From positions 62,001 through 126,000 of the forward strand of contig NZ_JALJAZ010000003.1 in the NCBI RefSeq assembly GCF_022899245.1: 64,000 bases of DNA, in the 5' to 3' direction. The translations under genes were made by a program, and so were the position numbers. Shown piece by piece: positions 1 through 64,000 of this stretch. The notes under the pieces were generated by a model. The model saw only the letters and a program-made list of their open reading frames with translations, was not told where the DNA came from and searched no databases. Each line of letters begins with the position of its first letter. The first letter of the stretch is position 1. This DNA comes from Falsirhodobacter halotolerans. GTDB taxonomy: Bacteria > Pseudomonadota > Alphaproteobacteria > Rhodobacterales > Rhodobacteraceae.

Positions 1-1
1 G

Positions 2-856
2 GGCGGCGGCTGGGATCAGACCGCGCGGGTGATGGATCAGGTTCTGCGCCAGGATGGGCTGATCGGATCGTCGCGCATCACCAATGTGGGCGGCGCGGGC
101 GGCACGATCGGCCTGCCGCAGTTCATCAATCAGTATGCGGGCGAAGGCAACGCGCTGATGGTGGGCGGCATGGTGATGGTGGGGGCCATCATTTCGAACA
201 ACGCGCCGGTGACGCTGGACATGGTGACGCCCATCGCGCGTCTGACCGGGGAATATCTGGCGGTGGTCGTCCCCGCCGCGTCCGAGGTGCAGTCGCTCGA
301 TGATCTGGTGGCGATGATGAAGGCCGATGCCGGGTCGGTCTCCTGGGCCGGGGGCAGCGCGGGCGGCAGCGATCACATGCTGGCAGGCCTGATCGCGCAG
401 GCCGCGGGGGTGGATCCCGTGGCGATCAGCTATGTCGCGTTCGCGGGCGGAGGCGAGGCGCTGGCGGCTCTTCTGGGCAATCAGGTCACCTGCGGCGTGT
501 CCGGGTGGGGCGAGTTTTCCGAACAGGTGGCGGCGGGCGCCTTGCGCGTGATCGCCCTTTCCGCACCGGAGCGGGTGCCGGGCATCGACGCGCCCACCAT
601 CCGCGAACAGGGGCTGGATGTCGAACTGCTGAACTGGCGCGGCGTCTTCGGCCCGCCTGACATCAGCGATGACGACCGCGCGGCGCTGATCGACCTTGTC
701 ACGAAGATGGACGCCTCCACCCCTTGGCAGGAAGCCTTGGCCGCCCGATCCTGGGATCGCCTGTTCCTGACGGGGGATGAATTTTCCGAGTATCTGACGG
801 CGGATACGGCGCGCATCCGCAACGTTCTGGTCGGCCTCGGTCTGGCACAGGGGTAA
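2..856 (+). CDS. tctC: TTT transporter substrate-binding protein, TctC/Bug family (5' partial)
   Basis: The window opens inside this gene, so the signal peptide and first strand are missing; 284 residues remain. The frame begins with GGGWDQTARVMDQ, the signature loop of Bug/TctC periplasmic proteins that bind carboxylates for the tripartite tricarboxylate transporter. A second family-like stretch, SWAGGSAGGSDHM, lies near residue 113. The frame runs open to the window edge, so the internal ATG at 29 is not the real start. The stop lies 4 bp before a TctB gene, which is followed by TctA, the usual TTT operon. The ligand (citrate, tricarballylate or another carboxylate) cannot be read from the sequence. 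Confidence 0.92.
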   Translation, partial: GGGWDQTARVMDQVLRQDGLIGSSRITNVGGAGGTIGLPQFINQYAGEGNALMVGGMVMVGAIISNNAPVTLDMVTPIARLTGEYLAVVVPAASEVQSLDDLVAMMKADAGSVSWAGGSAGGSDHMLAGLIAQAAGVDPVAISYVAFAGGGEALAALLGNQVTCGVSGWGEFSEQVAAGALRVIALSAPERVPGIDAPTIREQGLDVELLNWRGVFGPPDISDDDRAALIDLVTKMDASTPWQEALAARSWDRLFLTGDEFSEYLTADTARIRNVLVGLGLAQG

Positions 857-860
857 GACG

Positions 861-1337
861 GTGCTTCGCGCCCGGCTTGGCCCCGTCGTCGTCGCGCTGG
901 TGGTGCTTGTCACGGGGATCGGCGTGGTCTGGGCGACCACGCTGATCAACGTCTCGCCCGCCTATGCCCGCATTGGCCCGAACGTGTTTCCGCGCATCGT
1001 CGGGGGGGCCTTGGCCGTGTTCGGCCTGTTGCTGCTGATCACCGCCATCAACGGCCGGTGGCAGTGCGAGGCGACCGACCCGGACGAGCCGCGCCCCGAT
1101 CTCGGCCCGCTTTTGTGGGTGGGCGGGGGGCTGGTGCTGAACCTGCTGCTGATCAAGGCGATCGGGTTCATCCTGTCCTCCACGCTCATGTATGTTTGCA
1201 TCGCCAAGGGGTTCGGTGCGCGGCGGTGGTGGCTGGCGGCCCTGATCGGGTTCGCGCTGGCGCTTCTGGCCTATTACGGATTCGCCCGCCTGCTGGGTCT
1301 GCGCATGGGCGGCGGATTGATCGAGGATCTGATCTGA
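861..1337 (+). CDS. tctB: TTT transporter small permease subunit, TctB family
   Basis: This 158-residue protein has four predicted membrane helices (about residues 7-28, 42-62, 84-112 and 119-145), the layout of TctB, the small membrane subunit of tripartite tricarboxylate transporters. The start is a GTG, 4 bp after the tctC stop, and the stop overlaps the TctA start (TGATG). The hydrophilic loop at residues 65-80 is rich in Asp and Glu, as is common in the family. TctB sequences are poorly conserved, so the call rests on size, topology and position between tctC and tctA. Confidence 0.88.
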
Positions 1338-2854
1338 TGGACGGTTTCGTGTCACTTGCCCACGGGTTTTCGGTCGCGCTGACGGCGATGAACCTTCTGT
1401 GGTCGGTCGTCGGGGTCACGCTGGGCACCGCGATCGGTGTGCTGCCGGGATTGGGACCGGCGTTGACCATCGCCCTTCTGCTGCCCATCACCTTTCAAGT
1501 GGAACCGGCAGCGGCGTTCATCCTGTTCGCCAGCATCTATTTCGGGGCGATGTTCGGCGGATCGACAACCTCGATCCTGATCAACACCCCCGGGGAAAGC
1601 GCAACCATCGTCACCGCGCTGGAGGGGCACAAGATGGCTAAGGCGGGACGTGGCGGCCCCGCGCTGGCGACGGCGGCCATCGGGTCGTTCGTCGCAGGCA
1701 CCATCGGCGTCGTGGGCATCACGCTTCTGGCGCCGGTCATCGTGCGGCTGGCGCTGTCCTTCGCGCCGGCGGATTATTTCGCGCTGATGGTTCTGGCCTT
1801 CGTCACGGTGTCCGCCGTCCTTGGCACTTCCGTGCTGCGGGGACTGTCGGCGCTGGCGGTCGGTCTGCTGATCGGCCTGGTGGGGGTGGACCTTCAGACG
1901 GGGCAGGCGCGGTTCACCTTCGGGCAGATGTCGCTTCTGGATGGAATCGACGTGGTCATCGTCTGCGTGGGCCTGTTCGCGGTGGGCGAGACGCTGCATC
2001 TGGCCGCCCGCTATCGGCGGGGGCAGGATGAGATCGTGCCCATCAAGGGGTCGCTGTGGATGACCGCGTCGGACTGGGCACGGTCGTGGAAGGCGTGGCT
2101 GCGTGGGGCCGCCATCGGGTTTCCCATCGGGGCGATGCCGGCGGGCGGGGCGGAGATTCCGACCTTCCTGTCCTATTTCATCGAAAAGCGCCTGTCGAAA
2201 AAACCCGAGGAGTTCGGCAAGGGCGCGATCGAGGGCGTGGCCGGGCCGGAGGCGGCGAACAACGCCTCGGCCGCGGGAGTGTTCGTGCCGCTGCTGACGC
2301 TGGGCCTGCCCACCTCGGCCACGGCGGCGATCATGCTGTCGGCATTCCAAAGCTATGGCATCAATCCCGGTCCGCAACTTCTGTCGTCCCAGCCCGATCT
2401 GGTCTGGGGTCTGATCGCCAGCCTTTATATCGGCAACGTGATGCTGCTGATTCTGAACCTGCCGCTGGTGGGCCTTTGGGTGCAGATCCTTAAAATCCCC
2501 GCCCCCTATCTTTATGCGGGCATTCTGGTGTTCGCGACCATCGGCACCTATGGCATCAGCCGGTCGGTCTTCGATCTGGGATTGCTTTACGGCATCGGGC
2601 TGATGGGGTTCTTCATGCGACGCTATGATTTCCCGACCAGCCCGGTAATCATCGGCATGATCCTGGGGCCGTTCGCGGAACAGCAATTCCGCCGCGCCAT
2701 GACCATCAGCCAAGGGGATCTTTCCGTTTTCTACACCCGCCCGATCGCCGGAACGATCCTGGCCATCGCCGCCCTGGCCATTCTTGTTCCCATCGGGCTG
2801 GAGGTTGCGAAAGCCGTCCGTGCCGCGCGGGCGCGGCCGAAAAGGACAGGGTGA
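1337..2854 (+). CDS. tctA: TTT transporter large permease subunit, TctA family
   Basis: This 505-residue, roughly 12-helix protein is the transport channel of the TTT system. The N-terminal motif [17 protein letters not shown] and the segment [16 protein letters not shown] are typical of TctA. The second half repeats the pattern, with [11 protein letters not shown] around residue 315. The start is the ATG overlapping the tctB stop; upstream in-frame codons read into tctB and are ignored. Translational coupling to tctB fits fixed stoichiometry. The C-terminal 20 residues are basic and cytoplasmic. Confidence 0.95.
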
Positions 2855-2930
2855 TAAAATAATGAAGTGGCCGGGAATTGAACGCTTGCCGGATGCGCAC
2901 CCCGTTTCTAATCTGATGTGATAAAACAGG

Positions 2931-2961
2931 GTGCTGCCGCCGGGGGAGTGGCGGACAGCAC
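2931..2961 (+). repeat. Hairpin between tctA and the TRAP operon
   Basis: GTGCTG-CCGCC pairs with GGCGG-A-CAGCAC across an 8-nt loop, an 11-bp stem with one bulged A. No U-tract follows on the plus strand, so it is a poor intrinsic terminator. It could be a leader structure of the TRAP operon or an end-protecting hairpin after tctA. Seen directly; function unknown. Confidence 0.35.
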
Positions 2962-2982
2962 GCGAAGATGGGGGGGAAGGCC

Positions 2983-3531
2983 ATGGGCGCAATGCTCATG
3001 CTGTCACGTGCGATTGACGCGCTCAACACGTTCATCGGCAAAGCGGCCTCGTGGCTTATTCTTGTCGCGGTGCTGATCAGCGCGGTCAACGCGGTGATGC
3101 GAAAGCTGTTTTCCATCAGTTCCAACGCATGGCTGGAATCGCAATGGTATCTGTTTTCCGCGGTCTTTCTTCTGGCGGCGGCTTATACCCTTTTGAACAA
3201 CCAGCATGTGAAGGTCGATCTCGTCTATTCCGCGCTGTCGCGGCGCGCGCAATTGTGGATCGAGGTTCTGGGCACGATCTTCTTCCTATTCCCCTTCTGC
3301 GTGATCACCATCTGGCTGTCCCTGCCGATCGTTGCCGCTAAAATCGCCTCGGGCGAGGTGTCGAACAACACCGGCGGCCTGATCCAGTGGCCGGTCTGGA
3401 TCCTGATTCCCATCGGATTTGCGCTGTTGGCGCTTCAGGGGGTTTCGGAATTGATCAAGCGCATCGCCATCCTGAAAGGGGACATCCCCGATCCGGTGCT
3501 TGAGGCGGATGCCGAAGCGGCCAGATTGTAA
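2983..3531 (+). CDS. dctQ: TRAP transporter small permease subunit, DctQ type
   Basis: This protein of about 182 residues has four hydrophobic helices and the family stretch SSNAWLESQWYLFSAVFLLAAAYTL, where small TRAP permeases of the TakQ/DctQ type carry an LExQWYLF motif. It forms the membrane complex with the large subunit encoded 9 bp downstream. Several in-frame ATGs occur (2968, 2983, 2992, 2998); a G-rich run at 2970-2980 could serve as the ribosome site for 2983 or 2992, so the exact start is uncertain by a few codons. Na+-coupled uptake of organic acids is the usual role. Confidence 0.9.
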   Translation: MGAMLMLSRAIDALNTFIGKAASWLILVAVLISAVNAVMRKLFSISSNAWLESQWYLFSAVFLLAAAYTLLNNQHVKVDLVYSALSRRAQLWIEVLGTIFFLFPFCVITIWLSLPIVAAKIASGEVSNNTGGLIQWPVWILIPIGFALLALQGVSELIKRIAILKGDIPDPVLEADAEAARL

Positions 3532-3540
3532 GGGGGCGGG

Positions 3541-5073
3541 ATGTACGAATTCTTTGCGGAAAACCTCGCCCCGATCATGTTCGCATCGCTGATCGTGGTG
3601 CTGTTGATCGGATATCCCGTGGCCTTCGCGTTGGCCTTTGTCGGCTTTGTCTTCGGCTTCATCGGGATTGAGATGGGGCTGTTGCCAATCAACCTGTTCC
3701 AGGCGATCCCCGACCGGATCTTCGGGCAGATGTCGAACGAGACATTGCTGGCCATCCCCTTCTTCACCTTCATGGGCCTGATCCTGGAACGATCCGGCAT
3801 GGCCGAGGCGCTTCTGGACACGATCGGCCAGTTGTTCGGCACGGTGCGGGGCGGTCTTGCCTATGCCGTGGTGTTCGTGGGGGCGATTCTGGCGGCGACA
3901 ACGGGGGTTGTCGCGGCGTCGGTCATATCCATGGGGTTGATCTCGTTGCCGATCATGCTGCGCTATGGCTATGACCGCCGGGTGGCGGCGGGCGCGATTG
4001 CGGCGTCCGGCACGCTGGCGCAGATCATCCCGCCCAGTCTGGTGCTGATCATTCTGGCCGACCAGCTGGGCCGGTCGGTGGGGGATATGTACAAGGGCGC
4101 GCTGGTGCCCGCGCTTATGCTCGTGGCGGCCTATGCCGCCTATATCGCCGTGGTGTCCTTCGTCAGCCCCGCCAAGGTTCCGGCCCTGCCGCCCGAGGCG
4201 CGGACGCTGCACGGCTGGCGGCTGGCGGGGCGCGTGCTGACCGCGCTGGTGCCGCCGCTGGTCCTGATCTTTCTGGTTCTGGGCACGATCTTCTATGGCA
4301 TCGCCACCCCGACCGAGGGGGGCGCCATGGGGGCCGTCGGGGCGCTGGTGCTGGCGGCGATGAATCGCAAGCTGAACATGGACCTGTTGCGCCAGTCGCT
4401 TTATTCCACCGCGCGGCTGTCGGCCTTCGTGCTGTTCATCCTCCTGGGGGCGCGGGTCTTCTCGCTGACTTTCTACGGCGTGGACGGGCATGTGTGGGTC
4501 GAACATCTGATGACCTCGATCCCCGGCGGGGTGGTGGGATTTCTGATCGTGGCGAACCTGCTGGTCTTCTTTCTTGCGTTCTTTCTGGATTATTTCGAAC
4601 TGGCCTTCATCATCGTGCCGCTTCTGGCGCCGGTGGCCCATGTGCTGGGGATCGACCTGATCTGGTTCGGGGTGATGCTGGCGATGAACATGCAGACCTC
4701 GTTCATGCATCCGCCCTTCGGCTTCTCGCTCTATTTCCTGCGCTCGGTCGCGCCGACGCGCGCTTACCGCGACCGGATCACGGGGGCGACGATCCAGCCC
4801 GTGACCTCGGGCCAGATCTATATGGGGGCGGTGCCGTTTCTGGTGATCCAGCTGGTCATGGTCACCACCGTCATCGTTTTTCCCGATCTGGTCATGCATT
4901 ACAAATCCGGCGCGGTGGAGTTCGATCCGGCCACCATTCAGTTGAACGTGCCGATGCCGGGGATGGAGGCGCCCTTCGGCGCCACCCCCGCGCCCAGCTT
5001 CGGCGGGGCGGCCACACCGGCCCCCACCTTCGCACCACCACCCCCGCCGTCCTTCGGCGCACCGCAACCATGA
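3541..5073 (+). CDS. dctM: TRAP transporter large permease subunit, DctM type
   Basis: This 510-residue protein has about 12 membrane helices and is the ion-coupled channel of a TRAP system. Family segments include FFTFMGLILERSGMAE, AIAASGTLAQIIPPSLVLIILA and ATPTEGGAMGAVGAL. It sits between dctQ and the binding protein in one operon. The C-terminal 35-40 residues are unusual: they are rich in Pro, Ala, Phe and Gly and contain three copies of a PxPSFG-like unit after the last helix, which ordinary DctM proteins lack. The tail is in frame and followed by a normal stop. Confidence 0.94.
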   Translation: MYEFFAENLAPIMFASLIVVLLIGYPVAFALAFVGFVFGFIGIEMGLLPINLFQAIPDRIFGQMSNETLLAIPFFTFMGLILERSGMAEALLDTIGQLFGTVRGGLAYAVVFVGAILAATTGVVAASVISMGLISLPIMLRYGYDRRVAAGAIAASGTLAQIIPPSLVLIILADQLGRSVGDMYKGALVPALMLVAAYAAYIAVVSFVSPAKVPALPPEARTLHGWRLAGRVLTALVPPLVLIFLVLGTIFYGIATPTEGGAMGAVGALVLAAMNRKLNMDLLRQSLYSTARLSAFVLFILLGARVFSLTFYGVDGHVWVEHLMTSIPGGVVGFLIVANLLVFFLAFFLDYFELAFIIVPLLAPVAHVLGIDLIWFGVMLAMNMQTSFMHPPFGFSLYFLRSVAPTRAYRDRITGATIQPVTSGQIYMGAVPFLVIQLVMVTTVIVFPDLVMHYKSGAVEFDPATIQLNVPMPGMEAPFGATPAPSFGGAATPAPTFAPPPPPSFGAPQP

Positions 5074-5092
5074 TGTTTCTGGGAGGAAACCG

Positions 5093-6196
5093 ATGACCAT
5101 CGACCGCCGTAAATTCCTGTCGCGCAGCGCCGTCGCGGGCGTGGCCGCCGCAGGCCTTGCCAGCCCCGCCGTCGCGCAATCGGGTGCCCCGCAGGTGCGC
5201 TGGCGTCTGACCTCGGGCTTTCCCAACAACCTCGACACCATCTATGGCGGGGCGGTGGTCATGGCGGACGCGCTGCGCGCCATGACGGGGGGCCGGTTCG
5301 ACATCCAAGTGTTCCAGGCGGGCGAACTGGTGCCCGGCCCGCAGGCCATCGACGCCGTGCAGGCCAACACGGTGGAGATCGCGCATACCTGCGGCTATTA
5401 CTTCACCGGCAAGAACCCCACCTTCGCCATCGGCTCCGCGCTGCCCTTCGGCCTGAATTCCCGCTTGCAGAACGCGTGGCTGTATCACGGCGGCGGGAAC
5501 GAGGCGTATGACGAGTTCCTGTCGGCCTATGACATCATCGGCAAGCCCGGTGGTGGGACGGGCGCGCAGATGGGCGGATGGTATCGCAAGGAGATCAACA
5601 GCCTGGCCGACCTGCGCGGGGTGAAGATGCGGATTGCCGGCGTGGCGGGCGAGGTGATGTCCCGTCTGGGCGTCGTGCCGCAGCAGCTTCCGGGGGGCGA
5701 CATCTATCCCGCGCTGGAACGCGGCACGATCGACGCGGCGGAATGGGTCGGCCCTTATGACGATGAACGGTTGGGGTTCTATCAGATTGCGCCCTATTAC
5801 TATTACCCGGCGTTCTGGGAAGGCGGGCTGACCATCCACTTCTATATCAACCGTCAGGCGCATGAGGCCTTGCCCGAGGAATACAAGGCCGCGCTCGACA
5901 CCGCCTGCAAGGCCGCGAACATCAACATGCAAGCCCTGTATGACGTGAAGAACAAGGATGCGATCCGGTCGCTGGTCGGCAAGGGGGCGCAGCTTCGCCC
6001 CTTGCCCGCTGACGTGATGCAGGCCGCCTACAAGGCGACGTTCGAGCTTTATGCCGAATATGGCGAACGTTTCCCCGAATGGGCGGCGATCTATCCCGGT
6101 TGGAAGACCTTCCGCGACCAGGGGTTCGAATGGTTCCGCGTGGCCGAATACAGTTATGACAACTATGTCTTCGGGGCGCAGGCCGCGGGGCAATAG
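5093..6196 (+). CDS. dctP: TRAP transporter substrate-binding protein, TakP-like
   Basis: This 367-residue periplasmic protein starts with a twin-arginine signal (DRRKFLSRS, then a hydrophobic stretch to Ala-Gln near residue 29). It closely follows the pattern of the Rhodobacter sphaeroides 2-oxoacid-binding protein TakP, including AGELVPG, GGDIYPALERGTIDAAEWVGPYDDE and APYYYYPAFWEGG; the Arg in KMRIAG and the Trp/Glu in AEWVGP correspond to ligand contacts in that family. It lies 19 bp after dctM, with a GGAGG ribosome site. A 2-oxo acid or related monocarboxylate is the best guess for the ligand. Confidence 0.92.
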   Translation: MTIDRRKFLSRSAVAGVAAAGLASPAVAQSGAPQVRWRLTSGFPNNLDTIYGGAVVMADALRAMTGGRFDIQVFQAGELVPGPQAIDAVQANTVEIAHTCGYYFTGKNPTFAIGSALPFGLNSRLQNAWLYHGGGNEAYDEFLSAYDIIGKPGGGTGAQMGGWYRKEINSLADLRGVKMRIAGVAGEVMSRLGVVPQQLPGGDIYPALERGTIDAAEWVGPYDDERLGFYQIAPYYYYPAFWEGGLTIHFYINRQAHEALPEEYKAALDTACKAANINMQALYDVKNKDAIRSLVGKGAQLRPLPADVMQAAYKATFELYAEYGERFPEWAAIYPGWKTFRDQGFEWFRVAEYSYDNYVFGAQAAGQ

Positions 6197-6203
6197 GGCC
6201 GCA

Positions 6204-6974
6204 TCACGCGGGCACGGCAACCGGCGGTCCGTTCGGTCGCGTCAGAACCGTCATCGGCAGGCCATAGACATGGCGCAGGGTGTCCGGGCGCATCAGGTCG
6301 GCGGGCGTGCCCTGCATCACCACGGCCCCGTCGCGCAGGGCGATGACATGGTCGCAATAGCGGGCGGCCATGTTCACCTCATGCAACACGACCACGGCGC
6401 TGCGCCCCTGATCGTGGCACATGGCGCGGACCAATGTCATCACCTCCACCGCATGGCTGACATCCAGCGCCGAAATCGGCTCGTCCAGCAGCAGCGCCTC
6501 GGCCCCTTGCGCGACCATCATCGCCAGCCATGCCCGCTGCCGTTCGCCCCCCGACAGGGTGTCCACAAGGCGATCGGCCAGCCCCGCCACCCCGCATTCG
6601 GACAGGGCGCGCGCCACCGCCGCGTGATCGTCGGGGGTGAACCGGCCAAGCGCGCCGTGCCAAGGGTAGCGCCCAAGTGCTACCAGTTCCGCCACGGTCA
6701 TCCCGTCGGCGGGCGGGGTCGCCTGCGGCAGAAAGGCCAGACGGCGGGCGATCGCCCGGGCGGACCACGCCCCCAGATCGCGCCCATCCAGCCGCACCGC
6801 CCCGCCCGAGGTGGGCATCTGCCGCGCCAGCGTCTTCAGCAGGGTCGATTTTCCCGACCCATTATGCCCGATCAGCGCGACCAGCTTGCCCTTCGGCACC
6901 TCCAGCGTGAGCCCGTGCAGGAGGCGCCGGCCGGGCACATCCACGGTCAGATCGGTCAGGGAAAACAGCGTCAT
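6204..6974 (-). CDS. fhuC: Iron-siderophore ABC transporter ATP-binding protein, FhuC type
   Basis: This 256-residue ATPase has a Walker A (GHNGSGKST), the Q-loop LPQATPP, the signature LSGGERQRAWLAM and Walker B ALLLDEPISALD followed by the switch His in VVVLHEVN. It powers import of ferric siderophore through the FhuB channel. It is the last gene of the minus-strand operon receptor-fhuD-fhuB-fhuC and its start overlaps the end of fhuB by 4 nt. The operon ends 7 bp from the convergent TRAP binding-protein gene, with no obvious terminator between them. Confidence 0.93.
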   Translation of the reverse strand: MTLFSLTDLTVDVPGRRLLHGLTLEVPKGKLVALIGHNGSGKSTLLKTLARQMPTSGGAVRLDGRDLGAWSARAIARRLAFLPQATPPADGMTVAELVALGRYPWHGALGRFTPDDHAAVARALSECGVAGLADRLVDTLSGGERQRAWLAMMVAQGAEALLLDEPISALDVSHAVEVMTLVRAMCHDQGRSAVVVLHEVNMAARYCDHVIALRDGAVVMQGTPADLMRPDTLRHVYGLPMTVLTRPNGPPVAVPA

Positions 6975-8938
6975 CGCACCCGTCTCATCATCAGGCCGAT
7001 CAGCCAGGGCGCGCCGATCAGCGACGCGAACAGGCCAAGCGGCAATTCATAGGGGAATCCGGCCATGCGGGCACCGAAATCGGCCGCCAGCATCAGACCC
7101 GCCCCGATCAGCGCGGCCCCGGCCAGATGCGCGCCGGGCGACATCAGGCCCAGGCGGCGTGCCATGTGCGGCGCCATCAGGCCGACAAAGCTGAGCGGGC
7201 CGACAAGGATCGTGGCCCCCCCGATGGCGACCCCCGCCGTCAGGATCAGGGCCAGCCGCGCCTGCACGGTGCCCACACCCACCCCATCGGCGATGCCCGC
7301 GCCCAGGGGCAGGATGGCCAGCCAGCGCCGCGCCGCGACCGCCGCCCCCGCCACCACGGCGACGACGCCCGTCAGCGCCGCCGCGCCAAGCGGCGTCACC
7401 GAGGCCGCCGATCCCGACAGCCAGGCCAGAATGACGAAGGCCCGCGTATCCCCGACGGACATGATCGTCGCCAGCACCGCCGAGGCCAGCGCCGATACGG
7501 CGATCCCGGCCAGCAGGATGCGTTCGGGCGGCATCTGCCGGCGGCGCGTGAACAGGGCGACCACCCCCAAAGCGCCCGCCGCCCCCATCATCGCCCCAAC
7601 GGACAACGCGACGATGCCGGGGGTGGTCAGCGCTAGGACCGTCGCGGCATAGCCAAGCGCGGCCCCGCCCGACACGCCCAGAACCTCGGGCGAGGCGAGG
7701 GGGTTCGCGGTCAACCGCTGCAGTATCGCGCCCGCAAGGCCAAGCGCCGCCCCCGCCGCCGTGGCCGCCACAAGGCGCGGCAGGCGCAACGGCAGGAAGG
7801 CGGCCATGCTGTCGCGGTCCAGAACCGCCCAACCGCCCGGCAGACGGCCGACCCACAGGAACACCATCCCCGCGAGCATGATCCCCGCCGCCATGCCCAG
7901 CATCCGCCGCAGGGGGCGGCGGGCGCGATGGATCACACCCTCGGCCTGTTCGGTGCCCGGCGGCGTCGATCCCCGCAGGCGTGGCAGCAGCGCGATCAGA
8001 AGGGGGCCGCCGATCAGCCCGGTCAGCGCGCCGGTCGGAAAACTCTCGGCCCCACGCCCGGCCAGCATCAGCACCACCCCATCGCTGAGCGACAGAAGAA
8101 CCGCCCCGCTCAGCGCCGACCAGATCATCAGATGGCCGATGCCGCGTATCCCCAGGGTGCGGGCCACCGCCGGTCCGGCCAGACCCACGAACGCGATCAG
8201 CCCCACTTCGGCCGAAACGGAGGCCGCCATGACCACCGCCACCATCACCGCAAGGAAGCGGATCAGACGGACGTTCAGCCCCAATCCCTGCGCCCCCTGC
8301 ACCCCCAGCGACAGGACGCGCAGCGGGCGGGCCAAGGCCGCCGCCACCGCCGCCCCCACGATCAGGATCGCAAGCAGCGTGCGCACCCCGGACCAGTCCT
8401 GCTGCACCAGCGATCCGCCGTTCCAGATGACCAGCGACAGCAGGTATTCCCCCTGCGACAGGGTGACGGCGGTGGCGATGGCGCTGCAGGTCATCCCCAC
8501 CAGCATCCCCGCGATCACCATCGTCACGGGGGCGAAGGCGCGTCGTGCCCCGATGCCCATCACCAGCGCCGCCGCCAGCGCCGCCCCGCCATAGGCCAGC
8601 GGCCAGCGTCCGTAATCCATCAGGCCGGGGGCCGCAATGGTGCCGAAAACCAATGCCACCTGCGCGCCGGACTGAATCCCCAGCGTGGTGGGATCGGCAA
8701 CCGGATTGCGCAGCACGACCTGAAGAACCGCGCCCGACAGGCCCAGCATCGCCCCCGCGATCAGCGCCATCACCCCACGCGGCATCAGCCCGAAGGCCAG
8801 CCGGATCTGATCCAGCGTCATCGTTGCCGGATCGAAGGGGAAGGGCGGCCAGTGCCCCCCCGCAAGCGGGATGGCGGCCAGAAGCCACAGGCCTGCCGCC
8901 AGCGTCATGGCGCCGCCGATGGCCGCGCTGCGGATCAT
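6971..8938 (-). CDS. fhuB: Iron-siderophore ABC transporter permease, duplicated FhuB type
   Basis: This 655-residue protein is two FecCD-type permease halves in tandem, each with about ten helices and a conserved GLAGPAVARTLG- or GLMAPHMARRLG-type loop that contacts the ATPase. The fused arrangement is typical of FhuB of hydroxamate siderophore systems, whereas other siderophore permeases are two separate chains. The chosen ATG overlaps the fhuD stop (ATGA); a longer open frame to 9076 runs into fhuD and is ignored. Confidence 0.94.
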   Translation of the reverse strand: MIRSAAIGGAMTLAAGLWLLAAIPLAGGHWPPFPFDPATMTLDQIRLAFGLMPRGVMALIAGAMLGLSGAVLQVVLRNPVADPTTLGIQSGAQVALVFGTIAAPGLMDYGRWPLAYGGAALAAALVMGIGARRAFAPVTMVIAGMLVGMTCSAIATAVTLSQGEYLLSLVIWNGGSLVQQDWSGVRTLLAILIVGAAVAAALARPLRVLSLGVQGAQGLGLNVRLIRFLAVMVAVVMAASVSAEVGLIAFVGLAGPAVARTLGIRGIGHLMIWSALSGAVLLSLSDGVVLMLAGRGAESFPTGALTGLIGGPLLIALLPRLRGSTPPGTEQAEGVIHRARRPLRRMLGMAAGIMLAGMVFLWVGRLPGGWAVLDRDSMAAFLPLRLPRLVAATAAGAALGLAGAILQRLTANPLASPEVLGVSGGAALGYAATVLALTTPGIVALSVGAMMGAAGALGVVALFTRRRQMPPERILLAGIAVSALASAVLATIMSVGDTRAFVILAWLSGSAASVTPLGAAALTGVVAVVAGAAVAARRWLAILPLGAGIADGVGVGTVQARLALILTAGVAIGGATILVGPLSFVGLMAPHMARRLGLMSPGAHLAGAALIGAGLMLAADFGARMAGFPYELPLGLFASLIGAPWLIGLMMRRVR

Positions 8939-9816
8939 GCGATCTCCTCGGGTCCGCGCTTCAGGGCCTGCACCAGCGCCTCGGCGAACCGCAGGGCGGA
9001 GGGCACGGCCCCGAACGGGTTGAGCGGGGGGAGAACGTGCACGCGCCCCTCGGCCACGGGCGGCAGGGCGTGCCACAGCACGCTGCCCCGCAGGGCGCGA
9101 CGCGCGGCGGGGGGCGGGGGGCCGATGACGATGATCCGCGCCTCGGGCATCTTGGCCAGTGTTTCAATCGGAACGGGGGCCATGAAGCTGAACGCCGTCG
9201 GCTGGCTGCGCGCGTTGGTCAGGTGAAGCCGCGCCAAGGTGCTGCCGAACAGGCTGTCGGGTCCGAAGGCCCGCATGTGCCGCGCGTCGCCGATGTCGAT
9301 CAGGGCCAGCGGCCGATCGTTGAAACGGGCCAGTTCAACGCTCAGGGCATCGAACCGCGCCTCGGTCCGGGACAGGGCGCGCGCCCCGGCGGCAACATCG
9401 CCGATGTCGCGCGCCAGATCGGACAACGCGGCCAGCGCGCGCGGCAAAGGCGGTTCGCCCTGGGCAAAGAATGTCAGCGACAACACGGGCGCAATCGCCC
9501 GCAGCCGCGTTTCGAACTGCGTGTAATAGGGGGAGGACAGGATCATGTCGGGGCGGACAAGCTGCAAAAGTTCGAAATTCGGCGCGCCGCGCAGGCCAAG
9601 GTCCACCACATCGGGGGGAATGGCGGGCTGCCCCACATCGGCGCGGTAACGGATGAGTTCGGCCCCCGCCACCGGCATGTGGCCCAAGGCGATGGCGGTT
9701 TCCATCATCGCCCAGTCGATCGCCGCCAGCCGGGGGCGCCCGCCCGCAAGCGCCCCGGAGGTGGACGCCGCCAGCATCACGCCGGCGGCGGTCAGAACGG
9801 CGCGGCGCGTGATCAC
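8935..9816 (-). CDS. fhuD: Iron-siderophore ABC transporter substrate-binding protein, FhuD type
   Basis: This 293-residue periplasmic protein has a twin-arginine-like start (ITRRAVLTAAG) and the FhuD/periplasmic-binding fold pattern IDWAMMETAIALGHMPVAG, with RPDMILSSPYY near residue 95. It delivers ferric hydroxamate to FhuB. The GTG at 9816 overlaps the receptor stop as GTGA, a common coupling, and is preferred to a TTG one codon earlier. The stop overlaps the fhuB start. Iron cargo is inferred from the family and from the adjacent TonB receptor. Confidence 0.9.
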   Translation of the reverse strand: MITRRAVLTAAGVMLAASTSGALAGGRPRLAAIDWAMMETAIALGHMPVAGAELIRYRADVGQPAIPPDVVDLGLRGAPNFELLQLVRPDMILSSPYYTQFETRLRAIAPVLSLTFFAQGEPPLPRALAALSDLARDIGDVAAGARALSRTEARFDALSVELARFNDRPLALIDIGDARHMRAFGPDSLFGSTLARLHLTNARSQPTAFSFMAPVPIETLAKMPEARIIVIGPPPPAARRALRGSVLWHALPPVAEGRVHVLPPLNPFGAVPSALRFAEALVQALKRGPEEIA

Positions 9817-11885
9817 CAAGTGTAGGCGACTTTGGCCGACACGGTCCGCCCCTCGCCATAGGAGCAGTAGGAGAAGCCGCAGGCGCTGACATACACTTCG
9901 TCCGTGACGTTCTGGACATTCACCGAGGTGCGGATGTTTTCCCAGTCATAGCGCAGGGCCAGATCCACCAGCGTCACGCTTTCCAGTTTGCTGGCATTGG
10001 CGTTGTTGCGATACCGGTCGCCGATATACCGCAGGCCCGCGCCCGCGCTGATGCCGTTTTCAAAGTCGTGATCGACCCACAGGCTGGCCAGGTGGTTGGG
10101 CGCGTCGGCCAGTTCGTTGCCGTTCAGCGGATCGCCGTTCGGGGCCACCTGTTCAGTCTTGTTGTAGGCATAGCCGCCGCGAACGGACCAGCCCTCGGCC
10201 AGTTGGGCGGTCGCCTCCAGTTCCAGCCCTCGGGATTTCACCTCGCCGATCTGGCGGAAACCACGACGGACCTCGCCGCCGATCGTTTCCTCCACGGTGC
10301 GGTTCACATCCGTCTGGCGCAGGTCGTAAAGGGCGGCGGTGAACAGGCCGTCAAACCCGAGGGGGCGGTATTTCACACCCACTTCCAGCTGCTCGCCCTT
10401 GGTCGGCTTCAGCGCGCCGCCTTCGATATCCGTGCCCGCCTGCGGATCGAACGAGGTGGAATAGGTGCCGTAGGGTGTGACGCCATTGGCCATGACATAG
10501 GACAGCCCGACGCGCCCGGTCAGCTGGTTGTCCTTGAACTCGGACGCCGCGCCATAGCGTTCGCCCTCCTGCTCCACCCAGTCATAGCGCAGGCCCAGAA
10601 CCCCGCGCCAGTTGCCATAGCTCAGCTCGTCCTGCGCATAGGCCCCCGCCTGACGCAGCACGACATCGCCCGCGTTCGGGGCAAAGAACGCGCGTTCGCC
10701 CCCCACGCTCTGCCCCGTGCGCCAGTTGATCGCGGGGGCGGTGCCGAACTGGCTGCTTTCGAACGCGTCGTATTTGCGGATATCGGCGCCGAACAGCAGC
10801 TGATGGCTGACATCGCCCGTGACCACCTGTCCCGACAGGCGGGTATCAAGGCTGATCGTGTCGGTATTCTCGCGCTGGCGGCTGGACCCGCGGGAGAAGA
10901 TGTCCCCCCCTGTATAGGCGCTGGCATAGGTGCCGTCGTAACTCCAGTTGAACGTCTCGTAACGCAGACCCTGGCCCAGCGTCCAGCCGTTGCCCAGATC
11001 GTGGCTGATCTCCACCCCGAAGCTGATCATTTCACGATCGCTGTCGTCGAAATCCTTCTGGCCGGTGTAAAGATCGCGCAGGTCCTTGCCGTCCGCCACC
11101 TCGGTCAGGGCGAAGGGCACACCCGTCGGCGACAGAGGCGCGTCCTTTTGATAATTCAGAAGCACGTCCACCGTCGTCGCATCGTCGGGCGTCCAGCGCA
11201 GGGCCCCGGCAAGATAGCCGCCCTTGTTGTCCAGATCCTCGATCTGCGTGTTCTCATCCCGGGCGATGCCGGTCAGGCGCAGGGCCAGCGTGTCCGACAG
11301 GGCGCGGTTGGCGTCGAAGAAGGCCTGCGCGCTGCCGTTGGAATCGGTGCCCACGCCCACCTCGCCGAAATCGAAGGACCGGGCGCGTTTCTGGACCATG
11401 TTGATCACGCCAAGGGGCGATCCCGCGCCGTAGATGGTCGAGGAAGGGCCGCGCAGCACTTCGATCTGTTGCAGGCCGTAAATCTCCTGCGCCGCCGCGC
11501 CGAAGAACCGGCCTTGGCGCAGGCCGTTCACATATTGCGCGCCATTCGCGTCGAATCCCCGGATTCGCGGGGAATCGAACCGGGGGTCGCGGCCGAAGGG
11601 TTCGGCCAGCACACCGGCGGTGTAGCCTAGCGCCGCGCCCACGCGTTCGGCGCCCTGATCGTCGATCTGATCCTCCGTCACCACCGACAGGGACTGGGGA
11701 ATCTCGTCCACCGGCAAGGTGGATTTTGCGGCCTGCGCCCCGGTCGCGACATATCCCGCGACATCGTCGGCCTGCACGATGATGGGGCTGAGGACGATGA
11801 CCCGGTCGCTGTCCTGCGCCTGTGCGGTGCCGACGGCCAGAAGGCTTGCCCCGGCAAGCAGGATGGAACGTGCGGAATTGGTCAT
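9813..11885 (-). CDS. TonB-dependent siderophore receptor
   Basis: This 690-residue outer-membrane receptor has a Sec signal (about residues 1-23, ending AQAQ), a plug domain (about 50-165, with the IEVLRGPSSTIYGAGSPLG segment) and a 22-strand barrel ending in the aromatic AYTW needed for Bam recognition. It imports a ferric siderophore using TonB energy. It heads the operon with fhuD, fhuB and fhuC, which points to a hydroxamate such as ferrichrome, ferrioxamine or coprogen; the exact ligand is not readable. The upstream gap holds a palindrome that may be an iron-regulator site. Confidence 0.93.
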   Translation of the reverse strand: MTNSARSILLAGASLLAVGTAQAQDSDRVIVLSPIIVQADDVAGYVATGAQAAKSTLPVDEIPQSLSVVTEDQIDDQGAERVGAALGYTAGVLAEPFGRDPRFDSPRIRGFDANGAQYVNGLRQGRFFGAAAQEIYGLQQIEVLRGPSSTIYGAGSPLGVINMVQKRARSFDFGEVGVGTDSNGSAQAFFDANRALSDTLALRLTGIARDENTQIEDLDNKGGYLAGALRWTPDDATTVDVLLNYQKDAPLSPTGVPFALTEVADGKDLRDLYTGQKDFDDSDREMISFGVEISHDLGNGWTLGQGLRYETFNWSYDGTYASAYTGGDIFSRGSSRQRENTDTISLDTRLSGQVVTGDVSHQLLFGADIRKYDAFESSQFGTAPAINWRTGQSVGGERAFFAPNAGDVVLRQAGAYAQDELSYGNWRGVLGLRYDWVEQEGERYGAASEFKDNQLTGRVGLSYVMANGVTPYGTYSTSFDPQAGTDIEGGALKPTKGEQLEVGVKYRPLGFDGLFTAALYDLRQTDVNRTVEETIGGEVRRGFRQIGEVKSRGLELEATAQLAEGWSVRGGYAYNKTEQVAPNGDPLNGNELADAPNHLASLWVDHDFENGISAGAGLRYIGDRYRNNANASKLESVTLVDLALRYDWENIRTSVNVQNVTDEVYVSACGFSYCSYGEGRTVSAKVAYTW

Positions 11886-11939
11886 GTGAAGGCCCCCGTT
11901 ATCGACGAATGCCCATCCTCTGACCTGCGTTCACGGCGC

Positions 11940-11956
11940 TGTCAATGAAATTGACA
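11940..11956 (-). promoter_or_regulatory. Palindrome with embedded -35 upstream of the siderophore operon
   Basis: TGTCAAT-GAA-ATTGACA is a perfect 7-3-7 inverted repeat lying 55 bp upstream of the receptor start. Read on the minus strand it contains TTGACA, a full -35 hexamer; the -10 about 17 bp further on is weak. An iron-responsive repressor (Fur, RirA or IscR type) bound here would block transcription, but the sequence does not exactly match the textbook boxes of those proteins. Confidence 0.4.
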
Positions 11957-12000
11957 AGTTTTGTCGGAATAAGGTGATCCAATTCAGGGCGGGGCTGGAT

Positions 12001-12489
12001 CTACCAGCCGGTCATCCCCTCGCGCGCGGGCAGGGGGACCGGTTGCGTGACCAATGCACGCGGCCTGCGTTCATAAAACGCGTTGCCGCCCGTGGTCAGG
12101 ACGTAATGCATGTTGGTGTATTCCGCGCGATAGGAGGCGGCGTGAAAGAACTGCGCGTTCCCCACCAGCGGGTGGCGTTCGCCGCGCAGAACGGCCCGCG
12201 CCGCCTCGCGCAGGCGGGGGGCGGAGGCGGTGTTCATCTTGCGCGACATGACACCGGGGGCGAACTGGTTCTTCTGGGCCACGACCTTGCACACGGTGCC
12301 CGGATAGGCGGGAGATTCGACGCGGTTCATCACCACGCTGCCCACGGCCACCATCCCGTCGCGGCTGGATCGGTTGCTTTCGAAATACATCGCCCGCTCC
12401 ATGCAGTCGAGTTCGGTGTGACGCTGGAATATCCCGCATCCCGACAGAAGGGTCGCCACGCTCAGGCCTAGGATAGTCATTTTGGTCAT
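12001..12489 (-). CDS. Cell wall hydrolase, SleB/Hydrolase_2 family, putative lipoprotein
   Basis: This 162-residue protein has a short hydrophobic signal with the lipobox LLSGC (Cys near residue 18), so it is probably lipid-anchored. The rest is a Hydrolase_2 (SleB-like) domain with the catalytic Glu in RAMYFESNRSSRDGM, followed by AVGSVVMNRV and QFFHAASY. Members cleave peptidoglycan, probably as lytic transglycosylases. It overlaps the LysR gene by 4 nt and is transcribed with it, but a functional link is not evident. Confidence 0.88.
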   Translation of the reverse strand: MTKMTILGLSVATLLSGCGIFQRHTELDCMERAMYFESNRSSRDGMVAVGSVVMNRVESPAYPGTVCKVVAQKNQFAPGVMSRKMNTASAPRLREAARAVLRGERHPLVGNAQFFHAASYRAEYTNMHYVLTTGGNAFYERRPRALVTQPVPLPAREGMTGW

Positions 12490-13463
12490 GCGCGCGGTCG
12501 TCCCTTTGATCCACTGTGGGGCAGGTGTAACGGAACCGTGCCGCGATGCAACGCGGGCGGTGGGTCGCCGTCCTGTTCCAGCGCGCGTCCGACGTCCCGG
12601 ACCACGTCGCGGACCAGCGTCAGGATCGGGCGGCCGGGATCCTCGATGCCGATCAGATGGGTAAGGGCCATATCGGGGGCGGGGGCAAGCGGGCGGAACA
12701 CCACGCCGTCACCCCCCGCAAAGCGCGCATGTGCCGGCAGGATCGCCACACCCAGCCCCACACCCACCAGCGACAATATGGCCCGCGCCTGCGCCATGCC
12801 CTGCACGACATCGGGGGCGACAGCGTGGGCGGACAGCGTGCGGCGGATCAGGTCGTGCATATACGGCGCGTCGGTGGAATATCCGATGAAGGGCAGCCCG
12901 TCGATCTGCGCCAGCCGAACCGTGCGGCGGCGGGCAAGGGGATGGTTGGCGGGCATCGCCACGACCAGCCGTTCGCGCAGGACGATGTCGGTGCGCAGCC
13001 CGTCGGGCTGGGGCGAGGGGCGGACCAGCCCCATGTCAAGCCGCCCGAAGGCAAAGGCCTCCCGCTGACCGGCGGCATCCAGTTCCTTCAAGTCCAGCCG
13101 GATGCGGGGATATCGGTCCCGCACTGCAAGGATCACGCGCGGCAAAAGGCGGAACGCGGCGGCGCCGTAGAATCCCAGCCGGATCGTGCCCTCAGGCTCT
13201 TCAGTGCGGGCGCGCACCGAAAGTTCGGCGGCCTGCGCCTGGTTCAGGAGGCGGCGCGCCTCGGTCAGAAAGGTCTGGCCGGCCGGGGTCAGGGTGACGC
13301 CCGTGCGCGCGCGGTAGAACAGGCGAACGCCCAAGCGCCCCTCCAGCAGCATGATATGTCGGCTGAGCGGGGGTTGGGACAGGCTCAGTTTGGCCGCCGC
13401 GCGACCGAAATGCCGTTCCGTCGCCACCGCGACAAAGGACCGGACATGCACCAGATCAAGCAT
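12486..13463 (-). CDS. LysR-family transcriptional regulator
   Basis: This 325-residue protein has an N-terminal winged helix-turn-helix (residues 1-60, with the recognition segment LSLSQPPLSRHIMLLE) and a LysR effector-binding domain from about residue 90. It is divergent from the talarate/galactarate dehydratase gene, the classic placement of a LysR activator beside its target. A palindromic T-N11-A site lies between the two starts. The last 30 residues are basic and low in structure. The inducer is presumably a sugar acid or its catabolite, inferred only from position. Confidence 0.93.
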   Translation of the reverse strand: MLDLVHVRSFVAVATERHFGRAAAKLSLSQPPLSRHIMLLEGRLGVRLFYRARTGVTLTPAGQTFLTEARRLLNQAQAAELSVRARTEEPEGTIRLGFYGAAAFRLLPRVILAVRDRYPRIRLDLKELDAAGQREAFAFGRLDMGLVRPSPQPDGLRTDIVLRERLVVAMPANHPLARRRTVRLAQIDGLPFIGYSTDAPYMHDLIRRTLSAHAVAPDVVQGMAQARAILSLVGVGLGVAILPAHARFAGGDGVVFRPLAPAPDMALTHLIGIEDPGRPILTLVRDVVRDVGRALEQDGDPPPALHRGTVPLHLPHSGSKGRPRA

Positions 13464-13500
13464 GACGATACATGATCGACATCGAACCCATCCAACCTTG

Positions 13501-13515
13501 ATATTAGACTGATAT
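13501..13515. promoter_or_regulatory. Candidate LysR-type binding site
   Basis: ATATTAGACTGATAT is a near-perfect palindrome (6 of 7 arm positions) that fits the LysR-type T-N11-A consensus. It lies 38 bp from the lysR start and 45 bp from the dehydratase start, where a divergently acting LysR protein would repress itself and activate the target. Confidence 0.5.
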
Positions 13516-13559
13516 GTAAGACAGGCGTATCACGAGGGGCAACCCAAAGGATGTTCCCC

Positions 13560-14762
13560 ATGTTCGATCTTGCCGACGGCAAACGCCTTCTGCCCGTGAA
13601 TCCCCTGAATGCCGGTCTTCCCCCGGGCGAGGCCACGACCGACCGCGTGGTGGGGATCCGCCTGTCACGCGTCACGCTGCCGCTGCACTCCGCCATATCG
13701 GACGCGAAGGTTCTGGCCGGGCGGCAAAAGCCAATGACCGAGATCGCGTTCCTGTTCTGCGAACTGAAAACCGAGCAGGGGTTCGAAGGGGTCGGCTATT
13801 CCTATTCCAAACGTGCGGGCGGGCGGGGGCAATACGCTCATGCGTGCGAGATCGCCGACGCCCTTCTGGGCGAGGATCCGAGCGACATCGCCCGGTTGTG
13901 GGAGAAGATGAATTGGGCGGGCGCGTCGGTGGGGCGGTCGGGTCTGGCGACGCAGGCGTTGGCCGCGTTCGACATCGCGCTGTGGGATCTGAAGGCGCGG
14001 CGGGCCGACCTGCCACTGGCGAAGTTGTTGGGCGCGCACCGCGATTCCGTGCGCTGCTACAACACCTCCGGCGGGTTCCTGTCGATGGAGATCGCCGAGG
14101 TGAAGGACCGGGTCACCGCCGCGCTGGATCAGGGGATCGGGGCGATCAAGCTGAAGGTGGGGCAGCCCGACCCGATGATCGACCTGCAGCGGATCGAGGC
14201 CATTCGCGCCCATGTCGGCGGCAATGTGCCGCTGGCGATCGACGCGAACCAGCAATGGGACCGCACGACCGCGCTGCGCTTTGGCCGCATCGCCGAACAA
14301 TTCAACCTGACCTGGATCGAAGAGCCGCTGGACGCCTATGACGCCGAAGGCCACGCGATGCTGGCCGCCGAGCTGGCCACCCCCATCGCGACGGGAGAGA
14401 TGCTGACCTCGGTGGCCGAGCATTGGGAACTGATCCGCCATAACGCCGTCGATTTCATCCAGCCCGATGCGCCGCGCGTGGGGGGGATCACGCCGTTCCT
14501 GAAAATCTGTGCATTGGCCGATCACCACAAGCTGCAACTCGCGCCGCATTACTGCATGGAGATCCACCTGCACCTGACCGCCGCCTATGGGCGCGAGCCG
14601 TGGGTCGAGCATTTCGAATGGTCCGAAGCGATGTTCGAACACCGGCTGGAGGTGAAGGACGGGCGCATGATCGTGCCGAACCGCCCCGGCCTGGGGCTGA
14701 CCCTGTCGGGTCAGATGCGCGCTTGGACGGATGAGACGGCCTGTTTCGGCACCGGATTCTGA
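13560..14762 (+). CDS. L-talarate/galactarate dehydratase, enolase superfamily
   Basis: This 400-residue protein belongs to the mandelate racemase subgroup and closely follows the characterised Salmonella talarate/galactarate dehydratase in segments such as YSYSKRAGG, WAGASVGRSGLATQA and QPDAPRVGGITPFLKI. The KLK motif in AIKLKVGQ supplies a catalytic Lys, DANQQWD, EEPLD and TGEML carry the Mg ligands, and the His in LAPHYCMEIHLHL is the other acid/base. It converts talarate or galactarate to a 5-keto-4-deoxy acid. The ATG at 13560 has AAAGGA 8 nt upstream; an earlier ATG at 13551 overlaps that site. LysR lies divergent and a KdgT permease is nearby. Confidence 0.93.
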   Translation: MFDLADGKRLLPVNPLNAGLPPGEATTDRVVGIRLSRVTLPLHSAISDAKVLAGRQKPMTEIAFLFCELKTEQGFEGVGYSYSKRAGGRGQYAHACEIADALLGEDPSDIARLWEKMNWAGASVGRSGLATQALAAFDIALWDLKARRADLPLAKLLGAHRDSVRCYNTSGGFLSMEIAEVKDRVTAALDQGIGAIKLKVGQPDPMIDLQRIEAIRAHVGGNVPLAIDANQQWDRTTALRFGRIAEQFNLTWIEEPLDAYDAEGHAMLAAELATPIATGEMLTSVAEHWELIRHNAVDFIQPDAPRVGGITPFLKICALADHHKLQLAPHYCMEIHLHLTAAYGREPWVEHFEWSEAMFEHRLEVKDGRMIVPNRPGLGLTLSGQMRAWTDETACFGTGF

Positions 14763-14783
14763 TCCATCCCCACGATATGAAAA

Positions 14784-14805
14784 AGGCCCCGCAGATGCGG
14801 GGCCT
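14784..14805 (-). terminator. Rho-independent terminator of csbD
   Basis: A perfect 9-bp stem (AGGCCCCGC/GCGGGGCCT) with a 4-nt loop is followed on the minus strand by five U residues, 22 bp after the csbD stop. It also lies just after the dehydratase stop and may slow plus-strand transcripts. Confidence 0.82.
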
Positions 14806-14825
14806 CTGTATCGTTCCTGCGGGCT

Positions 14826-15008
14826 TCAGACGTTGTCGCCCAGCTTGCCCTTGACCGTGCCCGACACGTCCTGTGCCGCGCCTTTGGCCTTCTGGGCTTT
14901 GCCTTCGGCCTGAAGATCGGGATTGTCGGTCGCCTTGCCGATCGCATCCTTCGCGCCGCCGGCCAGCTTGTTTCCAGCTGCCTTTGCCTTGTCTACCATC
15001 TCGCCCAT
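14826..15008 (-). CDS. CsbD-family stress protein
   Basis: This 60-residue, Lys/Ala/Gly-rich, hydrophilic protein matches the CsbD family (DKAKAAGNKLAGGAKDAIGK, then LQAEGKAQKAKGAAQD), small proteins induced by general stress regulators in many bacteria; their biochemical role is unknown. The ATG at 15008 has AGGAGGG just upstream and is preferred to an ATG ten codons earlier. A GGAAC-type promoter candidate lies upstream and a strong terminator downstream, so it is probably a single-gene transcript. Confidence 0.9.
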   Translation of the reverse strand: MGEMVDKAKAAGNKLAGGAKDAIGKATDNPDLQAEGKAQKAKGAAQDVSGTVKGKLGDNV

Positions 15009-15046
15009 GGAACCCTCCTGTCGCGATAAATCACTCATGCAAGGAT

Positions 15047-15072
15047 AACACGCGTACAGCGCCTTCGGTTCC
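15047..15072 (-). promoter_or_regulatory. GGAAC-type ECF promoter candidate of csbD
   Basis: On the minus strand GGGAAC is followed after 17 bp by TGTT, close to the alphaproteobacterial EcfG form GGAAC-N16/17-CGTT. It would start transcription about 30 bp upstream of the csbD start. CsbD proteins are typical general stress targets, which supports the reading, but one -10 base differs. Confidence 0.42.
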
Positions 15073-15092
15073 CTCGGGGCGCGGCATGTGTG

Positions 15093-15866
15093 TCAGAGGG
15101 GCACGATATCCACATCCACGCCGGTGGCCCGCAGATCGCCCAGGGCCTGCGGGGAAATCCGGTCGTCCGTGACGATCCGGTCGATCTCGGTCACATGCGC
15201 GAACCGGCAGAAGGCGCGAGTGAAGATCTTGCTGCTGTCCACCAGAAGGATCACGGTGTCCGCGGCGGCGACGATGCCGCGCTTGATCTCGGCCAATTCG
15301 ATCGAGGTGTCGGAGAGGCCGTCGATCGCAACGGCGTGGGCCCCGAGGAACGCGATGTCGGCATGAAGGCGTCCGAGGTCGCGAAGGCAGGCCGCCCCGA
15401 TCAGCGTGTCCGATCCGTGCCGCACCCGACCGGCGGGCATGTGGCATTCGATCTGCGTGGCGGGGGCCAAGGTGGCGGCGATCATCAGATCGTTGGTGGT
15501 CGCGGTGAACGGCACCCCGCGTTTCATCGCGGCGCGGGCGCAGGCGGCGGTGGTGCTGCCGCTGTCGAACAGGACGGTCTGGCCCGGCTCGATCAGGGCG
15601 GCGGCGTGCTGGCCGATGCGGTCCTTCGCGCCCCGTTCGATCTGGGAGGAGATGGCAGGCTCCGTCTCGCGCGCGCGTTCGCCGCTGGAATTGATCATCG
15701 CGCCGCCATGCGTGCGGGTCAGATGGCCCGTCAGGCACAGATATTCGACATCCCGCCGCGTGGTCGAAAGCGAGGCCCCCACCTGCGCCGCCAGATCGGG
15801 AAGCGCCACGATGCGGTCCCGACGCAGGATTTCGATGATCCGGGCGCGGCGTTGTGCGGGAAGCAT
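15093..15866 (-). CDS. DeoR/GlpR-family transcriptional regulator
   Basis: This 257-residue repressor-type protein has an N-terminal DeoR helix-turn-helix (LPAQRRARIIEILRRD through STTRRDVEYL) and a DeoRC sensor domain with FDSGSTTAACARA, the sugar-phosphate-binding loop. It is divergent from kdgT and pdxA2 and probably controls them in response to a phosphorylated sugar-acid intermediate. The ATG at 15866 has GAAGGA upstream; an 18-codon upstream extension lacks family similarity. Three direct repeats in the divergent gap are candidate operators. Confidence 0.92.
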   Translation of the reverse strand: MLPAQRRARIIEILRRDRIVALPDLAAQVGASLSTTRRDVEYLCLTGHLTRTHGGAMINSSGERARETEPAISSQIERGAKDRIGQHAAALIEPGQTVLFDSGSTTAACARAAMKRGVPFTATTNDLMIAATLAPATQIECHMPAGRVRHGSDTLIGAACLRDLGRLHADIAFLGAHAVAIDGLSDTSIELAEIKRGIVAAADTVILLVDSSKIFTRAFCRFAHVTEIDRIVTDDRISPQALGDLRATGVDVDIVPL

Positions 15867-15910
15867 GACCCATCCTTCGAAAAACGCAACCCTAGGCGGG
15901 CGCGCGGGGG

Positions 15911-15967
15911 CGGTCAACATCGGTCAAAAGATGCCAGCAGCGTTCATCGGGTTGCATGATCGGTCAA
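15911..15967. promoter_or_regulatory. Three CGGTCAA direct repeats in the deoR-kdgT gap
   Basis: CGGTCAA occurs at 15911-15917, 15921-15927 and 15961-15967; the last two extend to ATCGGTCAA. Start-to-start distances are 10 and 40 bp, so all three face the same side of the helix. This is what repeated half-sites for a DeoR-type oligomer would look like. Seen directly; the regulator is inferred from position. Confidence 0.5.
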
Positions 15968-16037
15968 TCTGGGCCAAGGATGTGCCATCGGCCTCAGCCG
16001 GGTGTTCCCGCCCTGCGGCCCCAATGGCGGAGGATTC

Positions 16038-17024
16038 ATGCAGATCAAGGCGACACTCGAACGCATTCCCGGCGGCATGATGGTCGTGCCGCTTCTTCTT
16101 GGGGCCACGATCAACACGCTGGCGCCCGATCTGCTGCGGATCGGCAATTTCACCGAAGCCCTGTTCGTCAACAGCGCAAGCACGCTGATCGCCCTGTTCC
16201 TGCTGTGCGCGGGCGCGCAGATCAACCTGTCGAATGTCGGCACCGCGGCGGCCAAGGGGGCGACGCTTCTGGTCGTGAAATGGCTTGTCGGCGCGGCGGT
16301 GGGTCTTCTGGCCTTCCTGCTGGCGGGGGAGAACGGGCTGTTCTTCGGCATGGTCCCGCTGGCGATCATCGCGGCCATGACCAATTCGAACGGGGGGCTG
16401 TATGTCGCCATCGTGGGGCAATATGGCCGCGCGGACGACAAGGCGGCCTATTCCCTGCTGGCGCTGAACGACGGGCCGTTCCTGACGATGGTCGCGCTGG
16501 CGATCTTCGGCGCGATGGGCTTCGTCGACGGGTTCTTTTCCATCGTGACCTTCGTGTCGGTGCTGCTGCCCATTCTGGTGGGGATGGTCCTTGGCAATCT
16601 GGACGGCAACATGCGTGCGTTCCTGGCCAAGGGAAGCGACATGCTTATCCCCTTCTTCGCCTTTGCCCTTGGGATGAACATCAGCTTTTCGGCCATTCTG
16701 GCGGGCGGGTTGTCGGGCGTCCTGATCGGGGTGCTGACGGTGTTCGTGACCGGCACGGCGGGATACCTTGTCTTCCGCATGTTGGGCTGGAACCCCATCG
16801 TCGGGGCGGCCGAAGGCTCCACCGCGGGCAACGCCGTCGCGACCCCGGTGGCGATCGCCGCCGCCAACCCCGCCTTTGCGGCGCTGTCGCAACTGGCGAC
16901 GGTGCAGGTGGCTGCGTCCGTGGTGACGACGGCCATCCTCATGCCGCTCTACATCTCGTTTCTGGTGACGCGCACGGACCTAACCGGCCTGCGCGATCCC
17001 GATCCCATCCACGACGACCGCTGA
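16038..17024 (+). CDS. kdgT: 2-keto-3-deoxygluconate permease, KdgT family
   Basis: This 328-residue, roughly ten-helix protein begins MQIKATLERIPGGMM, almost the start of E. coli KdgT, and keeps TNSNGGLYVAI, LGNLDGNMR and IPFFAFALGMNI. KdgT imports 2-keto-3-deoxygluconate with protons. A GGAGGA ribosome site precedes the ATG at 16038; the upstream ATG at 16002 adds 12 unlike residues. PdxA2 follows 12 bp downstream, so the carried acid here may be a different four- to six-carbon aldonate. Confidence 0.92.
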   Translation: MQIKATLERIPGGMMVVPLLLGATINTLAPDLLRIGNFTEALFVNSASTLIALFLLCAGAQINLSNVGTAAAKGATLLVVKWLVGAAVGLLAFLLAGENGLFFGMVPLAIIAAMTNSNGGLYVAIVGQYGRADDKAAYSLLALNDGPFLTMVALAIFGAMGFVDGFFSIVTFVSVLLPILVGMVLGNLDGNMRAFLAKGSDMLIPFFAFALGMNISFSAILAGGLSGVLIGVLTVFVTGTAGYLVFRMLGWNPIVGAAEGSTAGNAVATPVAIAAANPAFAALSQLATVQVAASVVTTAILMPLYISFLVTRTDLTGLRDPDPIHDDR

Positions 17025-17036
17025 AAGGATCCTGAC

Positions 17037-18071
17037 ATGACCGAGGCCGAGATGAAGCCGATCATCGCCATCACCATGGGGGACGTGTGCGGCGTGGGCC
17101 CCGAGATCGTCGCGCGCACGATCGCGGATCCCGCCACCCATGCCATGGCCCGCCCCATCGTCGTGGGCGACGCGGCCATGCTGGCCCGCGCGGCCGAGAT
17201 CGTCGGCGCGACCTTCAAGATCGTGAAGGTCGCCCCCGGCGCCCCCCTTCCGGCGGACCCTTCGACCGATGTGGCGATCTGCGTCGATCCGGGGCTGGAT
17301 GTCGGCGACCTGCCTTTCGGCAAGGTCGATCCGCGCGCGGGCCATGCCGCCTATGAATTTCTGCGCATCGCAGTGGAAATGGCGCAGGCCCATACCGTTG
17401 CCGCCATCGCCACCGCCCCCCTGAACAAGGAGGCGCTTCACGCGGGCGGGCACCTGTTCCCTGGCCATACCGAGATTCTGGCCGAACTGACGGGCACCGA
17501 CAGCTACTCCATGATGCTGGCGACGCCCAAGATGAAGGTCATCCACCTGACGACCCATGTCGGGTTGATCGAGGCCATCCGCCGCATCACACCCGATCGG
17601 ACGTATCAGGTGGTGAAGCTGGCGCATGACACGCTGTCGGCGGCCGGGCAGGCGAACCCGCGCATCGCCGTGTGCGGCATCAACCCCCATGCGGGCGAAA
17701 ACGGCTTGTTCGGTGAGGGGGAGGAGGAAGAAAAGCTGATCCCCGGCATCGAACGCGCCCAAGCCGACGGCATCGACGTTCAAGGGCCGCTGCCCGCCGA
17801 CACGCTGTTCTATCGCGCAAGCCGGGGGGATTTCGACGTGGTCGTGGCCTGTTACCACGATCAGGGGCATGGGCCGGTCAAGGTTCAGTCGATCGACGAA
17901 GGGGTCAACATCACCGTGGGCCTGAACGACAACATCATCCGCACCTCGGTCGATCACGGGACGGCATTCGACATCGCGGGCAAGGGCATCGCGCGGTATG
18001 AAAGCCTGGTCGCCGCCATCCGCTATGCGATCCAGCTGGCGCCGGAAGGGCGGGGACGCCAGGCCCTCTGA
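17037..18071 (+). CDS. pdxA2: PdxA2-type 4-phospho-erythronate/threonate dehydrogenase
   Basis: This 344-residue protein is a PdxA-family NAD-dependent, metal-dependent decarboxylating dehydrogenase. Metal-ligand histidines appear in HLTTHVGLIEA and in YHDQGHGPVKV, and ITMGDVCGVGPEI is the N-terminal signature. Its place in a kdgT/DeoR sugar-acid cluster points to PdxA2, which oxidises D-threonate or D-erythronate 4-phosphate, rather than to vitamin B6 synthesis. The kinase (DUF1537) that usually accompanies PdxA2 is not in this window. Confidence 0.87.
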   Translation: MTEAEMKPIIAITMGDVCGVGPEIVARTIADPATHAMARPIVVGDAAMLARAAEIVGATFKIVKVAPGAPLPADPSTDVAICVDPGLDVGDLPFGKVDPRAGHAAYEFLRIAVEMAQAHTVAAIATAPLNKEALHAGGHLFPGHTEILAELTGTDSYSMMLATPKMKVIHLTTHVGLIEAIRRITPDRTYQVVKLAHDTLSAAGQANPRIAVCGINPHAGENGLFGEGEEEEKLIPGIERAQADGIDVQGPLPADTLFYRASRGDFDVVVACYHDQGHGPVKVQSIDEGVNITVGLNDNIIRTSVDHGTAFDIAGKGIARYESLVAAIRYAIQLAPEGRGRQAL

Positions 18072-18087
18072 CCTGCGGCATCGGGGC

Positions 18088-18114
18088 CGTCCGCGCCACA
18101 AATCGGTGCGGACG
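18088..18114 (+). terminator. Hairpin after pdxA2
   Basis: CGTCCGCGCC pairs with GGTGCGGACG (one G-U) across a 7-nt loop, 17 bp after the pdxA2 stop. No clear U-tract follows, so termination, if any, would be weak or Rho-assisted. Confidence 0.4.
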
Positions 18115-18196
18115 AACCTGCGGTTTCTTCGAAATTTCTGGCCGTGCCTGCGGATCGCCATATCATCTGGTCACACCCGCGTTACAGGACACGCCC

Positions 18197-19102
18197 ATGC
18201 CCACCGTAAAGACGATAGCCCTTGCCCTGATTCTGGCGTCCGGCCCCGCGACGGCGCAGGTCGTCGTATCCTCCAAGATCGACACCGAAGGGGGGGTTCT
18301 TGGCAATATCATCCTTGCGGTGCTGGATGATGCCGGGGTGCCGGTCCAGAACCGCCTGCAACTGGGGGCGACGCCCATCGTGCGTCAGGCCTTGTTGGCG
18401 GGCGAGATCGACATTTATCCCGAATACACCGGAAACGCCGCATATTTCTTCGAACTCGCCGATGATCCGGTGTGGAAGGACGCCGCCGCCGCCTATGCCA
18501 AGGCGCGCGATCTGGACGCGGAGGCGAACGATCTGGCATGGCTGACGCCCGCCCCCGCCAACAACACCTGGGGCATCGCCCTGCGCGACGATGTGGCGGA
18601 ACCGGAGAACCTGCGCACGCTGAGCGATTTCGGCACGTGGATCGCGGAGGGCGGCATGGTCAAACTGGCCGCGTCGTCCGAATTCGTGAACTCGGCCCCC
18701 GCGCTGCCCGCGTTTCAGACCGCCTATGGGTTCGCCCTGACCGCCGATCAACTGATCGTCCTGTCGGGCGGTGACACGGCGGCCACGATCCAGGCGGCGG
18801 CGAACAACACCAGCGGGGCCAATGCCGCCATGGTCTATGGCACGGACGGGGCCATTCCCTTCGCCGATCTGACCGTGCTGGAGGATGACAAGGGTGTGCA
18901 GCCCGTGTATCAGCCCGCCCCCGTCATCCGAAACGAGGTGCTGGAGGAATACCCCGTGATGGCCGAGCGGCTTGCCCCCGTCTTCGACGCCCTGACGTTG
19001 GAGACGTTGCAGTCCCTGAACGGGCGGGTTCAGGTCGAAGGCCTTCCGGCCGAACAGGTGGCGACCGAGTTTCTGGCGGAAAACGGATTTCTGACGCCGT
19101 GA
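18197..19102 (+). CDS. yehZ: Osmoprotectant ABC transporter substrate-binding protein, YehZ/OsmF type
   Basis: This 301-residue periplasmic protein has a Sec signal ending TATAQ near residue 21 and the OpuAC-type pattern VVSSKIDTEGGVLGNIIL, then EIDIYPEYTGNAAYFF. YehZ/OsmF proteins bind glycine betaine or related quaternary amines, often with low affinity. It starts an operon of binding protein, permease, ATPase, permease, with every junction overlapping by 4 nt. The order matches E. coli yehZ-yehY-yehX-yehW. Confidence 0.92.
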   Translation: MPTVKTIALALILASGPATAQVVVSSKIDTEGGVLGNIILAVLDDAGVPVQNRLQLGATPIVRQALLAGEIDIYPEYTGNAAYFFELADDPVWKDAAAAYAKARDLDAEANDLAWLTPAPANNTWGIALRDDVAEPENLRTLSDFGTWIAEGGMVKLAASSEFVNSAPALPAFQTAYGFALTADQLIVLSGGDTAATIQAAANNTSGANAAMVYGTDGAIPFADLTVLEDDKGVQPVYQPAPVIRNEVLEEYPVMAERLAPVFDALTLETLQSLNGRVQVEGLPAEQVATEFLAENGFLTP

Positions 19103-20229
19103 AACGGTCCGGCGCGCTTTCGTTGGTCTTGGGCCTGCCGGCCCTTGCGGCGCTGGCGCTGCCTTTTGTCGGGGTCCGCCCCAACCGGATCGCCCAGCCG
19201 GAGGCCCTGCATCTGCATCAGGTTTTCGGCTGGGGCGGCACGGCCCTTGGGCTTGCGATCGTCGGCGCGCTTGTTCTGACGCAGCGTGCCCCCATCCGCG
19301 GCGCGCTGGCGGGGATGGGGCTTTGCCTTTGGATTTGGGCCTTGGGCATGGGCGCGGCGGGGCAAATGGCGGAGGCCAGTCCCGCCGCGCGCGTCTCGCC
19401 CGCCGTCGGGTTCTGGATCGGCGGCGCGGCGCTGACCCTGTTCATCATGGATGCCGTTGCGCGGATGCAGCCCGGCCCGATGCTGCGCCTTGCCCTTCTG
19501 GCGGGCGTAGCGGGGCTGATCGGGGCAACGTTTGCCACCGGGGTTCTGGACCACATCTCCATCCTGCAGGAATACGCCGCGCGACGCGCCGTGTTCTGGA
19601 CCGAGGGCGGGCGGCATCTGACGCTCGCCTTCGGATCCTTTCTGGCGGCCATGGGCGTGGGGGTTCCGCTGGGCATCCTGTGCCAGCGCAAGGCGCGGGC
19701 GGGCGGGGGGATCCTTGGGGTCCTGACCCTGATCCAGACCATCCCGTCCATCGCCTTGTTCGGTATGCTCATCCTGCCGCTGGGATGGGTGGCGGCGCAT
19801 GTTCCGGGGGCGCGGATGCTGGGGATCGGCGGCATCGGGATGACGCCCGCGCTGGTCGCCCTGTTTCTTTACGCCCTGCTGCCCGTGGTGGCCAACACCG
19901 TGGCGGGCCTGAACGCCGTCCCGGCCACGGTGGTCGAGGCGGCGCGCGGCATGGGGTTCACCAAGACGATGCGGCTGCGTCAGGTTGATCTGCCTTTGGC
20001 ATTGCCCATCATCCTGACGGGGGCGCGCATCGTTCTGGTGCAGGGCATCGGTCTTGCCACCGTCGGCGCCCTGATCGGGGCCGGGGGATATGGAACATTC
20101 GTGTTTCAGGGGCTTGGCCAGACGGCCCCCGACCTTATCCTTCTGGGGGCCCTGCCCACCGTCGCGCTGGCCTTTTGCGCCTCGATCATCCTGGGCGCGG
20201 TGATCGATTTGACCAAGGGGGTCCGATGA
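19099..20229 (+). CDS. yehY: Osmoprotectant ABC transporter permease, YehY type
   Basis: This 376-residue permease has an N-terminal membrane region of several helices (residues 1-150) absent from simple OpuC permeases, then the binding-protein-dependent transport domain with the EAA loop VEAARGMGFTKTMRLRQVDLPLALP. The N-terminal extension is characteristic of YehY. The GTG start overlaps the yehZ stop (GTGA). It pairs with YehW to form the channel. Confidence 0.92.
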   Translation: MKRSGALSLVLGLPALAALALPFVGVRPNRIAQPEALHLHQVFGWGGTALGLAIVGALVLTQRAPIRGALAGMGLCLWIWALGMGAAGQMAEASPAARVSPAVGFWIGGAALTLFIMDAVARMQPGPMLRLALLAGVAGLIGATFATGVLDHISILQEYAARRAVFWTEGGRHLTLAFGSFLAAMGVGVPLGILCQRKARAGGGILGVLTLIQTIPSIALFGMLILPLGWVAAHVPGARMLGIGGIGMTPALVALFLYALLPVVANTVAGLNAVPATVVEAARGMGFTKTMRLRQVDLPLALPIILTGARIVLVQGIGLATVGALIGAGGYGTFVFQGLGQTAPDLILLGALPTVALAFCASIILGAVIDLTKGVR

Positions 20230-21158
20230 TCGAACTCGACAATCTCTCCAAACACTATGGCGATACCCGCGCGGTCGATGACGTGTCGCTGCGTATCGAA
20301 AACGGGTCGGTCACGGCCATCGTGGGCACGTCGGGGTCCGGCAAGTCCACGCTGCTTCGGCTGGTGAACGGGCTGGTCACGCCCACATCCGGCACGGTGC
20401 GCATCGACGGCGTGGACACGCGCGACATTCCCGCCCACGACCTGCGGCGCCGGATCGGCTATGTCATTCAGGATCACGGCCTGTTCCCGCATTGGACGGC
20501 CGCGCGCAACATCGGCTGCGTTCCCGCGCTGCTGTCCTGGCCGCAGGATCGCATCGACGCGCGTGTGGCCGAACTGATGCGCCTGTTGCAGTTGGATCCC
20601 GACGTCATCGGGCCGCGCTTTCCCCATCAGCTGTCGGGCGGGCAGGCGCAGCGGGTGGGCGTGGCGCGGGCCCTTGCGGCGGAGCCGTCGGTTCTTTTGA
20701 TGGATGAACCTTTCGGCGCCCTTGATCCGGCGATCCGGGCGCAGGCGCAGACCGATCTGGCGGCGATTCAGGCCCGGCTGGGCACGACGATCCTGCTGAT
20801 CACCCACGACATGGCCGAGGCGACGCGTCTGGCCGACCGTGTCGCCGTGATGCGGGCCGGCCGGATCGAGCAGTTCGGCACCCCGATGGATATTCTTGCC
20901 GCCCCCGAAACCCCCTTCGTGCGCAGCCTTGTTCCTGAAGGTGACCGCCCGTTCCGCATCCTGTCGCTGGGACGGGTGGAGGCGCTGGTCGAACCCGGAC
21001 CCTCGACCGGGCCCGATGTGGCCGACAGCGCATCCCTGGCCGATGCCCTGGCGCTGATGATCCGCAGCGGCCATGCCGACCTGCGCGTCACCACGCCCGA
21101 AGGCCGCCCCCTCGGTCGTCTCCGGCGCGAGGCGGTGATCGCGGCAGGCGCGGCATGA
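20226..21158 (+). CDS. yehX: Osmoprotectant ABC transporter ATP-binding protein, YehX type
   Basis: This 310-residue ATPase has Walker A GTSGSGKST, the signature LSGGQAQRVGVARAL, Walker B VLLMDEPFGALDP and the switch His in LLITHDMAEA. The C-terminal 70 residues resemble a short CBS-like regulatory tail of ProV/OpuCA proteins, which in relatives sense ionic strength. The ATG overlaps the yehY stop (ATGA). Confidence 0.93.
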   Translation: MIELDNLSKHYGDTRAVDDVSLRIENGSVTAIVGTSGSGKSTLLRLVNGLVTPTSGTVRIDGVDTRDIPAHDLRRRIGYVIQDHGLFPHWTAARNIGCVPALLSWPQDRIDARVAELMRLLQLDPDVIGPRFPHQLSGGQAQRVGVARALAAEPSVLLMDEPFGALDPAIRAQAQTDLAAIQARLGTTILLITHDMAEATRLADRVAVMRAGRIEQFGTPMDILAAPETPFVRSLVPEGDRPFRILSLGRVEALVEPGPSTGPDVADSASLADALALMIRSGHADLRVTTPEGRPLGRLRREAVIAAGAA

Positions 21159-21892
21159 GGGGGATCGCCGTCCTGATCCTGCTGATCGCGACGGGGACGT
21201 TCCTGCTGGCGCCGAATCTGTTTCGCCCGCTGCTGCAACCGCTGGCGGGGCAGGGGGCGGCGATCTATGACCGGGCCGATCTTGGGGCGCTGGCGCTGTC
21301 GCATCTGGGGCTTGTGGCGGCGGCGCTGATCCCGTCCGCCATCGTCGCCATCGGGTTCGGCATCTTCGTTACCCGCCCCGCCGGGGCGGAGTTCCTGCCC
21401 CTGTCGCAGGCCATCACCAGCTTCGGCCAGACATTCCCGCCCGTAGCCGTTCTGGCGCTGACGGTGCCGATGCTGGGCTTTGGGGCGCGGCCGACCATTC
21501 TCGCGCTGTTCCTTTACGGCCTGTTGCCGATTTTCGAAAACACCCGGACCGCCTTCGCCACCCTGAACCCATCGGTGCGCGAGGCTGCGGCGGGCATCGG
21601 CATGACCAGCGCCCAGCGTTTGTGGCGGGTGGAACTGCCGCTGGCGCTGCCGCTGATCCTTCAGGGGGTGCGCATATCGGCGATCATCGCCCTGTCCACC
21701 GCGACCATCGGATCGACCATCGCCGCCCGCAGCCTGGGTGAGGTGATCATCGCGGGTCTGAACACCCAGAATCTCGCACTTGTCATGCAGGGGGGATTGC
21801 TTACCGGCGCGCTTGCGGTGCTTGTATCCGAAGCGTTCGGATTTGCCATTCGGCAGATCTCGATCGGTCCCGGAACCAGAGAAAGCGCATGA
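21155..21892 (+). CDS. yehW: Osmoprotectant ABC transporter permease, YehW type
   Basis: This 245-residue permease has five to six helices and the EAA loop VREAAAGIGMTSAQRLWRVELP. It completes the YehZYXW importer. Both ends overlap neighbours by 4 nt: the ATPase upstream and, unusually, an EmrA-type efflux adaptor downstream, so the uptake and efflux genes are likely on one messenger. Confidence 0.92.
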   Translation: MRGIAVLILLIATGTFLLAPNLFRPLLQPLAGQGAAIYDRADLGALALSHLGLVAAALIPSAIVAIGFGIFVTRPAGAEFLPLSQAITSFGQTFPPVAVLALTVPMLGFGARPTILALFLYGLLPIFENTRTAFATLNPSVREAAAGIGMTSAQRLWRVELPLALPLILQGVRISAIIALSTATIGSTIAARSLGEVIIAGLNTQNLALVMQGGLLTGALAVLVSEAFGFAIRQISIGPGTRESA

Positions 21893-22950
21893 CGGACACC
21901 GCCGAAGCCCAGCCGAATTCGCGAAAACGTTTCATCTTCATCGCCTTGGCCGTGGTTCTTGTGATCGGCATCGCGGGGTTCGGGTGGCGGTGGTGGACCC
22001 ATGGCCGCTTCATGATCGAAACCGACGACGCCTATGTCCAAGGCGACATCGCCCTGATCGCCAGCCGGGTGCAGGGATATGTGGCGGAGATTCCGGTGGC
22101 GGACAACCAGACGGTGGCGGAAGGCGACGTGATCGCCCGGATCGACGACGGCGATTACCGCATTGCGCTGGACACGGCGCAAAGCCGGTATGACACGGCG
22201 GATGCGACGCTGGCCCGGATCGACGCGCAGACCACCGCCGCCGAAGCCGCGGTGCAAGAGGCCGAGGCCGACCGCAACGCCGCCCGCGCCCAGGCGAGCA
22301 CCGCGCGCACGGCGGCCGAACGTGCCCGCAACCTGCTGGCCGGCAATGCGGGCACGCAGGCGCAGGTGGACACCGCGAATGAGGGCGAGGCGACGGCCGC
22401 AGCGAACCTGTCGCGTGCGGAGGCGGCGGTCGCCAGCGCCACGGCGCAGGTCGCCGTGCTGCGCGCCCAACGGGCCGAAGCGGTGGGCGACCAGCGGCAG
22501 CTGCAACTGGCCGTGCGGCAGGCGCAACGCGATCTTGACCTGACCGTCCTGCGCGCCCCCGTGGACGGGACGATGGCCAACCGGGCCATGCAGGTGGGCG
22601 ATCTGGTCAGCCCCGGCGCACGTCTGGCCGCCATCGTTCCCGCCCAAAGCCTGTATATCGAGGCGAATTTCAAGGAGACCCAATTGGGCGACATCCGCCC
22701 CGGCGCGCAGGTGCACATCACCTTCGACGCGCTGCCGGATCAGGAGTTCACCGGCACCGTCGCCTCCTTCGCCCCCGCGACGGGTGCGGTGTTCTCGCTT
22801 CTGCCGCCCGACAATGCGACGGGCAATTTCACCAAGGTGGTGCAGCGCGTGCCCGTTCGCATCGCCATTCCCGACGCGGCGCTTGCCACGGGCCAATTGC
22901 GCGCGGGCCTCTCCGCCGTCGTGACCGTCGACCGCCGCACGGGGGGATGA
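21889..22950 (+). CDS. emrA: HlyD/EmrA-family membrane fusion protein
   Basis: This 353-residue protein has one N-terminal helix (about residues 12-33), a biotinyl-lipoyl-like segment beginning ETDDAYVQGDIALIASRVQGYVAEI, a long Ala/Glu/Gln-rich coiled coil (about 100-215) and a beta-barrel domain from APVDGTMANRAMQVGDLV. This is the periplasmic adaptor that links an inner-membrane DHA2 pump to an outer-membrane channel. Its start overlaps yehW by 4 nt and emrB follows 4 bp downstream. No outer-membrane partner lies in this operon; one candidate lies at 38.9 kb. Confidence 0.92.
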   Translation: MTDTAEAQPNSRKRFIFIALAVVLVIGIAGFGWRWWTHGRFMIETDDAYVQGDIALIASRVQGYVAEIPVADNQTVAEGDVIARIDDGDYRIALDTAQSRYDTADATLARIDAQTTAAEAAVQEAEADRNAARAQASTARTAAERARNLLAGNAGTQAQVDTANEGEATAAANLSRAEAAVASATAQVAVLRAQRAEAVGDQRQLQLAVRQAQRDLDLTVLRAPVDGTMANRAMQVGDLVSPGARLAAIVPAQSLYIEANFKETQLGDIRPGAQVHITFDALPDQEFTGTVASFAPATGAVFSLLPPDNATGNFTKVVQRVPVRIAIPDAALATGQLRAGLSAVVTVDRRTGG

Positions 22951-22954
22951 CGCG

Positions 22955-24499
22955 GTGGACGAGGAGTTTCCGCCTCTCACCCCCCGCCGGATGGCCGCCT
23001 TCCTCATCATGGTCTTCGGGATGTTCATGGCGATCCTGGACATCCAGATCGTCTCGGCCTCCTTGCCCGAGATTCAGGCGGGGTTGGCGGCGGGGCCGGA
23101 CGACATCGGCTGGGTTCAGACCAGCTATCTGATCGCCGAGGTGGTGATGATCCCCCTGTCGGGCTTTCTGGCCCGGGTCATGTCCACGCGCATCCTGTTC
23201 GCCCTGTCCGCTGCCGGATTCACCGCCGCCAGCTTCATGTGCGCCACATCCACATCCATCAACGAGATGATCCTGTGGCGCGGCGTTCAGGGGTTCATGG
23301 GCGGGGGGATGATCCCGTCGGTCTTTGCCGCGGCCTTCACCATCTTCCCCCCGAACCGCCGCACCATGGTGTCGCCCATGATCGGTCTGGTGGCGACGCT
23401 CGCCCCCACGATCGGGCCGACGGTGGGGGGGTATCTCAGCTCGGCCCTGTCGTGGCACTGGCTGTTTCTGGTCAACGTGATCCCCGGCATCGGCGTGACC
23501 CTCGGCGCTGTGCTGCTGATCGATTTCGACCGCCCGAACTGGAAACTGATGCGCAAGTTCGACTGGTGGGGGCTGATCGCCCTGGCCGCAGGCTTGGGCG
23601 CCCTGCAATACGTGCTGGAGGAGGGGCCGAAGGACGATTGGTTGCAGGACCGAACCGTGGCGATCCTGATGGTGGTGATGGTTGTGGGCGGCATCGTGAC
23701 GCTGTGGCGGGCCTTCACCCGGCCCGAGCCGGTGGTGGACCTTTCGGCCTTTTCCAACACGAATTTCCTGCTGGGCAGCCTTTTCAGCTTCGTTCTGGGG
23801 ATCGGTCTTTACGGGCTGACCTATCTCTATCCGCTCTATCTGGGGCAGATCCGGGGCTATGACAGCCTGATGATCGGCGAGACGGTGTTCGTCTCGGGCC
23901 TTGCGATGTTCGCCACGGCCCCGATCGCGGGGATCTTGTCGGCACGGGTCGATCCGCGTCTGATGCTGTTTGCGGGTTTCGTGGGCTTTGCCACCTCCAC
24001 CTGGATGCTGACCGGGCTGACCGCCGACTGGGATTTCCGGGAATTGCTGGTGCCGCAGATCCTGCGCGGCATGTCGTTGATGCTGTGCATGGTGCCGGTG
24101 AACAACCTGGCGCTTGGCACCCTGCCGCGCAGCAAGGTGCAGCAGGCCTCGGGCCTTTACAACCTGATGCGCAACCTTGGCGGGGCGGTCGGACTGGCGA
24201 CAATCAACACCATCCTGACCGACCGCAGTGCCCTGCATTACCAGCGGCTGTCCGAAGCGGTGAACTGGGCCAATGCCGAGGCGGTGGCCCAGATCGACAC
24301 CATGCAACGCGCGCTGGAGGCACGGGGCATCACCGATCCGGCGGCCGCCATCGCGCAGATGGCGCAGCGGGTGCGGGGTCAGGCCAGCGTGATGTCGTTC
24401 ATCGACATCTTCTTTTTGCTGGCCGTGTTGTTCGGGGGGCTGGCCCTCAGCGCGGTCCTGATGAGGAAGCCGCAATCCTCAGGCGGTGGCGGGCATTAG
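22955..24499 (+). CDS. emrB: DHA2-family drug efflux MFS transporter, EmrB type
   Basis: This 514-residue, 14-helix antiporter shows the DHA2 motifs: LDIQIVSASLPEIQAGL in helix 1, GWVQTSYLIAEVVMIPLSGFLAR, and motif C-like GPTVGGYLS in helix 5. With EmrA it exports hydrophobic drugs or metabolites in exchange for protons. The start is a GTG at 22955, just after the emrA stop. The stop overlaps the convergent ygiB stop by 4 nt, leaving no room for an ordinary terminator. Confidence 0.93.
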   Translation: MDEEFPPLTPRRMAAFLIMVFGMFMAILDIQIVSASLPEIQAGLAAGPDDIGWVQTSYLIAEVVMIPLSGFLARVMSTRILFALSAAGFTAASFMCATSTSINEMILWRGVQGFMGGGMIPSVFAAAFTIFPPNRRTMVSPMIGLVATLAPTIGPTVGGYLSSALSWHWLFLVNVIPGIGVTLGAVLLIDFDRPNWKLMRKFDWWGLIALAAGLGALQYVLEEGPKDDWLQDRTVAILMVVMVVGGIVTLWRAFTRPEPVVDLSAFSNTNFLLGSLFSFVLGIGLYGLTYLYPLYLGQIRGYDSLMIGETVFVSGLAMFATAPIAGILSARVDPRLMLFAGFVGFATSTWMLTGLTADWDFRELLVPQILRGMSLMLCMVPVNNLALGTLPRSKVQQASGLYNLMRNLGGAVGLATINTILTDRSALHYQRLSEAVNWANAEAVAQIDTMQRALEARGITDPAAAIAQMAQRVRGQASVMSFIDIFFLLAVLFGGLALSAVLMRKPQSSGGGGH

Positions 24500-25062
24500 C
24501 CGCCGAAGGAGGATCGCGCCGCCCCGCTGGACCCGAAGCCGCCCCGGCTGGCGACGTCGGCCCGGCTCATCGCCGGTTGGCCAAGGGTGGTCGGGGCCTT
24601 CTGGAACGCCTGCGCCCCCATGGTGCCCTTGCCCGCGTTCGAGGTGATTCCGGTGCCGCCCGGCGTGGCGTAGCGTCCGTTCGGGGTGTTGACCAGCGGC
24701 TGGCTCATGAACCCGCCCCGGCCCGACAGCATCTGCCCGATCATGAACCCGGCCAGAAGCGGCATGAAGGAGAATCCGCCCGACCCGTTGCTCGCCTCCT
24801 GACAATTGCCTGCGCCATGTTCCTCCTCGCACACCGCCAGCGCGTCGTAACGCGGGGCGGTCTCGGTGTAATCCGCCTCGGCCTGGGCAAAGGCCGCGTC
24901 GCAATCGGCGGCGGTGAAGGTCAGGCTGCCCGCCTCCGCCTGCGCGCGGCAGGAGGCCAGGTCGGGGAAGGAGGTCACGTCCGACTGCTCTTCCCGGCAG
25001 GCGGACAGGGCGAAGGCCGCGCCCATCAGGGTCAGTGCGACGGTGCGGGAACGTTTGCTCAT
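24496..25062 (-). CDS. ygiB: YgiB/DUF1190 family lipoprotein
   Basis: This 188-residue protein has a signal with lipobox-like ALSAC (Cys near residue 22). A middle segment holds paired cysteines (AVCEEEHGAGNC) and FMPLLAGFMIGQMLSGRGGF, as in E. coli YgiB, and the Gly/Ser-rich end carries RGGFGSSGAARSS. The function is unknown; ygiB and ygiC are consistently adjacent. Here ygiC is 4 bp upstream in the same operon. Confidence 0.87.
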   Translation of the reverse strand: MSKRSRTVALTLMGAAFALSACREEQSDVTSFPDLASCRAQAEAGSLTFTAADCDAAFAQAEADYTETAPRYDALAVCEEEHGAGNCQEASNGSGGFSFMPLLAGFMIGQMLSGRGGFMSQPLVNTPNGRYATPGGTGITSNAGKGTMGAQAFQKAPTTLGQPAMSRADVASRGGFGSSGAARSSFGG

Positions 25063-25066
25063 GCTT

Positions 25067-26278
25067 TCAGCCTCGGATCAGATGCGGTTTGAAGCGCGAC
25101 AGGTCTTGGGTGATCTTGGCACGATCCTCGCGGATACCCAACCCCACACAGGTTTCGCCCACGATCCACGCGCCCAGGATCGGGTGGAACCCGTCGAACA
25201 TCGGCAGGGGGGCATAGGCCTGCACGATCTTTGGGTGATCGTCATAGGCGCGGTCCTTGGCCATTTCCAGCGGTTGCCCGCCCGCGATGATGTCCACGCT
25301 GGCCCCTTCGCGCGAAAAGACCGGTTTGATGACGTGGCTCCGCATCGCATCGCGCGCCCGATCGAAGATCGCGGGGCCACCGGTCCCGTCGCGCAAGGCC
25401 CCCGCCACATCGTCCAGGTGGAAGGCGGGCAGCAGGTTGGGATGGCCTTCGAACATTTCCCACAGGACGGGCAGGATCGCCTTGTTCGACACCAGCGCCT
25501 TCCATGGTGGTTCAAGAAAGCGGCAGCCCGAAGTGGCCATCGCCGCCCCGAAATCGTCCAGAAACGCATCTTCCCACGGATAGAGCTTGAACAGCGTGCC
25601 GATCACCCGATCTTCGGCATCGGTGAACTGGCCCTGATCCGAAAGGCCGATCTTGCCCAGGTCGGTGTAATGCGCGCCCATGCCGCCTTCGCGCGCGGCC
25701 CAGGCCATCGCCTCCACCGTGGCGAAATCCTCGGCCACGCCTTCGGCGGCGGCGAAATGGATGTCGGTATCGGCGGGGAAGATGTCCGCAAACCGTTCGG
25801 CCAGCGCCTCATGGATGCGGTTGAACTGGTCGTCGCCTTGGTGCAGTGCGCCGCGTTCGACCTGCTGTTCCAGCCATTCCCATTGCAGCGAGGCGGATTC
25901 GTAAAGCGAGGTCGGCGTGTCGGCGTTGTATTCCAGCAGTTTCGCGGGGCCTGTGCCGTCATAGACCAGATCCATCCGGCCATAGAGTTCGGGGTGGAAC
26001 GCCTTCCAACTTGACGCCACGAAATCCCAGCGGGCGCGGGGGATGGCCATGCGCTCCATCTTGCCCTCATCGGCCAGAATGGCGTCCACCGCCTCGCGGC
26101 ACATGGCATGAAGTTCGGTCGCGGGGGCCTCGATCCCGGTCTCGATCTCCTCCAGCGTGAAGCGATAGGCCGAGGTTTCGTCCCAATAGGGTTCGCCATG
26201 CATGTCGGCGAAGGTGAAGCCATGGGCGCGGGCGGTTTCGGGCCAATCGGCGCGTTCGGGAAGGGCGATCTTTTCCAT
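25067..26278 (-). CDS. ygiC: YgiC-like glutathionylspermidine synthase family ATP-grasp protein
   Basis: This 403-residue protein aligns by eye with E. coli YgiC along its length: MYGEPYW-like MHGEPYWDE, LLEYNADTPTSLYE, GQFTDAEDRVIGTLFKLYPWE, SNKAILPVLWEMFEGHPNLLPA and VKPVFSREG. The family has the C-terminal ATP-grasp ligase domain of glutathionylspermidine synthetase but no amidase domain, and its true substrate is unproven. The ATG at 26278 matches the family start; an ATG three codons earlier is possible. The open frame continues far upstream, antisense to the next gene, but only this part is coding. Confidence 0.9.
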   Translation of the reverse strand: MEKIALPERADWPETARAHGFTFADMHGEPYWDETSAYRFTLEEIETGIEAPATELHAMCREAVDAILADEGKMERMAIPRARWDFVASSWKAFHPELYGRMDLVYDGTGPAKLLEYNADTPTSLYESASLQWEWLEQQVERGALHQGDDQFNRIHEALAERFADIFPADTDIHFAAAEGVAEDFATVEAMAWAAREGGMGAHYTDLGKIGLSDQGQFTDAEDRVIGTLFKLYPWEDAFLDDFGAAMATSGCRFLEPPWKALVSNKAILPVLWEMFEGHPNLLPAFHLDDVAGALRDGTGGPAIFDRARDAMRSHVIKPVFSREGASVDIIAGGQPLEMAKDRAYDDHPKIVQAYAPLPMFDGFHPILGAWIVGETCVGLGIREDRAKITQDLSRFKPHLIRG

Positions 26279-26404
26279 GCCCTCCATGGGCCGGAAATGC
26301 CGCCCGCCGTCAAGCGCCGCATTCGTCACGAAACCGTCGTCATTTCGTCGCACCCCCGACATGGAACGGGCGCACACCCCGCGCAAGCCATATGGGGATC
26401 CTAC

Positions 26405-28543
26405 ATGAACCGCCTGCTTCTCACGTCCGTCCTTGCGCTGGTCGCCGCACATCCGGCGCTGGCGGACACGACGTTCAACCGCATCGCCAGCTTTGCCACG
26501 CCGGACAACATGGCGATGGGCGAAGACCGCGCACGCGAAACCTCGGCCGAGATCATCTCGGTGTCCGAGGACGGCATGACGCTTGTCTATTCCGACAGCC
26601 CGCTGGGGGTCTTGGGCTTTGTGGACATCACCGATCCCGCCGCGCCCAAACCCTTGGGCAATGTGGCGATGGAGGGCGAGCCGACCACCGCCGTCATCAT
26701 CGGCGACCGCGTCTTCGTGGGCGTGGACACGACCACGGATCTGGACATGCCGTCGGGCGCGCTGCGGATGCTGGATTTGAACACGGAGGAGGTTCTGGAA
26801 AGCTGCGATCTGGGCGGCCAACCCGATTCCGTGGCAAAGGCCAAGGATGGCAGCTTCCTTGCCGTCGCGATCGAAAACCAGCGTGACGAGGACGAGAATG
26901 ACGGCGCCCTGCCGCAGATGCCCGCAGGTTTCGTCGTCAAGCTGCCGGTCGTGGACGGCACCATCGATTGCGCGGCAGTGCAGACCATCGACGTGACGGG
27001 TCTGGCCGACATCCATCCCGAAGACCCCGAACCGGAATATGTCGACGTGAACGACGCGGGCGAGATCGTGGTCACGTTGCAGGAAAACAACCACGTCATC
27101 ATCATCGGGGCGGACGGTCGGGTCGCCTCGCATTTCAGTGCGGGCACGGTCGATCTGGACGGCATCGACGCGCAGGACGACAAGGCGCTGAACTTCACCG
27201 ACAGCCTGACCGACGTGCCGCGCGAACCCGATGGCGTGAAGTGGCTGGGCACCGATCACATCGTCACCGCGAACGAGGGCGACTGGAAGGGCGGCAGCCG
27301 TGGCTGGACCATCTTCGATCGCGACGGGGGTGTGGTGTACGATTCCGGCAACAGCTTTGAACTGGCCGTCGCCGCCATCGGCCATTACCCCGACAAGCGG
27401 TCCGATGCCAAAGGGGTGGAGCCGGAAACGATCGAGATCGCGGAGTTCGACGGCACCCCCTATATCTTCGTGGTGTCCGAGCGGGGATCGGTGATCGGCG
27501 TTTATGATGCGACCGACCCGGCAGCGCCCGTTCTGACGCAGCTCCTTCCCTCGGGGATCAGCCCCGAAGGTCTGGTGGCGATCCCGGAGCGGAACCTGCT
27601 GGTGTCGGCCAACGAGGCGGATCTGGGCGAGGATGGCGGCGCGCGGGCGCATGTCATGGTGTATCAGGGCGGCGACGGCCCGGCCGCCTATCCCATGCTG
27701 ACCGCCGATGCGGGGATCGGCTGGGGCGCGCTGTCCGGGCTGGCTCTGGACGGGGACATGCTGCGGGCGGTGTCGGACAGCGTCTATGCCGCGCAACCGG
27801 CGATCTTCACCATCGACCCCACGCAGACCCCCGCGCGGATCGTGGCGAAAACCGTGGTGACCCGCGACGGCGCGCCGGCGGACAAGCTGGATCTGGAAGG
27901 GATCGTGGCCGACGGGCAGGGGGGCTTCTGGCTGGCGTCCGAAGGCAATCCCGAAAAGGACGTGCCCCATGCCCTGATCCGCGTGGACGCGAACGGTGCC
28001 ATCACGGACGAGGTGACCTTGCCCGACGATCTGGCCGCCGGGGCCACCCGCTATGGGTTCGAAGGGGTGGTGGTCGTGGACGGCATCGTCTGGCTGGCCG
28101 TGCAGCGCCCGTGGGACGGCGACGACAACGTGGCCAAGCTTTTGGCCTATGACCCGACGGCGCAGGCGTGGCTGGGGGCCGTCGCCTATCCCTTGGACAC
28201 GGCCGAGGAGGGCTGGATCGGCCTGTCGGACCTGGCCGTGCATGGCGACCACCTTTATCTGATCGAGCGGGACAACCTGATCGGCGAGGCCGCCCGCCTG
28301 AAGGCCATCACCCGCGTGGCGCTGGCCGATCTGACGCCGGCCCCGTTCGACGCCGCCCCCGTGATCGCGAAGGAGACCGTGCACGATCTGATCCCCGATC
28401 TGCGCCGCACGAACGGCTTTGTCGTGGACAAGGTCGAAGGGCTGACCATCGCCGAGGACGGCACCGCCTTTGTCGTGACCGACAATGACGGCGTCGATGA
28501 CAGCTCGGGCGAGACGCTGTTCTTCACCGTCCCCCTGAACTGA
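26405..28543 (+). CDS. Secreted esterase-like/phytase-like beta-propeller protein
   Basis: This 712-residue protein has a Sec signal (residues 1-20, ending ALA). The first half (about 25-420) has repeating beta-strand units such as FVDITDPAAPKPLGNV and VYDATDPAAPVLTQL, as in choice-of-anchor or YncE-like propellers. The second half (about 430-710) fits the esterase-like activity of phytase family, with DKLDLEGIVADGQGGFWLASEGN and NGFVVDKVEGLTIAEDGTAFVV. Many acidic residues suggest calcium binding. It probably acts on phosphate esters or lipids outside the inner membrane. Substrate unknown. Confidence 0.82.
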   Translation: MNRLLLTSVLALVAAHPALADTTFNRIASFATPDNMAMGEDRARETSAEIISVSEDGMTLVYSDSPLGVLGFVDITDPAAPKPLGNVAMEGEPTTAVIIGDRVFVGVDTTTDLDMPSGALRMLDLNTEEVLESCDLGGQPDSVAKAKDGSFLAVAIENQRDEDENDGALPQMPAGFVVKLPVVDGTIDCAAVQTIDVTGLADIHPEDPEPEYVDVNDAGEIVVTLQENNHVIIIGADGRVASHFSAGTVDLDGIDAQDDKALNFTDSLTDVPREPDGVKWLGTDHIVTANEGDWKGGSRGWTIFDRDGGVVYDSGNSFELAVAAIGHYPDKRSDAKGVEPETIEIAEFDGTPYIFVVSERGSVIGVYDATDPAAPVLTQLLPSGISPEGLVAIPERNLLVSANEADLGEDGGARAHVMVYQGGDGPAAYPMLTADAGIGWGALSGLALDGDMLRAVSDSVYAAQPAIFTIDPTQTPARIVAKTVVTRDGAPADKLDLEGIVADGQGGFWLASEGNPEKDVPHALIRVDANGAITDEVTLPDDLAAGATRYGFEGVVVVDGIVWLAVQRPWDGDDNVAKLLAYDPTAQAWLGAVAYPLDTAEEGWIGLSDLAVHGDHLYLIERDNLIGEAARLKAITRVALADLTPAPFDAAPVIAKETVHDLIPDLRRTNGFVVDKVEGLTIAEDGTAFVVTDNDGVDDSSGETLFFTVPLN

Positions 28544-28562
28544 TCTGTCGGCAGATGTGATG

Positions 28563-28594
28563 ACGGCGGCGCGGGGCATCCCTTGCGCCGCCGT
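28563..28594 (+). terminator. Hairpin after the phytase-like gene
   Basis: ACGGCGGCGC and GCGCCGCCGT form a perfect 10-bp stem with a 12-nt loop, 20 bp after the stop of the upstream gene and before the queC riboswitch. There is no U-tract, so it may act as a Rho-type end or as a barrier. Confidence 0.5.
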
Positions 28595-28618
28595 TGGCAT
28601 GGGGGTATGTGCCCCGGA

Positions 28619-28655
28619 ACCCGGTCGCAGCCTACCCGGGTCATCAAAACAAGGG
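28619..28655 (+). promoter_or_regulatory. preQ1-I riboswitch (type 2-like) controlling queCDEF
   Basis: The stretch runs ACCCGG-UCGCAG-CCUA-CCCGGGU, then an A-rich linker (CAUCAAAACAAGGG). It matches the Thermoanaerobacter tengcongensis preQ1-I aptamer in stem P1, the UCGCAG loop and the CAAAACAAGGG tail. P1 is 28619-28624 with 28636-28641; the loop CCU can pair with the tail AGGG to form the H-type pseudoknot. The AAGGG tail is also the ribosome site of queC (ATG at 28663), so preQ1 binding should block translation. This is feedback control by the product of the downstream pathway. Confidence 0.92.
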
Positions 28656-28662
28656 TATTGTG

Positions 28663-29361
28663 ATGAAGACGATTGTTATCTGCTCCGGCGGACTGGATTC
28701 CGTATCCTTGGCGCATCGCGTGGCGGCCGAGGGGGCGCTGCACATGCTGGTCTCCTTCGACTATGGCCAGCGGCACCGCAAGGAGATCGACTATGCCGCC
28801 CGCGCGGGCGAACGGCTGGGCGTGCCGCACCGGATCATCGACATGCGCGGCATCGGCGCGGCGCTGACCGGATCGGCGCTGACGGACGATCTGGACGTGC
28901 CGGACGGGCATTACGCCGAAGAGACGATGCGCGTGACCGTGGTGCCGAACCGCAACGCCATCATGCTGACCATCGCCTTCGGCATCGCCATGGCCGAAGG
29001 GGCGGACGCGGTGGCCACGGCGGTGCATGGGGGCGACCACTTCATCTATCCCGATTGCCGCCCCGCCTTCACCGAGGCGTTCGGCGCGATGCAGGCGGCG
29101 GCGCTGGACGGGTATGCCAAGGTCGCGCTGCTGACCCCTTATGTTCACCGCACCAAGGCCGATATCGTGACCGACGGCGCGGCGGCGGGCACACCGTTTG
29201 CCGAAACGTGGTCCTGCTACAAGGGCGGGGCGGTGCATTGCGGGCGCTGCGGCACCTGCGTCGAACGGCGCGAGGCCTTCGATCTGGCGGGGATCGCCGA
29301 TCCCACCGTCTATGCCGATCCCGACTTCTGGCGCGCGGCGGTGGAGGGACGTCATGTATAG
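28663..29361 (+). CDS. queC: 7-cyano-7-deazaguanine synthase QueC
   Basis: This 232-residue enzyme converts 7-carboxy-7-deazaguanine to preQ0 with ATP and ammonia. The PP-loop CSGGLDSVSLAHR is at residues 6-18, and the Zn-binding cysteines occur in SCYKGGAVHCGRCGTC near the C-terminus. The start at 28663 is 7 nt after the AAGGG tail of the riboswitch; an ATG-like frame further upstream would run through the aptamer and is rejected. It is the first gene of queC-queD-queE-queF. Confidence 0.96.
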   Translation: MKTIVICSGGLDSVSLAHRVAAEGALHMLVSFDYGQRHRKEIDYAARAGERLGVPHRIIDMRGIGAALTGSALTDDLDVPDGHYAEETMRVTVVPNRNAIMLTIAFGIAMAEGADAVATAVHGGDHFIYPDCRPAFTEAFGAMQAAALDGYAKVALLTPYVHRTKADIVTDGAAAGTPFAETWSCYKGGAVHCGRCGTCVERREAFDLAGIADPTVYADPDFWRAAVEGRHV

Positions 29362-29722
29362 GATCACCAAGGAATTCGCCTTCAGCGCGTCGCATCAGCT
29401 GATCGGCCTGCCGGTCGAACATCAATGCGCCCGCCTGCACGGCCACAATTACGTTGTGGTGGTGGAACTGGCCGCGCCCACGCTGAACGCCCACGGGTTC
29501 GTGCGCGACTACGGCGAACTGGCCCCGTTAAAGACGTGGATCGACGACACGTTCGACCATCGCCACCTGAATGATGTTCTGGTCGACGACATGGTGACGG
29601 CGGAAAAGCTGGCGAAGGTGATCTTCGACTGGTGCGCCGCCCGCTGGCCCGAAACCGCCGCCGTGCGGGTGTCGGAAACGCCGAAGACCTGGGCGGAATA
29701 CCGGCCCGGAACCGCATCATGA
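29354..29722 (+). CDS. queD: 6-carboxy-5,6,7,8-tetrahydropterin synthase QueD
   Basis: This 122-residue T-fold enzyme makes 6-carboxytetrahydropterin from dihydroneopterin triphosphate. Zn-ligand histidines are in FSASHQL and LHGHNY, the catalytic Cys in EHQCARLHG, and the His-Asp region in FDHRHLND. It starts at 29354 inside the end of queC (8-nt overlap) with GGAGGGA upstream. The short length is normal for QueD. Confidence 0.95.
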
Positions 29723-30414
29723 TCCGCGTTGCCGAAATTTTCGGGCCGACGATCCAGGGGGAGGGCGTCCTGATCGGCCTGCCCACCGTCTTCGTGCGGA
29801 CGGGGGGATGCGATTACCGCTGTTCGTGGTGCGACAGCCTGCACGCCGTGGACAGCGCCTTTCGCCACACCTGGACCCCGATGGAGCCTGAGGCCGTCAT
29901 GGCCCGGATCGAGGATCTGTCGGGGGGCCGACCGCTGACCGTGTCGCTGTCGGGGGGCAACCCGGCGATCCAGCCGCTGGGGCCGCTGATCGCCTTGGGC
30001 CATGCCAAGGGATACCGGTTCGCGCTGGAAACCCAAGGCTCGGTCGCCAAGCCGTGGTTTGCCGATCTGGACACGCTGGTTTTATCGCCCAAGCCCCCTT
30101 CCTCGGGCGAGGTGACGGATTGGGACGCCTTTGCCGCCTGCTTGGTGCCGGGGCCGGAGACGATCATGAAGATCGTGATCTTCGACGACGCCGATTACGC
30201 CTATGCCCGCGCGGCCCATGCGCGGTTTCCGCAGCTTCCGCTTTATCTTCAACCCGGCAATCCCATGGTGGACGAGGCGAAGGCGGTGGATCAAAACGGT
30301 CTTGTGGACCGGATGCTGTGGTTGATCGACAAGACGGTTCAGGATGGCTGGTTCGCCCCCCGCATCCTGCCGCAACTGCACGTCATCCTTTGGGGCAATC
30401 GGAGGGGCGTATGA
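29719..30414 (+). CDS. queE: 7-carboxy-7-deazaguanine synthase QueE
   Basis: This 231-residue radical SAM enzyme forms the 7-deazaguanine ring. The cluster motif CDYRCSWC (CxxxCxxC) is at about residues 31-38, preceded by [15 protein letters not shown], the usual QueE N-terminus, and followed by LSGGNPAI, which binds SAM. It overlaps queD by 4 nt (ATGA) and queF by 4 nt, so the four enzymes are translationally coupled. Confidence 0.95.
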
Positions 30415-30872
30415 GCGAGACCATCTATTCCGGCCTGCAACAGCTTGGGGGGGCCACCGTCATGCCCGCCTCGCCCGAAGAGGCGGTGCTGGAGCGGGTT
30501 CAGAACCCGCAGGACGTGGCCTATCTGGTGCGCTTCACCGCGCCCGAGTTCACGTCGCTGTGCCCGATGACCGGCCAGCCCGATTTCGCGCATCTGATGA
30601 TCGACTATGTCCCCGGCGACTGGCTGGTGGAATCGAAGTCGTTGAAGCTGTTCCTCGGGTCGTTCCGCAATCACGGCGCGTTCCACGAGGATTGCACCGT
30701 GTCCATCGCGCGCCGGCTGGTGGAGTTTCTGGCCCCGCAATGGCTGCGCATCGGGGGATACTGGTATCCGCGCGGCGGCATTCCGATCGACGTGTTCTGG
30801 CAGACGGGCGAGGCGCCGAAGGGGGTCTGGATTCCCGATCAGGGGGTGCCCCCCTATCGCGGCCGTGGCTGA
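30411..30872 (+). CDS. queF: NADPH-dependent 7-cyano-7-deazaguanine reductase QueF
   Basis: This 153-residue protein is the short, unimodular QueF that reduces the nitrile preQ0 to preQ1. The catalytic Cys is in [12 protein letters not shown] and the QueF signature is ESKSLKLF near residue 78, followed by the NHGAFHED loop. The ATG follows GGAGGGG and overlaps the queE stop. preQ1, its product, is the ligand of the riboswitch at the head of the operon, closing a feedback loop. Confidence 0.96.
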
Positions 30873-31230
30873 CGCGGCGAACCTTGCGGGGCGGGTGTTG
30901 CTGGCCCTGCTGTTTCTGGGCGGGGCCGCCCAGAAATGGGCCGACCCTGCGCCGGTGATGCAGATGATCGGCGGCCTGGGCCTGCCCGAGACGCTGATCT
31001 GGCCGGTGGCCGCGTTCAACCTGATCGCGGGTTTGTGCCTGATCCTGGGGCCGAAGGTGCGGGTCTGGGCCATTATCCTCGCCCTTTATTGCATCGGCAC
31101 AAGCTGGTTTCACTGGCAGCTGCGGGCCGATCCTTGGCAGGTCACCATTGTCGTCAAGAACTGGGCCATCGCGGGCGGCCTTCTGGTGCTGGCGGCCCAG
31201 GGGCCGGGCCGCCTGACGATCTGGCGCTAG
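30865..31230 (+). CDS. DoxX-family membrane protein
   Basis: This 121-residue protein has four hydrophobic helices and the DoxX pattern [35 protein letters not shown] and [13 protein letters not shown]. The GTG start overlaps the queF stop by 8 nt, so it may be read through from the que operon, but no link to queuosine is known. DoxX relatives are often tied to redox or thiol stress; the role here is unknown. It converges with the M20 peptidase gene, the stops overlapping by 4 nt. Confidence 0.85.
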
Positions 31231-32435
31231 ATCTCCATCCCGGCGGTGCCGAGGATCGCGGCCAGCGCCGCCGACTGCCCACGAAGCGAAAGGTCCGGTT
31301 CCACGTCGATCCATTCCTCCAGGCTGTGGGCGCGACCGCCCGCGCCGCCATGGCCGAACTTCACCGCAGGCACGCCAAGGCTCATCGGGATGTTGGCGTC
31401 GGTGGAGGAGGCGGTGCGCTTGGGCGAAAAGCCGAAGGCGCGGATGGCCGCCTCGGACGCGGCGACGATACGGGCATCCTCGGGGGTGGAGCCTGCGGGC
31501 CGCGCCCCCAGAACCGAGAAGGACACGGTGATGGTGCCAGACGCCGTGTCGCCCCGCGTGTTTTCGGCCTGCGCGGCCTCATCGGCCAGCCGGCGCACCT
31601 CGGCGTCGATCCGGTTCAGTTCGTCCGGGCTGACGGAGCGAAGGTCGATCTCCACCCACACCTCTTCGGGGATGGCGTTCACCGATGTGCCGCCCCCGAA
31701 CACGCTGGCGCAGAAACTGGTGCGGGGGTCCTTCGGCACCTCGATCCGGGACATGCCCGACAGGAACTGCCCCAGGGAATAGGCGGGATTGACCGTGCCG
31801 AACGCGCCAAGGCTGTGCCCGCCCGGCCCGTTGAACACCACCTTGTAGCGGTTGGACCCCACGGCCTTGGTCACCAGATCCTCCGTCTCGATCCCGTCGA
31901 TGGTGAAGAACGCCGTCACCTTGTCGCGCAGGGGGTTGTGGGCGAAGAAATGGCGCACACCGCGCAGGTCGCCTTTGCCCTCCTCGCCGACATCGCCCAT
32001 GAACAGGATGTCGTGGTCGGTCCGGATGCCGCCCGCATCCAGCGCGCGGATATAGGACAGAAGCGACGCAAGGCCGCGCGTGTCGTCGCCGATGCCCGGC
32101 GCGAACAGCTTCGTCCCCTCGCGCCGGACGGTCACGTCGGTGCCTTCGGGAAAGACCGTGTCCAGATGCGCCGACACGACGACGACCGATCCGTTGCCCC
32201 GCCCACGCCGCAGACCCATGACATTGCCTTCGGCGTCCTGCGTGCACTCCTCCAGCCCGTGCGCGCGCAGCATCTCCAGATAGGCCTGGGCGCGGCGCTC
32301 CTCCTTGAAGGGCGGGGCGGGGATTTCGGTCAGGGTCACGATCTCCTCCACGAAGCGGTCGTGATCGCGGCGCAGCGCCTCGGTCGCGGTGGCAAAGGAC
32401 GGGTGGGCGAGGATGTCGGCAACGTCGTGGGTCAT
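31227..32435 (-). CDS. M20-family metallopeptidase
   Basis: This 402-residue zinc hydrolase carries the M20 metal motifs: SAHLDTVFP, GIGDDTRGLASLL, the catalytic GDVGEEGKGD, and a C-terminal HSLEEW. The lid/dimerisation domain follows NGPGGHSLGAFG near residue 205. The pattern resembles peptidase T-like and related dipeptidases. The ATG at 32435 has AAGGATC upstream; the longer open frame to 32765 crosses the neighbouring promoter region. It is divergent from the NCS2 permease. Confidence 0.9.
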   Translation of the reverse strand: MTHDVADILAHPSFATATEALRRDHDRFVEEIVTLTEIPAPPFKEERRAQAYLEMLRAHGLEECTQDAEGNVMGLRRGRGNGSVVVVSAHLDTVFPEGTDVTVRREGTKLFAPGIGDDTRGLASLLSYIRALDAGGIRTDHDILFMGDVGEEGKGDLRGVRHFFAHNPLRDKVTAFFTIDGIETEDLVTKAVGSNRYKVVFNGPGGHSLGAFGTVNPAYSLGQFLSGMSRIEVPKDPRTSFCASVFGGGTSVNAIPEEVWVEIDLRSVSPDELNRIDAEVRRLADEAAQAENTRGDTASGTITVSFSVLGARPAGSTPEDARIVAASEAAIRAFGFSPKRTASSTDANIPMSLGVPAVKFGHGGAGGRAHSLEEWIDVEPDLSLRGQSAALAAILGTAGMEI

Positions 32436-32478
32436 GGGGATCCTTGGGGGGTGATCGAAGTGGCGGCAGGGTTTCCCA

Positions 32479-32500
32479 TGCCTTGCGCGAATGCAAGGCA
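32479..32500. repeat. Palindrome in the M20-NCS2 permease gap
   Basis: TGCCTTGC-N6-GCAAGGCA is a perfect 8-bp inverted repeat, 44 bp upstream of the peptidase start. It could be an operator or the hairpin of a leader RNA. Confidence 0.4.
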
Positions 32501-32517
32501 CGCCCCCACCCCGCGCC

Positions 32518-32536
32518 GCATATCCCCGCGATATGC
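32518..32536. repeat. Second palindrome in the M20-NCS2 permease gap
   Basis: GCATATC-CCCGC-GATATGC is a perfect 7-5-7 inverted repeat with an AT-rich core, placed about mid-gap between divergent genes. The form is typical of a dimeric repressor site. It is followed at 32548-32570 by two copies of CGCCGGGC. Confidence 0.4.
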
Positions 32537-32656
32537 CCTGAATTTGCGCAGATGACGAACGCCGGGCCGATCGCCGGGCATCCGGCCCTTGCCAGACCGG
32601 CCGCCTTGCGCGGATAACGGCGCCGTGATCCAACGCGCGACTCAAGAGGTGGCCGA

Positions 32657-33976
32657 ATGACGTATTTCCCGAAATGGCGGCGGGCGACCGGCCCCATGGT
32701 GATGCCGGATGAACGGCTTGGCGGCGGCGCGAGCGTGGTGCTGGGGTTGCAGCACCTTCTGGCAATGTCGGGGGCGACGATCCTTGCGCCGTTGCTGATG
32801 GGGTTCGATCCGAATCTGGCCATCCTGTTTTCGGGTATCGGCACCCTGATCTTCTTCGTGGCGGTGGGCGGGCGGATGCCCAGCTATCTCGGGTCGTCTT
32901 TCGCGTTCATCGCGGTGGTGATCGCGGCCACGGGATATGCGGGCAGCGGGCCGAACCCGAACATTGGCGTCGCGCTTGGCGGAATCATCGCCTGCGGCGT
33001 GGTCATGGCGGTGATCGGGGCCATCATTTCCGCCACCGGCACGGGGTGGGTGGAGCGGTTGATGCCCCCCGTCGTCACCGGCGCGGTGGGATCGGCCATC
33101 GGCCTGAACCTTGCGCCCGTCGCGGTGTCGGGGATCGAGGGAACCGGGGCGCACACCTTTGTGGCGCTGCTGACCATCCTCACGACCGCGCTGGCCGCCG
33201 TCTATGGCCCGCCGACGTTGCGGCGGTTGTCGATCCTTCTGGGAATCGCCGCGGGCTATGCTGCCGTGCTGATCCTGGGGAACGGAATGGGGTGGCTTCC
33301 GGGCATCGATTACGCCGCGCTGGCTGCCGCGCCGTGGATCGGGACGCCCAGCTTCGTCGCGCCGCAGTTTCAATGGGCGGCCATCGGGCTGATCGCGCCC
33401 GTCGCCGTCATTCTGGTGGCCGAAAATCTGGGCCATATCAAGGCTATCGGTGCGATGACCGAGCGCGACATGAACCCTTACATCGGACGCGGCCTGATCG
33501 GGGACGGAGTGGCCACGATAGTGTCGGGCATGGGCGGCGGCACGGGGGTCACGACCTATGCCGAGAATATGGGCGTCATGGCGGTCACCCGCGTCTATTC
33601 CACGCTGATCTTCGTGGTCGCGGCGGTGGTGGCGATCTGCCTGGGATTCTCGCCCAAGTTCGGGGCGGCCTTGCAGACGATTCCCGGCCCGGTTCTGGGC
33701 GGGCTGTCGGTGGTGGTCTTCGGGCTGATCGCGGCGGCGATGATCCGGCTGTGGGTGGACAACCGGGTCGATTTCTCGGACCCGCGCAATCTGGTGACGG
33801 TGGGCGTCACGCTGATCTTCGGCGCGGGGGATTTCAACGTGACGCTGGGCGGTTTTGCCGTGGGCGGCATCGGCACGGCCACCTTTGCCGCGATCCTGCT
33901 GCACCAGCTTCTGGGCCTGCGCCGCGCGGCCCCCGTAAGCCTGCCGCTGGACGAGGGGACGGCACGTCACCACTGA
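32657..33976 (+). CDS. NCS2-family uracil/xanthine permease
   Basis: This 439-residue, 14-helix-type carrier belongs to the nucleobase-cation symporter 2 family. Motifs include LGLQHLLAMSGATILAPLL in helix 1, the substrate-binding region LVAENLGHIKAIGAM, and GGTGVTTYAENMGVMAVTRVYS. The sequence is closest in style to UraA/RutG uracil carriers. A GGTGG-like ribosome site precedes the ATG. The gene is divergent from the M20 peptidase and no pyrimidine catabolism genes lie nearby. Confidence 0.92.
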   Translation: MTYFPKWRRATGPMVMPDERLGGGASVVLGLQHLLAMSGATILAPLLMGFDPNLAILFSGIGTLIFFVAVGGRMPSYLGSSFAFIAVVIAATGYAGSGPNPNIGVALGGIIACGVVMAVIGAIISATGTGWVERLMPPVVTGAVGSAIGLNLAPVAVSGIEGTGAHTFVALLTILTTALAAVYGPPTLRRLSILLGIAAGYAAVLILGNGMGWLPGIDYAALAAAPWIGTPSFVAPQFQWAAIGLIAPVAVILVAENLGHIKAIGAMTERDMNPYIGRGLIGDGVATIVSGMGGGTGVTTYAENMGVMAVTRVYSTLIFVVAAVVAICLGFSPKFGAALQTIPGPVLGGLSVVVFGLIAAAMIRLWVDNRVDFSDPRNLVTVGVTLIFGAGDFNVTLGGFAVGGIGTATFAAILLHQLLGLRRAAPVSLPLDEGTARHH

Positions 33977-33986
33977 ACACTTCACG

Positions 33987-34012
33987 AACATCATGGCCTG
34001 TGCCATGATGTT
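33987..34012 (+). terminator. Hairpin terminator after the NCS2 permease
   Basis: AACATCATGGC and GCCATGATGTT form a perfect 11-bp stem with a CTGT loop, 10 bp after the permease stop. Only three T residues end the hairpin, so efficiency is uncertain. It also sits just upstream of ogt. Confidence 0.58.
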
Positions 34013-34037
34013 TGCGTTCGGATTAGGGAGGTATGGG

Positions 34038-34523
34038 ATGCAATGGCGCACGTGGATGGACAGCCCCGTCGGGCGGCTGCAACTGATTGCCACGGATGAC
34101 GGGGTGTCCGCCGTGCTGTGGGAGGGGGAGGACGGGTCCCGCATCGGCCAGGGGCCGGTGCAGGACCGCGACGACCATCCCGTGCTGGAAGAAACCGCGC
34201 GTCAACTGAACGAATATTTTGCGGGCACCCGACAAAGTTTCGATCTGCCGATGGACGCCCGCGGGACGCCCTTCCAGCATGAGGTCTGGGCGGCGCTGCG
34301 CGCGATCCCCTATGGCGAGACGCGCAGCTATGGCGACATCGCGCGATCCCTGGGGCGGCCGAAGGCGTTCCGGGCGGTCGGGGCGGCAAACGGCCGCAAT
34401 CCCCTTTCCATCGTGTCGCCCTGTCACCGCGTGATTGCGACGGGTGGTGGACTTGGGGGCTTTGCCGGCGGGCTGGCGGTCAAGTCCCGCCTTCTGGACA
34501 TGGAACGGTCAGACCGGCCCTGA
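34038..34523 (+). CDS. ogt: Methylated-DNA-[protein]-cysteine S-methyltransferase
   Basis: This 161-residue suicide enzyme removes O6-methyl groups from guanine. The acceptor Cys is in the motif SPCHRVIATGGGLGGFAGG; upstream GTPFQHEVWAALRAIPYGETRSYGDIA and FRAVGAANGRNP complete the DNA-binding domain. The ATG at 34038 has GGAGG 6 nt upstream. It converges with an AlkA-type glycosylase (stops overlapping), forming an alkylation-repair pair. No Ada regulatory domain is present. Confidence 0.93.
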   Translation: MQWRTWMDSPVGRLQLIATDDGVSAVLWEGEDGSRIGQGPVQDRDDHPVLEETARQLNEYFAGTRQSFDLPMDARGTPFQHEVWAALRAIPYGETRSYGDIARSLGRPKAFRAVGAANGRNPLSIVSPCHRVIATGGGLGGFAGGLAVKSRLLDMERSDRP

Positions 34524-35126
34524 AAGGTAGATGTGCCAGGCCATGAGGGCCACGACCCCGCGCCAGGGACGCCACTCTTCGGCCATCATGCGCAGGGCCG
34601 GTTCGGGCGGGCGCGGGTCGGGCAGGGACAGGATGCGGGCCGTGCCGATCCGCACCGCCAGATCGCCTGCGGGCCAGATGTCGGCGCGATCCTCGGCCAT
34701 CAGAAGATAGATTTCCGCCGTCCACCGTCCGATCCCCTTGACGGCGGTCAGGGTGGCAACGGCCGCATCGTCGTCCCGTGGCAGCGCCGTCAGGTCCAAG
34801 GTGCCCGAGGCCACATGATCGGCCAGGCTTCGGGCATGGCCGATCTTCTGCCGCGAAAAGCCCGCCGCGCGAAACACCTCGTCCGGGGCGGCGGCGACAT
34901 CGGAGGGGTCGTTCACGTCCAACACCGCTTCCAGCCGCGCGAAACAGGCGGCGGCAGAGGCCACGCTGACCTGCTGGCCCAGGATGATCCGCAACAGCGC
35001 GCCCATGCCAGGGGCGATTCCATGGGGCGGGGGAAGGCCGCGCGCCTCCACCTCGCGGGCGAAGGCGGGATGGCGGCCGGCCAAGGCGGCGCATCCTAGG
35101 GCAATCTGATCGGGCGACAAGCTCAT
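34509..35126 (-). CDS. alkA: DNA-3-methyladenine glycosylase II, AlkA type
   Basis: This 205-residue protein is a helix-hairpin-helix glycosylase: IILGQQVSVASA near residue 48, the HhH LTAVKGIGRWTAEIYLLMA and the catalytic Asp in WPAGDLAVRIG. It excises alkylated purines. It lacks the N-terminal beta domain of E. coli AlkA, as is usual in alphaproteobacteria. The frame is open to an ATG at 35216, but starting there would cross a GGAAC-type promoter, so 35126 is preferred. It overlaps the 3' end of ogt. Confidence 0.88.
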   Translation of the reverse strand: MSLSPDQIALGCAALAGRHPAFAREVEARGLPPPHGIAPGMGALLRIILGQQVSVASAAACFARLEAVLDVNDPSDVAAAPDEVFRAAGFSRQKIGHARSLADHVASGTLDLTALPRDDDAAVATLTAVKGIGRWTAEIYLLMAEDRADIWPAGDLAVRIGTARILSLPDPRPPEPALRMMAEEWRPWRGVVALMAWHIYLSGPV

Positions 35127-35146
35127 CCTTCGCAATCTGGGGCAGG

Positions 35147-35172
35147 GGAACAGGGCGGGCAAGTTGAACGTT
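35147..35172 (+). promoter_or_regulatory. EcfG-type promoter of gpsA-ggpP-ggpS
   Basis: GGGGAAC, 17 bp, then CGTT is an exact match to the alphaproteobacterial general stress sigma (EcfG) consensus GGAAC-N16/17-CGTT. Transcription would start near 35180, about 170 bp before gpsA. The flanks also form GGGGAAC/GTTCCCC. A separate TATACT at 35333-35338 may be a housekeeping -10, but no -35 accompanies it. Confidence 0.6.
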
Positions 35173-35347
35173 CCCCAGCGAATGGGCGCATCGGCAAAGC
35201 GGGGGAAGGCGGACATGAACCGGATCGCGACACCCGTTGTGCCCCCCCATTCCGCCCCCCACCCTCTGTCGGTTTTTTCGCACGCGCAGGACGAATTGAA
35301 CCGCAGGTGTGGATTTTCAGCATCACCTGCGCTATACTCCGGACCTC

Positions 35348-36502
35348 ATGCAAAGCTCCGATACCCGCCTCCCGCCTTCGCCCGGACCTGCGTCCGATAC
35401 CGCCTCGCACAAACCTTATGACCGCATTGCCGTGATCGGCGGTGGGGCGTGGGGCACGGGATTGGCCACCGTCGCCGCCCGTGCCGGACGCGATGTCCGC
35501 CTGTGGATGCGCGACCCCGCGCAGGCCGAAGAGATGGCCACCCGCCACACCAACAGCCGGTATCTGGGCGATCTGGCCCTGCCGCGGTCCATCCGCCCCA
35601 TGACCGACATGGCGCAGGCGCTGGACGGGGCCGAGGCGGTTCTGCTGGTCACGCCCTCCACCACCATCCGCGACATGGCCGGGCGGATCGGCGCCTTGGC
35701 CGCGCCGGGCGTTCCGATCTTCGTCTGCGCCAAGGGGATCGAGGCGGATACCGGCCTTCTGATGTCCGCCGTGGTGGAGGAAGCCGCCGAGGGCCGCGTG
35801 ATCGGCACCGTGACCGGCCCGACCTTCGCCGCGGAAACGGCGGCGGGGCATCCGACCGCCGTCACCGTGGCCTGCACCAGCGCGGACGACACGCCCCCCC
35901 GCGCGCGCGCCGCATCGCGCATGGCGCTGGCGCTGACCACCGGCAGCTTCCGCCCCTATGTCTCCGACGACATGGCCGGGGTCGAGGTGGGGGGCGCGGT
36001 CAAGAACGTGATCGCCATCGCCTGCGGCATCCTTGCCGGTGCGGGCTTTGGCGACAATTCCCGCGCCGCCATCATCACGCGCGGTCTGGATGAGATGAAG
36101 GAGCTGGCCGTGCGCCTTGGCGGACGGCGTGAGACGGTGACGGGGCTGGGGGGTCTGGGCGATCTGATCCTGACCTGCTCCTCCCGCCAGTCGCGCAACT
36201 TCTCCTATGGGTTCCAACGGGGGCAAGGCATCCCCGACGCACAGGTGTTCGAGGGCCGCCCCGTCGTGGTGGAGGGGCGCCACAACGCCATCACCGTCAC
36301 CGACCTTGCCCGCAAGCTGGGGCTGGAGATGCCCATCTGCGAGATGGTCCGCGCCATCACCGCCGAAAGTCAGCCCATCGCCATCGCCTTCGCGAACTTC
36401 TGGGCCGCGCCGCTTCGAGGGGAACCCCGCGCGCTGGATCTGGAATTCGATCACCCGGCCGTGGAGGCCGTCACCCGCCATTTCGAGGACAAGTTTCAAT
36501 GA
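35348..36502 (+). CDS. gpsA: NAD(P)H-dependent glycerol-3-phosphate dehydrogenase
   Basis: This 384-residue enzyme reduces dihydroxyacetone phosphate to glycerol 3-phosphate. The Rossmann motif IAVIGGGAWGTGLA follows a 28-residue Pro/Ser-rich extension not usual in GpsA. The catalytic Lys is in VGGAVKNVIAIACG, and NSRAAIITRGLDEM and GLGGLGDLILTCSS are family marks. The stop overlaps ggpP by 4 nt. In this operon it probably supplies glycerol 3-phosphate for glucosylglycerol synthesis rather than, or as well as, for phospholipids. Confidence 0.93.
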   Translation: MQSSDTRLPPSPGPASDTASHKPYDRIAVIGGGAWGTGLATVAARAGRDVRLWMRDPAQAEEMATRHTNSRYLGDLALPRSIRPMTDMAQALDGAEAVLLVTPSTTIRDMAGRIGALAAPGVPIFVCAKGIEADTGLLMSAVVEEAAEGRVIGTVTGPTFAAETAAGHPTAVTVACTSADDTPPRARAASRMALALTTGSFRPYVSDDMAGVEVGGAVKNVIAIACGILAGAGFGDNSRAAIITRGLDEMKELAVRLGGRRETVTGLGGLGDLILTCSSRQSRNFSYGFQRGQGIPDAQVFEGRPVVVEGRHNAITVTDLARKLGLEMPICEMVRAITAESQPIAIAFANFWAAPLRGEPRALDLEFDHPAVEAVTRHFEDKFQ

Positions 36503-37266
36503 CCAGACCCATTCCCGCCGATTGGCGTTTCACGCTGGCCACCGATCTGGACGGCACCTTTCTTGGCGGCACCGACGCCATGCGCAAGACGCTGTATGAC
36601 TGGATCGAAGCGCGTCGGAGCGAGGTGGGCCTGATCTTCGTCACCGGACGCGATCCCGACTTCATCGCCCGGATGTGCGCGGACGGCGTCATGCCGTGGC
36701 CCGATTTCATCGTGGGGGATGTGGGCACCACCATCGCCGGGGTGGACGGACGGACCATCGCGCCGATCGCCGAGCTGGAGCGCCACATCACCGACACCTG
36801 GGGCGACCGGGGCGATCATGTGCGCGGCGTCCTGAAGGACGCGCCCGGCCTGGTGGAGCAGGATACGGCGTTCCGCCACCGCGTCAGCTATCACTGGGAT
36901 CCCGCGACCTATGACCCGGCCAGCGTGACCCCGCTGGAGGAGGCGTTCGACATCCTGATCTCGCACGGCTGCTATCTGGATGTGCTGCCCAAGGGGGTGT
37001 CGAAGGGGCCGTCGCTGCTGCGCCTCCTGGATCAGTTGGGGATCGACCCCGAAACGGTTCTGGTGGCGGGCGATACGCTGAACGATCTGTCGATGTTCCA
37101 GACGGGCCTGCACGGCGCGGTGGTGGGCGAAAGCGAACAGGGTCTTCTGGACGCCACGCGCGATCTGCCGCGGGCGCGCCACTGCGACGCCCCCGGCACG
37201 GGCGGCATTCTTGAGGCGATCCGGGCGTTCGGCCTGCATCCCGATGTGGCCGAGGTGCCGGCATGA
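36499..37266 (+). CDS. ggpP: Glucosylglycerol-3-phosphate phosphatase-like HAD hydrolase
   Basis: This 255-residue HAD phosphatase has motif I TDLDGTFLGG, motif II VTGRD, the Lys in PKGVSKGPSL and motif IV AGDTLNDLSMF, in the sucrose/trehalose-phosphatase style with a cap inserted after motif II. It is overlapped at both ends by gpsA and a GgpS-type synthase, so removal of phosphate from glucosylglycerol phosphate is the likely reaction. It differs in length from the cyanobacterial phosphatase, so the assignment leans on context; a mannosyl- or trehalose-phosphate substrate is the main alternative. Confidence 0.78.
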   Translation: MTRPIPADWRFTLATDLDGTFLGGTDAMRKTLYDWIEARRSEVGLIFVTGRDPDFIARMCADGVMPWPDFIVGDVGTTIAGVDGRTIAPIAELERHITDTWGDRGDHVRGVLKDAPGLVEQDTAFRHRVSYHWDPATYDPASVTPLEEAFDILISHGCYLDVLPKGVSKGPSLLRLLDQLGIDPETVLVAGDTLNDLSMFQTGLHGAVVGESEQGLLDATRDLPRARHCDAPGTGGILEAIRAFGLHPDVAEVPA

Positions 37267-38780
37267 GTTCGGATCTCGTCGTCGTCTATCACCGCCAGCC
37301 CTATGAAGAACACGTTCTGCCCGACGGCTCCACGGAACTGCGCGAAAATGCGTCGCCCAACGGAATCGTGCCCACGCTGAAGGGTATCATGGGCCGGATG
37401 GGCAACGCCGCCTGGGTTGCATGGAAACACGCCGACGATCCCGCCAACCCGGACTTCGAACGGGTGATCGAGATTGACGACAGTTTCGGCAAATACAAGG
37501 TCAGCCGCCTGCCGCTGACGCCGGCGCAGGTGTCCAGCTTCTATCACGTCACGTCGAAAGAGGCGTTCTGGCCGATCCTTCACGGGTTCAAGGAGAAATA
37601 CAATTACGACCCCGTCGATTGGCCGACCTTCCGCGAGGTCAACTGGGCATTCGCCGAGGCGGCCGCGCGCGAGGTGTCCGACAACGGCGTGGTCTGGATC
37701 CACGATTACAACCTGTGGCTGGTGCCCGGCTATCTGCGTCAGATCAAGCCCGACGTGAAGATCGCGTTCTTCCACCACACACCTTTCCCTTCCGCCGACA
37801 TGTTCAGCGTCCTGCCCTGGCGGGAGGAGATCGTCCGGTCGCTTCTGGCCTGCGACCAGGTGGGGTTCCACATTCCGCGCTACGCCCAGAACTTCGCCTC
37901 GGTCGCGCATTCGCTGACCAAGGCGCGAACCATCACGGACGAGTTGACATCGGACACAATGACCCCGCGCGGCGCGGCGCTGTCGGAACGGTTCACCCCC
38001 GTGACGATGGAACATCGCGGGCGGCGCATCCAGATCGAGGTGAACCCCGTCGGCGTCAACACCGACTTCATCGCCGAGATCGCGAGCACCCCCGAGGTGG
38101 ACGAAAAGGTCGAGCAGATCCGCGATTGGCTGGGGGATGCGCAACTGGTCGTGTCGGTCAGCCGCACCGATTACACCAAGGGCAACATCGAACAGCTTGA
38201 GACGTTCGAGCGTTTGCTGGCCCGTCGCCCCGAATTGCATGGCAAGGTGCGGTTGATGCTGGTGTCGGTCGGGGCGAACCGCGCCATGACCGCCTATGAG
38301 GAGGTGCAGCAGCGCATCGAGGAGCTGACGGGCCGGATCAACGGCACCTATGGCAGCTTCGAATGGCAGCCGGTTTCGCTGATTTCGACCGCGATCCCGC
38401 TGGCGGAACTCGTCGCTTACTACCGGGCGGCGGATGTGGCCTCAATCACGCCGCTGGCGGACGGGCTGAATCTGGTCGCCGCGGAATACTGCCTGTCAAA
38501 GCAGCCGGGCGATGTTCCGGGCACGTTGATCCTGTCGGAATTCGCAGGGTGCGCTGTGCTGCTGAACGGCGAGATTCCGGTCAATCCCTTCTCCTACGCG
38601 TCGATGGACCGGGCGCTGGATCAGGCGCTGGCGATGAGCGAGGAGGAAAAAGTCCCCCGGATGACCGAATTGCGCACCTCGGCCAAACGGTGGAGCATTT
38701 CGGCTTGGAGCGACCGGACCACGCGTCAGTTCGAGCTTTTGCGGCGGGCCGATACCGGTCTGGACGGCGCGATCACCTGA
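37263..38780 (+). CDS. ggpS: Glucosylglycerol-phosphate synthase, GT20 family
   Basis: This 505-residue glycosyltransferase is similar to trehalose-6-phosphate synthases but follows cyanobacterial GgpS in its diagnostic parts: VVYHRQPYEE, SPNGIVPTLKG, FYHVTSKEAFWPILH, WIHDYNLWLVPGYLRQ and FFHHTPFPSADMFSVLPWRE. It joins ADP-glucose to glycerol 3-phosphate. With gpsA and the phosphatase it forms a complete route from dihydroxyacetone phosphate to the osmolyte glucosylglycerol. The ATG overlaps ggpP by 4 nt. An automatic annotation might call it trehalose-6-phosphate synthase. Confidence 0.87.
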   Translation: MSSDLVVVYHRQPYEEHVLPDGSTELRENASPNGIVPTLKGIMGRMGNAAWVAWKHADDPANPDFERVIEIDDSFGKYKVSRLPLTPAQVSSFYHVTSKEAFWPILHGFKEKYNYDPVDWPTFREVNWAFAEAAAREVSDNGVVWIHDYNLWLVPGYLRQIKPDVKIAFFHHTPFPSADMFSVLPWREEIVRSLLACDQVGFHIPRYAQNFASVAHSLTKARTITDELTSDTMTPRGAALSERFTPVTMEHRGRRIQIEVNPVGVNTDFIAEIASTPEVDEKVEQIRDWLGDAQLVVSVSRTDYTKGNIEQLETFERLLARRPELHGKVRLMLVSVGANRAMTAYEEVQQRIEELTGRINGTYGSFEWQPVSLISTAIPLAELVAYYRAADVASITPLADGLNLVAAEYCLSKQPGDVPGTLILSEFAGCAVLLNGEIPVNPFSYASMDRALDQALAMSEEEKVPRMTELRTSAKRWSISAWSDRTTRQFELLRRADTGLDGAIT

Positions 38781-38784
38781 CAAA

Positions 38785-38819
38785 CGCGCGGTCGGGACGC
38801 TTAGTTTGCCGGCCGCGCG
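38785..38819 (+). terminator. Hairpin after ggpS
   Basis: CGCGCGGTCGG pairs with CCGGCCGCGCG (one G-U) around a 13-nt loop, 5 bp after the ggpS stop. The stem is strong but lacks a U-tract. Confidence 0.45.
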
Positions 38820-38935
38820 CATTATGCCGTTGACGTATCCGAACGCCCGTTCCAAAACAGCGTCAGGTGGCGCGGCCCGCGCCAAAGAACCGAGGCGCAA
38901 CGGATGCCGGACGTCCGTTCAATACGAGATACGTC

Positions 38936-40351
38936 ATGACCAAGACATCCACCCCCCTTCTTCGCGCCGCGTTCCTTGGAACGGCCATGGTCCTGCTGGC
39001 GGGGTGTGGGGTTATGGATTACACCGCCCCCACGGCCGACGTGTCGCGTGAATTCAGCGCACCGGCCCCGGCGCGGGATGCCGCGCGGGGGATGCAATGG
39101 TGGGCGGCCTTCAACGACCGTCAGTTGAACGCGTTGATCCAAGCAGGCCTTGCCCGCAACCTGAACGTGGCACAGGCGATCGAGGCGGTGAACGAGGCGC
39201 GGGCCAACGCCCGGCTGGTGGGCGCGAACGACCTGCCCGATGTGGCGGTGGGCGCGGCGGCGACGCGGGGCGACACCGAAGGGGCGGGGCGCGTGGTCGA
39301 CACGACATCGGCCAACGCCAGCGTGTCGTGGATGATCGACCTGTTCGGCCGCAACCAGAACGCCCGCGCGGCGGCAGGGGCGCAGCTTGACAGCGCCTAT
39401 CTGTCCATCGACGTCGCGCGCCTGACGATGATGAGCGCGATCGCCCAGGCCTATATCGACGTGCGCTATTTCCAGGAAACCATCGCCCTGACCCGTCAGA
39501 GCATTTCCAGCCGTCGCGAATCGCTGGGCCTGACGGAGACCAAGGTCGAATACGGCAGCGCGCCACGTCTGGAACTGGTGCAGGCGCAGCAATTGGTGGC
39601 GCAGGCCGAGGCGCAGTTGCCCGCGCTGGAGGTCGGGTTCGACCAGGCGGTCAACCGTCTGGCAACCCTGACCAACCAGCGGACCGCCACGCTGAAGGCG
39701 CAATTGCAACGCGGCGCGCCGCAGCCCCGACCGCGTTACGCCGCCAGCGTCGGCGTCCCCGCCGAGGCGATCCGCAACCGCCCCGACGTGATGGCGGCGG
39801 AGCGGGATTATGCCGCCAGCGTGTTCAATGTCGGCGTGGCACGCGCCGCATTCTACCCCTCGCTGTCGTTGACGGGGAATATCCAGCCGATCAACATCTC
39901 GGGCGGGGGAAATTTGAAGGTCTGGAGCTTCGGGCCCCAACTGAACCTGCCGATCTTCAACGCGGCCAACAACGCCAACCTGTCGGTGGCCGAATCGCGC
40001 GCGGTGCAGGCACGGCTGGGATGGCAATCGACCGTCCTTGGCGCTGTGGAAGAGGTGGAGAACGCCCTTGCCGCCTACAACCGCGACGGGCGCAACATCG
40101 CCGCCCAGCAACGTCTGGTCAGCGCGGCGCAGGAAACCGTCAACCTGTCGCGCACCAGCTTCGACATCGGCGACACCGAATTCTTCACCGTTCTGGATGC
40201 CGAACGCACCCTTCTGGATGCGCGCAACTCGCTCAGCCAGGCGGTGCGGCAGCAGGCGCAGAACTACGTCACGCTCAGCGTGGCCACGGCGGGATCGGGG
40301 CTTGGCCCCCGCGCGGTGCAAACCGCGGCCGTGCCAGCGGCGGCCAATTGA
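38936..40351 (+). CDS. Outer-membrane efflux channel lipoprotein, NodT/TolC family
   Basis: This 471-residue protein has a signal with lipobox VLLAGC (Cys near residue 25) and two OEP repeats of NodT-type RND/MFS outer channels: WWAAFNDRQLNALIQAGLARN, RPDVMAAERDYAASVFNVGVARAAFYPSLSL and FGPQLNLPIF. It forms a trimeric duct. It has no inner-membrane pump beside it; EmrAB at 21.9-24.5 kb lacks such a channel and is a possible partner. The Ala-rich C-terminus is probably disordered. Confidence 0.92.
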   Translation: MTKTSTPLLRAAFLGTAMVLLAGCGVMDYTAPTADVSREFSAPAPARDAARGMQWWAAFNDRQLNALIQAGLARNLNVAQAIEAVNEARANARLVGANDLPDVAVGAAATRGDTEGAGRVVDTTSANASVSWMIDLFGRNQNARAAAGAQLDSAYLSIDVARLTMMSAIAQAYIDVRYFQETIALTRQSISSRRESLGLTETKVEYGSAPRLELVQAQQLVAQAEAQLPALEVGFDQAVNRLATLTNQRTATLKAQLQRGAPQPRPRYAASVGVPAEAIRNRPDVMAAERDYAASVFNVGVARAAFYPSLSLTGNIQPINISGGGNLKVWSFGPQLNLPIFNAANNANLSVAESRAVQARLGWQSTVLGAVEEVENALAAYNRDGRNIAAQQRLVSAAQETVNLSRTSFDIGDTEFFTVLDAERTLLDARNSLSQAVRQQAQNYVTLSVATAGSGLGPRAVQTAAVPAAAN

Positions 40352-40421
40352 CACCTGAGGCAAACGCCATAGATTGCCGTCAGTCGCCCCTGTGGGTGGG
40401 CCACCGACGGCAGGGATTATC

Positions 40422-41525
40422 GTGAACGAACGCGACGACTGGCATCTGACGGATCTGCTGCGATACGAACGCGGGCGCGGCGACCCGTTCGCCGCCGCCG
40501 TTCGGGCCACGCGGATGCCGATGTTGGTCACCGATCCACATCAATCCGACAATCCCATCGTGTTCGTGAACGAGGCGTTCCAGACGCTGACGGGATATTC
40601 GCGCGATGAATGCGTGGGGCGGAACTGCCGGTTCCTGCAGGGGGAGCGGACGGACCCCCACGCCGTTGGCGTCCTGCGCGAGGCGGTGCGCAACGGCAAG
40701 GATGCAACCGTGGACATCCTGAATTACCGCAAGGATGGCACCTCGTTCTGGAACGCGCTTTATATCAGCCCCGTGCGCAACGACGATGGTGAGGTGGCGT
40801 TCTTCTTCGCCTCGCAGTTGGACATTTCCGATCGGGTGGCGGAACGTCAGGATATCGAACGCCAGCGCAACGTGATCGCCGACGAGGTGGAGATGCGCAC
40901 CTCGGAACTCAAGGACGCGCTGGCCGCGAAGACCCGTCTGCTGGACGAGCTTGACCACCGGGTGAAGAACAATCTGGCGATGATCGGCAGTTTTCTGCGG
41001 CTTCAGGCCCGCGCGGTGAACGATCCCAAGGTGCGCCGCATGGCCGAGGCGACAATGATGCGGGTCGATACCCTGTCCGCCGTCCACCGGCACATCTATC
41101 TTGATGGCCAGCTTCTGCCGCTGGACGTCGCGGATTTCGCGCAGACCCTGCTGACCGATTTCACCCGCCAGAAGGGGCAGGGGCGTGTGCGGATCCGAAC
41201 CGAGATCGAGCCGTCGCCCGTGCGCGCGCCCGTTGCCTCGACCATCGGCATCGTGATGGGGGAGATTGTGGACGGCATGATCTCGCACACCGCTGCGACG
41301 GGGGGGGATGTTGCCTTGCACGTCAAAAGCACGATCGGAGCGTCGGTCATCACGCTGAGCACGACGGCCGCGGATTTCACGCTGTCCTCGGTCGATCCCG
41401 ACGGGCTTCGCGGAACGCTTATCGCGCGGCTGTCGCGCTCGTTGGATCTGACGATCGTGGAAACGCGCGACGATCACCGCGCCACCGTCATCATCACCAT
41501 TCCCGCCCGAAGGATGACGAATTGA
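40422..41525 (+). CDS. LOV-domain sensor histidine kinase, HWE/HisKA_2 type, with degenerate catalytic domain
   Basis: This 367-residue protein has a LOV domain (about 25-137) with the flavin-adduct Cys69 in GRNCRFLQG and the conserved Gln in FFASQLDIS, then a linker coiled coil and a HisKA_2 helix with H179 in LDELDHRVKNNL. The C-terminal ATP-binding domain is altered: the N-box reads GEIVDGMISHT where functional members have NELVTNALKHA, and no DxGxG G-box is present. It may therefore bind light but not phosphorylate itself. The GTG at 40422 follows AGGGA at proper spacing. A receiver protein is coupled downstream. Confidence 0.88.
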   Translation: MNERDDWHLTDLLRYERGRGDPFAAAVRATRMPMLVTDPHQSDNPIVFVNEAFQTLTGYSRDECVGRNCRFLQGERTDPHAVGVLREAVRNGKDATVDILNYRKDGTSFWNALYISPVRNDDGEVAFFFASQLDISDRVAERQDIERQRNVIADEVEMRTSELKDALAAKTRLLDELDHRVKNNLAMIGSFLRLQARAVNDPKVRRMAEATMMRVDTLSAVHRHIYLDGQLLPLDVADFAQTLLTDFTRQKGQGRVRIRTEIEPSPVRAPVASTIGIVMGEIVDGMISHTAATGGDVALHVKSTIGASVITLSTTAADFTLSSVDPDGLRGTLIARLSRSLDLTIVETRDDHRATVIITIPARRMTN

Positions 41526-41974
41526 ACCGCCCTCTGCCATCCCTGAATGTCCTCCTGATCGAGGATGAGCCGCTGATCGCCATGGACATGCAGATGATGC
41601 TGGAAGATGCGGGTCACACGGTCGTGGCCGAGGCGACCACGATGTCCGAACTGGAAGACATTCTGCCGGGTATCGCCCCCGATGTGGCCTTCGTGGACAT
41701 CCAGCTGGGCGACGGGTCGTCGGGTGTGGATGCCTGTCGCCTGATTCGCAACGCATGGCACGACACCGTCGTCATCTTCGTGACCGCCAACCCCGCCATG
41801 ATCCCGCAGGATTATGCCGGAGGGCATGGCGTGATCGCCAAGCCCTTCACGCAAGACGGCTTCATGTCGGCGATGCAGTATCTTGGCGAAGGCATCAGCG
41901 ATCCCCCGCCCACGGTGGCGAAGCCGAACGCGTTTTGCGCATCCCCGGCCTTTGCCGCGCGGTGGGGGGCCTAA
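41522..41974 (+). CDS. Single-domain response regulator
   Basis: This 150-residue receiver has the acidic pair in LLIEDEPLI, the phospho-accepting Asp in VAFVDIQLGDG, the Thr in FVTANP and the Lys in AKPF. No output domain follows; the C-terminal 30 residues look disordered. The start is a TTG overlapping the kinase stop (TTGA), so the two are made together. Receivers of this kind in alphaproteobacteria act as phosphate sinks or relay to other kinases. The partner may be the LOV protein or another kinase, given the poor ATP site upstream. Confidence 0.87.
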   Translation: MNRPLPSLNVLLIEDEPLIAMDMQMMLEDAGHTVVAEATTMSELEDILPGIAPDVAFVDIQLGDGSSGVDACRLIRNAWHDTVVIFVTANPAMIPQDYAGGHGVIAKPFTQDGFMSAMQYLGEGISDPPPTVAKPNAFCASPAFAARWGA

Positions 41975-42039
41975 GGTCTCTTGCCATCCGGCCCCGCGTT
42001 TCGCAGAACGGCGCGCATGGGCCAGGCAAGGAACCACGG

Positions 42040-42909
42040 ATGACACGACCGGAAGTAACAGGATTTTACGAACCACGCAGCGGGTCGATCCAGTATGTCG
42101 TGGCCGACCCTGCGACGAACCGGTGCGCGATCGTCGACCCCGTTCTTGATTATGACGAGAAATCGGGGCGCACCGGCACCACCGAGGCGGATCGCATCCT
42201 GACCTTCGTGGCGGACCGGGGCCTTGCGGTCGATTGGGTTCTGGACACGCATCCCCATGCCGATCACTTCTCGGCCGCGCCCTATCTGTCGGAAAAGACG
42301 GGCGCACCGATGGGCACCGGCGCCCGGGTGGTGGACGTGCAGGCGCTGTGGAAGGATTTCTACAACTGGCCCGAATTCCCCGCCGACGGATCGCAATGGG
42401 ATCACCTGTTCCAGGAAGGGGAGGTGTTCGCCATCGGAAACATGACCGGACGGGTCATGTTCTCGCCGGGGCACACCCTGTCTTCGATCAGTTTCGTGAT
42501 CGGTGACGCGGCGTTCATTCACGACACGCTGTTCATGCCGGACAGCGGCACCGCACGCTGTGATTTCCCGGGCGGATCGGCCAACCGCCTTTGGACATCC
42601 ATTCAGGATATCCTGGCCCTTCCGGACGACACCCGCCTGTTCGTCGGGCATGATTACGGACAGGGCGGGCGGGAGCCTGCGTGGGAAAGCACGGTCGGGG
42701 AGCAAAAGCGCACGAACCGCCACATTGCCGCCCACCGGACCGAGGAGGAGTTCGTGGCCGCCCGGACCGCCCGCGACCGCAGCCTGCCCATGCCACGCCT
42801 GATCCTTCACGCACTGCAGGTGAACATCGCGGGCGGCCGCCTGCCCGCGCCCGAGGCGAATGGCCGCCGGTATCTGAAAATCCCGCTGGACCTGCTGGGC
42901 GACGACTGA
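42040..42909 (+). CDS. MBL-fold hydrolase, persulfide dioxygenase (Blh/ETHE1)-like
   Basis: This 289-residue protein has the metal motif LDTHPHADHFSAA, the downstream His in FSPGHTLSSISF, and Asp/His ligands in IHDTLFMPDSGTARCDFPGG and FVGHDYG. The DTLFMPDxGTARxDFPGG stretch is characteristic of the ETHE1/Blh branch, non-heme iron enzymes that oxidise glutathione persulfide to sulfite. An AAGGA ribosome site precedes the ATG. The BigR repressor and rhodanese partners typical of blh operons are not adjacent. Confidence 0.88.
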   Translation: MTRPEVTGFYEPRSGSIQYVVADPATNRCAIVDPVLDYDEKSGRTGTTEADRILTFVADRGLAVDWVLDTHPHADHFSAAPYLSEKTGAPMGTGARVVDVQALWKDFYNWPEFPADGSQWDHLFQEGEVFAIGNMTGRVMFSPGHTLSSISFVIGDAAFIHDTLFMPDSGTARCDFPGGSANRLWTSIQDILALPDDTRLFVGHDYGQGGREPAWESTVGEQKRTNRHIAAHRTEEEFVAARTARDRSLPMPRLILHALQVNIAGGRLPAPEANGRRYLKIPLDLLGDD

Positions 42910-42915
42910 GGGGCG

Positions 42916-42941
42916 GGAACAGCCCCGACCCCACATGCGTT
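42916..42941 (+). promoter_or_regulatory. EcfG-type promoter of the phospholipase D-family gene
   Basis: GGGAAC, 17 bp, then CGTT matches GGAAC-N17-CGTT exactly. It lies just after the stop of the MBL gene, with a predicted start about 18 bp before the ATG at 42967, giving a short normal leader that contains the GGAGG ribosome site. Confidence 0.6.
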
Positions 42942-42966
42942 GCCGACCGTAAGATCGGAGGCGCGA

Positions 42967-44568
42967 ATGAAACGGTGGGTATGGGCGGCACTTCTGGCAG
43001 GGACGGCCTGCTGCGCCCTCAGCCGGTCCACACGCCTGCCACCGCACGAGCCGGAGGGGACGCGCCCAGCCAGACCCCATCCGAAGGAGACCCGGCTTGG
43101 CCGTGCCGCGCGGCGGCGGGTCGGTCTGCATCTGGGGAAATCTGGCATCCATCTTCTGACCGACGCGCAGGATTCCTTTGCCGCGCGGGTTCTTCTTGCC
43201 CGTCAGGCCGAACGGACGCTCGATCTGCAATATTACATCTGGCACGGCGACCTGACCGGCACGATCCTGCTGGACGAGGTGTTGCGCGCCGCCGAACGGG
43301 GCGTGAAGGTGCGCCTGCTGCTGGATGACAACGGCATTTCGGGGATGGACCGGATCCTGGCCTCGATGGATCGGCACCCGAACATTCAAGTCCGCATCTT
43401 CAACCCCTTCCTGCCGCGATTCCCGAAATCGTTGGGGTTTCTTCTGGATTTCCATCGTCTGAACCGGCGGATGCACAACAAGGCCTTCATCGCCGACAAC
43501 GCCGCCACCATCGTCGGCGGGCGCAATGTGGGGGATGAATATTTCGGGGCGGGCGATGGCGGGTTGTTCGCCGATTTGGATGTGTTGGCCATCGGGCCGG
43601 TGGTGCAGGATGTGACCACCAGTTTCGAGGATTATTGGCACTGCCGCTCCGCCTATCCCGCAGCGCGCATTCTGGGCCGCGGGTCGGCGCGCCTGTTGCG
43701 CCGGCTGCACCGCCGCGCCGCCCGGCTGGAGCGGGATCCCAAGGCGGAAGACTTCATGCGCAGCGTCGCGGCCCTGCCCATCATCACGCGATTCCTGAGC
43801 GGCGATCTGCCCTTGTCCTGGGCCAAGGTGCGGATGATGGCGGACGACCCGGAAAAGGCCTTGGGCAAGGCCAGTCGGAATGGGCTTCTGGCGGGACGCA
43901 TGTTCGACGCGATGGGACGCCCACGTCATGAACTGGGCATCGTTGCCGGGTATTTCGTTCCGGGCCGCAATGGGGTGGCGGCCCTCGCACGTCTGGCCCG
44001 CGCGGGGGTGTCGGTGTCGGTTCTGACCAACGCCTATGAGGCGACGGATACCGGCATCGTCCATGCAGGCTATGCCCCGTCGCGCCTGCCGCTTTTGCGC
44101 GCCGGGGTCCGCATGTTCGAAATGCGCGGCAAGACCGCCGCGCCATCGCTGCAAGGCAGCGGCCCGCTGCGCACGCCGCGCGGGATCGGCAGCCGCTGGC
44201 GCGGTTCGGGGCAGGGATCGACGGCACGGCTGCGGGCCCACGCCTCTACCCTGCACGCGAAAACCTTCACCGTTGACCGCAAACGCATCTTCATCGGATC
44301 GTTCAACTTCGATCCCCGTTCGTGGGAATTGAACACGGAAATGGGGTTCGTGATCGAAAGCGCAGCGCTGGCCGCCCGCGTGGCCGACGCGTTCGAGGCG
44401 GGTGCGCCGCACAACGCCTATGAACTCCGCCTTCGGGGGCGCAAGATCGAATGGCTGAAGCGCGACGAGGGGCGCCTGACCCGCATCCGCAAGGAGCCGG
44501 GCCTGGGCCCCATGGGGCGGATCGCCCTGCGGGCCGCCACGGCCGCACGGATTCAGTGGTTGTTGTGA
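42967..44568 (+). CDS. Phospholipase D-family protein with two HKD motifs
   Basis: This 533-residue protein has a short hydrophobic N-terminus and two PLDc_2 domains with the catalytic HxKx4D motifs HNKAFIAD (about residue 170) and HAKTFTVD (about residue 425), each followed by GG-N or GS-N (GGRNVGDEYF, GSFNFDPRS). The long form with ARQAERTLDLQYYIWHGD resembles cardiolipin synthase-like or YmdC/ClsC proteins that transfer phosphatidyl groups. An EcfG-type promoter is just upstream, suggesting membrane remodelling under stress. Confidence 0.88.
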   Translation: MKRWVWAALLAGTACCALSRSTRLPPHEPEGTRPARPHPKETRLGRAARRRVGLHLGKSGIHLLTDAQDSFAARVLLARQAERTLDLQYYIWHGDLTGTILLDEVLRAAERGVKVRLLLDDNGISGMDRILASMDRHPNIQVRIFNPFLPRFPKSLGFLLDFHRLNRRMHNKAFIADNAATIVGGRNVGDEYFGAGDGGLFADLDVLAIGPVVQDVTTSFEDYWHCRSAYPAARILGRGSARLLRRLHRRAARLERDPKAEDFMRSVAALPIITRFLSGDLPLSWAKVRMMADDPEKALGKASRNGLLAGRMFDAMGRPRHELGIVAGYFVPGRNGVAALARLARAGVSVSVLTNAYEATDTGIVHAGYAPSRLPLLRAGVRMFEMRGKTAAPSLQGSGPLRTPRGIGSRWRGSGQGSTARLRAHASTLHAKTFTVDRKRIFIGSFNFDPRSWELNTEMGFVIESAALAARVADAFEAGAPHNAYELRLRGRKIEWLKRDEGRLTRIRKEPGLGPMGRIALRAATAARIQWLL

Positions 44569-44615
44569 TCGCCCCGGAAGGGTGGCATCTGTAGGGTCTT
44601 ATTTCAGGAGGCCGC

Positions 44616-45332
44616 ATGACCGTTCCCCCCGCCACCATCGCCCGCATCGTCGGGGTGATCGACCTGACGAACCTGTCCGACGATACCCCGCGCGAGGCGA
44701 TTGTCGCGCTGTGTCGAAAGGCGCGGGACCGGGGTGTGGCGGCGGTGTGCGTGCATGTTCCTTGGGTGGCCGAGGCGCGGGATCTTCTGGCGGGAAGCGC
44801 GGTGCGCGTTGCCACGGTCCTGAACTTTCCCACGGGATCCGCCTCTGTGCCGGACGTTCTGACCGAGGCCCGCCGTGCGGCCGAGGCAGGCGCCCAGGAG
44901 TTGGACCTGGTCGTGCCCTATCGGCAAGGGCCGGACGCGGTGAAGGCGATGGTGCGTGCCGTGCGGGAGGCGCATCCGGGCCTGACCCTGAAAGCGATCC
45001 TTGAAACGGGCGAATGCCGGGAGGAGGATCACGCAACGCTGGCGCGCGCGGCCATCGCCGGGGGGGCGGACATGCTCAAGACCTCCACCGGGATGGTTCC
45101 GGTCGGGGCAACGCCTGCGGCCGCGGGTGCGCTGCTGGGGGCGATCGCCGCAGCGGACCGGCCGGTGGGGTTGAAGGTTTCGGGCGGCATTCGAACCGCC
45201 GACGCCGCCGCCGGGTTTCTGGCGCAGGCCGATGCCGCGTTTGGCCAACAGGTGACGCCGGCCCTGTTCCGGATCGGCTGCTCCGGCCTGCTGGACGCCC
45301 TTGAGGATGGATCGGTTCGGGACGGATACTGA
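44616..45332 (+). CDS. deoC: Deoxyribose-phosphate aldolase
   Basis: This 238-residue TIM-barrel aldolase cleaves deoxyribose 5-phosphate to glyceraldehyde 3-phosphate and acetaldehyde. The Schiff-base Lys is in DMLKTSTGM, and the second active Lys in VGLKVSGGIRT; VLNFPTG and ELDLVVPY are family marks. CAGGAGG precedes the ATG. The next gene begins one base after its stop. Other nucleoside catabolism genes are not in the window. Confidence 0.93.
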   Translation: MTVPPATIARIVGVIDLTNLSDDTPREAIVALCRKARDRGVAAVCVHVPWVAEARDLLAGSAVRVATVLNFPTGSASVPDVLTEARRAAEAGAQELDLVVPYRQGPDAVKAMVRAVREAHPGLTLKAILETGECREEDHATLARAAIAGGADMLKTSTGMVPVGATPAAAGALLGAIAAADRPVGLKVSGGIRTADAAAGFLAQADAAFGQQVTPALFRIGCSGLLDALEDGSVRDGY

Positions 45333-45333
45333 T

Positions 45334-46170
45334 ATGGCGCTGCTTCTGCACACCGGCGGAACCATCGGGATGGTGGCGGGACCGGACGGCCTTCGTCCCC
45401 GCGCCGGCGTGGTGGAGGCGGCGGTGGCAGCCCGCCGGTCGGGCCTGACGGTTCACGTCTTCGATCCGCTGCTGGACAGCGCCGATGTCGGACCTGCCGA
45501 GTGGAACCGGATGCTGGACGCGATCGACCGGCATCCGGGCGTGCCGGTTCTGCTGACCCACGGGACCGACACCCTGTCCTTCACCGGGGCGGCCCTGTCG
45601 CAGGCCTTGGCGGGGACGGGGCGCCGGGTCATCCTGTGCGCGTCCATGACCCCCCTGGGGCAGGGTGGCGATGCGGAGGGCAACCTCGACATAGCCCTGT
45701 CCGCCCTGGATGGGGAGGGCGGCGTTTTTCTGGCGTTCAACGGGGCGCTGCTCCCGGCAGGGGGGCTGGTCAAGATCGACAGCCACCAGGCGGATGCTTT
45801 CGTTGCGATCCCGCAGGCCGTGGCTGCGGCGCCGGATCTGCGTCGGTTCGACGGGCGGCGACTTGCCATTCTGACCCTGACGCCCGGCCTTACCCCCGAG
45901 GTGCTGGAGGCGATGCTGGCCCCCTTGGACGGGGCCGTGCTGCGGGTGTTCGGGGCCGGCACGATGATGGCGACCCCCGGCTTGGCGGAGGTCATGGCCC
46001 GCGCCGTGACGCGGGGCACGCGCATACGGGTGGTCAGCCAGTGCCTGCGCGGTGGACTTGCGGCGGGAAGCTATGCCGCCGGGGCCGCGCTTTGGCAAAC
46101 GGGGGTGGAAGACGGCGGCACCGACACGCCCGAGGCGGCGATGATACGCCTTTGGCTCACCACTCCCTGA
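45334..46170 (+). CDS. Asparaginase
   Basis: This 278-residue protein has the two asparaginase/glutaminase signatures, LLHTGGTIGM at the N-terminus and LLTHGTDTLSFTGAAL near residue 80, which carry the nucleophilic Thr residues, and the C-terminal domain region GAGTMMATPG. With no signal peptide it is a cytoplasmic type I-like enzyme, somewhat shorter than the usual 320-340 residues. It starts 1 bp after deoC, so the pair is probably co-translated although no pathway link is obvious. Confidence 0.9.
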   Translation: MALLLHTGGTIGMVAGPDGLRPRAGVVEAAVAARRSGLTVHVFDPLLDSADVGPAEWNRMLDAIDRHPGVPVLLTHGTDTLSFTGAALSQALAGTGRRVILCASMTPLGQGGDAEGNLDIALSALDGEGGVFLAFNGALLPAGGLVKIDSHQADAFVAIPQAVAAAPDLRRFDGRRLAILTLTPGLTPEVLEAMLAPLDGAVLRVFGAGTMMATPGLAEVMARAVTRGTRIRVVSQCLRGGLAAGSYAAGAALWQTGVEDGGTDTPEAAMIRLWLTTP

Positions 46171-46187
46171 CCGCCAATTCCCCCTGC

Positions 46188-46505
46188 TCAGATGGCCAAT
46201 TCCTTTGGCTCCATTCCCCGTTCAATGGCCGCGCTGTACCATTGCGGTTTGCGCCCCCGGCCCGACCAGGTGTCGTTCGGGTTGTCGGGATTGGCGTATC
46301 GTGCTGGCAATCCTGGGCGGGCATTCCCCGATTGTGCCGCGTCGATCAGCTCGTCCATGCTAACCCCTTGTTCACGAGCCACATTCTGAAGAACATCAAA
46401 AAGTCTCTTTTTATGACGTGCTTCGAACGTGGCAATCGCCTTGCCAATTTTCTTATCCAGCGCCTTCAATTCGGCAAGTGAGAGATCGTTCAGTTCAGGT
46501 TCCAT
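46188..46505 (-). CDS. H-NS/HvrA-family nucleoid protein
   Basis: This 105-residue protein has an N-terminal coiled-coil oligomerisation part (residues 5-45) and the C-terminal H-NS DNA-binding motif NPDNPNDTWSGRGRKPQWY. In Rhodobacter the family member HvrA controls photosynthesis and other genes. It lies next to an AT-richer spacer (46506-46696), the kind of DNA such proteins bind, so autoregulation is possible. Confidence 0.92.
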   Translation of the reverse strand: MEPELNDLSLAELKALDKKIGKAIATFEARHKKRLFDVLQNVAREQGVSMDELIDAAQSGNARPGLPARYANPDNPNDTWSGRGRKPQWYSAAIERGMEPKELAI

Positions 46506-46696
46506 GGCTGGGTCACCTTATTCATAAATCTGAAAACAGCATAAACTCGGATACGGGCAAGGCACCTTATCAAGATGATCCTAATTCCGAATATGTGGGC
46601 CGACAAGTTAAATGGCGCGAAAAAGGGCCTACTTGTCAAAATGCTACGGGTGTGATTTGCCGAATGCCAATCCCCATACCACGAAGGATCATCCCC

Positions 46697-47827
<1,131 letters not shown>

Positions 47828-47831
47828 ACAT

Positions 47832-47860
47832 GCGGCCCGCCGTGATGGCGGGCCGCCCTT
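47832..47860 (+). terminator. Terminator between frmA and the old yellow enzyme gene
   Basis: GCGGCCCGCC and GGCGGGCCGC form a perfect 10-bp stem with a 5-nt loop, 5 bp after the frmA stop and followed by CCTTTG. It lies between convergent genes and may serve both strands. Confidence 0.78.
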
Positions 47861-47862
47861 TG

Positions 47863-48957
<1,095 letters not shown>

Positions 48958-49010
48958 GGTCTTCCTTTCGAATTACCAGGTCGAGGTAGATACGATCCGC
49001 CGCTGTTCAA

Positions 49011-49574
49011 TCACACGCCGTTACTGAACCGGTCTTTTTTGCCGCCTCGTCCGTTGGACGCGTGTTCCACCGAGTCCATACCGCGCCAAATGGCCATGAG
49101 GGCGTCCTGAACCACCACTGCAATCGGCGGCGTCACATCCACCATCACCCCGTTTTCATCGGCGCCCAACGGTTCCAGCGTGTCGAACTGGCTTTGCAGA
49201 AGGGAGGATGGCATGAAATGCCCCGACCGATCCTTGATCCGCGACAAAAGCACGTCCTGCGGTGCATGAAGATGCAGGAACACAAGCCTGCCATCGACGG
49301 ATTGCCGCAGAAGATCACGATAGGAGCGCTTCAGGGCCGAACAGGCGGCCACGGTTGGCCGCCCTTCCGCAGTCATCCTAAACGCGACACGGCGAAGCCA
49401 GTCCCATCGGTCGTCATCCTCAAGCGGGATGCCATCGCGCATCTTCCGCCGGCTGTGTGCGGAGTGAAACGCGTCCCCTTCGATGAAAGGGCGGCCAAGC
49501 TGGGCCGCCAATTCCTTGCCGATATGGGACTTTCCACACCCGGAAACGCCCATGACGATAATATGCGAGGCCAT
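49011..49574 (-). CDS. gntK: Gluconokinase, GntK type
   Basis: This 187-residue P-loop kinase phosphorylates gluconate. The Walker A is GVSGCGKSHIG, followed by FIEGDAFHSAHSRRKMRDGIPL, AACSALKRSYRDLLR and the lid region SRIKDRSGHFMPSSLLQSQF. It stands alone, without a gluconate permease or repressor nearby. The C-terminal 20 residues are basic and unlike the family, possibly disordered. Confidence 0.93.
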   Translation of the reverse strand: MASHIIVMGVSGCGKSHIGKELAAQLGRPFIEGDAFHSAHSRRKMRDGIPLEDDDRWDWLRRVAFRMTAEGRPTVAACSALKRSYRDLLRQSVDGRLVFLHLHAPQDVLLSRIKDRSGHFMPSSLLQSQFDTLEPLGADENGVMVDVTPPIAVVVQDALMAIWRGMDSVEHASNGRGGKKDRFSNGV

Positions 49575-49625
49575 TCGGTCCTTTCAGCGTGAGGGGTGGG
49601 GCGGGGGCGAACCCCCGGGCCCCGA

Positions 49626-51371
49626 TCAGCGCGCCTGCGCCGTTTGCAGAAGCGGCGTGATGATCCGCACCGCAACCCGGCGGTTGCGCGGTTCATCCTG
49701 CTGCGTGTCCACGCGCAGATCGCTTTCGCCGTAACCCTGCACGACCATGTTCGCCGGCGGCACATCGAAATACTCGGTCAATGCCAAGGCCACGGATTCC
49801 GCGCGCCGGTCCGACAGCGCCAGATTGGATGCGGCAGAGCCGATGGCGTCGGTATGCCCTTCGATCAGGAACACCTCGCCCGGGCGGTCGGCGATCATGT
49901 CGCGCATCAGATTGCCCAGCTCCGAAAGCTGTTCGGCCTGCGAAACGTCGATCGCCGCGGATCCCGACCGGAAGGTGATGTTGTTGACATCGACCACCGG
50001 AGCCAGGGCGCGCACCTGACGGTAATCGCGGACCTGCGACAGCGAATAGGCCCGGGCGTTTTCCCGCGCCGCAATCCGGTCCAGCGCGGCCTGCAGGCCG
50101 GAGCGGTCGCTGGCCGCCACGCGGACGTCGTCGCGCGCCTGGGGCAGGACCGAAGTGTCGACGGGCGCGACCTGCGCCGTGTCATCGAACAGGCGGACCT
50201 GTTGGCCGACCGGGTCGATCCGTTCGCGGCGCAGAACACGGCCCGAAGCATCGCGCACGGTCACCACACGCGATCCATCGGTGTATTCGACCGTGGACCG
50301 GGTGGACCCGTCGGTGAAGTTTTCGGTCCGCACCGTGCTGCCCGGTTGGCGCAGAAGGGCGTCATCGTCCTTCAGGACGGTATAGTTCCCGTCGTTCTGA
50401 CGCACCACGACCCGGTCGCCGGTGTTCGAGACAACTTCGTTGCCATTGCCCAGCAGGGCACCGACGGTCAGGCCACCAAGGGCCAGAAGCCCGGCCTTCT
50501 GCAGATCGCTGAGCCCGCCGCGATCGCGATTTTCCGAACGGGTTTCGCCGGATGCGGTGGTCGCGAAATCCTCGGAGCTGGAGCGTGCGTTCTCTTCGGT
50601 AATCTCGGTGGTGGTCTCCTCGGTCGCGGCGGAATCCGGTGCGTCGGTGGCCGCAGCCCCGGCGGCGACTCCGCCAAGTCCTGCGCCGCCCAGAATGGCA
50701 TCCAGAACGCCCTCCGCCTGTTCGGACGGCTGCTGTTCGGACGGCTGCGCGTCGGCCGGGGCCTCGGTCGCGGTGGTGGATGCAGTGGGGGCCGGTTCGG
50801 CCTTGGGCGCATCCCCCTGTGCCGCCGGGGCGGCCTCGGGCTCGGCTTCCGGCGTGGCTTCCGGTTCGGCGGCCTCGTTCGACATCGGCGCCGTGGCCGG
50901 TGCGTCATCTGCCGGCGCTTCGGGTTCGGGCGCGGGGGCCGGCTCCGTCGTCTCAGAGGTTTCGGGTGCATCCGTTGCGGGCGCGGGGGCCGTCTCCGGT
51001 GCCTCGGAGGCTTCGGGCGCAGCGTCCGACGCAGCTTGAGGCGCATCCATTGCGGCCTCGGGGGGTGTCGCTTCGGTGGTGGCGTCGGGCGCCCGGTCCG
51101 CTGCGGGGGCATCCTCGGCCGGGGTTTCCGGCTCTGCCATGTCCTCGTCGGGGGCGTCCTCCTCCGGCGCGGTGGCGTCCTCGGCGGGGGTTTCTTCGGG
51201 CGGGGTGGTCGCCTCCGGCCCCGCTTCCGGGGGGGTGGCGGCATTCGGGGTCGCCGCCGGGGGCGTTTGCGCCGGTTGCGCCAGAACCGGCAGCGGCGCG
51301 ATCGTGCCGATAGCCACCGAGAGCGCCGCCGTCGTGGTAAGCAATGTGTGTCGCGTCCGCCGCATCGTCAT
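49626..51371 (-). CDS. OmpA-family protein with long Ala/Pro/Glu-rich region
   Basis: This 581-residue protein has a Sec signal (residues 1-31, ending VLAQ), a low-complexity Ala/Pro/Glu/Thr region to about 235, a glycine-zipper-like hydrophobic stretch near 290-305 (LLALGGLTVGALLG), and a C-terminal OmpA peptidoglycan-binding domain (about 460-575) with EGHTDAIGS and the NRRV end of the motif. The acidic linker could span the periplasm. A 9-bp hairpin encloses the ribosome site just upstream. Confidence 0.9.
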   Translation of the reverse strand: MTMRRTRHTLLTTTAALSVAIGTIAPLPVLAQPAQTPPAATPNAATPPEAGPEATTPPEETPAEDATAPEEDAPDEDMAEPETPAEDAPAADRAPDATTEATPPEAAMDAPQAASDAAPEASEAPETAPAPATDAPETSETTEPAPAPEPEAPADDAPATAPMSNEAAEPEATPEAEPEAAPAAQGDAPKAEPAPTASTTATEAPADAQPSEQQPSEQAEGVLDAILGGAGLGGVAAGAAATDAPDSAATEETTTEITEENARSSSEDFATTASGETRSENRDRGGLSDLQKAGLLALGGLTVGALLGNGNEVVSNTGDRVVVRQNDGNYTVLKDDDALLRQPGSTVRTENFTDGSTRSTVEYTDGSRVVTVRDASGRVLRRERIDPVGQQVRLFDDTAQVAPVDTSVLPQARDDVRVAASDRSGLQAALDRIAARENARAYSLSQVRDYRQVRALAPVVDVNNITFRSGSAAIDVSQAEQLSELGNLMRDMIADRPGEVFLIEGHTDAIGSAASNLALSDRRAESVALALTEYFDVPPANMVVQGYGESDLRVDTQQDEPRNRRVAVRIITPLLQTAQAR

Positions 51372-51374
51372 GTC

Positions 51375-51401
51375 TTTCTCCTCTTGAGATCGGAGGAGAA
51401 A
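51375..51401 (-). promoter_or_regulatory. Hairpin sequestering the ribosome-binding site of the OmpA-family gene
   Basis: TTTCTCCTC and GAGGAGAAA form a perfect 9-bp stem with a 9-nt loop. On the messenger the 3' arm contains the GAGGAG ribosome site, 6 nt before the ATG at 51371, so the site is fully paired when the hairpin forms. This could give temperature or ribosome-dependent control. Confidence 0.5.
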
Positions 51402-51425
51402 CCACTCACGTCCCCTTGGGGTTCC
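51400..51425 (-). promoter_or_regulatory. Weak GGAAC-type promoter candidate of the OmpA-family gene
   Basis: On the minus strand GGGGAAC is followed after 17 bp by GGTT, one base from the EcfG -10 CGTT. A start here, near 51393, would leave the 5' arm of the adjacent hairpin out of the transcript, so this promoter and the hairpin are alternative readings. Confidence 0.28.
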
Positions 51426-51434
51426 CCCGCGGGA

Positions 51435-52634
51435 TCAGTTCCGTTGGATGCGGATGTGCCGCATCGGCACGCCGGACGTCATTTCGGCATCGGCCATCGC
51501 CACGAAATACCGCCCCACCGGCAGATCGTCGAGATCGAGGCTCGCGACCGTCGAGGTTGCGCTTGCGACCGTCTGGATCTCCGTCCCCTCGGCGTCGAAC
51601 AGCACCAGACGGAACGCACCGTTCATGTTCATGCCATCGACCTGGACCGGACCGGGGGTGTCACTGGAGAACGCGACCCACAGCGCTTGATCCCCGCCAT
51701 AGGTCGAGCTTTCCAGAATGCCGGTGTCGAGCGTTCCCAGATCCTCGACCGCCGCGCCCCCGTCTTCGGGAATCGTCAAATCCCCGGCCGCGACCGCCGC
51801 CCCGTCGTTCATCGCCGCCACGGAGAGGGTAAAGGCCCCCTCGCTTTCGCTGTAGGGTTTGACGACCAGACAGTAATCGCCCGCCGCGACCGGCTGCGTG
51901 ATGCGGCTGTTCCCGCCCGACATCTCCTCATGGTCGTCATTTTCGAACAGAAGCGCGCCATCCATGTCATGGATCGACAGCACCGTGTCCAGCGCGTCGC
52001 TGAGCGCATCGACCTGCAGCGTCGCATCGTCCGGCAGGCTGATGCGGAACGCCCCCGAAGGCTGGGCGTAGGTCAGGCTCCCCTCACCCGTGTGGGTGTC
52101 GCCTGCGCGCAGGTTGTCCGACAGAACGGGCGCGCGGGCGGGATCGGCGCACATCGCGGCCAGTTCGGCATACTCGGCCTCGCGCGGGTCGGGCGGCAAG
52201 CCTTCCGTGCCCAAAAGAACGACCGTCGCCCCGCTGACGGGTTCGGCCCCGATCAGACGAACCTGCGCGCAATATGCCCCCGGCTCTAGCGTGGCGGACA
52301 GGCGGGCGTCCAGATCGCCCGCGCCGTCATCGTCCCAACTGATCGTGCGTCCGCCTTCGGCAAACAGCGCAAGCGCCGGGTCCGCGTTCCGGGCCAGCGT
52401 TTCGAACGTGATCTCCGTCCGCTCGGCCACATCGAATTGAAGATAGGAGGGGTCGGACCGCTGCGGCTTCAACACCAGCGAAATGTCGGAGAAGCCGGGG
52501 GTCAGGGGGTCTGCCTGCATCTGCGTCAACGCAAGGGGCTGGCCACAAGCGCCGGTATCGGGGCCCGTCTGCGCAAGGGCGGGCACGGGCAAGACGGCAA
52601 AGGCGATGACGGCTGGGCTGAAACGGCGGATCAT
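51435..52634 (-). CDS. Secreted protein with PPC-like domains
   Basis: This 399-residue protein has a Sec signal (residues 1-23, ending ALAQ). It then has two or three beta-sandwich units with the look of bacterial pre-peptidase C-terminal domains: FDVAERTEITFETLARNADPALALFAEGG and FRISLPDDATLQVDALSDALDTVLSIHD, each ending in a YC(A/L)-type strand. It is very acidic. The ATG at 52634 has GAGGAG 7 nt upstream; a GTG two codons earlier overlaps that site. Binding or calcium-stabilised adhesion is possible, but no enzymatic motif is visible. Confidence 0.8.
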   Translation of the reverse strand: MIRRFSPAVIAFAVLPVPALAQTGPDTGACGQPLALTQMQADPLTPGFSDISLVLKPQRSDPSYLQFDVAERTEITFETLARNADPALALFAEGGRTISWDDDGAGDLDARLSATLEPGAYCAQVRLIGAEPVSGATVVLLGTEGLPPDPREAEYAELAAMCADPARAPVLSDNLRAGDTHTGEGSLTYAQPSGAFRISLPDDATLQVDALSDALDTVLSIHDMDGALLFENDDHEEMSGGNSRITQPVAAGDYCLVVKPYSESEGAFTLSVAAMNDGAAVAAGDLTIPEDGGAAVEDLGTLDTGILESSTYGGDQALWVAFSSDTPGPVQVDGMNMNGAFRLVLFDAEGTEIQTVASATSTVASLDLDDLPVGRYFVAMADAEMTSGVPMRHIRIQRN

Positions 52635-52730
52635 GGACACGCTCCTCGGACACCACGGATATGTCCAATGGATGCCTGACGCGAACGTGAATGAAAAGCA
52701 TGAACTGCGGGATGTCTGCCCGACAGAAAG

Positions 52731-52759
52731 AAAACGGGGCGCCCGTGAAGGGCGCCCCG
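52731..52759 (-). terminator. Rho-independent terminator of the DUF4394 gene
   Basis: CGGGGCGCCC and GGGCGCCCCG form a perfect 10-bp stem with a 5-nt loop, followed on the minus strand by TTTTCTTTCT. It starts 8 bp after the stop. Confidence 0.88.
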
Positions 52760-52766
52760 ATCCGGA

Positions 52767-53552
52767 TCACATGGCCGGAAGAACGGCGATGTCGGTCAGC
52801 TCGCCGTCGATGCCTTCCAGCGTCCCGACCTCGGTCGCCATGCCCGTCTCCAGATCCACGGTGTAGATCGTGGAGGACGCGACGAGCCACGCGGTGTTGG
52901 TGCCATCCTCGGTCGTCTGGATGTCGAAGGCCGGGGTCGACCCGTCCATCTCGAAGCCCAGCTTGCCCACGGCGGCCAGCGTGCCATCGTTGGGCGAGGT
53001 CTGACGGATCAGCGCGCCGATGGTGGTGTCGATGTCATACATCGCCGTCGCTTCGGGCTTGCCGTAGGAGTTGGTGTAGGCCGCCGCCGCGATCATCGGC
53101 TCTTCGCCGGCGTGCATGTCGTTGTCCTCGAACGCCAGCGAACCGTCCACGGTCACTTCGCCCGTGTCCACGTTAACGCGGTGGTTGGTCGTGCCGGTCA
53201 TCAGACGCAGGCGGTCGGCCATCGGGTTGAAGTCCACGATCACCGGGGTGTCGGCCATCGGCAGTTCGGTGTCCATGGTGGACAGGGCGGTGGCCGCGCC
53301 GCTCGTGGTGTCGATCGTCACGATCTCGTTGTCCGAGGTGACGCCGACCAGCGTGTTGTTGGACGGGCGCAGGTCGATCCCGACCAGCGTGCCGGTGCCC
53401 GACACTTCCATCATCGTCACGTCCGCCGGGGTGTCGGTGTCGAACATCACCAGCGTGTTGCCGTTCACCAGGCCGACCACGGGCGCGGCGAGGGCAGGTG
53501 CGGCGAAGGCGATGGCGGTGCCGGTCAACAGGGCGGTGTGAAGCGTTTTCAT
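52767..53552 (-). CDS. DUF4394 domain-containing secreted protein
   Basis: This 261-residue protein has a Sec signal (residues 1-22, ending ALA) and the DUF4394 pattern: VVGLVNGNTLVMFDTDTPAD, LVGIDLRPSNNTLVGV, VIVDFNPMADRLRLM and NHRVNVDTGEV. The repeats suggest a beta-propeller. The function is unknown. It is divergent from an ECF sigma/anti-sigma pair, an arrangement often seen for DUF4394 genes, so it is probably a target of that sigma factor. The ATG at 53552 has GAGGA upstream. Confidence 0.87.
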   Translation of the reverse strand: MKTLHTALLTGTAIAFAAPALAAPVVGLVNGNTLVMFDTDTPADVTMMEVSGTGTLVGIDLRPSNNTLVGVTSDNEIVTIDTTSGAATALSTMDTELPMADTPVIVDFNPMADRLRLMTGTTNHRVNVDTGEVTVDGSLAFEDNDMHAGEEPMIAAAAYTNSYGKPEATAMYDIDTTIGALIRQTSPNDGTLAAVGKLGFEMDGSTPAFDIQTTEDGTNTAWLVASSTIYTVDLETGMATEVGTLEGIDGELTDIAVLPAM

Positions 53553-53672
53553 CTCGTATCCTCTCGTGTGACGGACGGCCCTCATGCCGCCTCTGACGTG
53601 AAGAACACACGGGATGCGGATTTGGATGCATGAGCGGACGATTTTTTTGCCATTTCGTCAAAGTGTCGCAGG

Positions 53673-53697
53673 GGAACGGCTTTTCATCCCGCACGTC
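53673..53697 (+). promoter_or_regulatory. ECF-type promoter of the sigma/anti-sigma operon
   Basis: GGGGAAC, 16 bp, then CGTC is a standard ECF promoter form. It lies 55 bp upstream of the sigma start on the same strand, which fits autoregulation by the encoded sigma factor. Confidence 0.62.
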
Positions 53698-53752
53698 GCA
53701 CGTCATCCTTCACACGACGTCGGGGGCGCCCGGCGACAGGGAGGACCGCCGG

Positions 53753-54301
53753 ATGACCGAGCCCCATGGGTGCGACATGACCCTTGCCCTTGCCGCCTGC
53801 GCGCGGGGCGACCGATCGGCCCTGCGCCGGATCATGGACGCCGAGGGCAGCCGCCTTCTGGGCGTGGCCACCCGGATGCTGCGAAGGCGCGATCTGGCCG
53901 AAGAAGCGGTGCAGGATGCGATGGTCCAGATATGGCGCAAGGCGGGGCAGTTCCGTGCGGGGCAGGGGTCGGCGCGGGGATGGGTGTTCGCCATTCTGCG
54001 CAATCGGTGCCTGAACATCCTGCGCGACGGGGCGCGCCTGTCCCATGTGGACGGCGACACATTGCAGGACCTGCAGGACGGGCGGCAGATGGCCGCCGGT
54101 CAGGCCTGGGACACGCTCGGGCCGATGGCCTTGCGCGACTGTCTGGGCACGCTGGATGGATCGTCCCGCCACGCGATCCTGCTTGCATATGTCGGCGGTT
54201 ACAGCCATGGCGAGATCGCCGCCCTTCAGGCCGTGCCGCTTGGCACGTGCAAGTCGAAGATCCGGCGGGGGCTGGAAACATTGCGGGGGTGCCTGTCATG
54301 A
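53753..54301 (+). CDS. ECF RNA polymerase sigma factor, SigK-like
   Basis: This 182-residue protein has sigma region 2 (residues 20-85, with RMLRRRDLAEEAVQDAMVQIWRKA and GWVFAILRNRCLNILR) and region 4 (about 125-180, with HAILLAYVGGYSHGEIAALQAVPLGTCKSKIRRGLETLR). No region 3 is present, as in ECF factors. The ATG at 53753 follows GGAGG; upstream codons cover the promoter. It overlaps the anti-sigma gene by 4 nt, the usual coupling of the SigK/RskA group. Confidence 0.93.
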   Translation: MTEPHGCDMTLALAACARGDRSALRRIMDAEGSRLLGVATRMLRRRDLAEEAVQDAMVQIWRKAGQFRAGQGSARGWVFAILRNRCLNILRDGARLSHVDGDTLQDLQDGRQMAAGQAWDTLGPMALRDCLGTLDGSSRHAILLAYVGGYSHGEIAALQAVPLGTCKSKIRRGLETLRGCLS

Positions 54302-54978
54302 GCCGTGACATCGACGACCTTGCCGACACGTTCGTCCTTGGCCTGTGCGACGCGGACGACGCCGCACGGCTCGAGGCGAAACTGTCCCGCGATGCGCAAT
54401 GGGCGCAGGCGGTCGGACGCGCGCGCGACCGATTCCTGCCGCTGGATCAGACCGCGCCCGCCGTGACCCTGCCCGACGACCTTTGGGACCGCATCGCCCC
54501 GCAGATTGGCGCGGTGCCCCCGGCGGCCAACCGACCCTTCGCGCCCCGACTGCGCCGGTTCCTGCCCACCGCCGTCGCGGCGGCGGTGGCGCTGATGGTC
54601 GGCCTTTATCTTGGCGGGCGGACCCTGGGACCGGAGCCGGTGGTCGTGGCCGTCCTGATGGACGAGGCCGGAGCCGCCCGCGCCATTGTCGAGGATTACG
54701 GCCACGAGACCGCCCGCATCCGGTTTGTAAGCGACGTCGCCGTGCCCGAGGGGCGGCAGATGCAGGTGTGGACGCTGCCCTCGACAGACCGTGGTCCGGT
54801 CTCCCTGGGGTTGCTGAACACGGACCGGACCGAGACGCTGGCCCCCCCGACGCTGCCCGTGCCTGCGGATGGCCAGCTGTACGAGATCACGCTGGAACCT
54901 TTGGGCGGGTCCCCCACCGACCGTCCGACCGGCGCGATTCTGGCCAAGGGCTTTGCCGCGCGGCAGGATCGAATCTGA
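54298..54978 (+). CDS. Anti-sigma factor, RskA type
   Basis: This 226-residue membrane protein has a cytoplasmic sigma-binding part (DIDDLADTFVLGLCDADDAARLEAKLSRD), one helix at about residues 87-107, and a periplasmic RskA C-terminal domain (AGAARAIVEDYGHETARIRF through GQLYEITLEPLGGSPTDRPTGAILAKG). It holds the sigma factor inactive until a periplasmic signal triggers cleavage. No HxxxCxxC zinc motif is present, so it is not a ChrR-type zinc anti-sigma. Confidence 0.9.
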   Translation: MSRDIDDLADTFVLGLCDADDAARLEAKLSRDAQWAQAVGRARDRFLPLDQTAPAVTLPDDLWDRIAPQIGAVPPAANRPFAPRLRRFLPTAVAAAVALMVGLYLGGRTLGPEPVVVAVLMDEAGAARAIVEDYGHETARIRFVSDVAVPEGRQMQVWTLPSTDRGPVSLGLLNTDRTETLAPPTLPVPADGQLYEITLEPLGGSPTDRPTGAILAKGFAARQDRI

Positions 54979-55038
54979 CAGGGAGGAAGGACGGTCCCAG
55001 ATTGCCTGCGCGCGTGGAAAAGCCGTCCGGTGCGACGG

Positions 55039-55064
55039 GGAACCGAACGACGTTCATCCTTGTT
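55039..55064 (+). promoter_or_regulatory. GGAAC-type promoter candidate of the amino acid ABC operon
   Basis: GGGGAAC, 17 bp, then TGTT resembles the csbD candidate. It lies 75 bp before the start of the binding protein. One -10 base differs from the EcfG consensus. Confidence 0.38.
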
Positions 55065-55139
55065 TCCCCGGCACCGCTTGCATGTCGCCCGTTCCGGCGT
55101 CATTTCGGGCATCCCGATGTCACTTCTCAAGGATTTCCC

Positions 55140-55901
55140 ATGCTGAAGGCTCTTTCCGTCGCCGCCGCCGTCATGACCTCGGTCGCGGCCCTTGCCACCC
55201 CGGCCCTGTCGGAAACGCTGCGCGTGGGCATGTCGGGCGGGTATTTCCCGTTCACCTTCACCCGCAACGACACGCTGCAGGGATTCGAGGTGGATTTCAT
55301 GAACGAAATCGGCGCTCGAACCGACATGGATGTGGAATTCGTGACCATGTCCTTCTCGGGCCTGATCGGCGCGCTGGAATCGGACCGTATCGACACCGTG
55401 GCCAACCAGATCACCATTACGCCCGAACGTGAGGCGAAGTTCCTGTTGACCCAGCCCTATGTCTATGACGGGGCGCAAGTCGTCACCCGGCAAGGGAACG
55501 AGGGTGAGGTCACCGGACCTGAGTCGCTGAAAGGCAAGAGCGTGGCCGTCAACCTCGGCTCGAACTACGAACAGCTTCTGCGCGAACTGCCCTATGCCGA
55601 CGAGATCGACATCCGCACCTATGAATCCAATATCGAGCAGGACACCGCGCTTGGCCGCGTGGACGCCTTCGTGATGGATCGCGTGTCGTCGGCGCAGGTC
55701 ATTGCCGAAAGCCCGCTGCCGCTGGTTCTGGCGGGAGAGCCATTCAGCGAGATCCAGAACGCGCTGCCCTTCCGTCAGTCCGACGCAGAGCTGCGCGACA
55801 AGGTCGACGCCGCCATCACCGCCATGAAGGAAGACGGCACGCTGGCCGCGATTTCCGAAAAATGGCTGAAGGCCGACGTGACCCAACCGCTGGCCGAATG
55901 A
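55140..55901 (+). CDS. Polar amino acid (probably cystine) ABC transporter substrate-binding protein
   Basis: This 253-residue periplasmic protein has a Sec signal (residues 1-24, ending ALS-E) and the family 3 solute-binding fold: LRVGMSGGYFPFTFTRNDTLQGFEVDFMNEI, ESDRIDTVANQITITPEREAKF and QPYVYDGAQVV. The ANQITITPERxxKF stretch is typical of the cystine/FliY-TcyJ branch, though other polar amino acids are possible. The permease starts 1 bp after its stop. Confidence 0.87.
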   Translation: MLKALSVAAAVMTSVAALATPALSETLRVGMSGGYFPFTFTRNDTLQGFEVDFMNEIGARTDMDVEFVTMSFSGLIGALESDRIDTVANQITITPEREAKFLLTQPYVYDGAQVVTRQGNEGEVTGPESLKGKSVAVNLGSNYEQLLRELPYADEIDIRTYESNIEQDTALGRVDAFVMDRVSSAQVIAESPLPLVLAGEPFSEIQNALPFRQSDAELRDKVDAAITAMKEDGTLAAISEKWLKADVTQPLAE

Positions 55902-55902
55902 C

Positions 55903-56577
55903 ATGAGGGCACTGGACCTCGACTTCATGCTGGGTCTGGTGCCCATTCTTCTGGGTTATCTGCCGCTGACGCTGTTCATGGCCGGCGTCGGCATGGTCTG
56001 CGCGCTGATCCTCGGCTGTGTTCTGGCGATGGAACGGGTGGCGCGCATTCCGGTGCTGGATCAGGTCGTGGTCCTGTTCATCAGCTTTTTCCGTGGCACG
56101 CCGCTTCTGGTGCAACTGTTCCTGTTCTATTACGGACTGCCGCAGGTCATGCCCTTCCTGACGGGGATGACGGGGGTGCAGGCGGCGATCATCGGCCTGA
56201 CGCTGCATTTCAGCGCCTATATGGCCGAAAGCATTCGTGCCGCCATCATCGGCGTCGATCGCAGCCAGTGGGAAGCGGCGGAGGCCGTGGGCATGACGCG
56301 GGGCCAGATGATGGGCCGCATCATTCTGCCGCAGGCAGCGCGCGTCGCCGCCCCCACGCTGGTCAACTATTTCATCGACATGATCAAAAGCACTTCGCTG
56401 GCCTTCACCCTTGGCGTGACCGAGATGATGGGCGCCACCCAGAAGGAAGCCGCCAGCAGCTTTCTTTACTTCGAGGCGTTCATCGTGGTCGCCATCATCT
56501 ACTGGGCCATCGTCGAAGCGTTGTCCTTCGTGCAGCGCCGGATCGAGGTTTCATTGAACAGGGCATTCACGCGATGA
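55903..56577 (+). CDS. Polar amino acid ABC transporter permease
   Basis: This 224-residue HisM/TcyL-type permease has five helices and the EAA loop EAAEAVGMTRGQMMGRIILPQAARVAAP. SFFRGTPLLVQLFLFYYGLPQ is the standard signature of polar amino acid permeases. It lies between the binding protein and the ATPase, overlapping the latter by 4 nt, and probably forms a homodimer because no second permease is present. Confidence 0.92.
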   Translation: MRALDLDFMLGLVPILLGYLPLTLFMAGVGMVCALILGCVLAMERVARIPVLDQVVVLFISFFRGTPLLVQLFLFYYGLPQVMPFLTGMTGVQAAIIGLTLHFSAYMAESIRAAIIGVDRSQWEAAEAVGMTRGQMMGRIILPQAARVAAPTLVNYFIDMIKSTSLAFTLGVTEMMGATQKEAASSFLYFEAFIVVAIIYWAIVEALSFVQRRIEVSLNRAFTR

Positions 56578-57308
56578 TCCGGCTGGACGGTCTGACCAAA
56601 CGCTTCGGCGCGAACACGGTCCTGAACGGGATCGACCTGACCATTCAGGCGGGGGAGCGGGTGGTGATCATCGGGCCTTCGGGCACCGGCAAATCTACGC
56701 TCCTGCGTTGCATCAACTTTCTGGATCGGCCGGATGCGGGCACGATCACGGTGGGCGATCTGACGGTGGATGCGGCCCGCGCCAGCAAGGCCGACATTTT
56801 GGGCCTGCGGCGCAGGACGGCCTTCGTCTTCCAGAACTATGCCCTGTTCGCCAACAAGACCGCGCGCCAGAACATCACCGAGGCGCTGATCACCGTGCAG
56901 CGTCGCCCCCGGGCGGACGCCGAGGCCCGAGCGGACGCGATCCTGGCCGAAACGGGGCTGAGCGACAAGGCGGACAGCTTTCCTGCCGCCCTGTCCGGCG
57001 GGCAGCAGCAGCGGGTGGGCATCGGACGCGCGATGGCGCTGGACGCCGATCTGATGCTGTTCGACGAACCGACCTCGGCCCTCGACCCCGAATGGGTGGG
57101 GGAGGTGCTGGATCTGATGCGCCGCGTGGCCGAACGCCATCAGACCATGCTGATCGTCACGCATGAGATGCAGTTCGCCCGTGAGATCGCCGACCGCGTC
57201 ATCTTCATGGATGGCGGGCACATCGTCGAATCCGGCCCGCCCGCGCAGATATTCGAGAATGCGCAAGATCCCCGCACCCGCGCCTTCCTGCGCCGCGTCA
57301 CGGGCTGA
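56574..57308 (+). CDS. Polar amino acid ABC transporter ATP-binding protein
   Basis: This 244-residue ATPase has Walker A GPSGTGKSTLLRC, the signature LSGGQQQRVGIGRAM, Walker B LMLFDEPTSALDPEWVGEV and the switch His in IVTHEMQFA. It matches GlnQ/TcyN-type ATPases. The ATG at 56574 overlaps the permease stop. It ends the operon and converges with imuB. Confidence 0.93.
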   Translation: MIRLDGLTKRFGANTVLNGIDLTIQAGERVVIIGPSGTGKSTLLRCINFLDRPDAGTITVGDLTVDAARASKADILGLRRRTAFVFQNYALFANKTARQNITEALITVQRRPRADAEARADAILAETGLSDKADSFPAALSGGQQQRVGIGRAMALDADLMLFDEPTSALDPEWVGEVLDLMRRVAERHQTMLIVTHEMQFAREIADRVIFMDGGHIVESGPPAQIFENAQDPRTRAFLRRVTG

Positions 57309-57374
57309 TCATTCCCATCTCGCGCCGACGCCCCCGTCCCACGTGCAGGGGGACTTGAGCGTTGCACGAGCCGA

Positions 57375-58889
57375 TCATCCGAACACCCCATGCAGGAACC
57401 AGCGATGGGATCCGGTGGCGGCATCCTCGCCGTCGCCCGCGCGAAAGATCCAATAGCGTTCCCCGGCCTCGTTCTCGATGCGGAAATAGTCGCGCACGGC
57501 GATCATCTCGGCGTCCCGGGCCCACCATTCGCCGAAGATCCGCTCCGGCCCGTCCGCGCGGCGGATGCGGTGGCGGATTCCGCGCCATGCGATCCAGTTC
57601 GGCGGATGATCGGGCAGCAGGGCGAGGGTTTCGATCGGCTCGGGCGTGCGCAGAAGGCGCGAGGGGCGGGGCCAGTGATCGGGCCAGCCTGCGCCCGTAT
57701 CCTCGGCCAGGGGCGCGACGCGGCGGGCCGACCGCTCCGGCACATCGCTGGCCACCGGGGCCATGCGATAGATGCCGCGCGGGCCGACGCGGTTCGCCAG
57801 CACGTCGATCAGGCCCGACAAGTCCGGCCCCGTGGCATCAAGGCTGCTGACCTGCGTTGCGCCCAAGGGTTCGGCAAGGGTGGCGGCCAGAGTCATGATC
57901 TCGATCCCGAAGCCGGGGGCGATGGTCTCGATCTTGTCGCAAAGAAGGCGCGTCAGCCGCGCCGGGTCGCGCTGCGGCACGGCCAGACCGACACGCACCG
58001 CCTGGGTTCGATTGTCGACGCGATGGCACATCAGATCCAACCTGCGGGCGCCGAGGCCACGTTCTTCCAGCGCGGCGCAAAGCGCCGCAACCAGCTTGCC
58101 GATATAGCGGGCGATCGTTTCGGCGGCCCCGATCGGTTCGAAAAAGGTCCGGCGGACCTCGATCAGCCCCTCGGGGCGCAGGGGCACGATCGGCTCTGCC
58201 GCATCGCCGAAAGCCTGATCGAGACGGCGCCACAGCTCTGGCCCGAAGCGTCGGGTCAGGGGGCCGCGCGGCTGGCCAAGAAAATCGCCGATGGCCGAAA
58301 AGCCCAGATCGTGCAGCCCAGACACCACGGCGGGCGGAAGACGCAAGGCGTCAAGCGGCAACGGCGCAAGGGCCGCATCGGTCTGGCCCGGATCCGCAAG
58401 ATAGGTCGGATCGGCGGCAAAGCGCGCCAGCGCATGTGCAGCACCCCACGTGTCGGCGATCGCAATGCGTGCGGTCACCCCCGACATCAGCAGGCGTCCC
58501 AGCAGCGCGTCGATCATCTCGGCCTCGCCTCCGTGCAAGTGGTCGGCCCCGGTGGAATCGATGACCAGCCCGTCGGGCGGATCCACCGCCACCATCGGGC
58601 TGACGCGCTCCACCACCCAGAGGGCGAGACGCTCCAAGCTTTCAGCATCGCCCTTGGGGTTCGCGGCTTCGATCAGCAGGCCCGGCGCCAAAGCCTGAGC
58701 CTTGCTGACCGGCATACCGACGTGCAGGCCCAAGGCCAGCGCCCCCGCGTCGGCGGCGATCACAAGGCGACGGTTGCCAATGCGCCCTGCGGTGATCAAG
58801 GGCCGTTCAGCCGACGGCGCGCTGTCCACCCGGCGGCGGAGCCGATCGGTCGGCCAGGTCGGCAGAAAGACGGAAATGACCCGTGCCAT
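57375..58889 (-). CDS. imuB: Y-family DNA polymerase-like protein ImuB
   Basis: This 504-residue protein belongs to the ImuB branch of Y-family polymerases: ARVISVFLPTWPTDRLRRR at the start, PDGLVIDSTGADHLHGGE where active polymerases carry catalytic acids, RFGPELWRRLDQAFG and a long C-terminal part with WWARDAEMIAVRDYFRIENEAGERYWIFR. ImuB is catalytically inactive and connects the DnaE2 polymerase to the clamp in SOS mutagenesis. The ATG at 58889 follows GGGAGG. A LexA box lies 190 bp upstream, but imuA and dnaE2 are absent beside it. Confidence 0.92.
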   Translation of the reverse strand: MARVISVFLPTWPTDRLRRRVDSAPSAERPLITAGRIGNRRLVIAADAGALALGLHVGMPVSKAQALAPGLLIEAANPKGDAESLERLALWVVERVSPMVAVDPPDGLVIDSTGADHLHGGEAEMIDALLGRLLMSGVTARIAIADTWGAAHALARFAADPTYLADPGQTDAALAPLPLDALRLPPAVVSGLHDLGFSAIGDFLGQPRGPLTRRFGPELWRRLDQAFGDAAEPIVPLRPEGLIEVRRTFFEPIGAAETIARYIGKLVAALCAALEERGLGARRLDLMCHRVDNRTQAVRVGLAVPQRDPARLTRLLCDKIETIAPGFGIEIMTLAATLAEPLGATQVSSLDATGPDLSGLIDVLANRVGPRGIYRMAPVASDVPERSARRVAPLAEDTGAGWPDHWPRPSRLLRTPEPIETLALLPDHPPNWIAWRGIRHRIRRADGPERIFGEWWARDAEMIAVRDYFRIENEAGERYWIFRAGDGEDAATGSHRWFLHGVFG

Positions 58890-58903
58890 CGCAGGCCTCC
58901 CGT

Positions 58904-59047
58904 TCAAGATCGAGGGTTTTCCCCGCCCGGGCAGCCGGCTTGCCATTCACCGGACGGTGAAGACTTGTGGCGGGCACCGTCCCCTTGGCGCGTGACGATC
59001 TTCGGGCGCTGCACAGGATGTGCCGTGTGGGATGGATGAGCGGACAT
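58904..59047 (-). CDS. Small open reading frame between the LexA box and imuB (doubtful)
   Basis: An ATG-started frame of 47 codons lies directly after the LexA box and ends 14 bp before imuB. The product would be hydrophilic, His/Pro/Ser/Gly-rich, with no recognised domain. The only purine-rich stretch, AGAGGAG, is 15 nt before the ATG, too far for a good ribosome site. It may be leader sequence or the scar of a lost imuA rather than a gene. Confidence 0.2.
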   Translation of the reverse strand: MSAHPSHTAHPVQRPKIVTRQGDGARHKSSPSGEWQAGCPGGENPRS

Positions 59048-59080
59048 GGCAGTGTCAGGCTCCTCTGGTGACGAACGATT

Positions 59081-59095
59081 GTTCTATATTTGTTC
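59081..59095 (-). promoter_or_regulatory. LexA (SOS) box upstream of imuB
   Basis: On the minus strand GAAC-AAATATA-GAAC matches the alphaproteobacterial LexA direct-repeat site GAAC-N7-GAAC (GTTC-N7-GTTC) exactly. It overlaps the -10 region of a promoter with TTGACA at 59110-59115, so LexA binding would block transcription of imuB until DNA damage. Confidence 0.85.
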
Positions 59096-59192
59096 CAGAA
59101 AACCCTGTCTGTCAATGTTGGTTCTTGCCTATGGTGAGGGTCCGCTCGGCAAGCCGGAGGTAATCACATAATCATTATTAGCATGTCTTCAG

Positions 59193-59825
59193 TCAGAGCA
59201 CCCCGGACAGCACGTTCACCGTCAACGCCAGCACGCCAAGGTTGAAGAAGAACACGACGATCCCGTGCAATGTCGCCAGCTTGCGCAGCCGGGGAGACCC
59301 AATGGCGGCATCCGCCGTCTGGCAGGTCATGCCGATAATGAACGAGAAATAGACGTAATCCGAAAAAGCGGGCGCCGCAGTGCCGGGAAACTCGATCGCC
59401 TTGGGATCGCGACCGGCGACACGGTCATAATGGAAGGCCACCACAAGATTGGCGAACAGCCACGCCAGAACCAACGTTCCGGCGATGGCCCCCGCGTCCA
59501 GCCCGGTCAGGGAGGATCGCGCACTCATCATGCGCACCACCGCCACAAGCACCGCCAGAAGCGCCATCAGGGCCACGAAGGGCAGCAAAAGCCGCCCGCC
59601 GTCGTCGTCTTCCGCATCGGACGGGACGGGCTTCGGCGCCTTGGGCGTCCCGTATGCCCAAAGCGGGATCACCGATGCGATGAACACCACGGCTCCCACG
59701 TCGAACCCAAGGATGAACGCCTCCTCGGGGCGCAAGACCCCGATGGTTGCGGCAAAGACGATGCCCAGCACGGCGCAGAACGCGATGAACCGTGTGTGAT
59801 GATGGCGGAACGCCGTAAATCCCAT
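59193..59825 (-). CDS. DUF1345 family membrane protein
   Basis: This 210-residue protein has five hydrophobic helices and the DUF1345 pattern FILGFDVGAVVFIASVIPLW, VVAFHYDRV, DYVYFSFIIGMTCQTAD and HGIVVFFFNLGVLALTVNVL. The function of the family is unknown. It starts 14 bp after the MFS gene and is the last gene of the minus-strand transporter operon. A longer open frame extends antisense-free into the MFS gene but only this part shows family similarity. Confidence 0.87.
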   Translation of the reverse strand: MGFTAFRHHHTRFIAFCAVLGIVFAATIGVLRPEEAFILGFDVGAVVFIASVIPLWAYGTPKAPKPVPSDAEDDDGGRLLLPFVALMALLAVLVAVVRMMSARSSLTGLDAGAIAGTLVLAWLFANLVVAFHYDRVAGRDPKAIEFPGTAAPAFSDYVYFSFIIGMTCQTADAAIGSPRLRKLATLHGIVVFFFNLGVLALTVNVLSGVL

Positions 59826-59839
59826 CGCCCTGCGCCCCG

Positions 59840-61147
59840 TCAATCCAGCGCGCGGTGGCGTGATTCCACGTCCACCATGCGAATGGCAAAGGCCGACAGG
59901 ACCAGAAACGCCGACAGCATCGCCAGCGACAGGGTGAAATGCCCGCTCATCACCGGCGCGACGATGGACGGGGCCAAAAGCCCCCCGAACCGCGCCGTCG
60001 CCCCGGCCAAGCCCATGCCGCTGGCTCGCAGGCCGGTCGGATACACCTCGGGCGTGAAGGCATAAAGCGCCCCCCACGTTCCCAAGAGCGCAAAGCTGAG
60101 AAGCAAGGTCGATCCGATGACCACCGGCGTCGTCGTGCCAAAGCTGTAAAGCAGACACCCCCCCGCCCCCAGCAGCAGAAACGCGATCAGCGTGGGCTTG
60201 CGTCCCCACGCCTCCACCCCATAGGCGGCCAGCGCATATCCCGGAAGCTGGACCAGCGCGATCAGGATCAGGAATTCCTGCCCGCGCATGAAACCGAACC
60301 CTTCGGACGACAGCCGGATGGGAAGATAGACGAACAGCCCGTAATAGGTGATCGAGATCAGCCCCCAGGCGGCCATCAGTGCAAGGCTGCGCCGCCGAAA
60401 GGCGGGGCTGAACAACGCGGACAGCCGCGGCCGTTCCATCCGGTCGGCCAGCAGGGGGGCGATCTCTGCGGTCGATCCGTTGGTTGCGGCCACACGCTGA
60501 AGCACCTGACGCGCCTCCCCCCCCCGGCCGGTCCGGTTCAGGAAATGTGGCGATTCCGGGATATGAAACCGCAATACAACACCGATCAGCGCGGGAATGC
60601 CCGTCACGAAGAAGATGATGCGCCATGCATCGTCGCCATGACGCGCGGCCACCAGCGCCAGAACGGCCAGAGCGATGGTGCCCAGCGTCCAGAAGGATTC
60701 CAGAAACACCAGCCACCGCCCCCGGCGCGCGGTGGGCAGAAACTCTGCCATCATCGTGTAATCGACGGGCAACGTCCCCCCGACCCCGACCCCCGTCAGA
60801 AACCGCAGGACCAGCAGCCATTGCAAATCCGGCGCAAAGGCGGAGGCCACCCCGCATACCGCATCCAGCACCACGGCGATCATCAGAACCGGACGGCGGC
60901 CGATCCGGTCGGCCAGCCGCCCGAAGGCGAAGGCCCCGACCAGCATTCCCAGAAAGAACAGCGTGCCGGTGGACAGCGCCTCCGGCACGGTGATGCCGAA
61001 TGTGGCGGCAATGGACGGCGCGCTGAACCCGATGGACAGGACCTGCATCGCGTCGGCGAACCAGACCAGCCCGAAGATCACGAACAGCCGGTGCTGGAAC
61101 CGTCCCACCCCCGCCGCCTGCAGCCCCTGTTCCACCGTTGCCGTCAT
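59840..61147 (-). CDS. MFS transporter, SV2/AAHS-like
   Basis: This 435-residue, 12-helix carrier has the motif A loop GRLADRIGRRPVLM between helices 2 and 3, RFLTGVGVGGTLPVDYTMMAEFLPTARRG, and the second-half counterpart TPEVYPTGLRASGMG. These marks fit the metabolite:proton symporter and SV2-like group that carries organic acids or aromatic acids. It starts 1 bp after the ABC permease gene, so it is probably part of the same operon. Substrate unknown. Confidence 0.9.
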   Translation of the reverse strand: MTATVEQGLQAAGVGRFQHRLFVIFGLVWFADAMQVLSIGFSAPSIAATFGITVPEALSTGTLFFLGMLVGAFAFGRLADRIGRRPVLMIAVVLDAVCGVASAFAPDLQWLLVLRFLTGVGVGGTLPVDYTMMAEFLPTARRGRWLVFLESFWTLGTIALAVLALVAARHGDDAWRIIFFVTGIPALIGVVLRFHIPESPHFLNRTGRGGEARQVLQRVAATNGSTAEIAPLLADRMERPRLSALFSPAFRRRSLALMAAWGLISITYYGLFVYLPIRLSSEGFGFMRGQEFLILIALVQLPGYALAAYGVEAWGRKPTLIAFLLLGAGGCLLYSFGTTTPVVIGSTLLLSFALLGTWGALYAFTPEVYPTGLRASGMGLAGATARFGGLLAPSIVAPVMSGHFTLSLAMLSAFLVLSAFAIRMVDVESRHRALD

Positions 61148-61148
61148 C

Positions 61149-61937
61149 TCATGCCCCCGATGCGCGCCGCCTGCGAATTTCGTAAAGTATCGCCCCCAGA
61201 ACGGCCACGGCGATCATCACCAGCGCCAGCGCGTTCACCGCAGGCGTCAGCCCCGTGCGCACCTTGGTTGCGATGAACACCGTCAGCGGCGTCTCGAACC
61301 CGCGCACGAACAGGGTGGTGTTGTAATTCTCGATGGATTGCAGGACGGCCAACCCCCCTGCGGCCACCAGCGCCGGGCGCAGGAACGGCAGCAGCACCCG
61401 ACGGAACACCATGACGCGCGAGGCGCCAAGGCCAAGCGCCGCCTCCTCCTGCACGGGATCGAACCGTTGAAGGCGGGCCACGACCATCAGCATGACATAG
61501 CAGCTGATGAAACTGACCTGCGCGATGACGATCAGCGCCAGCCCCCCGCCCACGCCCACCTGCCGCCACAGGATCAGCGTCGCGATGCCGATGACCACGC
61601 CCGGCGTCAGCAACGGCGAGACCATGACGGCATAGGCAAAGCTGCGCGCCCGCGCGTGAAGCGAGGTCAGGACCAGCGCCGCCGCCGTCCCGATGGGCAG
61701 CGACACCACCACCACCGCCACCGCGATGACGGCCGAGGTCCACAGCGCATCCCACATCGGCGCGTCGTTCCACATCGCGCGAAACCATTCCAGCGTCGTG
61801 CCCTGCCACGGGATCACCGTGGGAAAGCGGCTGGTGTTGAACGCCGCCGCCGCCATGACCAGCAATGGCGCGAACAGGAAGATGGCGAAGGCCACCAGAT
61901 AGAGGACGAACAGGGCGCGAAAGATCCGGTCGCTCAT
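61149..61937 (-). CDS. Spermidine/putrescine-type ABC transporter permease, PotC-like
   Basis: This 262-residue permease has six helices and the EAA loop EEAALGLGASRVMVFRRVLLP. RFPTVIPWQGTTLEWFRAMW near the N-terminus is the usual PotC-type lead. It overlaps the upstream permease by 4 nt. Substrates of this group include polyamines, amino-alkyl compounds and opines, and the sequence does not discriminate. Confidence 0.9.
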   Translation of the reverse strand: MSDRIFRALFVLYLVAFAIFLFAPLLVMAAAAFNTSRFPTVIPWQGTTLEWFRAMWNDAPMWDALWTSAVIAVAVVVVSLPIGTAAALVLTSLHARARSFAYAVMVSPLLTPGVVIGIATLILWRQVGVGGGLALIVIAQVSFISCYVMLMVVARLQRFDPVQEEAALGLGASRVMVFRRVLLPFLRPALVAAGGLAVLQSIENYNTTLFVRGFETPLTVFIATKVRTGLTPAVNALALVMIAVAVLGAILYEIRRRRASGA

Positions 61938-62815
61938 TTCGCCACATCCGCCAGATTGACCCGGAACACCCGCAGCGTGATCAGCACCACCGTCAGGCAC
62001 AGGACCAGCAGCACCAGCGCATAGGCCGCCCCGCGATTCCAGTCGCCCCCTTCGAAGAACCAGTTGTAGATGATCTCGGTGAACCAACGGCTTCCGGGGC
62101 TGCCCAGAAGCGCGGGCGCGACATAGGAGCCCGCCGCCAGCATGAAGGTGAAGACGCAGCCGGTGGCGATTCCCGCCTTGGCGTGGGGGATCACCACGCG
62201 CCGATGGATGCGGGCGGTGGAGGCCCCCAGATCGCGCGCCGCCTCGATCTGCGCTTTTTCAAGGCTTTCGATCGCGTTGTAGATCGGCAGCAGCATGAAC
62301 AGGATATAGGCATAGACCATCCCCGCCAGCACGCCGCCATCCCCTTGCCAACGGATCGGCCGGTCGATGATCCCGCCCCATTGCAACACCGCGTTCAGCG
62401 GGCCACGAAAGGCCAGCAGGATGAACCAGGCAAGGGTCCGCAGCACCTCGTTGATGAAAAACGGCACGATCAGCAGCATCAGCGCGATGCCCAGCTGCCG
62501 GGGCGTCGCATGTTGCGCCAGCCAATAGGCGATGGGATAGCAGACGATCAGGGTCACCCCCGCCACCAGCGCGCTGGCCCATATGGTCTTGAAGAAGATC
62601 GCCCGGTGCGTGGGCTCCCCCGCCAGATAGAGGATGTTGTCGAGCGAGCGGACATCCAGCGGCCCGCCGGCCTGCGATGGCGGCAGGTTGGGGCGCAGCG
62701 CGTAATCCAGCATCATGATGTTGGGCGCGACGATCATCGCCGCGACCCACAGGAGAACCAGCGTCAGAAAGATCGTCGCCAGCCCCCCGCCGAACCGGAC
62801 GTAAAGATCACGCAT
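61934..62815 (-). CDS. Spermidine/putrescine-type ABC transporter permease, PotB-like
   Basis: This 293-residue permease has six helices, the segment NEVLRTLAWFILL typical of PotB-like subunits, and the EAA loop EAARDLGASTARIHRRVVIPHA. The ATG at 62815 overlaps the ATPase gene by 8 nt. It forms the channel with the PotC-like subunit. Confidence 0.9.
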   Translation of the reverse strand: MRDLYVRFGGGLATIFLTLVLLWVAAMIVAPNIMMLDYALRPNLPPSQAGGPLDVRSLDNILYLAGEPTHRAIFFKTIWASALVAGVTLIVCYPIAYWLAQHATPRQLGIALMLLIVPFFINEVLRTLAWFILLAFRGPLNAVLQWGGIIDRPIRWQGDGGVLAGMVYAYILFMLLPIYNAIESLEKAQIEAARDLGASTARIHRRVVIPHAKAGIATGCVFTFMLAAGSYVAPALLGSPGSRWFTEIIYNWFFEGGDWNRGAAYALVLLVLCLTVVLITLRVFRVNLADVAK

Positions 62816-63869
62816 CGGCCAGCACCACGGCATGATCGGGATGGAACCCGAAGGTGGCCGCCGCCCCCATGGCCGGGGCCCGCCCCAGATCTGTGCTGCC
62901 GACCGAGGCGGTCAGCCGCTCGCCATCCGCCATCCGCCCGTGCAGGAGGGCAAAGGCACCCTCGAAATCCACACGCTCCACCGTGGCGGTCAGGGGGTTC
63001 GTGGCCCCGCCGGGCACCAGCGCCTCGGGCCGGACGAACAGCGTGGCCCCCTGCCCCTCGGTCACGCCGGACGCTCGCCCGCGCAAGGGGCCGAACGCCG
63101 TATCCACCTGCGCGATGCCGCCGTCCACGGCGGTGATCCGCCCCTTGATGGCGTTCGTTTCCCCCACGAAGCGCGCGACGAAGCCCGTGGCGGGGCGGTC
63201 ATACAGATCGCGCGGCGTGGCCACTTGTTGCAAGACCCCCTCGCTCATCACCGCCACGCGGTCGGACATCGCCAGCGCCTCGGACTGGTCGTGGGTGATA
63301 TAGATGAAGGTCACGCCCGTCCGCTTCTGCAAGGCCCGCAACTCGGCCCGCATATGCTGACGCAGCTTCAGATCAAGGGCCGAGAGCGGCTCGTCCAGCA
63401 GCAGCACCCCCGGCTCCACCGCCAGCGCCCGGGCGATCGCCACACGCTGGCGCTGCCCGCCCGAAAGCTCTCCGGGCATCCGGTCGCCATAGCCTTCAAG
63501 CGCGATCAGGCGCAGCAACTCCTCCGCCCGCGCGCGTCGCTTGGCCTTCGGCACGCCCCGCGCCTCCAGCCCGAAGGCGATATTCTCCCACACGGGCATC
63601 AGCGGGAACAGGGCGAGCGATTGGAAGATCATCGCCGTCGGGCGCTGGTTCGGCCCGGTGGTGCCCATGTCGTGGTCGCCGATCAGCACGCGCCCCTCGG
63701 TCGGATGGATGAAGCCCGCGATCATCCGCAGGATCGTCGTCTTGCCGCATCCCGACGGGCCGAGGATCGAAAAGAACTCCCCCGCCTCGACCTTGAACGA
63801 CACATCCGACACGGCCCGCGTGCTGCCGAATGTCATGCCGATGCCGGACAGTTCCACCGAATGCGACAT
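62808..63869 (-). CDS. Spermidine/putrescine-type ABC transporter ATP-binding protein, PotA-like
   Basis: This 353-residue ATPase has Walker A GPSGCGKTTILRM, the Q-loop MIFQSLALFP, the signature LSGGQRQRVAIARAL, Walker B VLLLDEPLSALDLKLR and the switch His in YITHDQSEAL. The C-terminal third is the TOBE regulatory domain. It is the first ATPase downstream of the binding-protein gene, after a hairpin. Confidence 0.93.
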   Translation of the reverse strand: MSHSVELSGIGMTFGSTRAVSDVSFKVEAGEFFSILGPSGCGKTTILRMIAGFIHPTEGRVLIGDHDMGTTGPNQRPTAMIFQSLALFPLMPVWENIAFGLEARGVPKAKRRARAEELLRLIALEGYGDRMPGELSGGQRQRVAIARALAVEPGVLLLDEPLSALDLKLRQHMRAELRALQKRTGVTFIYITHDQSEALAMSDRVAVMSEGVLQQVATPRDLYDRPATGFVARFVGETNAIKGRITAVDGGIAQVDTAFGPLRGRASGVTEGQGATLFVRPEALVPGGATNPLTATVERVDFEGAFALLHGRMADGERLTASVGSTDLGRAPAMGAAATFGFHPDHAVVLADA

Positions 63870-63885
63870 ATGCCCCCCTTATGGC

Positions 63886-63906
63886 AAAAGGGCGGGTTGC
63901 CCCGCC
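63886..63906 (-). terminator. Intergenic hairpin between the binding-protein and ATPase genes
   Basis: GGGCGGG-TTG-CCCGCCC is a perfect 7-bp stem followed on the minus strand by TTTT. It is probably a partial terminator that lets the binding protein be made in excess over the membrane subunits. Confidence 0.68.
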
Positions 63907-63914
63907 CCGTAAGA

Positions 63915-64000
63915 TCAGGCCGACAGGAACCGGTCCTGATACTCGTTGCGCTTGGTGATATACCAGCTTTCCTGGATCGGCCACCACCACAGCTTCTCCA
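63915..64000 (-). CDS. ABC transporter substrate-binding protein, PotD-like (3' end only)
   Basis: Only the last 27 codons are in the window. They read EKLWWWPIQESWYITKRNEY and end QDRFLSA, a C-terminal pattern common in PotD-like extracellular binding proteins. The gene continues beyond 64000 on the minus strand and heads the operon that includes the ATPase and two permeases. Confidence 0.7.
   Translation of the reverse strand, partial: EKLWWWPIQESWYITKRNEYQDRFLSA

What the first reader, a model, noticed from the sequence alone, without database searches (positions are those of the whole stretch)
15047..55064. Dispersed GGAAC-N16/17-(C/T)GTY promoters suggest an ECF-controlled stress regulon
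In intergenic gaps, correctly oriented, I find GGGGAAC-N17-CGTT before gpsA-ggpPS (35147), GGGAAC-N17-CGTT before the phospholipase D gene (42916), GGGAAC-N17-TGTT before csbD (minus, 15072), GGGGAAC-N17-TGTT before the amino acid importer (55039) and GGGGAAC-N16-CGTC before the ECF sigma gene (53673). A rough hand estimate from base composition is well under one chance hit of the N16/17-YGTT form in all gaps of this window, against four seen. Targets are osmolyte synthesis, membrane lipid and CsbD genes, as in EcfG general stress regulons.
Basis: partly seen in the sequence, partly recalled or inferred. Interest (0 to 1): 0.75.

Follow-up and report, generated by a model that had tools for sequence, protein, structure and literature searches.

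The report
EcfG general-stress promoters in a Falsirhodobacter
Scattered short promoter signals in this bacterial DNA belong to a genome-wide set of switches for the well-known alphaproteobacterial stress response; four of the five reported signals are credible, and the set probably includes genes for making a salt-protective sugar compound.

Summary
In detail: all five motifs are where stated. In the window GGAAC-N17-YGTT occurs six times, five in gaps facing a gene; 17 other spacers give 2 of 19 in gaps. Genome-wide, N16/17 sites lie in gaps more often than the reversed pattern (62 of 100 against 14 of 75) or the same CGTT boxes at wrong spacers (13 of 19 against 4 of 81). CGTT carries this; TGTT alone does not beat its own control. 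The genome, a Falsirhodobacter by nearest named relatives, has an HWE-type kinase-ecfG-nepR-phyR locus that is a hot spot of these sites, and a second EcfG-like sigma gene. EcfG control is supported. Same-genus orthologues with the site: phospholipase D 4 of 4; importer 3 of 5; csbD 2 of 5; gpsA-ggpPS 1 of 4, plus 17 of 68 wider relatives, mostly the Salipiger group; ECF gene 0 of 4, rejected. The window also encodes a LOV blue-light kinase and receiver. A known kind of system; the EcfG-glucosylglycerol link is the fresh part. Nothing here measures transcription.

The parts
42916..42941 (+). EcfG-type promoter GGAAC-N17-CGTT of the phospholipase D gene; strongest site of the window
   Evidence: site kept at -25 to -30 with a diverged spacer in 4 of 4 same-genus orthologues
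42967..44568 (+). phospholipase D family gene
   Evidence: PLDc_2 and PLDc in Pfam; start
15047..15072 (-). EcfG-type promoter GGAAC-N17-TGTT of csbD, 38 nt before the start
   Evidence: CGTT versions at -37 and -35 before the best matches in G001 and G002, none before those in G004, G005, G006
14826..15008 (-). csbD-like gene
   Evidence: PF05532; start
35147..35172 (+). EcfG-type site GGAAC-N17-CGTT, 175 nt before gpsA-ggpPS
   Evidence: equivalent site in 1 of 4 same-genus orthologues and in 17 of 68 gpsA loci of relatives, 14 of them Salipiger, Alloyangia or Citreicella
35149..35174 (-). mirrored overlapping GGAAC-N17-TGTT site facing the DNA glycosylase gene
   Evidence: no N16/17 YGTT site before the glycosylase of 29 of 29 relatives' loci, the G002 orthologue among them
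34509..35084 (-). HhH-GPD DNA glycosylase gene
   Evidence: PF00730
35348..36502 (+). gpsA paralogue of the glucosylglycerol operon; ATG taken at 35348
   Evidence: Pfam NAD_Gly3P_dh; start chosen by eye, position
36499..37266 (+). HAD-type phosphatase of the operon (glucosylglycerol-phosphate phosphatase, inferred)
   Evidence: S6PP/HAD in Pfam; same gene order annotated in Falsirhodobacter algicola
37263..38780 (+). ggpS, glucosylglycerol-phosphate synthase
   Evidence: Glyco_transf_20; closest named relatives 83-85% identical; F. algicola orthologue annotated ggpS
55039..55064 (+). probable EcfG-type site GGAAC-N17-TGTT, 75 nt before the amino-acid importer
   Evidence: exact site in 3 of 5 same-genus orthologues, but a longer ATCCTTGTT block and a separate TTGC..CAT element are also kept
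55140..55901 (+). solute-binding protein of an amino-acid type ABC importer (permease gene follows at 55903)
   Evidence: SBP_bac_3; BPD_transp_1 for 55903-56577
53673..53697 (+). GGAAC-N16-CGTC before the ECF gene: present, but judged chance
   Evidence: 0 of 4 same-genus orthologues; a different element is kept in this gap
53753..54301 (+). ECF sigma factor gene, not EcfG
   Evidence: Sigma70_r2/r4_2; 29% identical to EcfG1 and 26% to EcfG2, which are 48% identical to each other
54298..54978 (+). RskA-type anti-sigma factor gene
   Evidence: RskA_C
40422..41525 (+). LOV blue-light histidine kinase of the HWE/HisKA_2 type (candidate input to the same stress switch)
   Evidence: GRNCRFLQ motif; HisKA_2/HWE; best solved relatives are blue-light-activated histidine kinases
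41522..41974 (+). single-domain response regulator paired with the LOV kinase
   Evidence: Response_reg; sequence

Best explanation
The sites are promoters of the alphaproteobacterial general stress response. Under stress an HWE/HisKA_2 kinase phosphorylates PhyR, PhyR takes NepR away from the sigma factor EcfG, and RNA polymerase with EcfG starts at GGAAC-N16/17-CGTT (and at some TGTT sites). In this window that most likely switches on phospholipase D and csbD, probably also the gpsA-ggpPS glucosylglycerol operon (as an added, distal promoter) and the amino-acid importer, but not the ECF-RskA operon. Shown by sequence: motif, position, spacing, regulator genes, and conservation for most sites. 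Inferred: binding, direction of control, the stress signal, and which of two EcfG paralogues acts.
For: Gap placement 62 of 100 against 14 of 75 for the reversed pattern, and 54 against 7 for gap plus a gene start on the same strand within 300 nt (Fisher p 7e-9 and 3e-10); for CGTT alone 44 of 61 against 8 of 58. Same CGTT boxes at wrong spacers: 4 of 81 in gaps against 13 of 19 for N16/17 in the same sample. NepR, EcfG, PhyR and a HisKA_2/HWE kinase all match Pfam in one locus, with sites facing phyR and nepR-ecfG. Regulon heads include the expected kinds. Same-genus orthologues keep sites while spacers diverge: PLD 4 of 4, importer 3 of 5, csbD 2 of 5. gpsA upstream regions of 68 loci: 15 with N16, 2 with N17, 2 in all for 17 other spacers. 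The consensus used for Rubellimicrobium is GGAAC-N16-17-C/GGTT (PMC12148442, passages).
Against: The raw number of N16/17 CGTT hits is only modestly high (61 against about 49 expected from other spacers); the case rests on position and conservation. TGTT sites taken alone are not separable from TGTT-matched controls (gaps 18 of 39 against 6 of 17, p 0.56; facing a gene 16 of 39 against 4 of 17, p 0.24). gpsA-ggpPS lacks the site in 3 of 4 same-genus orthologues and 51 of 68 wider loci, and a sigma-70-like element sits before its start. csbD lacks an exact site in 3 of 5, the importer in 2 of 5. In Rhodobacter sphaeroides PhyR had no major general-stress role (PMC5830050, passages). No expression data.
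Confidence: 0.86

Rival explanations
1. The motifs are chance matches in a GC-rich genome.
For: The looser YGTY form in the window is only 8 against 4.13 expected; raw genome counts are only modestly raised; TGTT sites alone do not beat their control.
Against: Gap placement, spacer specificity, distance to starts, and orthologue conservation.
Confidence: 0.03
2. The sites are read by another ECF factor, such as the ECF-RskA pair in the window, not by EcfG.
For: An ECF gene lies in the window and GGAAC-type boxes are recognised by several ECF groups (recalled).
Against: The window ECF is 26-29% identical to the EcfG pair; in 4 of 4 same-genus orthologues its upstream region lacks the site and keeps another element. 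The ecfG-nepR-phyR locus is the hot spot of the motif.
Confidence: 0.05
3. The 35147/35149 site serves the divergent DNA glycosylase, or is idle, rather than gpsA-ggpPS.
For: It is 64 nt from the glycosylase start and 175 nt from gpsA; gpsA has a sigma-70-like element just before its ATG, seen by eye here and in 3 of 4 same-genus orthologues.
Against: In G002, which keeps the same gene pair, only the gpsA-facing site is kept; gpsA-facing sites recur in Salipiger-group genomes, and tblastn found no glycosylase in any of the 72 loci.
Confidence: 0.3
4. The second EcfG-like sigma (contig C1, about 2.133 Mb) rather than the NepR-linked one drives the window genes.
For: It is 48% identical to EcfG1 and has its own GGAAC-N16-CGTT site 34 nt upstream; paralogous EcfG factors with shared targets and a hierarchy are described in Sphingopyxis (PMC7083833, passages).
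Against: No sequence evidence separates the two; its own site suggests it sits downstream of EcfG1.
Confidence: 0.2

Closest known systems
PhyR-NepR-EcfG general stress response of Alphaproteobacteria
   Same: HWE/HisKA_2 kinase, ecfG, nepR and phyR in one locus; GGAAC-N16/17-CGTT promoters; regulon with stress genes
   Different: The predicted regulon here reaches a glucosylglycerol operon and a phospholipase D gene; two EcfG-like sigmas but one NepR match
Rubellimicrobium thermophilum GSR with LOV kinase (PMC12148442, passages)
   Same: Same order by recalled taxonomy; same promoter consensus; a LOV HWE/HisKA2 kinase in the same genome
   Different: There two PhyR sets are described; here one NepR match and one PhyR locus were seen (other PhyR genes were not searched for), and the LOV kinase lies on another contig than the locus
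EcfG1/EcfG2 pair of Sphingopyxis granuli TFA (PMC7083833, passages)
   Same: Two EcfG paralogues, motif GGAAC-N16-CGTT
   Different: There the two ecfG genes are divergent neighbours; here the second lies about 0.36 Mb from the nepR-phyR locus
Caulobacter LovK-LovR (recalled; listing)
   Same: LOV kinase gene followed by a single-domain receiver gene
   Different: No GGAAC-N16/17-YGTT site before the pair here; it has a TTGACA-N16-TAGATT sequence

Membership tests
PhyR-NepR-EcfG general stress response | EcfG-type sigma factor gene beside nepR | tested here: met
   Sigma70_r2/r4_2 and PhyR_sigma2 hits, directly after nepR; formal ECF group (ECF15) not tested
PhyR-NepR-EcfG general stress response | NepR anti-sigma factor | tested here: met
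   PF18557, one match in the genome, 58.9 bits against cut-off 25.7
PhyR-NepR-EcfG general stress response | PhyR with sigma-like and receiver domains | tested here: met
   PhyR_sigma2, PhyR_sigma-like and Response_reg in one protein
PhyR-NepR-EcfG general stress response | HWE/HisKA_2 sensor kinase in the locus | tested here: met
   HisKA_2 2.6e-22, HWE_HK 9.2e-8
PhyR-NepR-EcfG general stress response | GGAAC-N16/17-CGTT enriched in promoters genome-wide, spacer-specific | tested here: met
PhyR-NepR-EcfG general stress response | TGTT form of the -10 box as a general target | tested here: inconclusive
   18 of 39 in gaps against 6 of 17 for matched controls, p 0.56; single TGTT sites conserved
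PhyR-NepR-EcfG general stress response | Target transcription depends on EcfG under stress | not testable with these tools
   No expression data
Regulon of the window's own ECF-RskA pair | The same motif conserved before the ECF gene itself | tested here: not met
   0 of 4 same-genus orthologues; another element conserved
Glucosylglycerol synthesis operon | gpsA-type dehydrogenase, HAD phosphatase and GT20 synthase in one unit | tested here: met
   enzyme activity not tested
LOV histidine kinase | LOV domain with the flavin-binding cysteine motif and HWE/HisKA_2 kinase core | tested here: met
   (meaning of the motif recalled); light response not testable

The most novel reading that the evidence does not exclude
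In part of the Rhodobacterales (this Falsirhodobacter, one sister species and the Salipiger group) the general stress sigma EcfG directly switches on synthesis of the osmolyte glucosylglycerol, and in this genome a blue-light LOV kinase-receiver pair encoded beside that operon feeds the same PhyR switch, so light would tune osmoprotection.
Probability: 0.18. Interest if true: 0.55.

Novelty: new member of a known kind. Interest (0 to 1): 0.36.

Why it matters
It gives a predicted general-stress regulon (54 gap sites facing a gene within 300 nt, some of them surely chance) for a genus for which no paper in the library also names EcfG, in an order where one study found only a narrow PhyR role (PMC5830050, passages). 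It adds a testable link between EcfG and glucosylglycerol synthesis; no paper in the library names both, nor both Salipiger and EcfG.

Tried and rejected
Rejected: the ECF-gene site as a regulon member. Rejected: the leading GGGG as part of the motif, judged on 28 CGTT sites outside the window. Weighed and not claimed: the mirrored 35147/35149 pair as a special bidirectional promoter; 5 of 62 gap sites are followed by CC and only two such pairs arise, and the glycosylase-facing half is not kept.

Led nowhere: the CGWY search was cut to its first 100 rows and as a whole was not raised (477 against 466 reversed), so CGTC and CGAT variants could not be judged genome-wide. Four csbD-like loci of relatives (L342, L344, L346, L347) show GGAAC-N17-CGAT by eye; not followed. 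Sigma-70-like elements before gpsA, the importer and the LOV kinase were read by eye.

Limits: genes in gap tests come from a caller I wrote, not from an annotation; 3 of 78 reversed-control hits were dropped because they lay too near the end of a stretch. Reversed controls with T are few (17 of 75), so the TGTT test is weak. The wrong-spacer control used CGTT only and the first 100 listed places, all on the + strand of contig C1 up to 1.50 Mb, of 377 in all. Of the genes behind the 54 promoter-like sites, three very short ones were not given to Pfam. Related sequences are not independent: Salipiger-group genomes count many times.
Full report
What was checked. The window lies on contig C3 (positions 62001-126000) of a 3.08 Mb, three-contig genome. 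Its closest named relatives by the GgpS protein are Falsirhodobacter species at 83-85% identity, and a megablast of part of the window found a Falsirhodobacter algicola plasmid carrying the same three-gene operon. The five reported sites are present exactly as described.

More than chance in the window. The YGTT form with N16/17 occurs six times against a shuffle mean of 1.68, reached by 1 of 100 shuffles. Five of the six, at four separate places, lie in gaps that make up 6.8% of the window, and all five face a gene within 300 nt. All six are N17. Seventeen other spacers gave 19 hits together, 2 in gaps and 1 facing a gene.

More than chance in the genome. The whole genome holds 100 N16/17 YGTT sites. 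I took stretches of about 3-19 kb round them, called genes with a codon-usage script, and classified each. 62 of 100 lie in gaps and 54 of 100 also face a gene start within 300 nt; for the reversed pattern the numbers are 14 of 75 and 7 of 75 (Fisher p 7e-9 and 3e-10). Three of the 78 reversed hits were dropped for lying too near a stretch end. A stricter control keeps both boxes (CGTT) and changes only the spacer: among the first 100 listed places, 4 of 81 wrong-spacer sites lie in gaps against 13 of 19 N16/17 sites. The raw count is less striking, 61 CGTT sites against about 49 expected from other spacers, so the case rests on where the sites are. In 37 of the 54 promoter-like cases the -10 box ends 22-50 nt before the start codon.

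CGTT against TGTT. Split by the first -10 base, CGTT sites are in gaps in 44 of 61 cases against 8 of 58 matched controls (p 9e-11), but TGTT sites in 18 of 39 against 6 of 17 (p 0.56). So the TGTT form, used by the csbD, importer and glycosylase-facing sites of the window, is not established by counting, and those sites must be judged by conservation.

The regulator. One NepR match exists in the genome, in a region with ten motif hits within 8.2 kb, eight of them in gaps. That region encodes an HWE/HisKA_2 kinase, a sigma factor, NepR and, divergently, PhyR, with sites facing phyR and the nepR-ecfG unit. PhyR was also found in the stretches held of the same-genus genomes G002, G003 and G006, and NepR beside it in G002. 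A second sigma factor 48% identical to EcfG, with a PhyR_sigma2 hit, has its own site 34 nt upstream. Genes behind other sites include a further sigma-70-family factor (RpoH-like by size, not tested), four PRC-barrel proteins, superoxide dismutase, DJ-1/PfpI, fasciclin, CsbD, transglycosylase-associated, pyridoxamine-oxidase-like and BrkB proteins, and three single-domain response regulators. Some are probably chance, such as the one overlapping the start of ribosomal protein L21.

Site by site. Phospholipase D: site at -25 to -30 in 4 of 4 same-genus orthologues, with diverged spacers. csbD: CGTT sites at -37 and -35 before the best matches in G001 and G002, none exact in G004, G005 and G006; over all nine relatives' loci examined, 3 of 9 have an exact site near the start. 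Importer: exact site in 3 of 5 same-genus orthologues; a longer ATCCTTGTT block and a downstream TTGC..CAT element are also kept, so another promoter or operator may share the place. gpsA-ggpPS: I take the start codon at 35348, so the site lies 175 nt upstream. One of 4 same-genus orthologues (G002) has it, in the same glycosylase-gpsA gap. Among 68 relatives' gpsA loci with enough upstream DNA, 15 have an N16 and 2 an N17 site within 300 nt and 51 have none, against 2 hits for 17 other spacers together; 14 of the 17 are Salipiger, Alloyangia or Citreicella, so they are not independent. The window and 3 of 4 same-genus orthologues show, by eye, a sigma-70-like element just before the start, so the EcfG site would be an added promoter. 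ECF gene: 0 of 4 same-genus orthologues have the site; the five aligned sequences share ACAC(A/G)CG..GGA(T/C)GCA, which on the other strand points toward the DUF4394 gene and is my guess for that ECF factor's own promoter.

A light sensor in the middle. Between the glucosylglycerol operon and phospholipase D lie a LOV histidine kinase with the GRNCRFLQ motif and HWE/HisKA_2 core, and a single-domain receiver. HWE/HisKA2 kinases feed PhyR in other Alphaproteobacteria (PMC12148442, passages); LOV kinases and single-domain receivers are tied to the response in titles and abstract openings of PMC5964349 and PMC4438053. The pair has a TTGACA-N16-TAGATT sequence upstream and no N16/17 YGTT site. The LOV kinase was not found beside gpsA, ggpS or PLD in the relatives' stretches held, which reach only 1.5-5 kb. 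That it feeds this stress response is inference.

Comparison with what is known. The published consensus is GGAAC-N16-17-C/GGTT as used for Rubellimicrobium (PMC12148442, passages), GGAAC-N16-CGTT in Sphingopyxis (PMC7083833, passages) and GGAAC-N17-20-GTT in Sphingomonas (PMC6599016, passages). The system here meets the defining features that sequence can test, apart from the open TGTT question. In Rhodobacter sphaeroides PhyR had no major role in general stress, only in membrane and UV stress (PMC5830050, passages), which cautions against assuming a broad role here. No paper in the library names both glucosylglycerol and EcfG, Falsirhodobacter and EcfG or Salipiger and EcfG; of 17 with glucosylglycerol and 'general stress response', ten were listed and eight of these are on cyanobacteria.

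Verdict. A real, correctly read signal: four of five sites are credible members of an EcfG regulon (PLD firmly, the others less so), one is not. It is a new member of a known kind. The freshest testable point is EcfG control of glucosylglycerol synthesis in Rhodobacterales.

Noticed in passing
window 40422-41974: LOV blue-light histidine kinase and single-domain receiver between the ggpPS operon and phospholipase D, with a TTGACA-N16-TAGATT sequence upstream.
   Followed up: partly
L069 13127-13158 (contig C1, 2489126-2489157): A palindromic GGAACCAAACG..CGTTTGGTTCC element gives two overlapping, opposed EcfG-type promoters, one for phyR and one for nepR-ecfG; a near-identical arrangement with a different centre is present in G002 (L243). 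The two could exclude each other.
   Followed up: partly
L101 1536-2036 (contig C1, about 2.133 Mb): Second EcfG-like sigma factor, 48% identical to EcfG1, with its own GGAAC-N16-CGTT site; only one NepR match in the genome.
   Followed up: partly
L342, L344, L346, L347: csbD-like genes of relatives carry GGAAC-N17-CGAT at the usual promoter place, a possible -10 variant (read by eye).
   Followed up: no
window 53586-53752: The gap between DUF4394 and the ECF gene keeps ACAC(A/G)CG..GGA(T/C)GCA in the five aligned same-genus sequences, perhaps the promoter of this ECF-RskA pair.
   Followed up: partly
L189 1739-2762: In this Salipiger locus a nucleotidyltransferase gene divergent from gpsA also has a GGAAC-type site facing it; other Salipiger-group loci have a divergent gene of similar size, several with a site, whose family was not checked.
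   Followed up: partly
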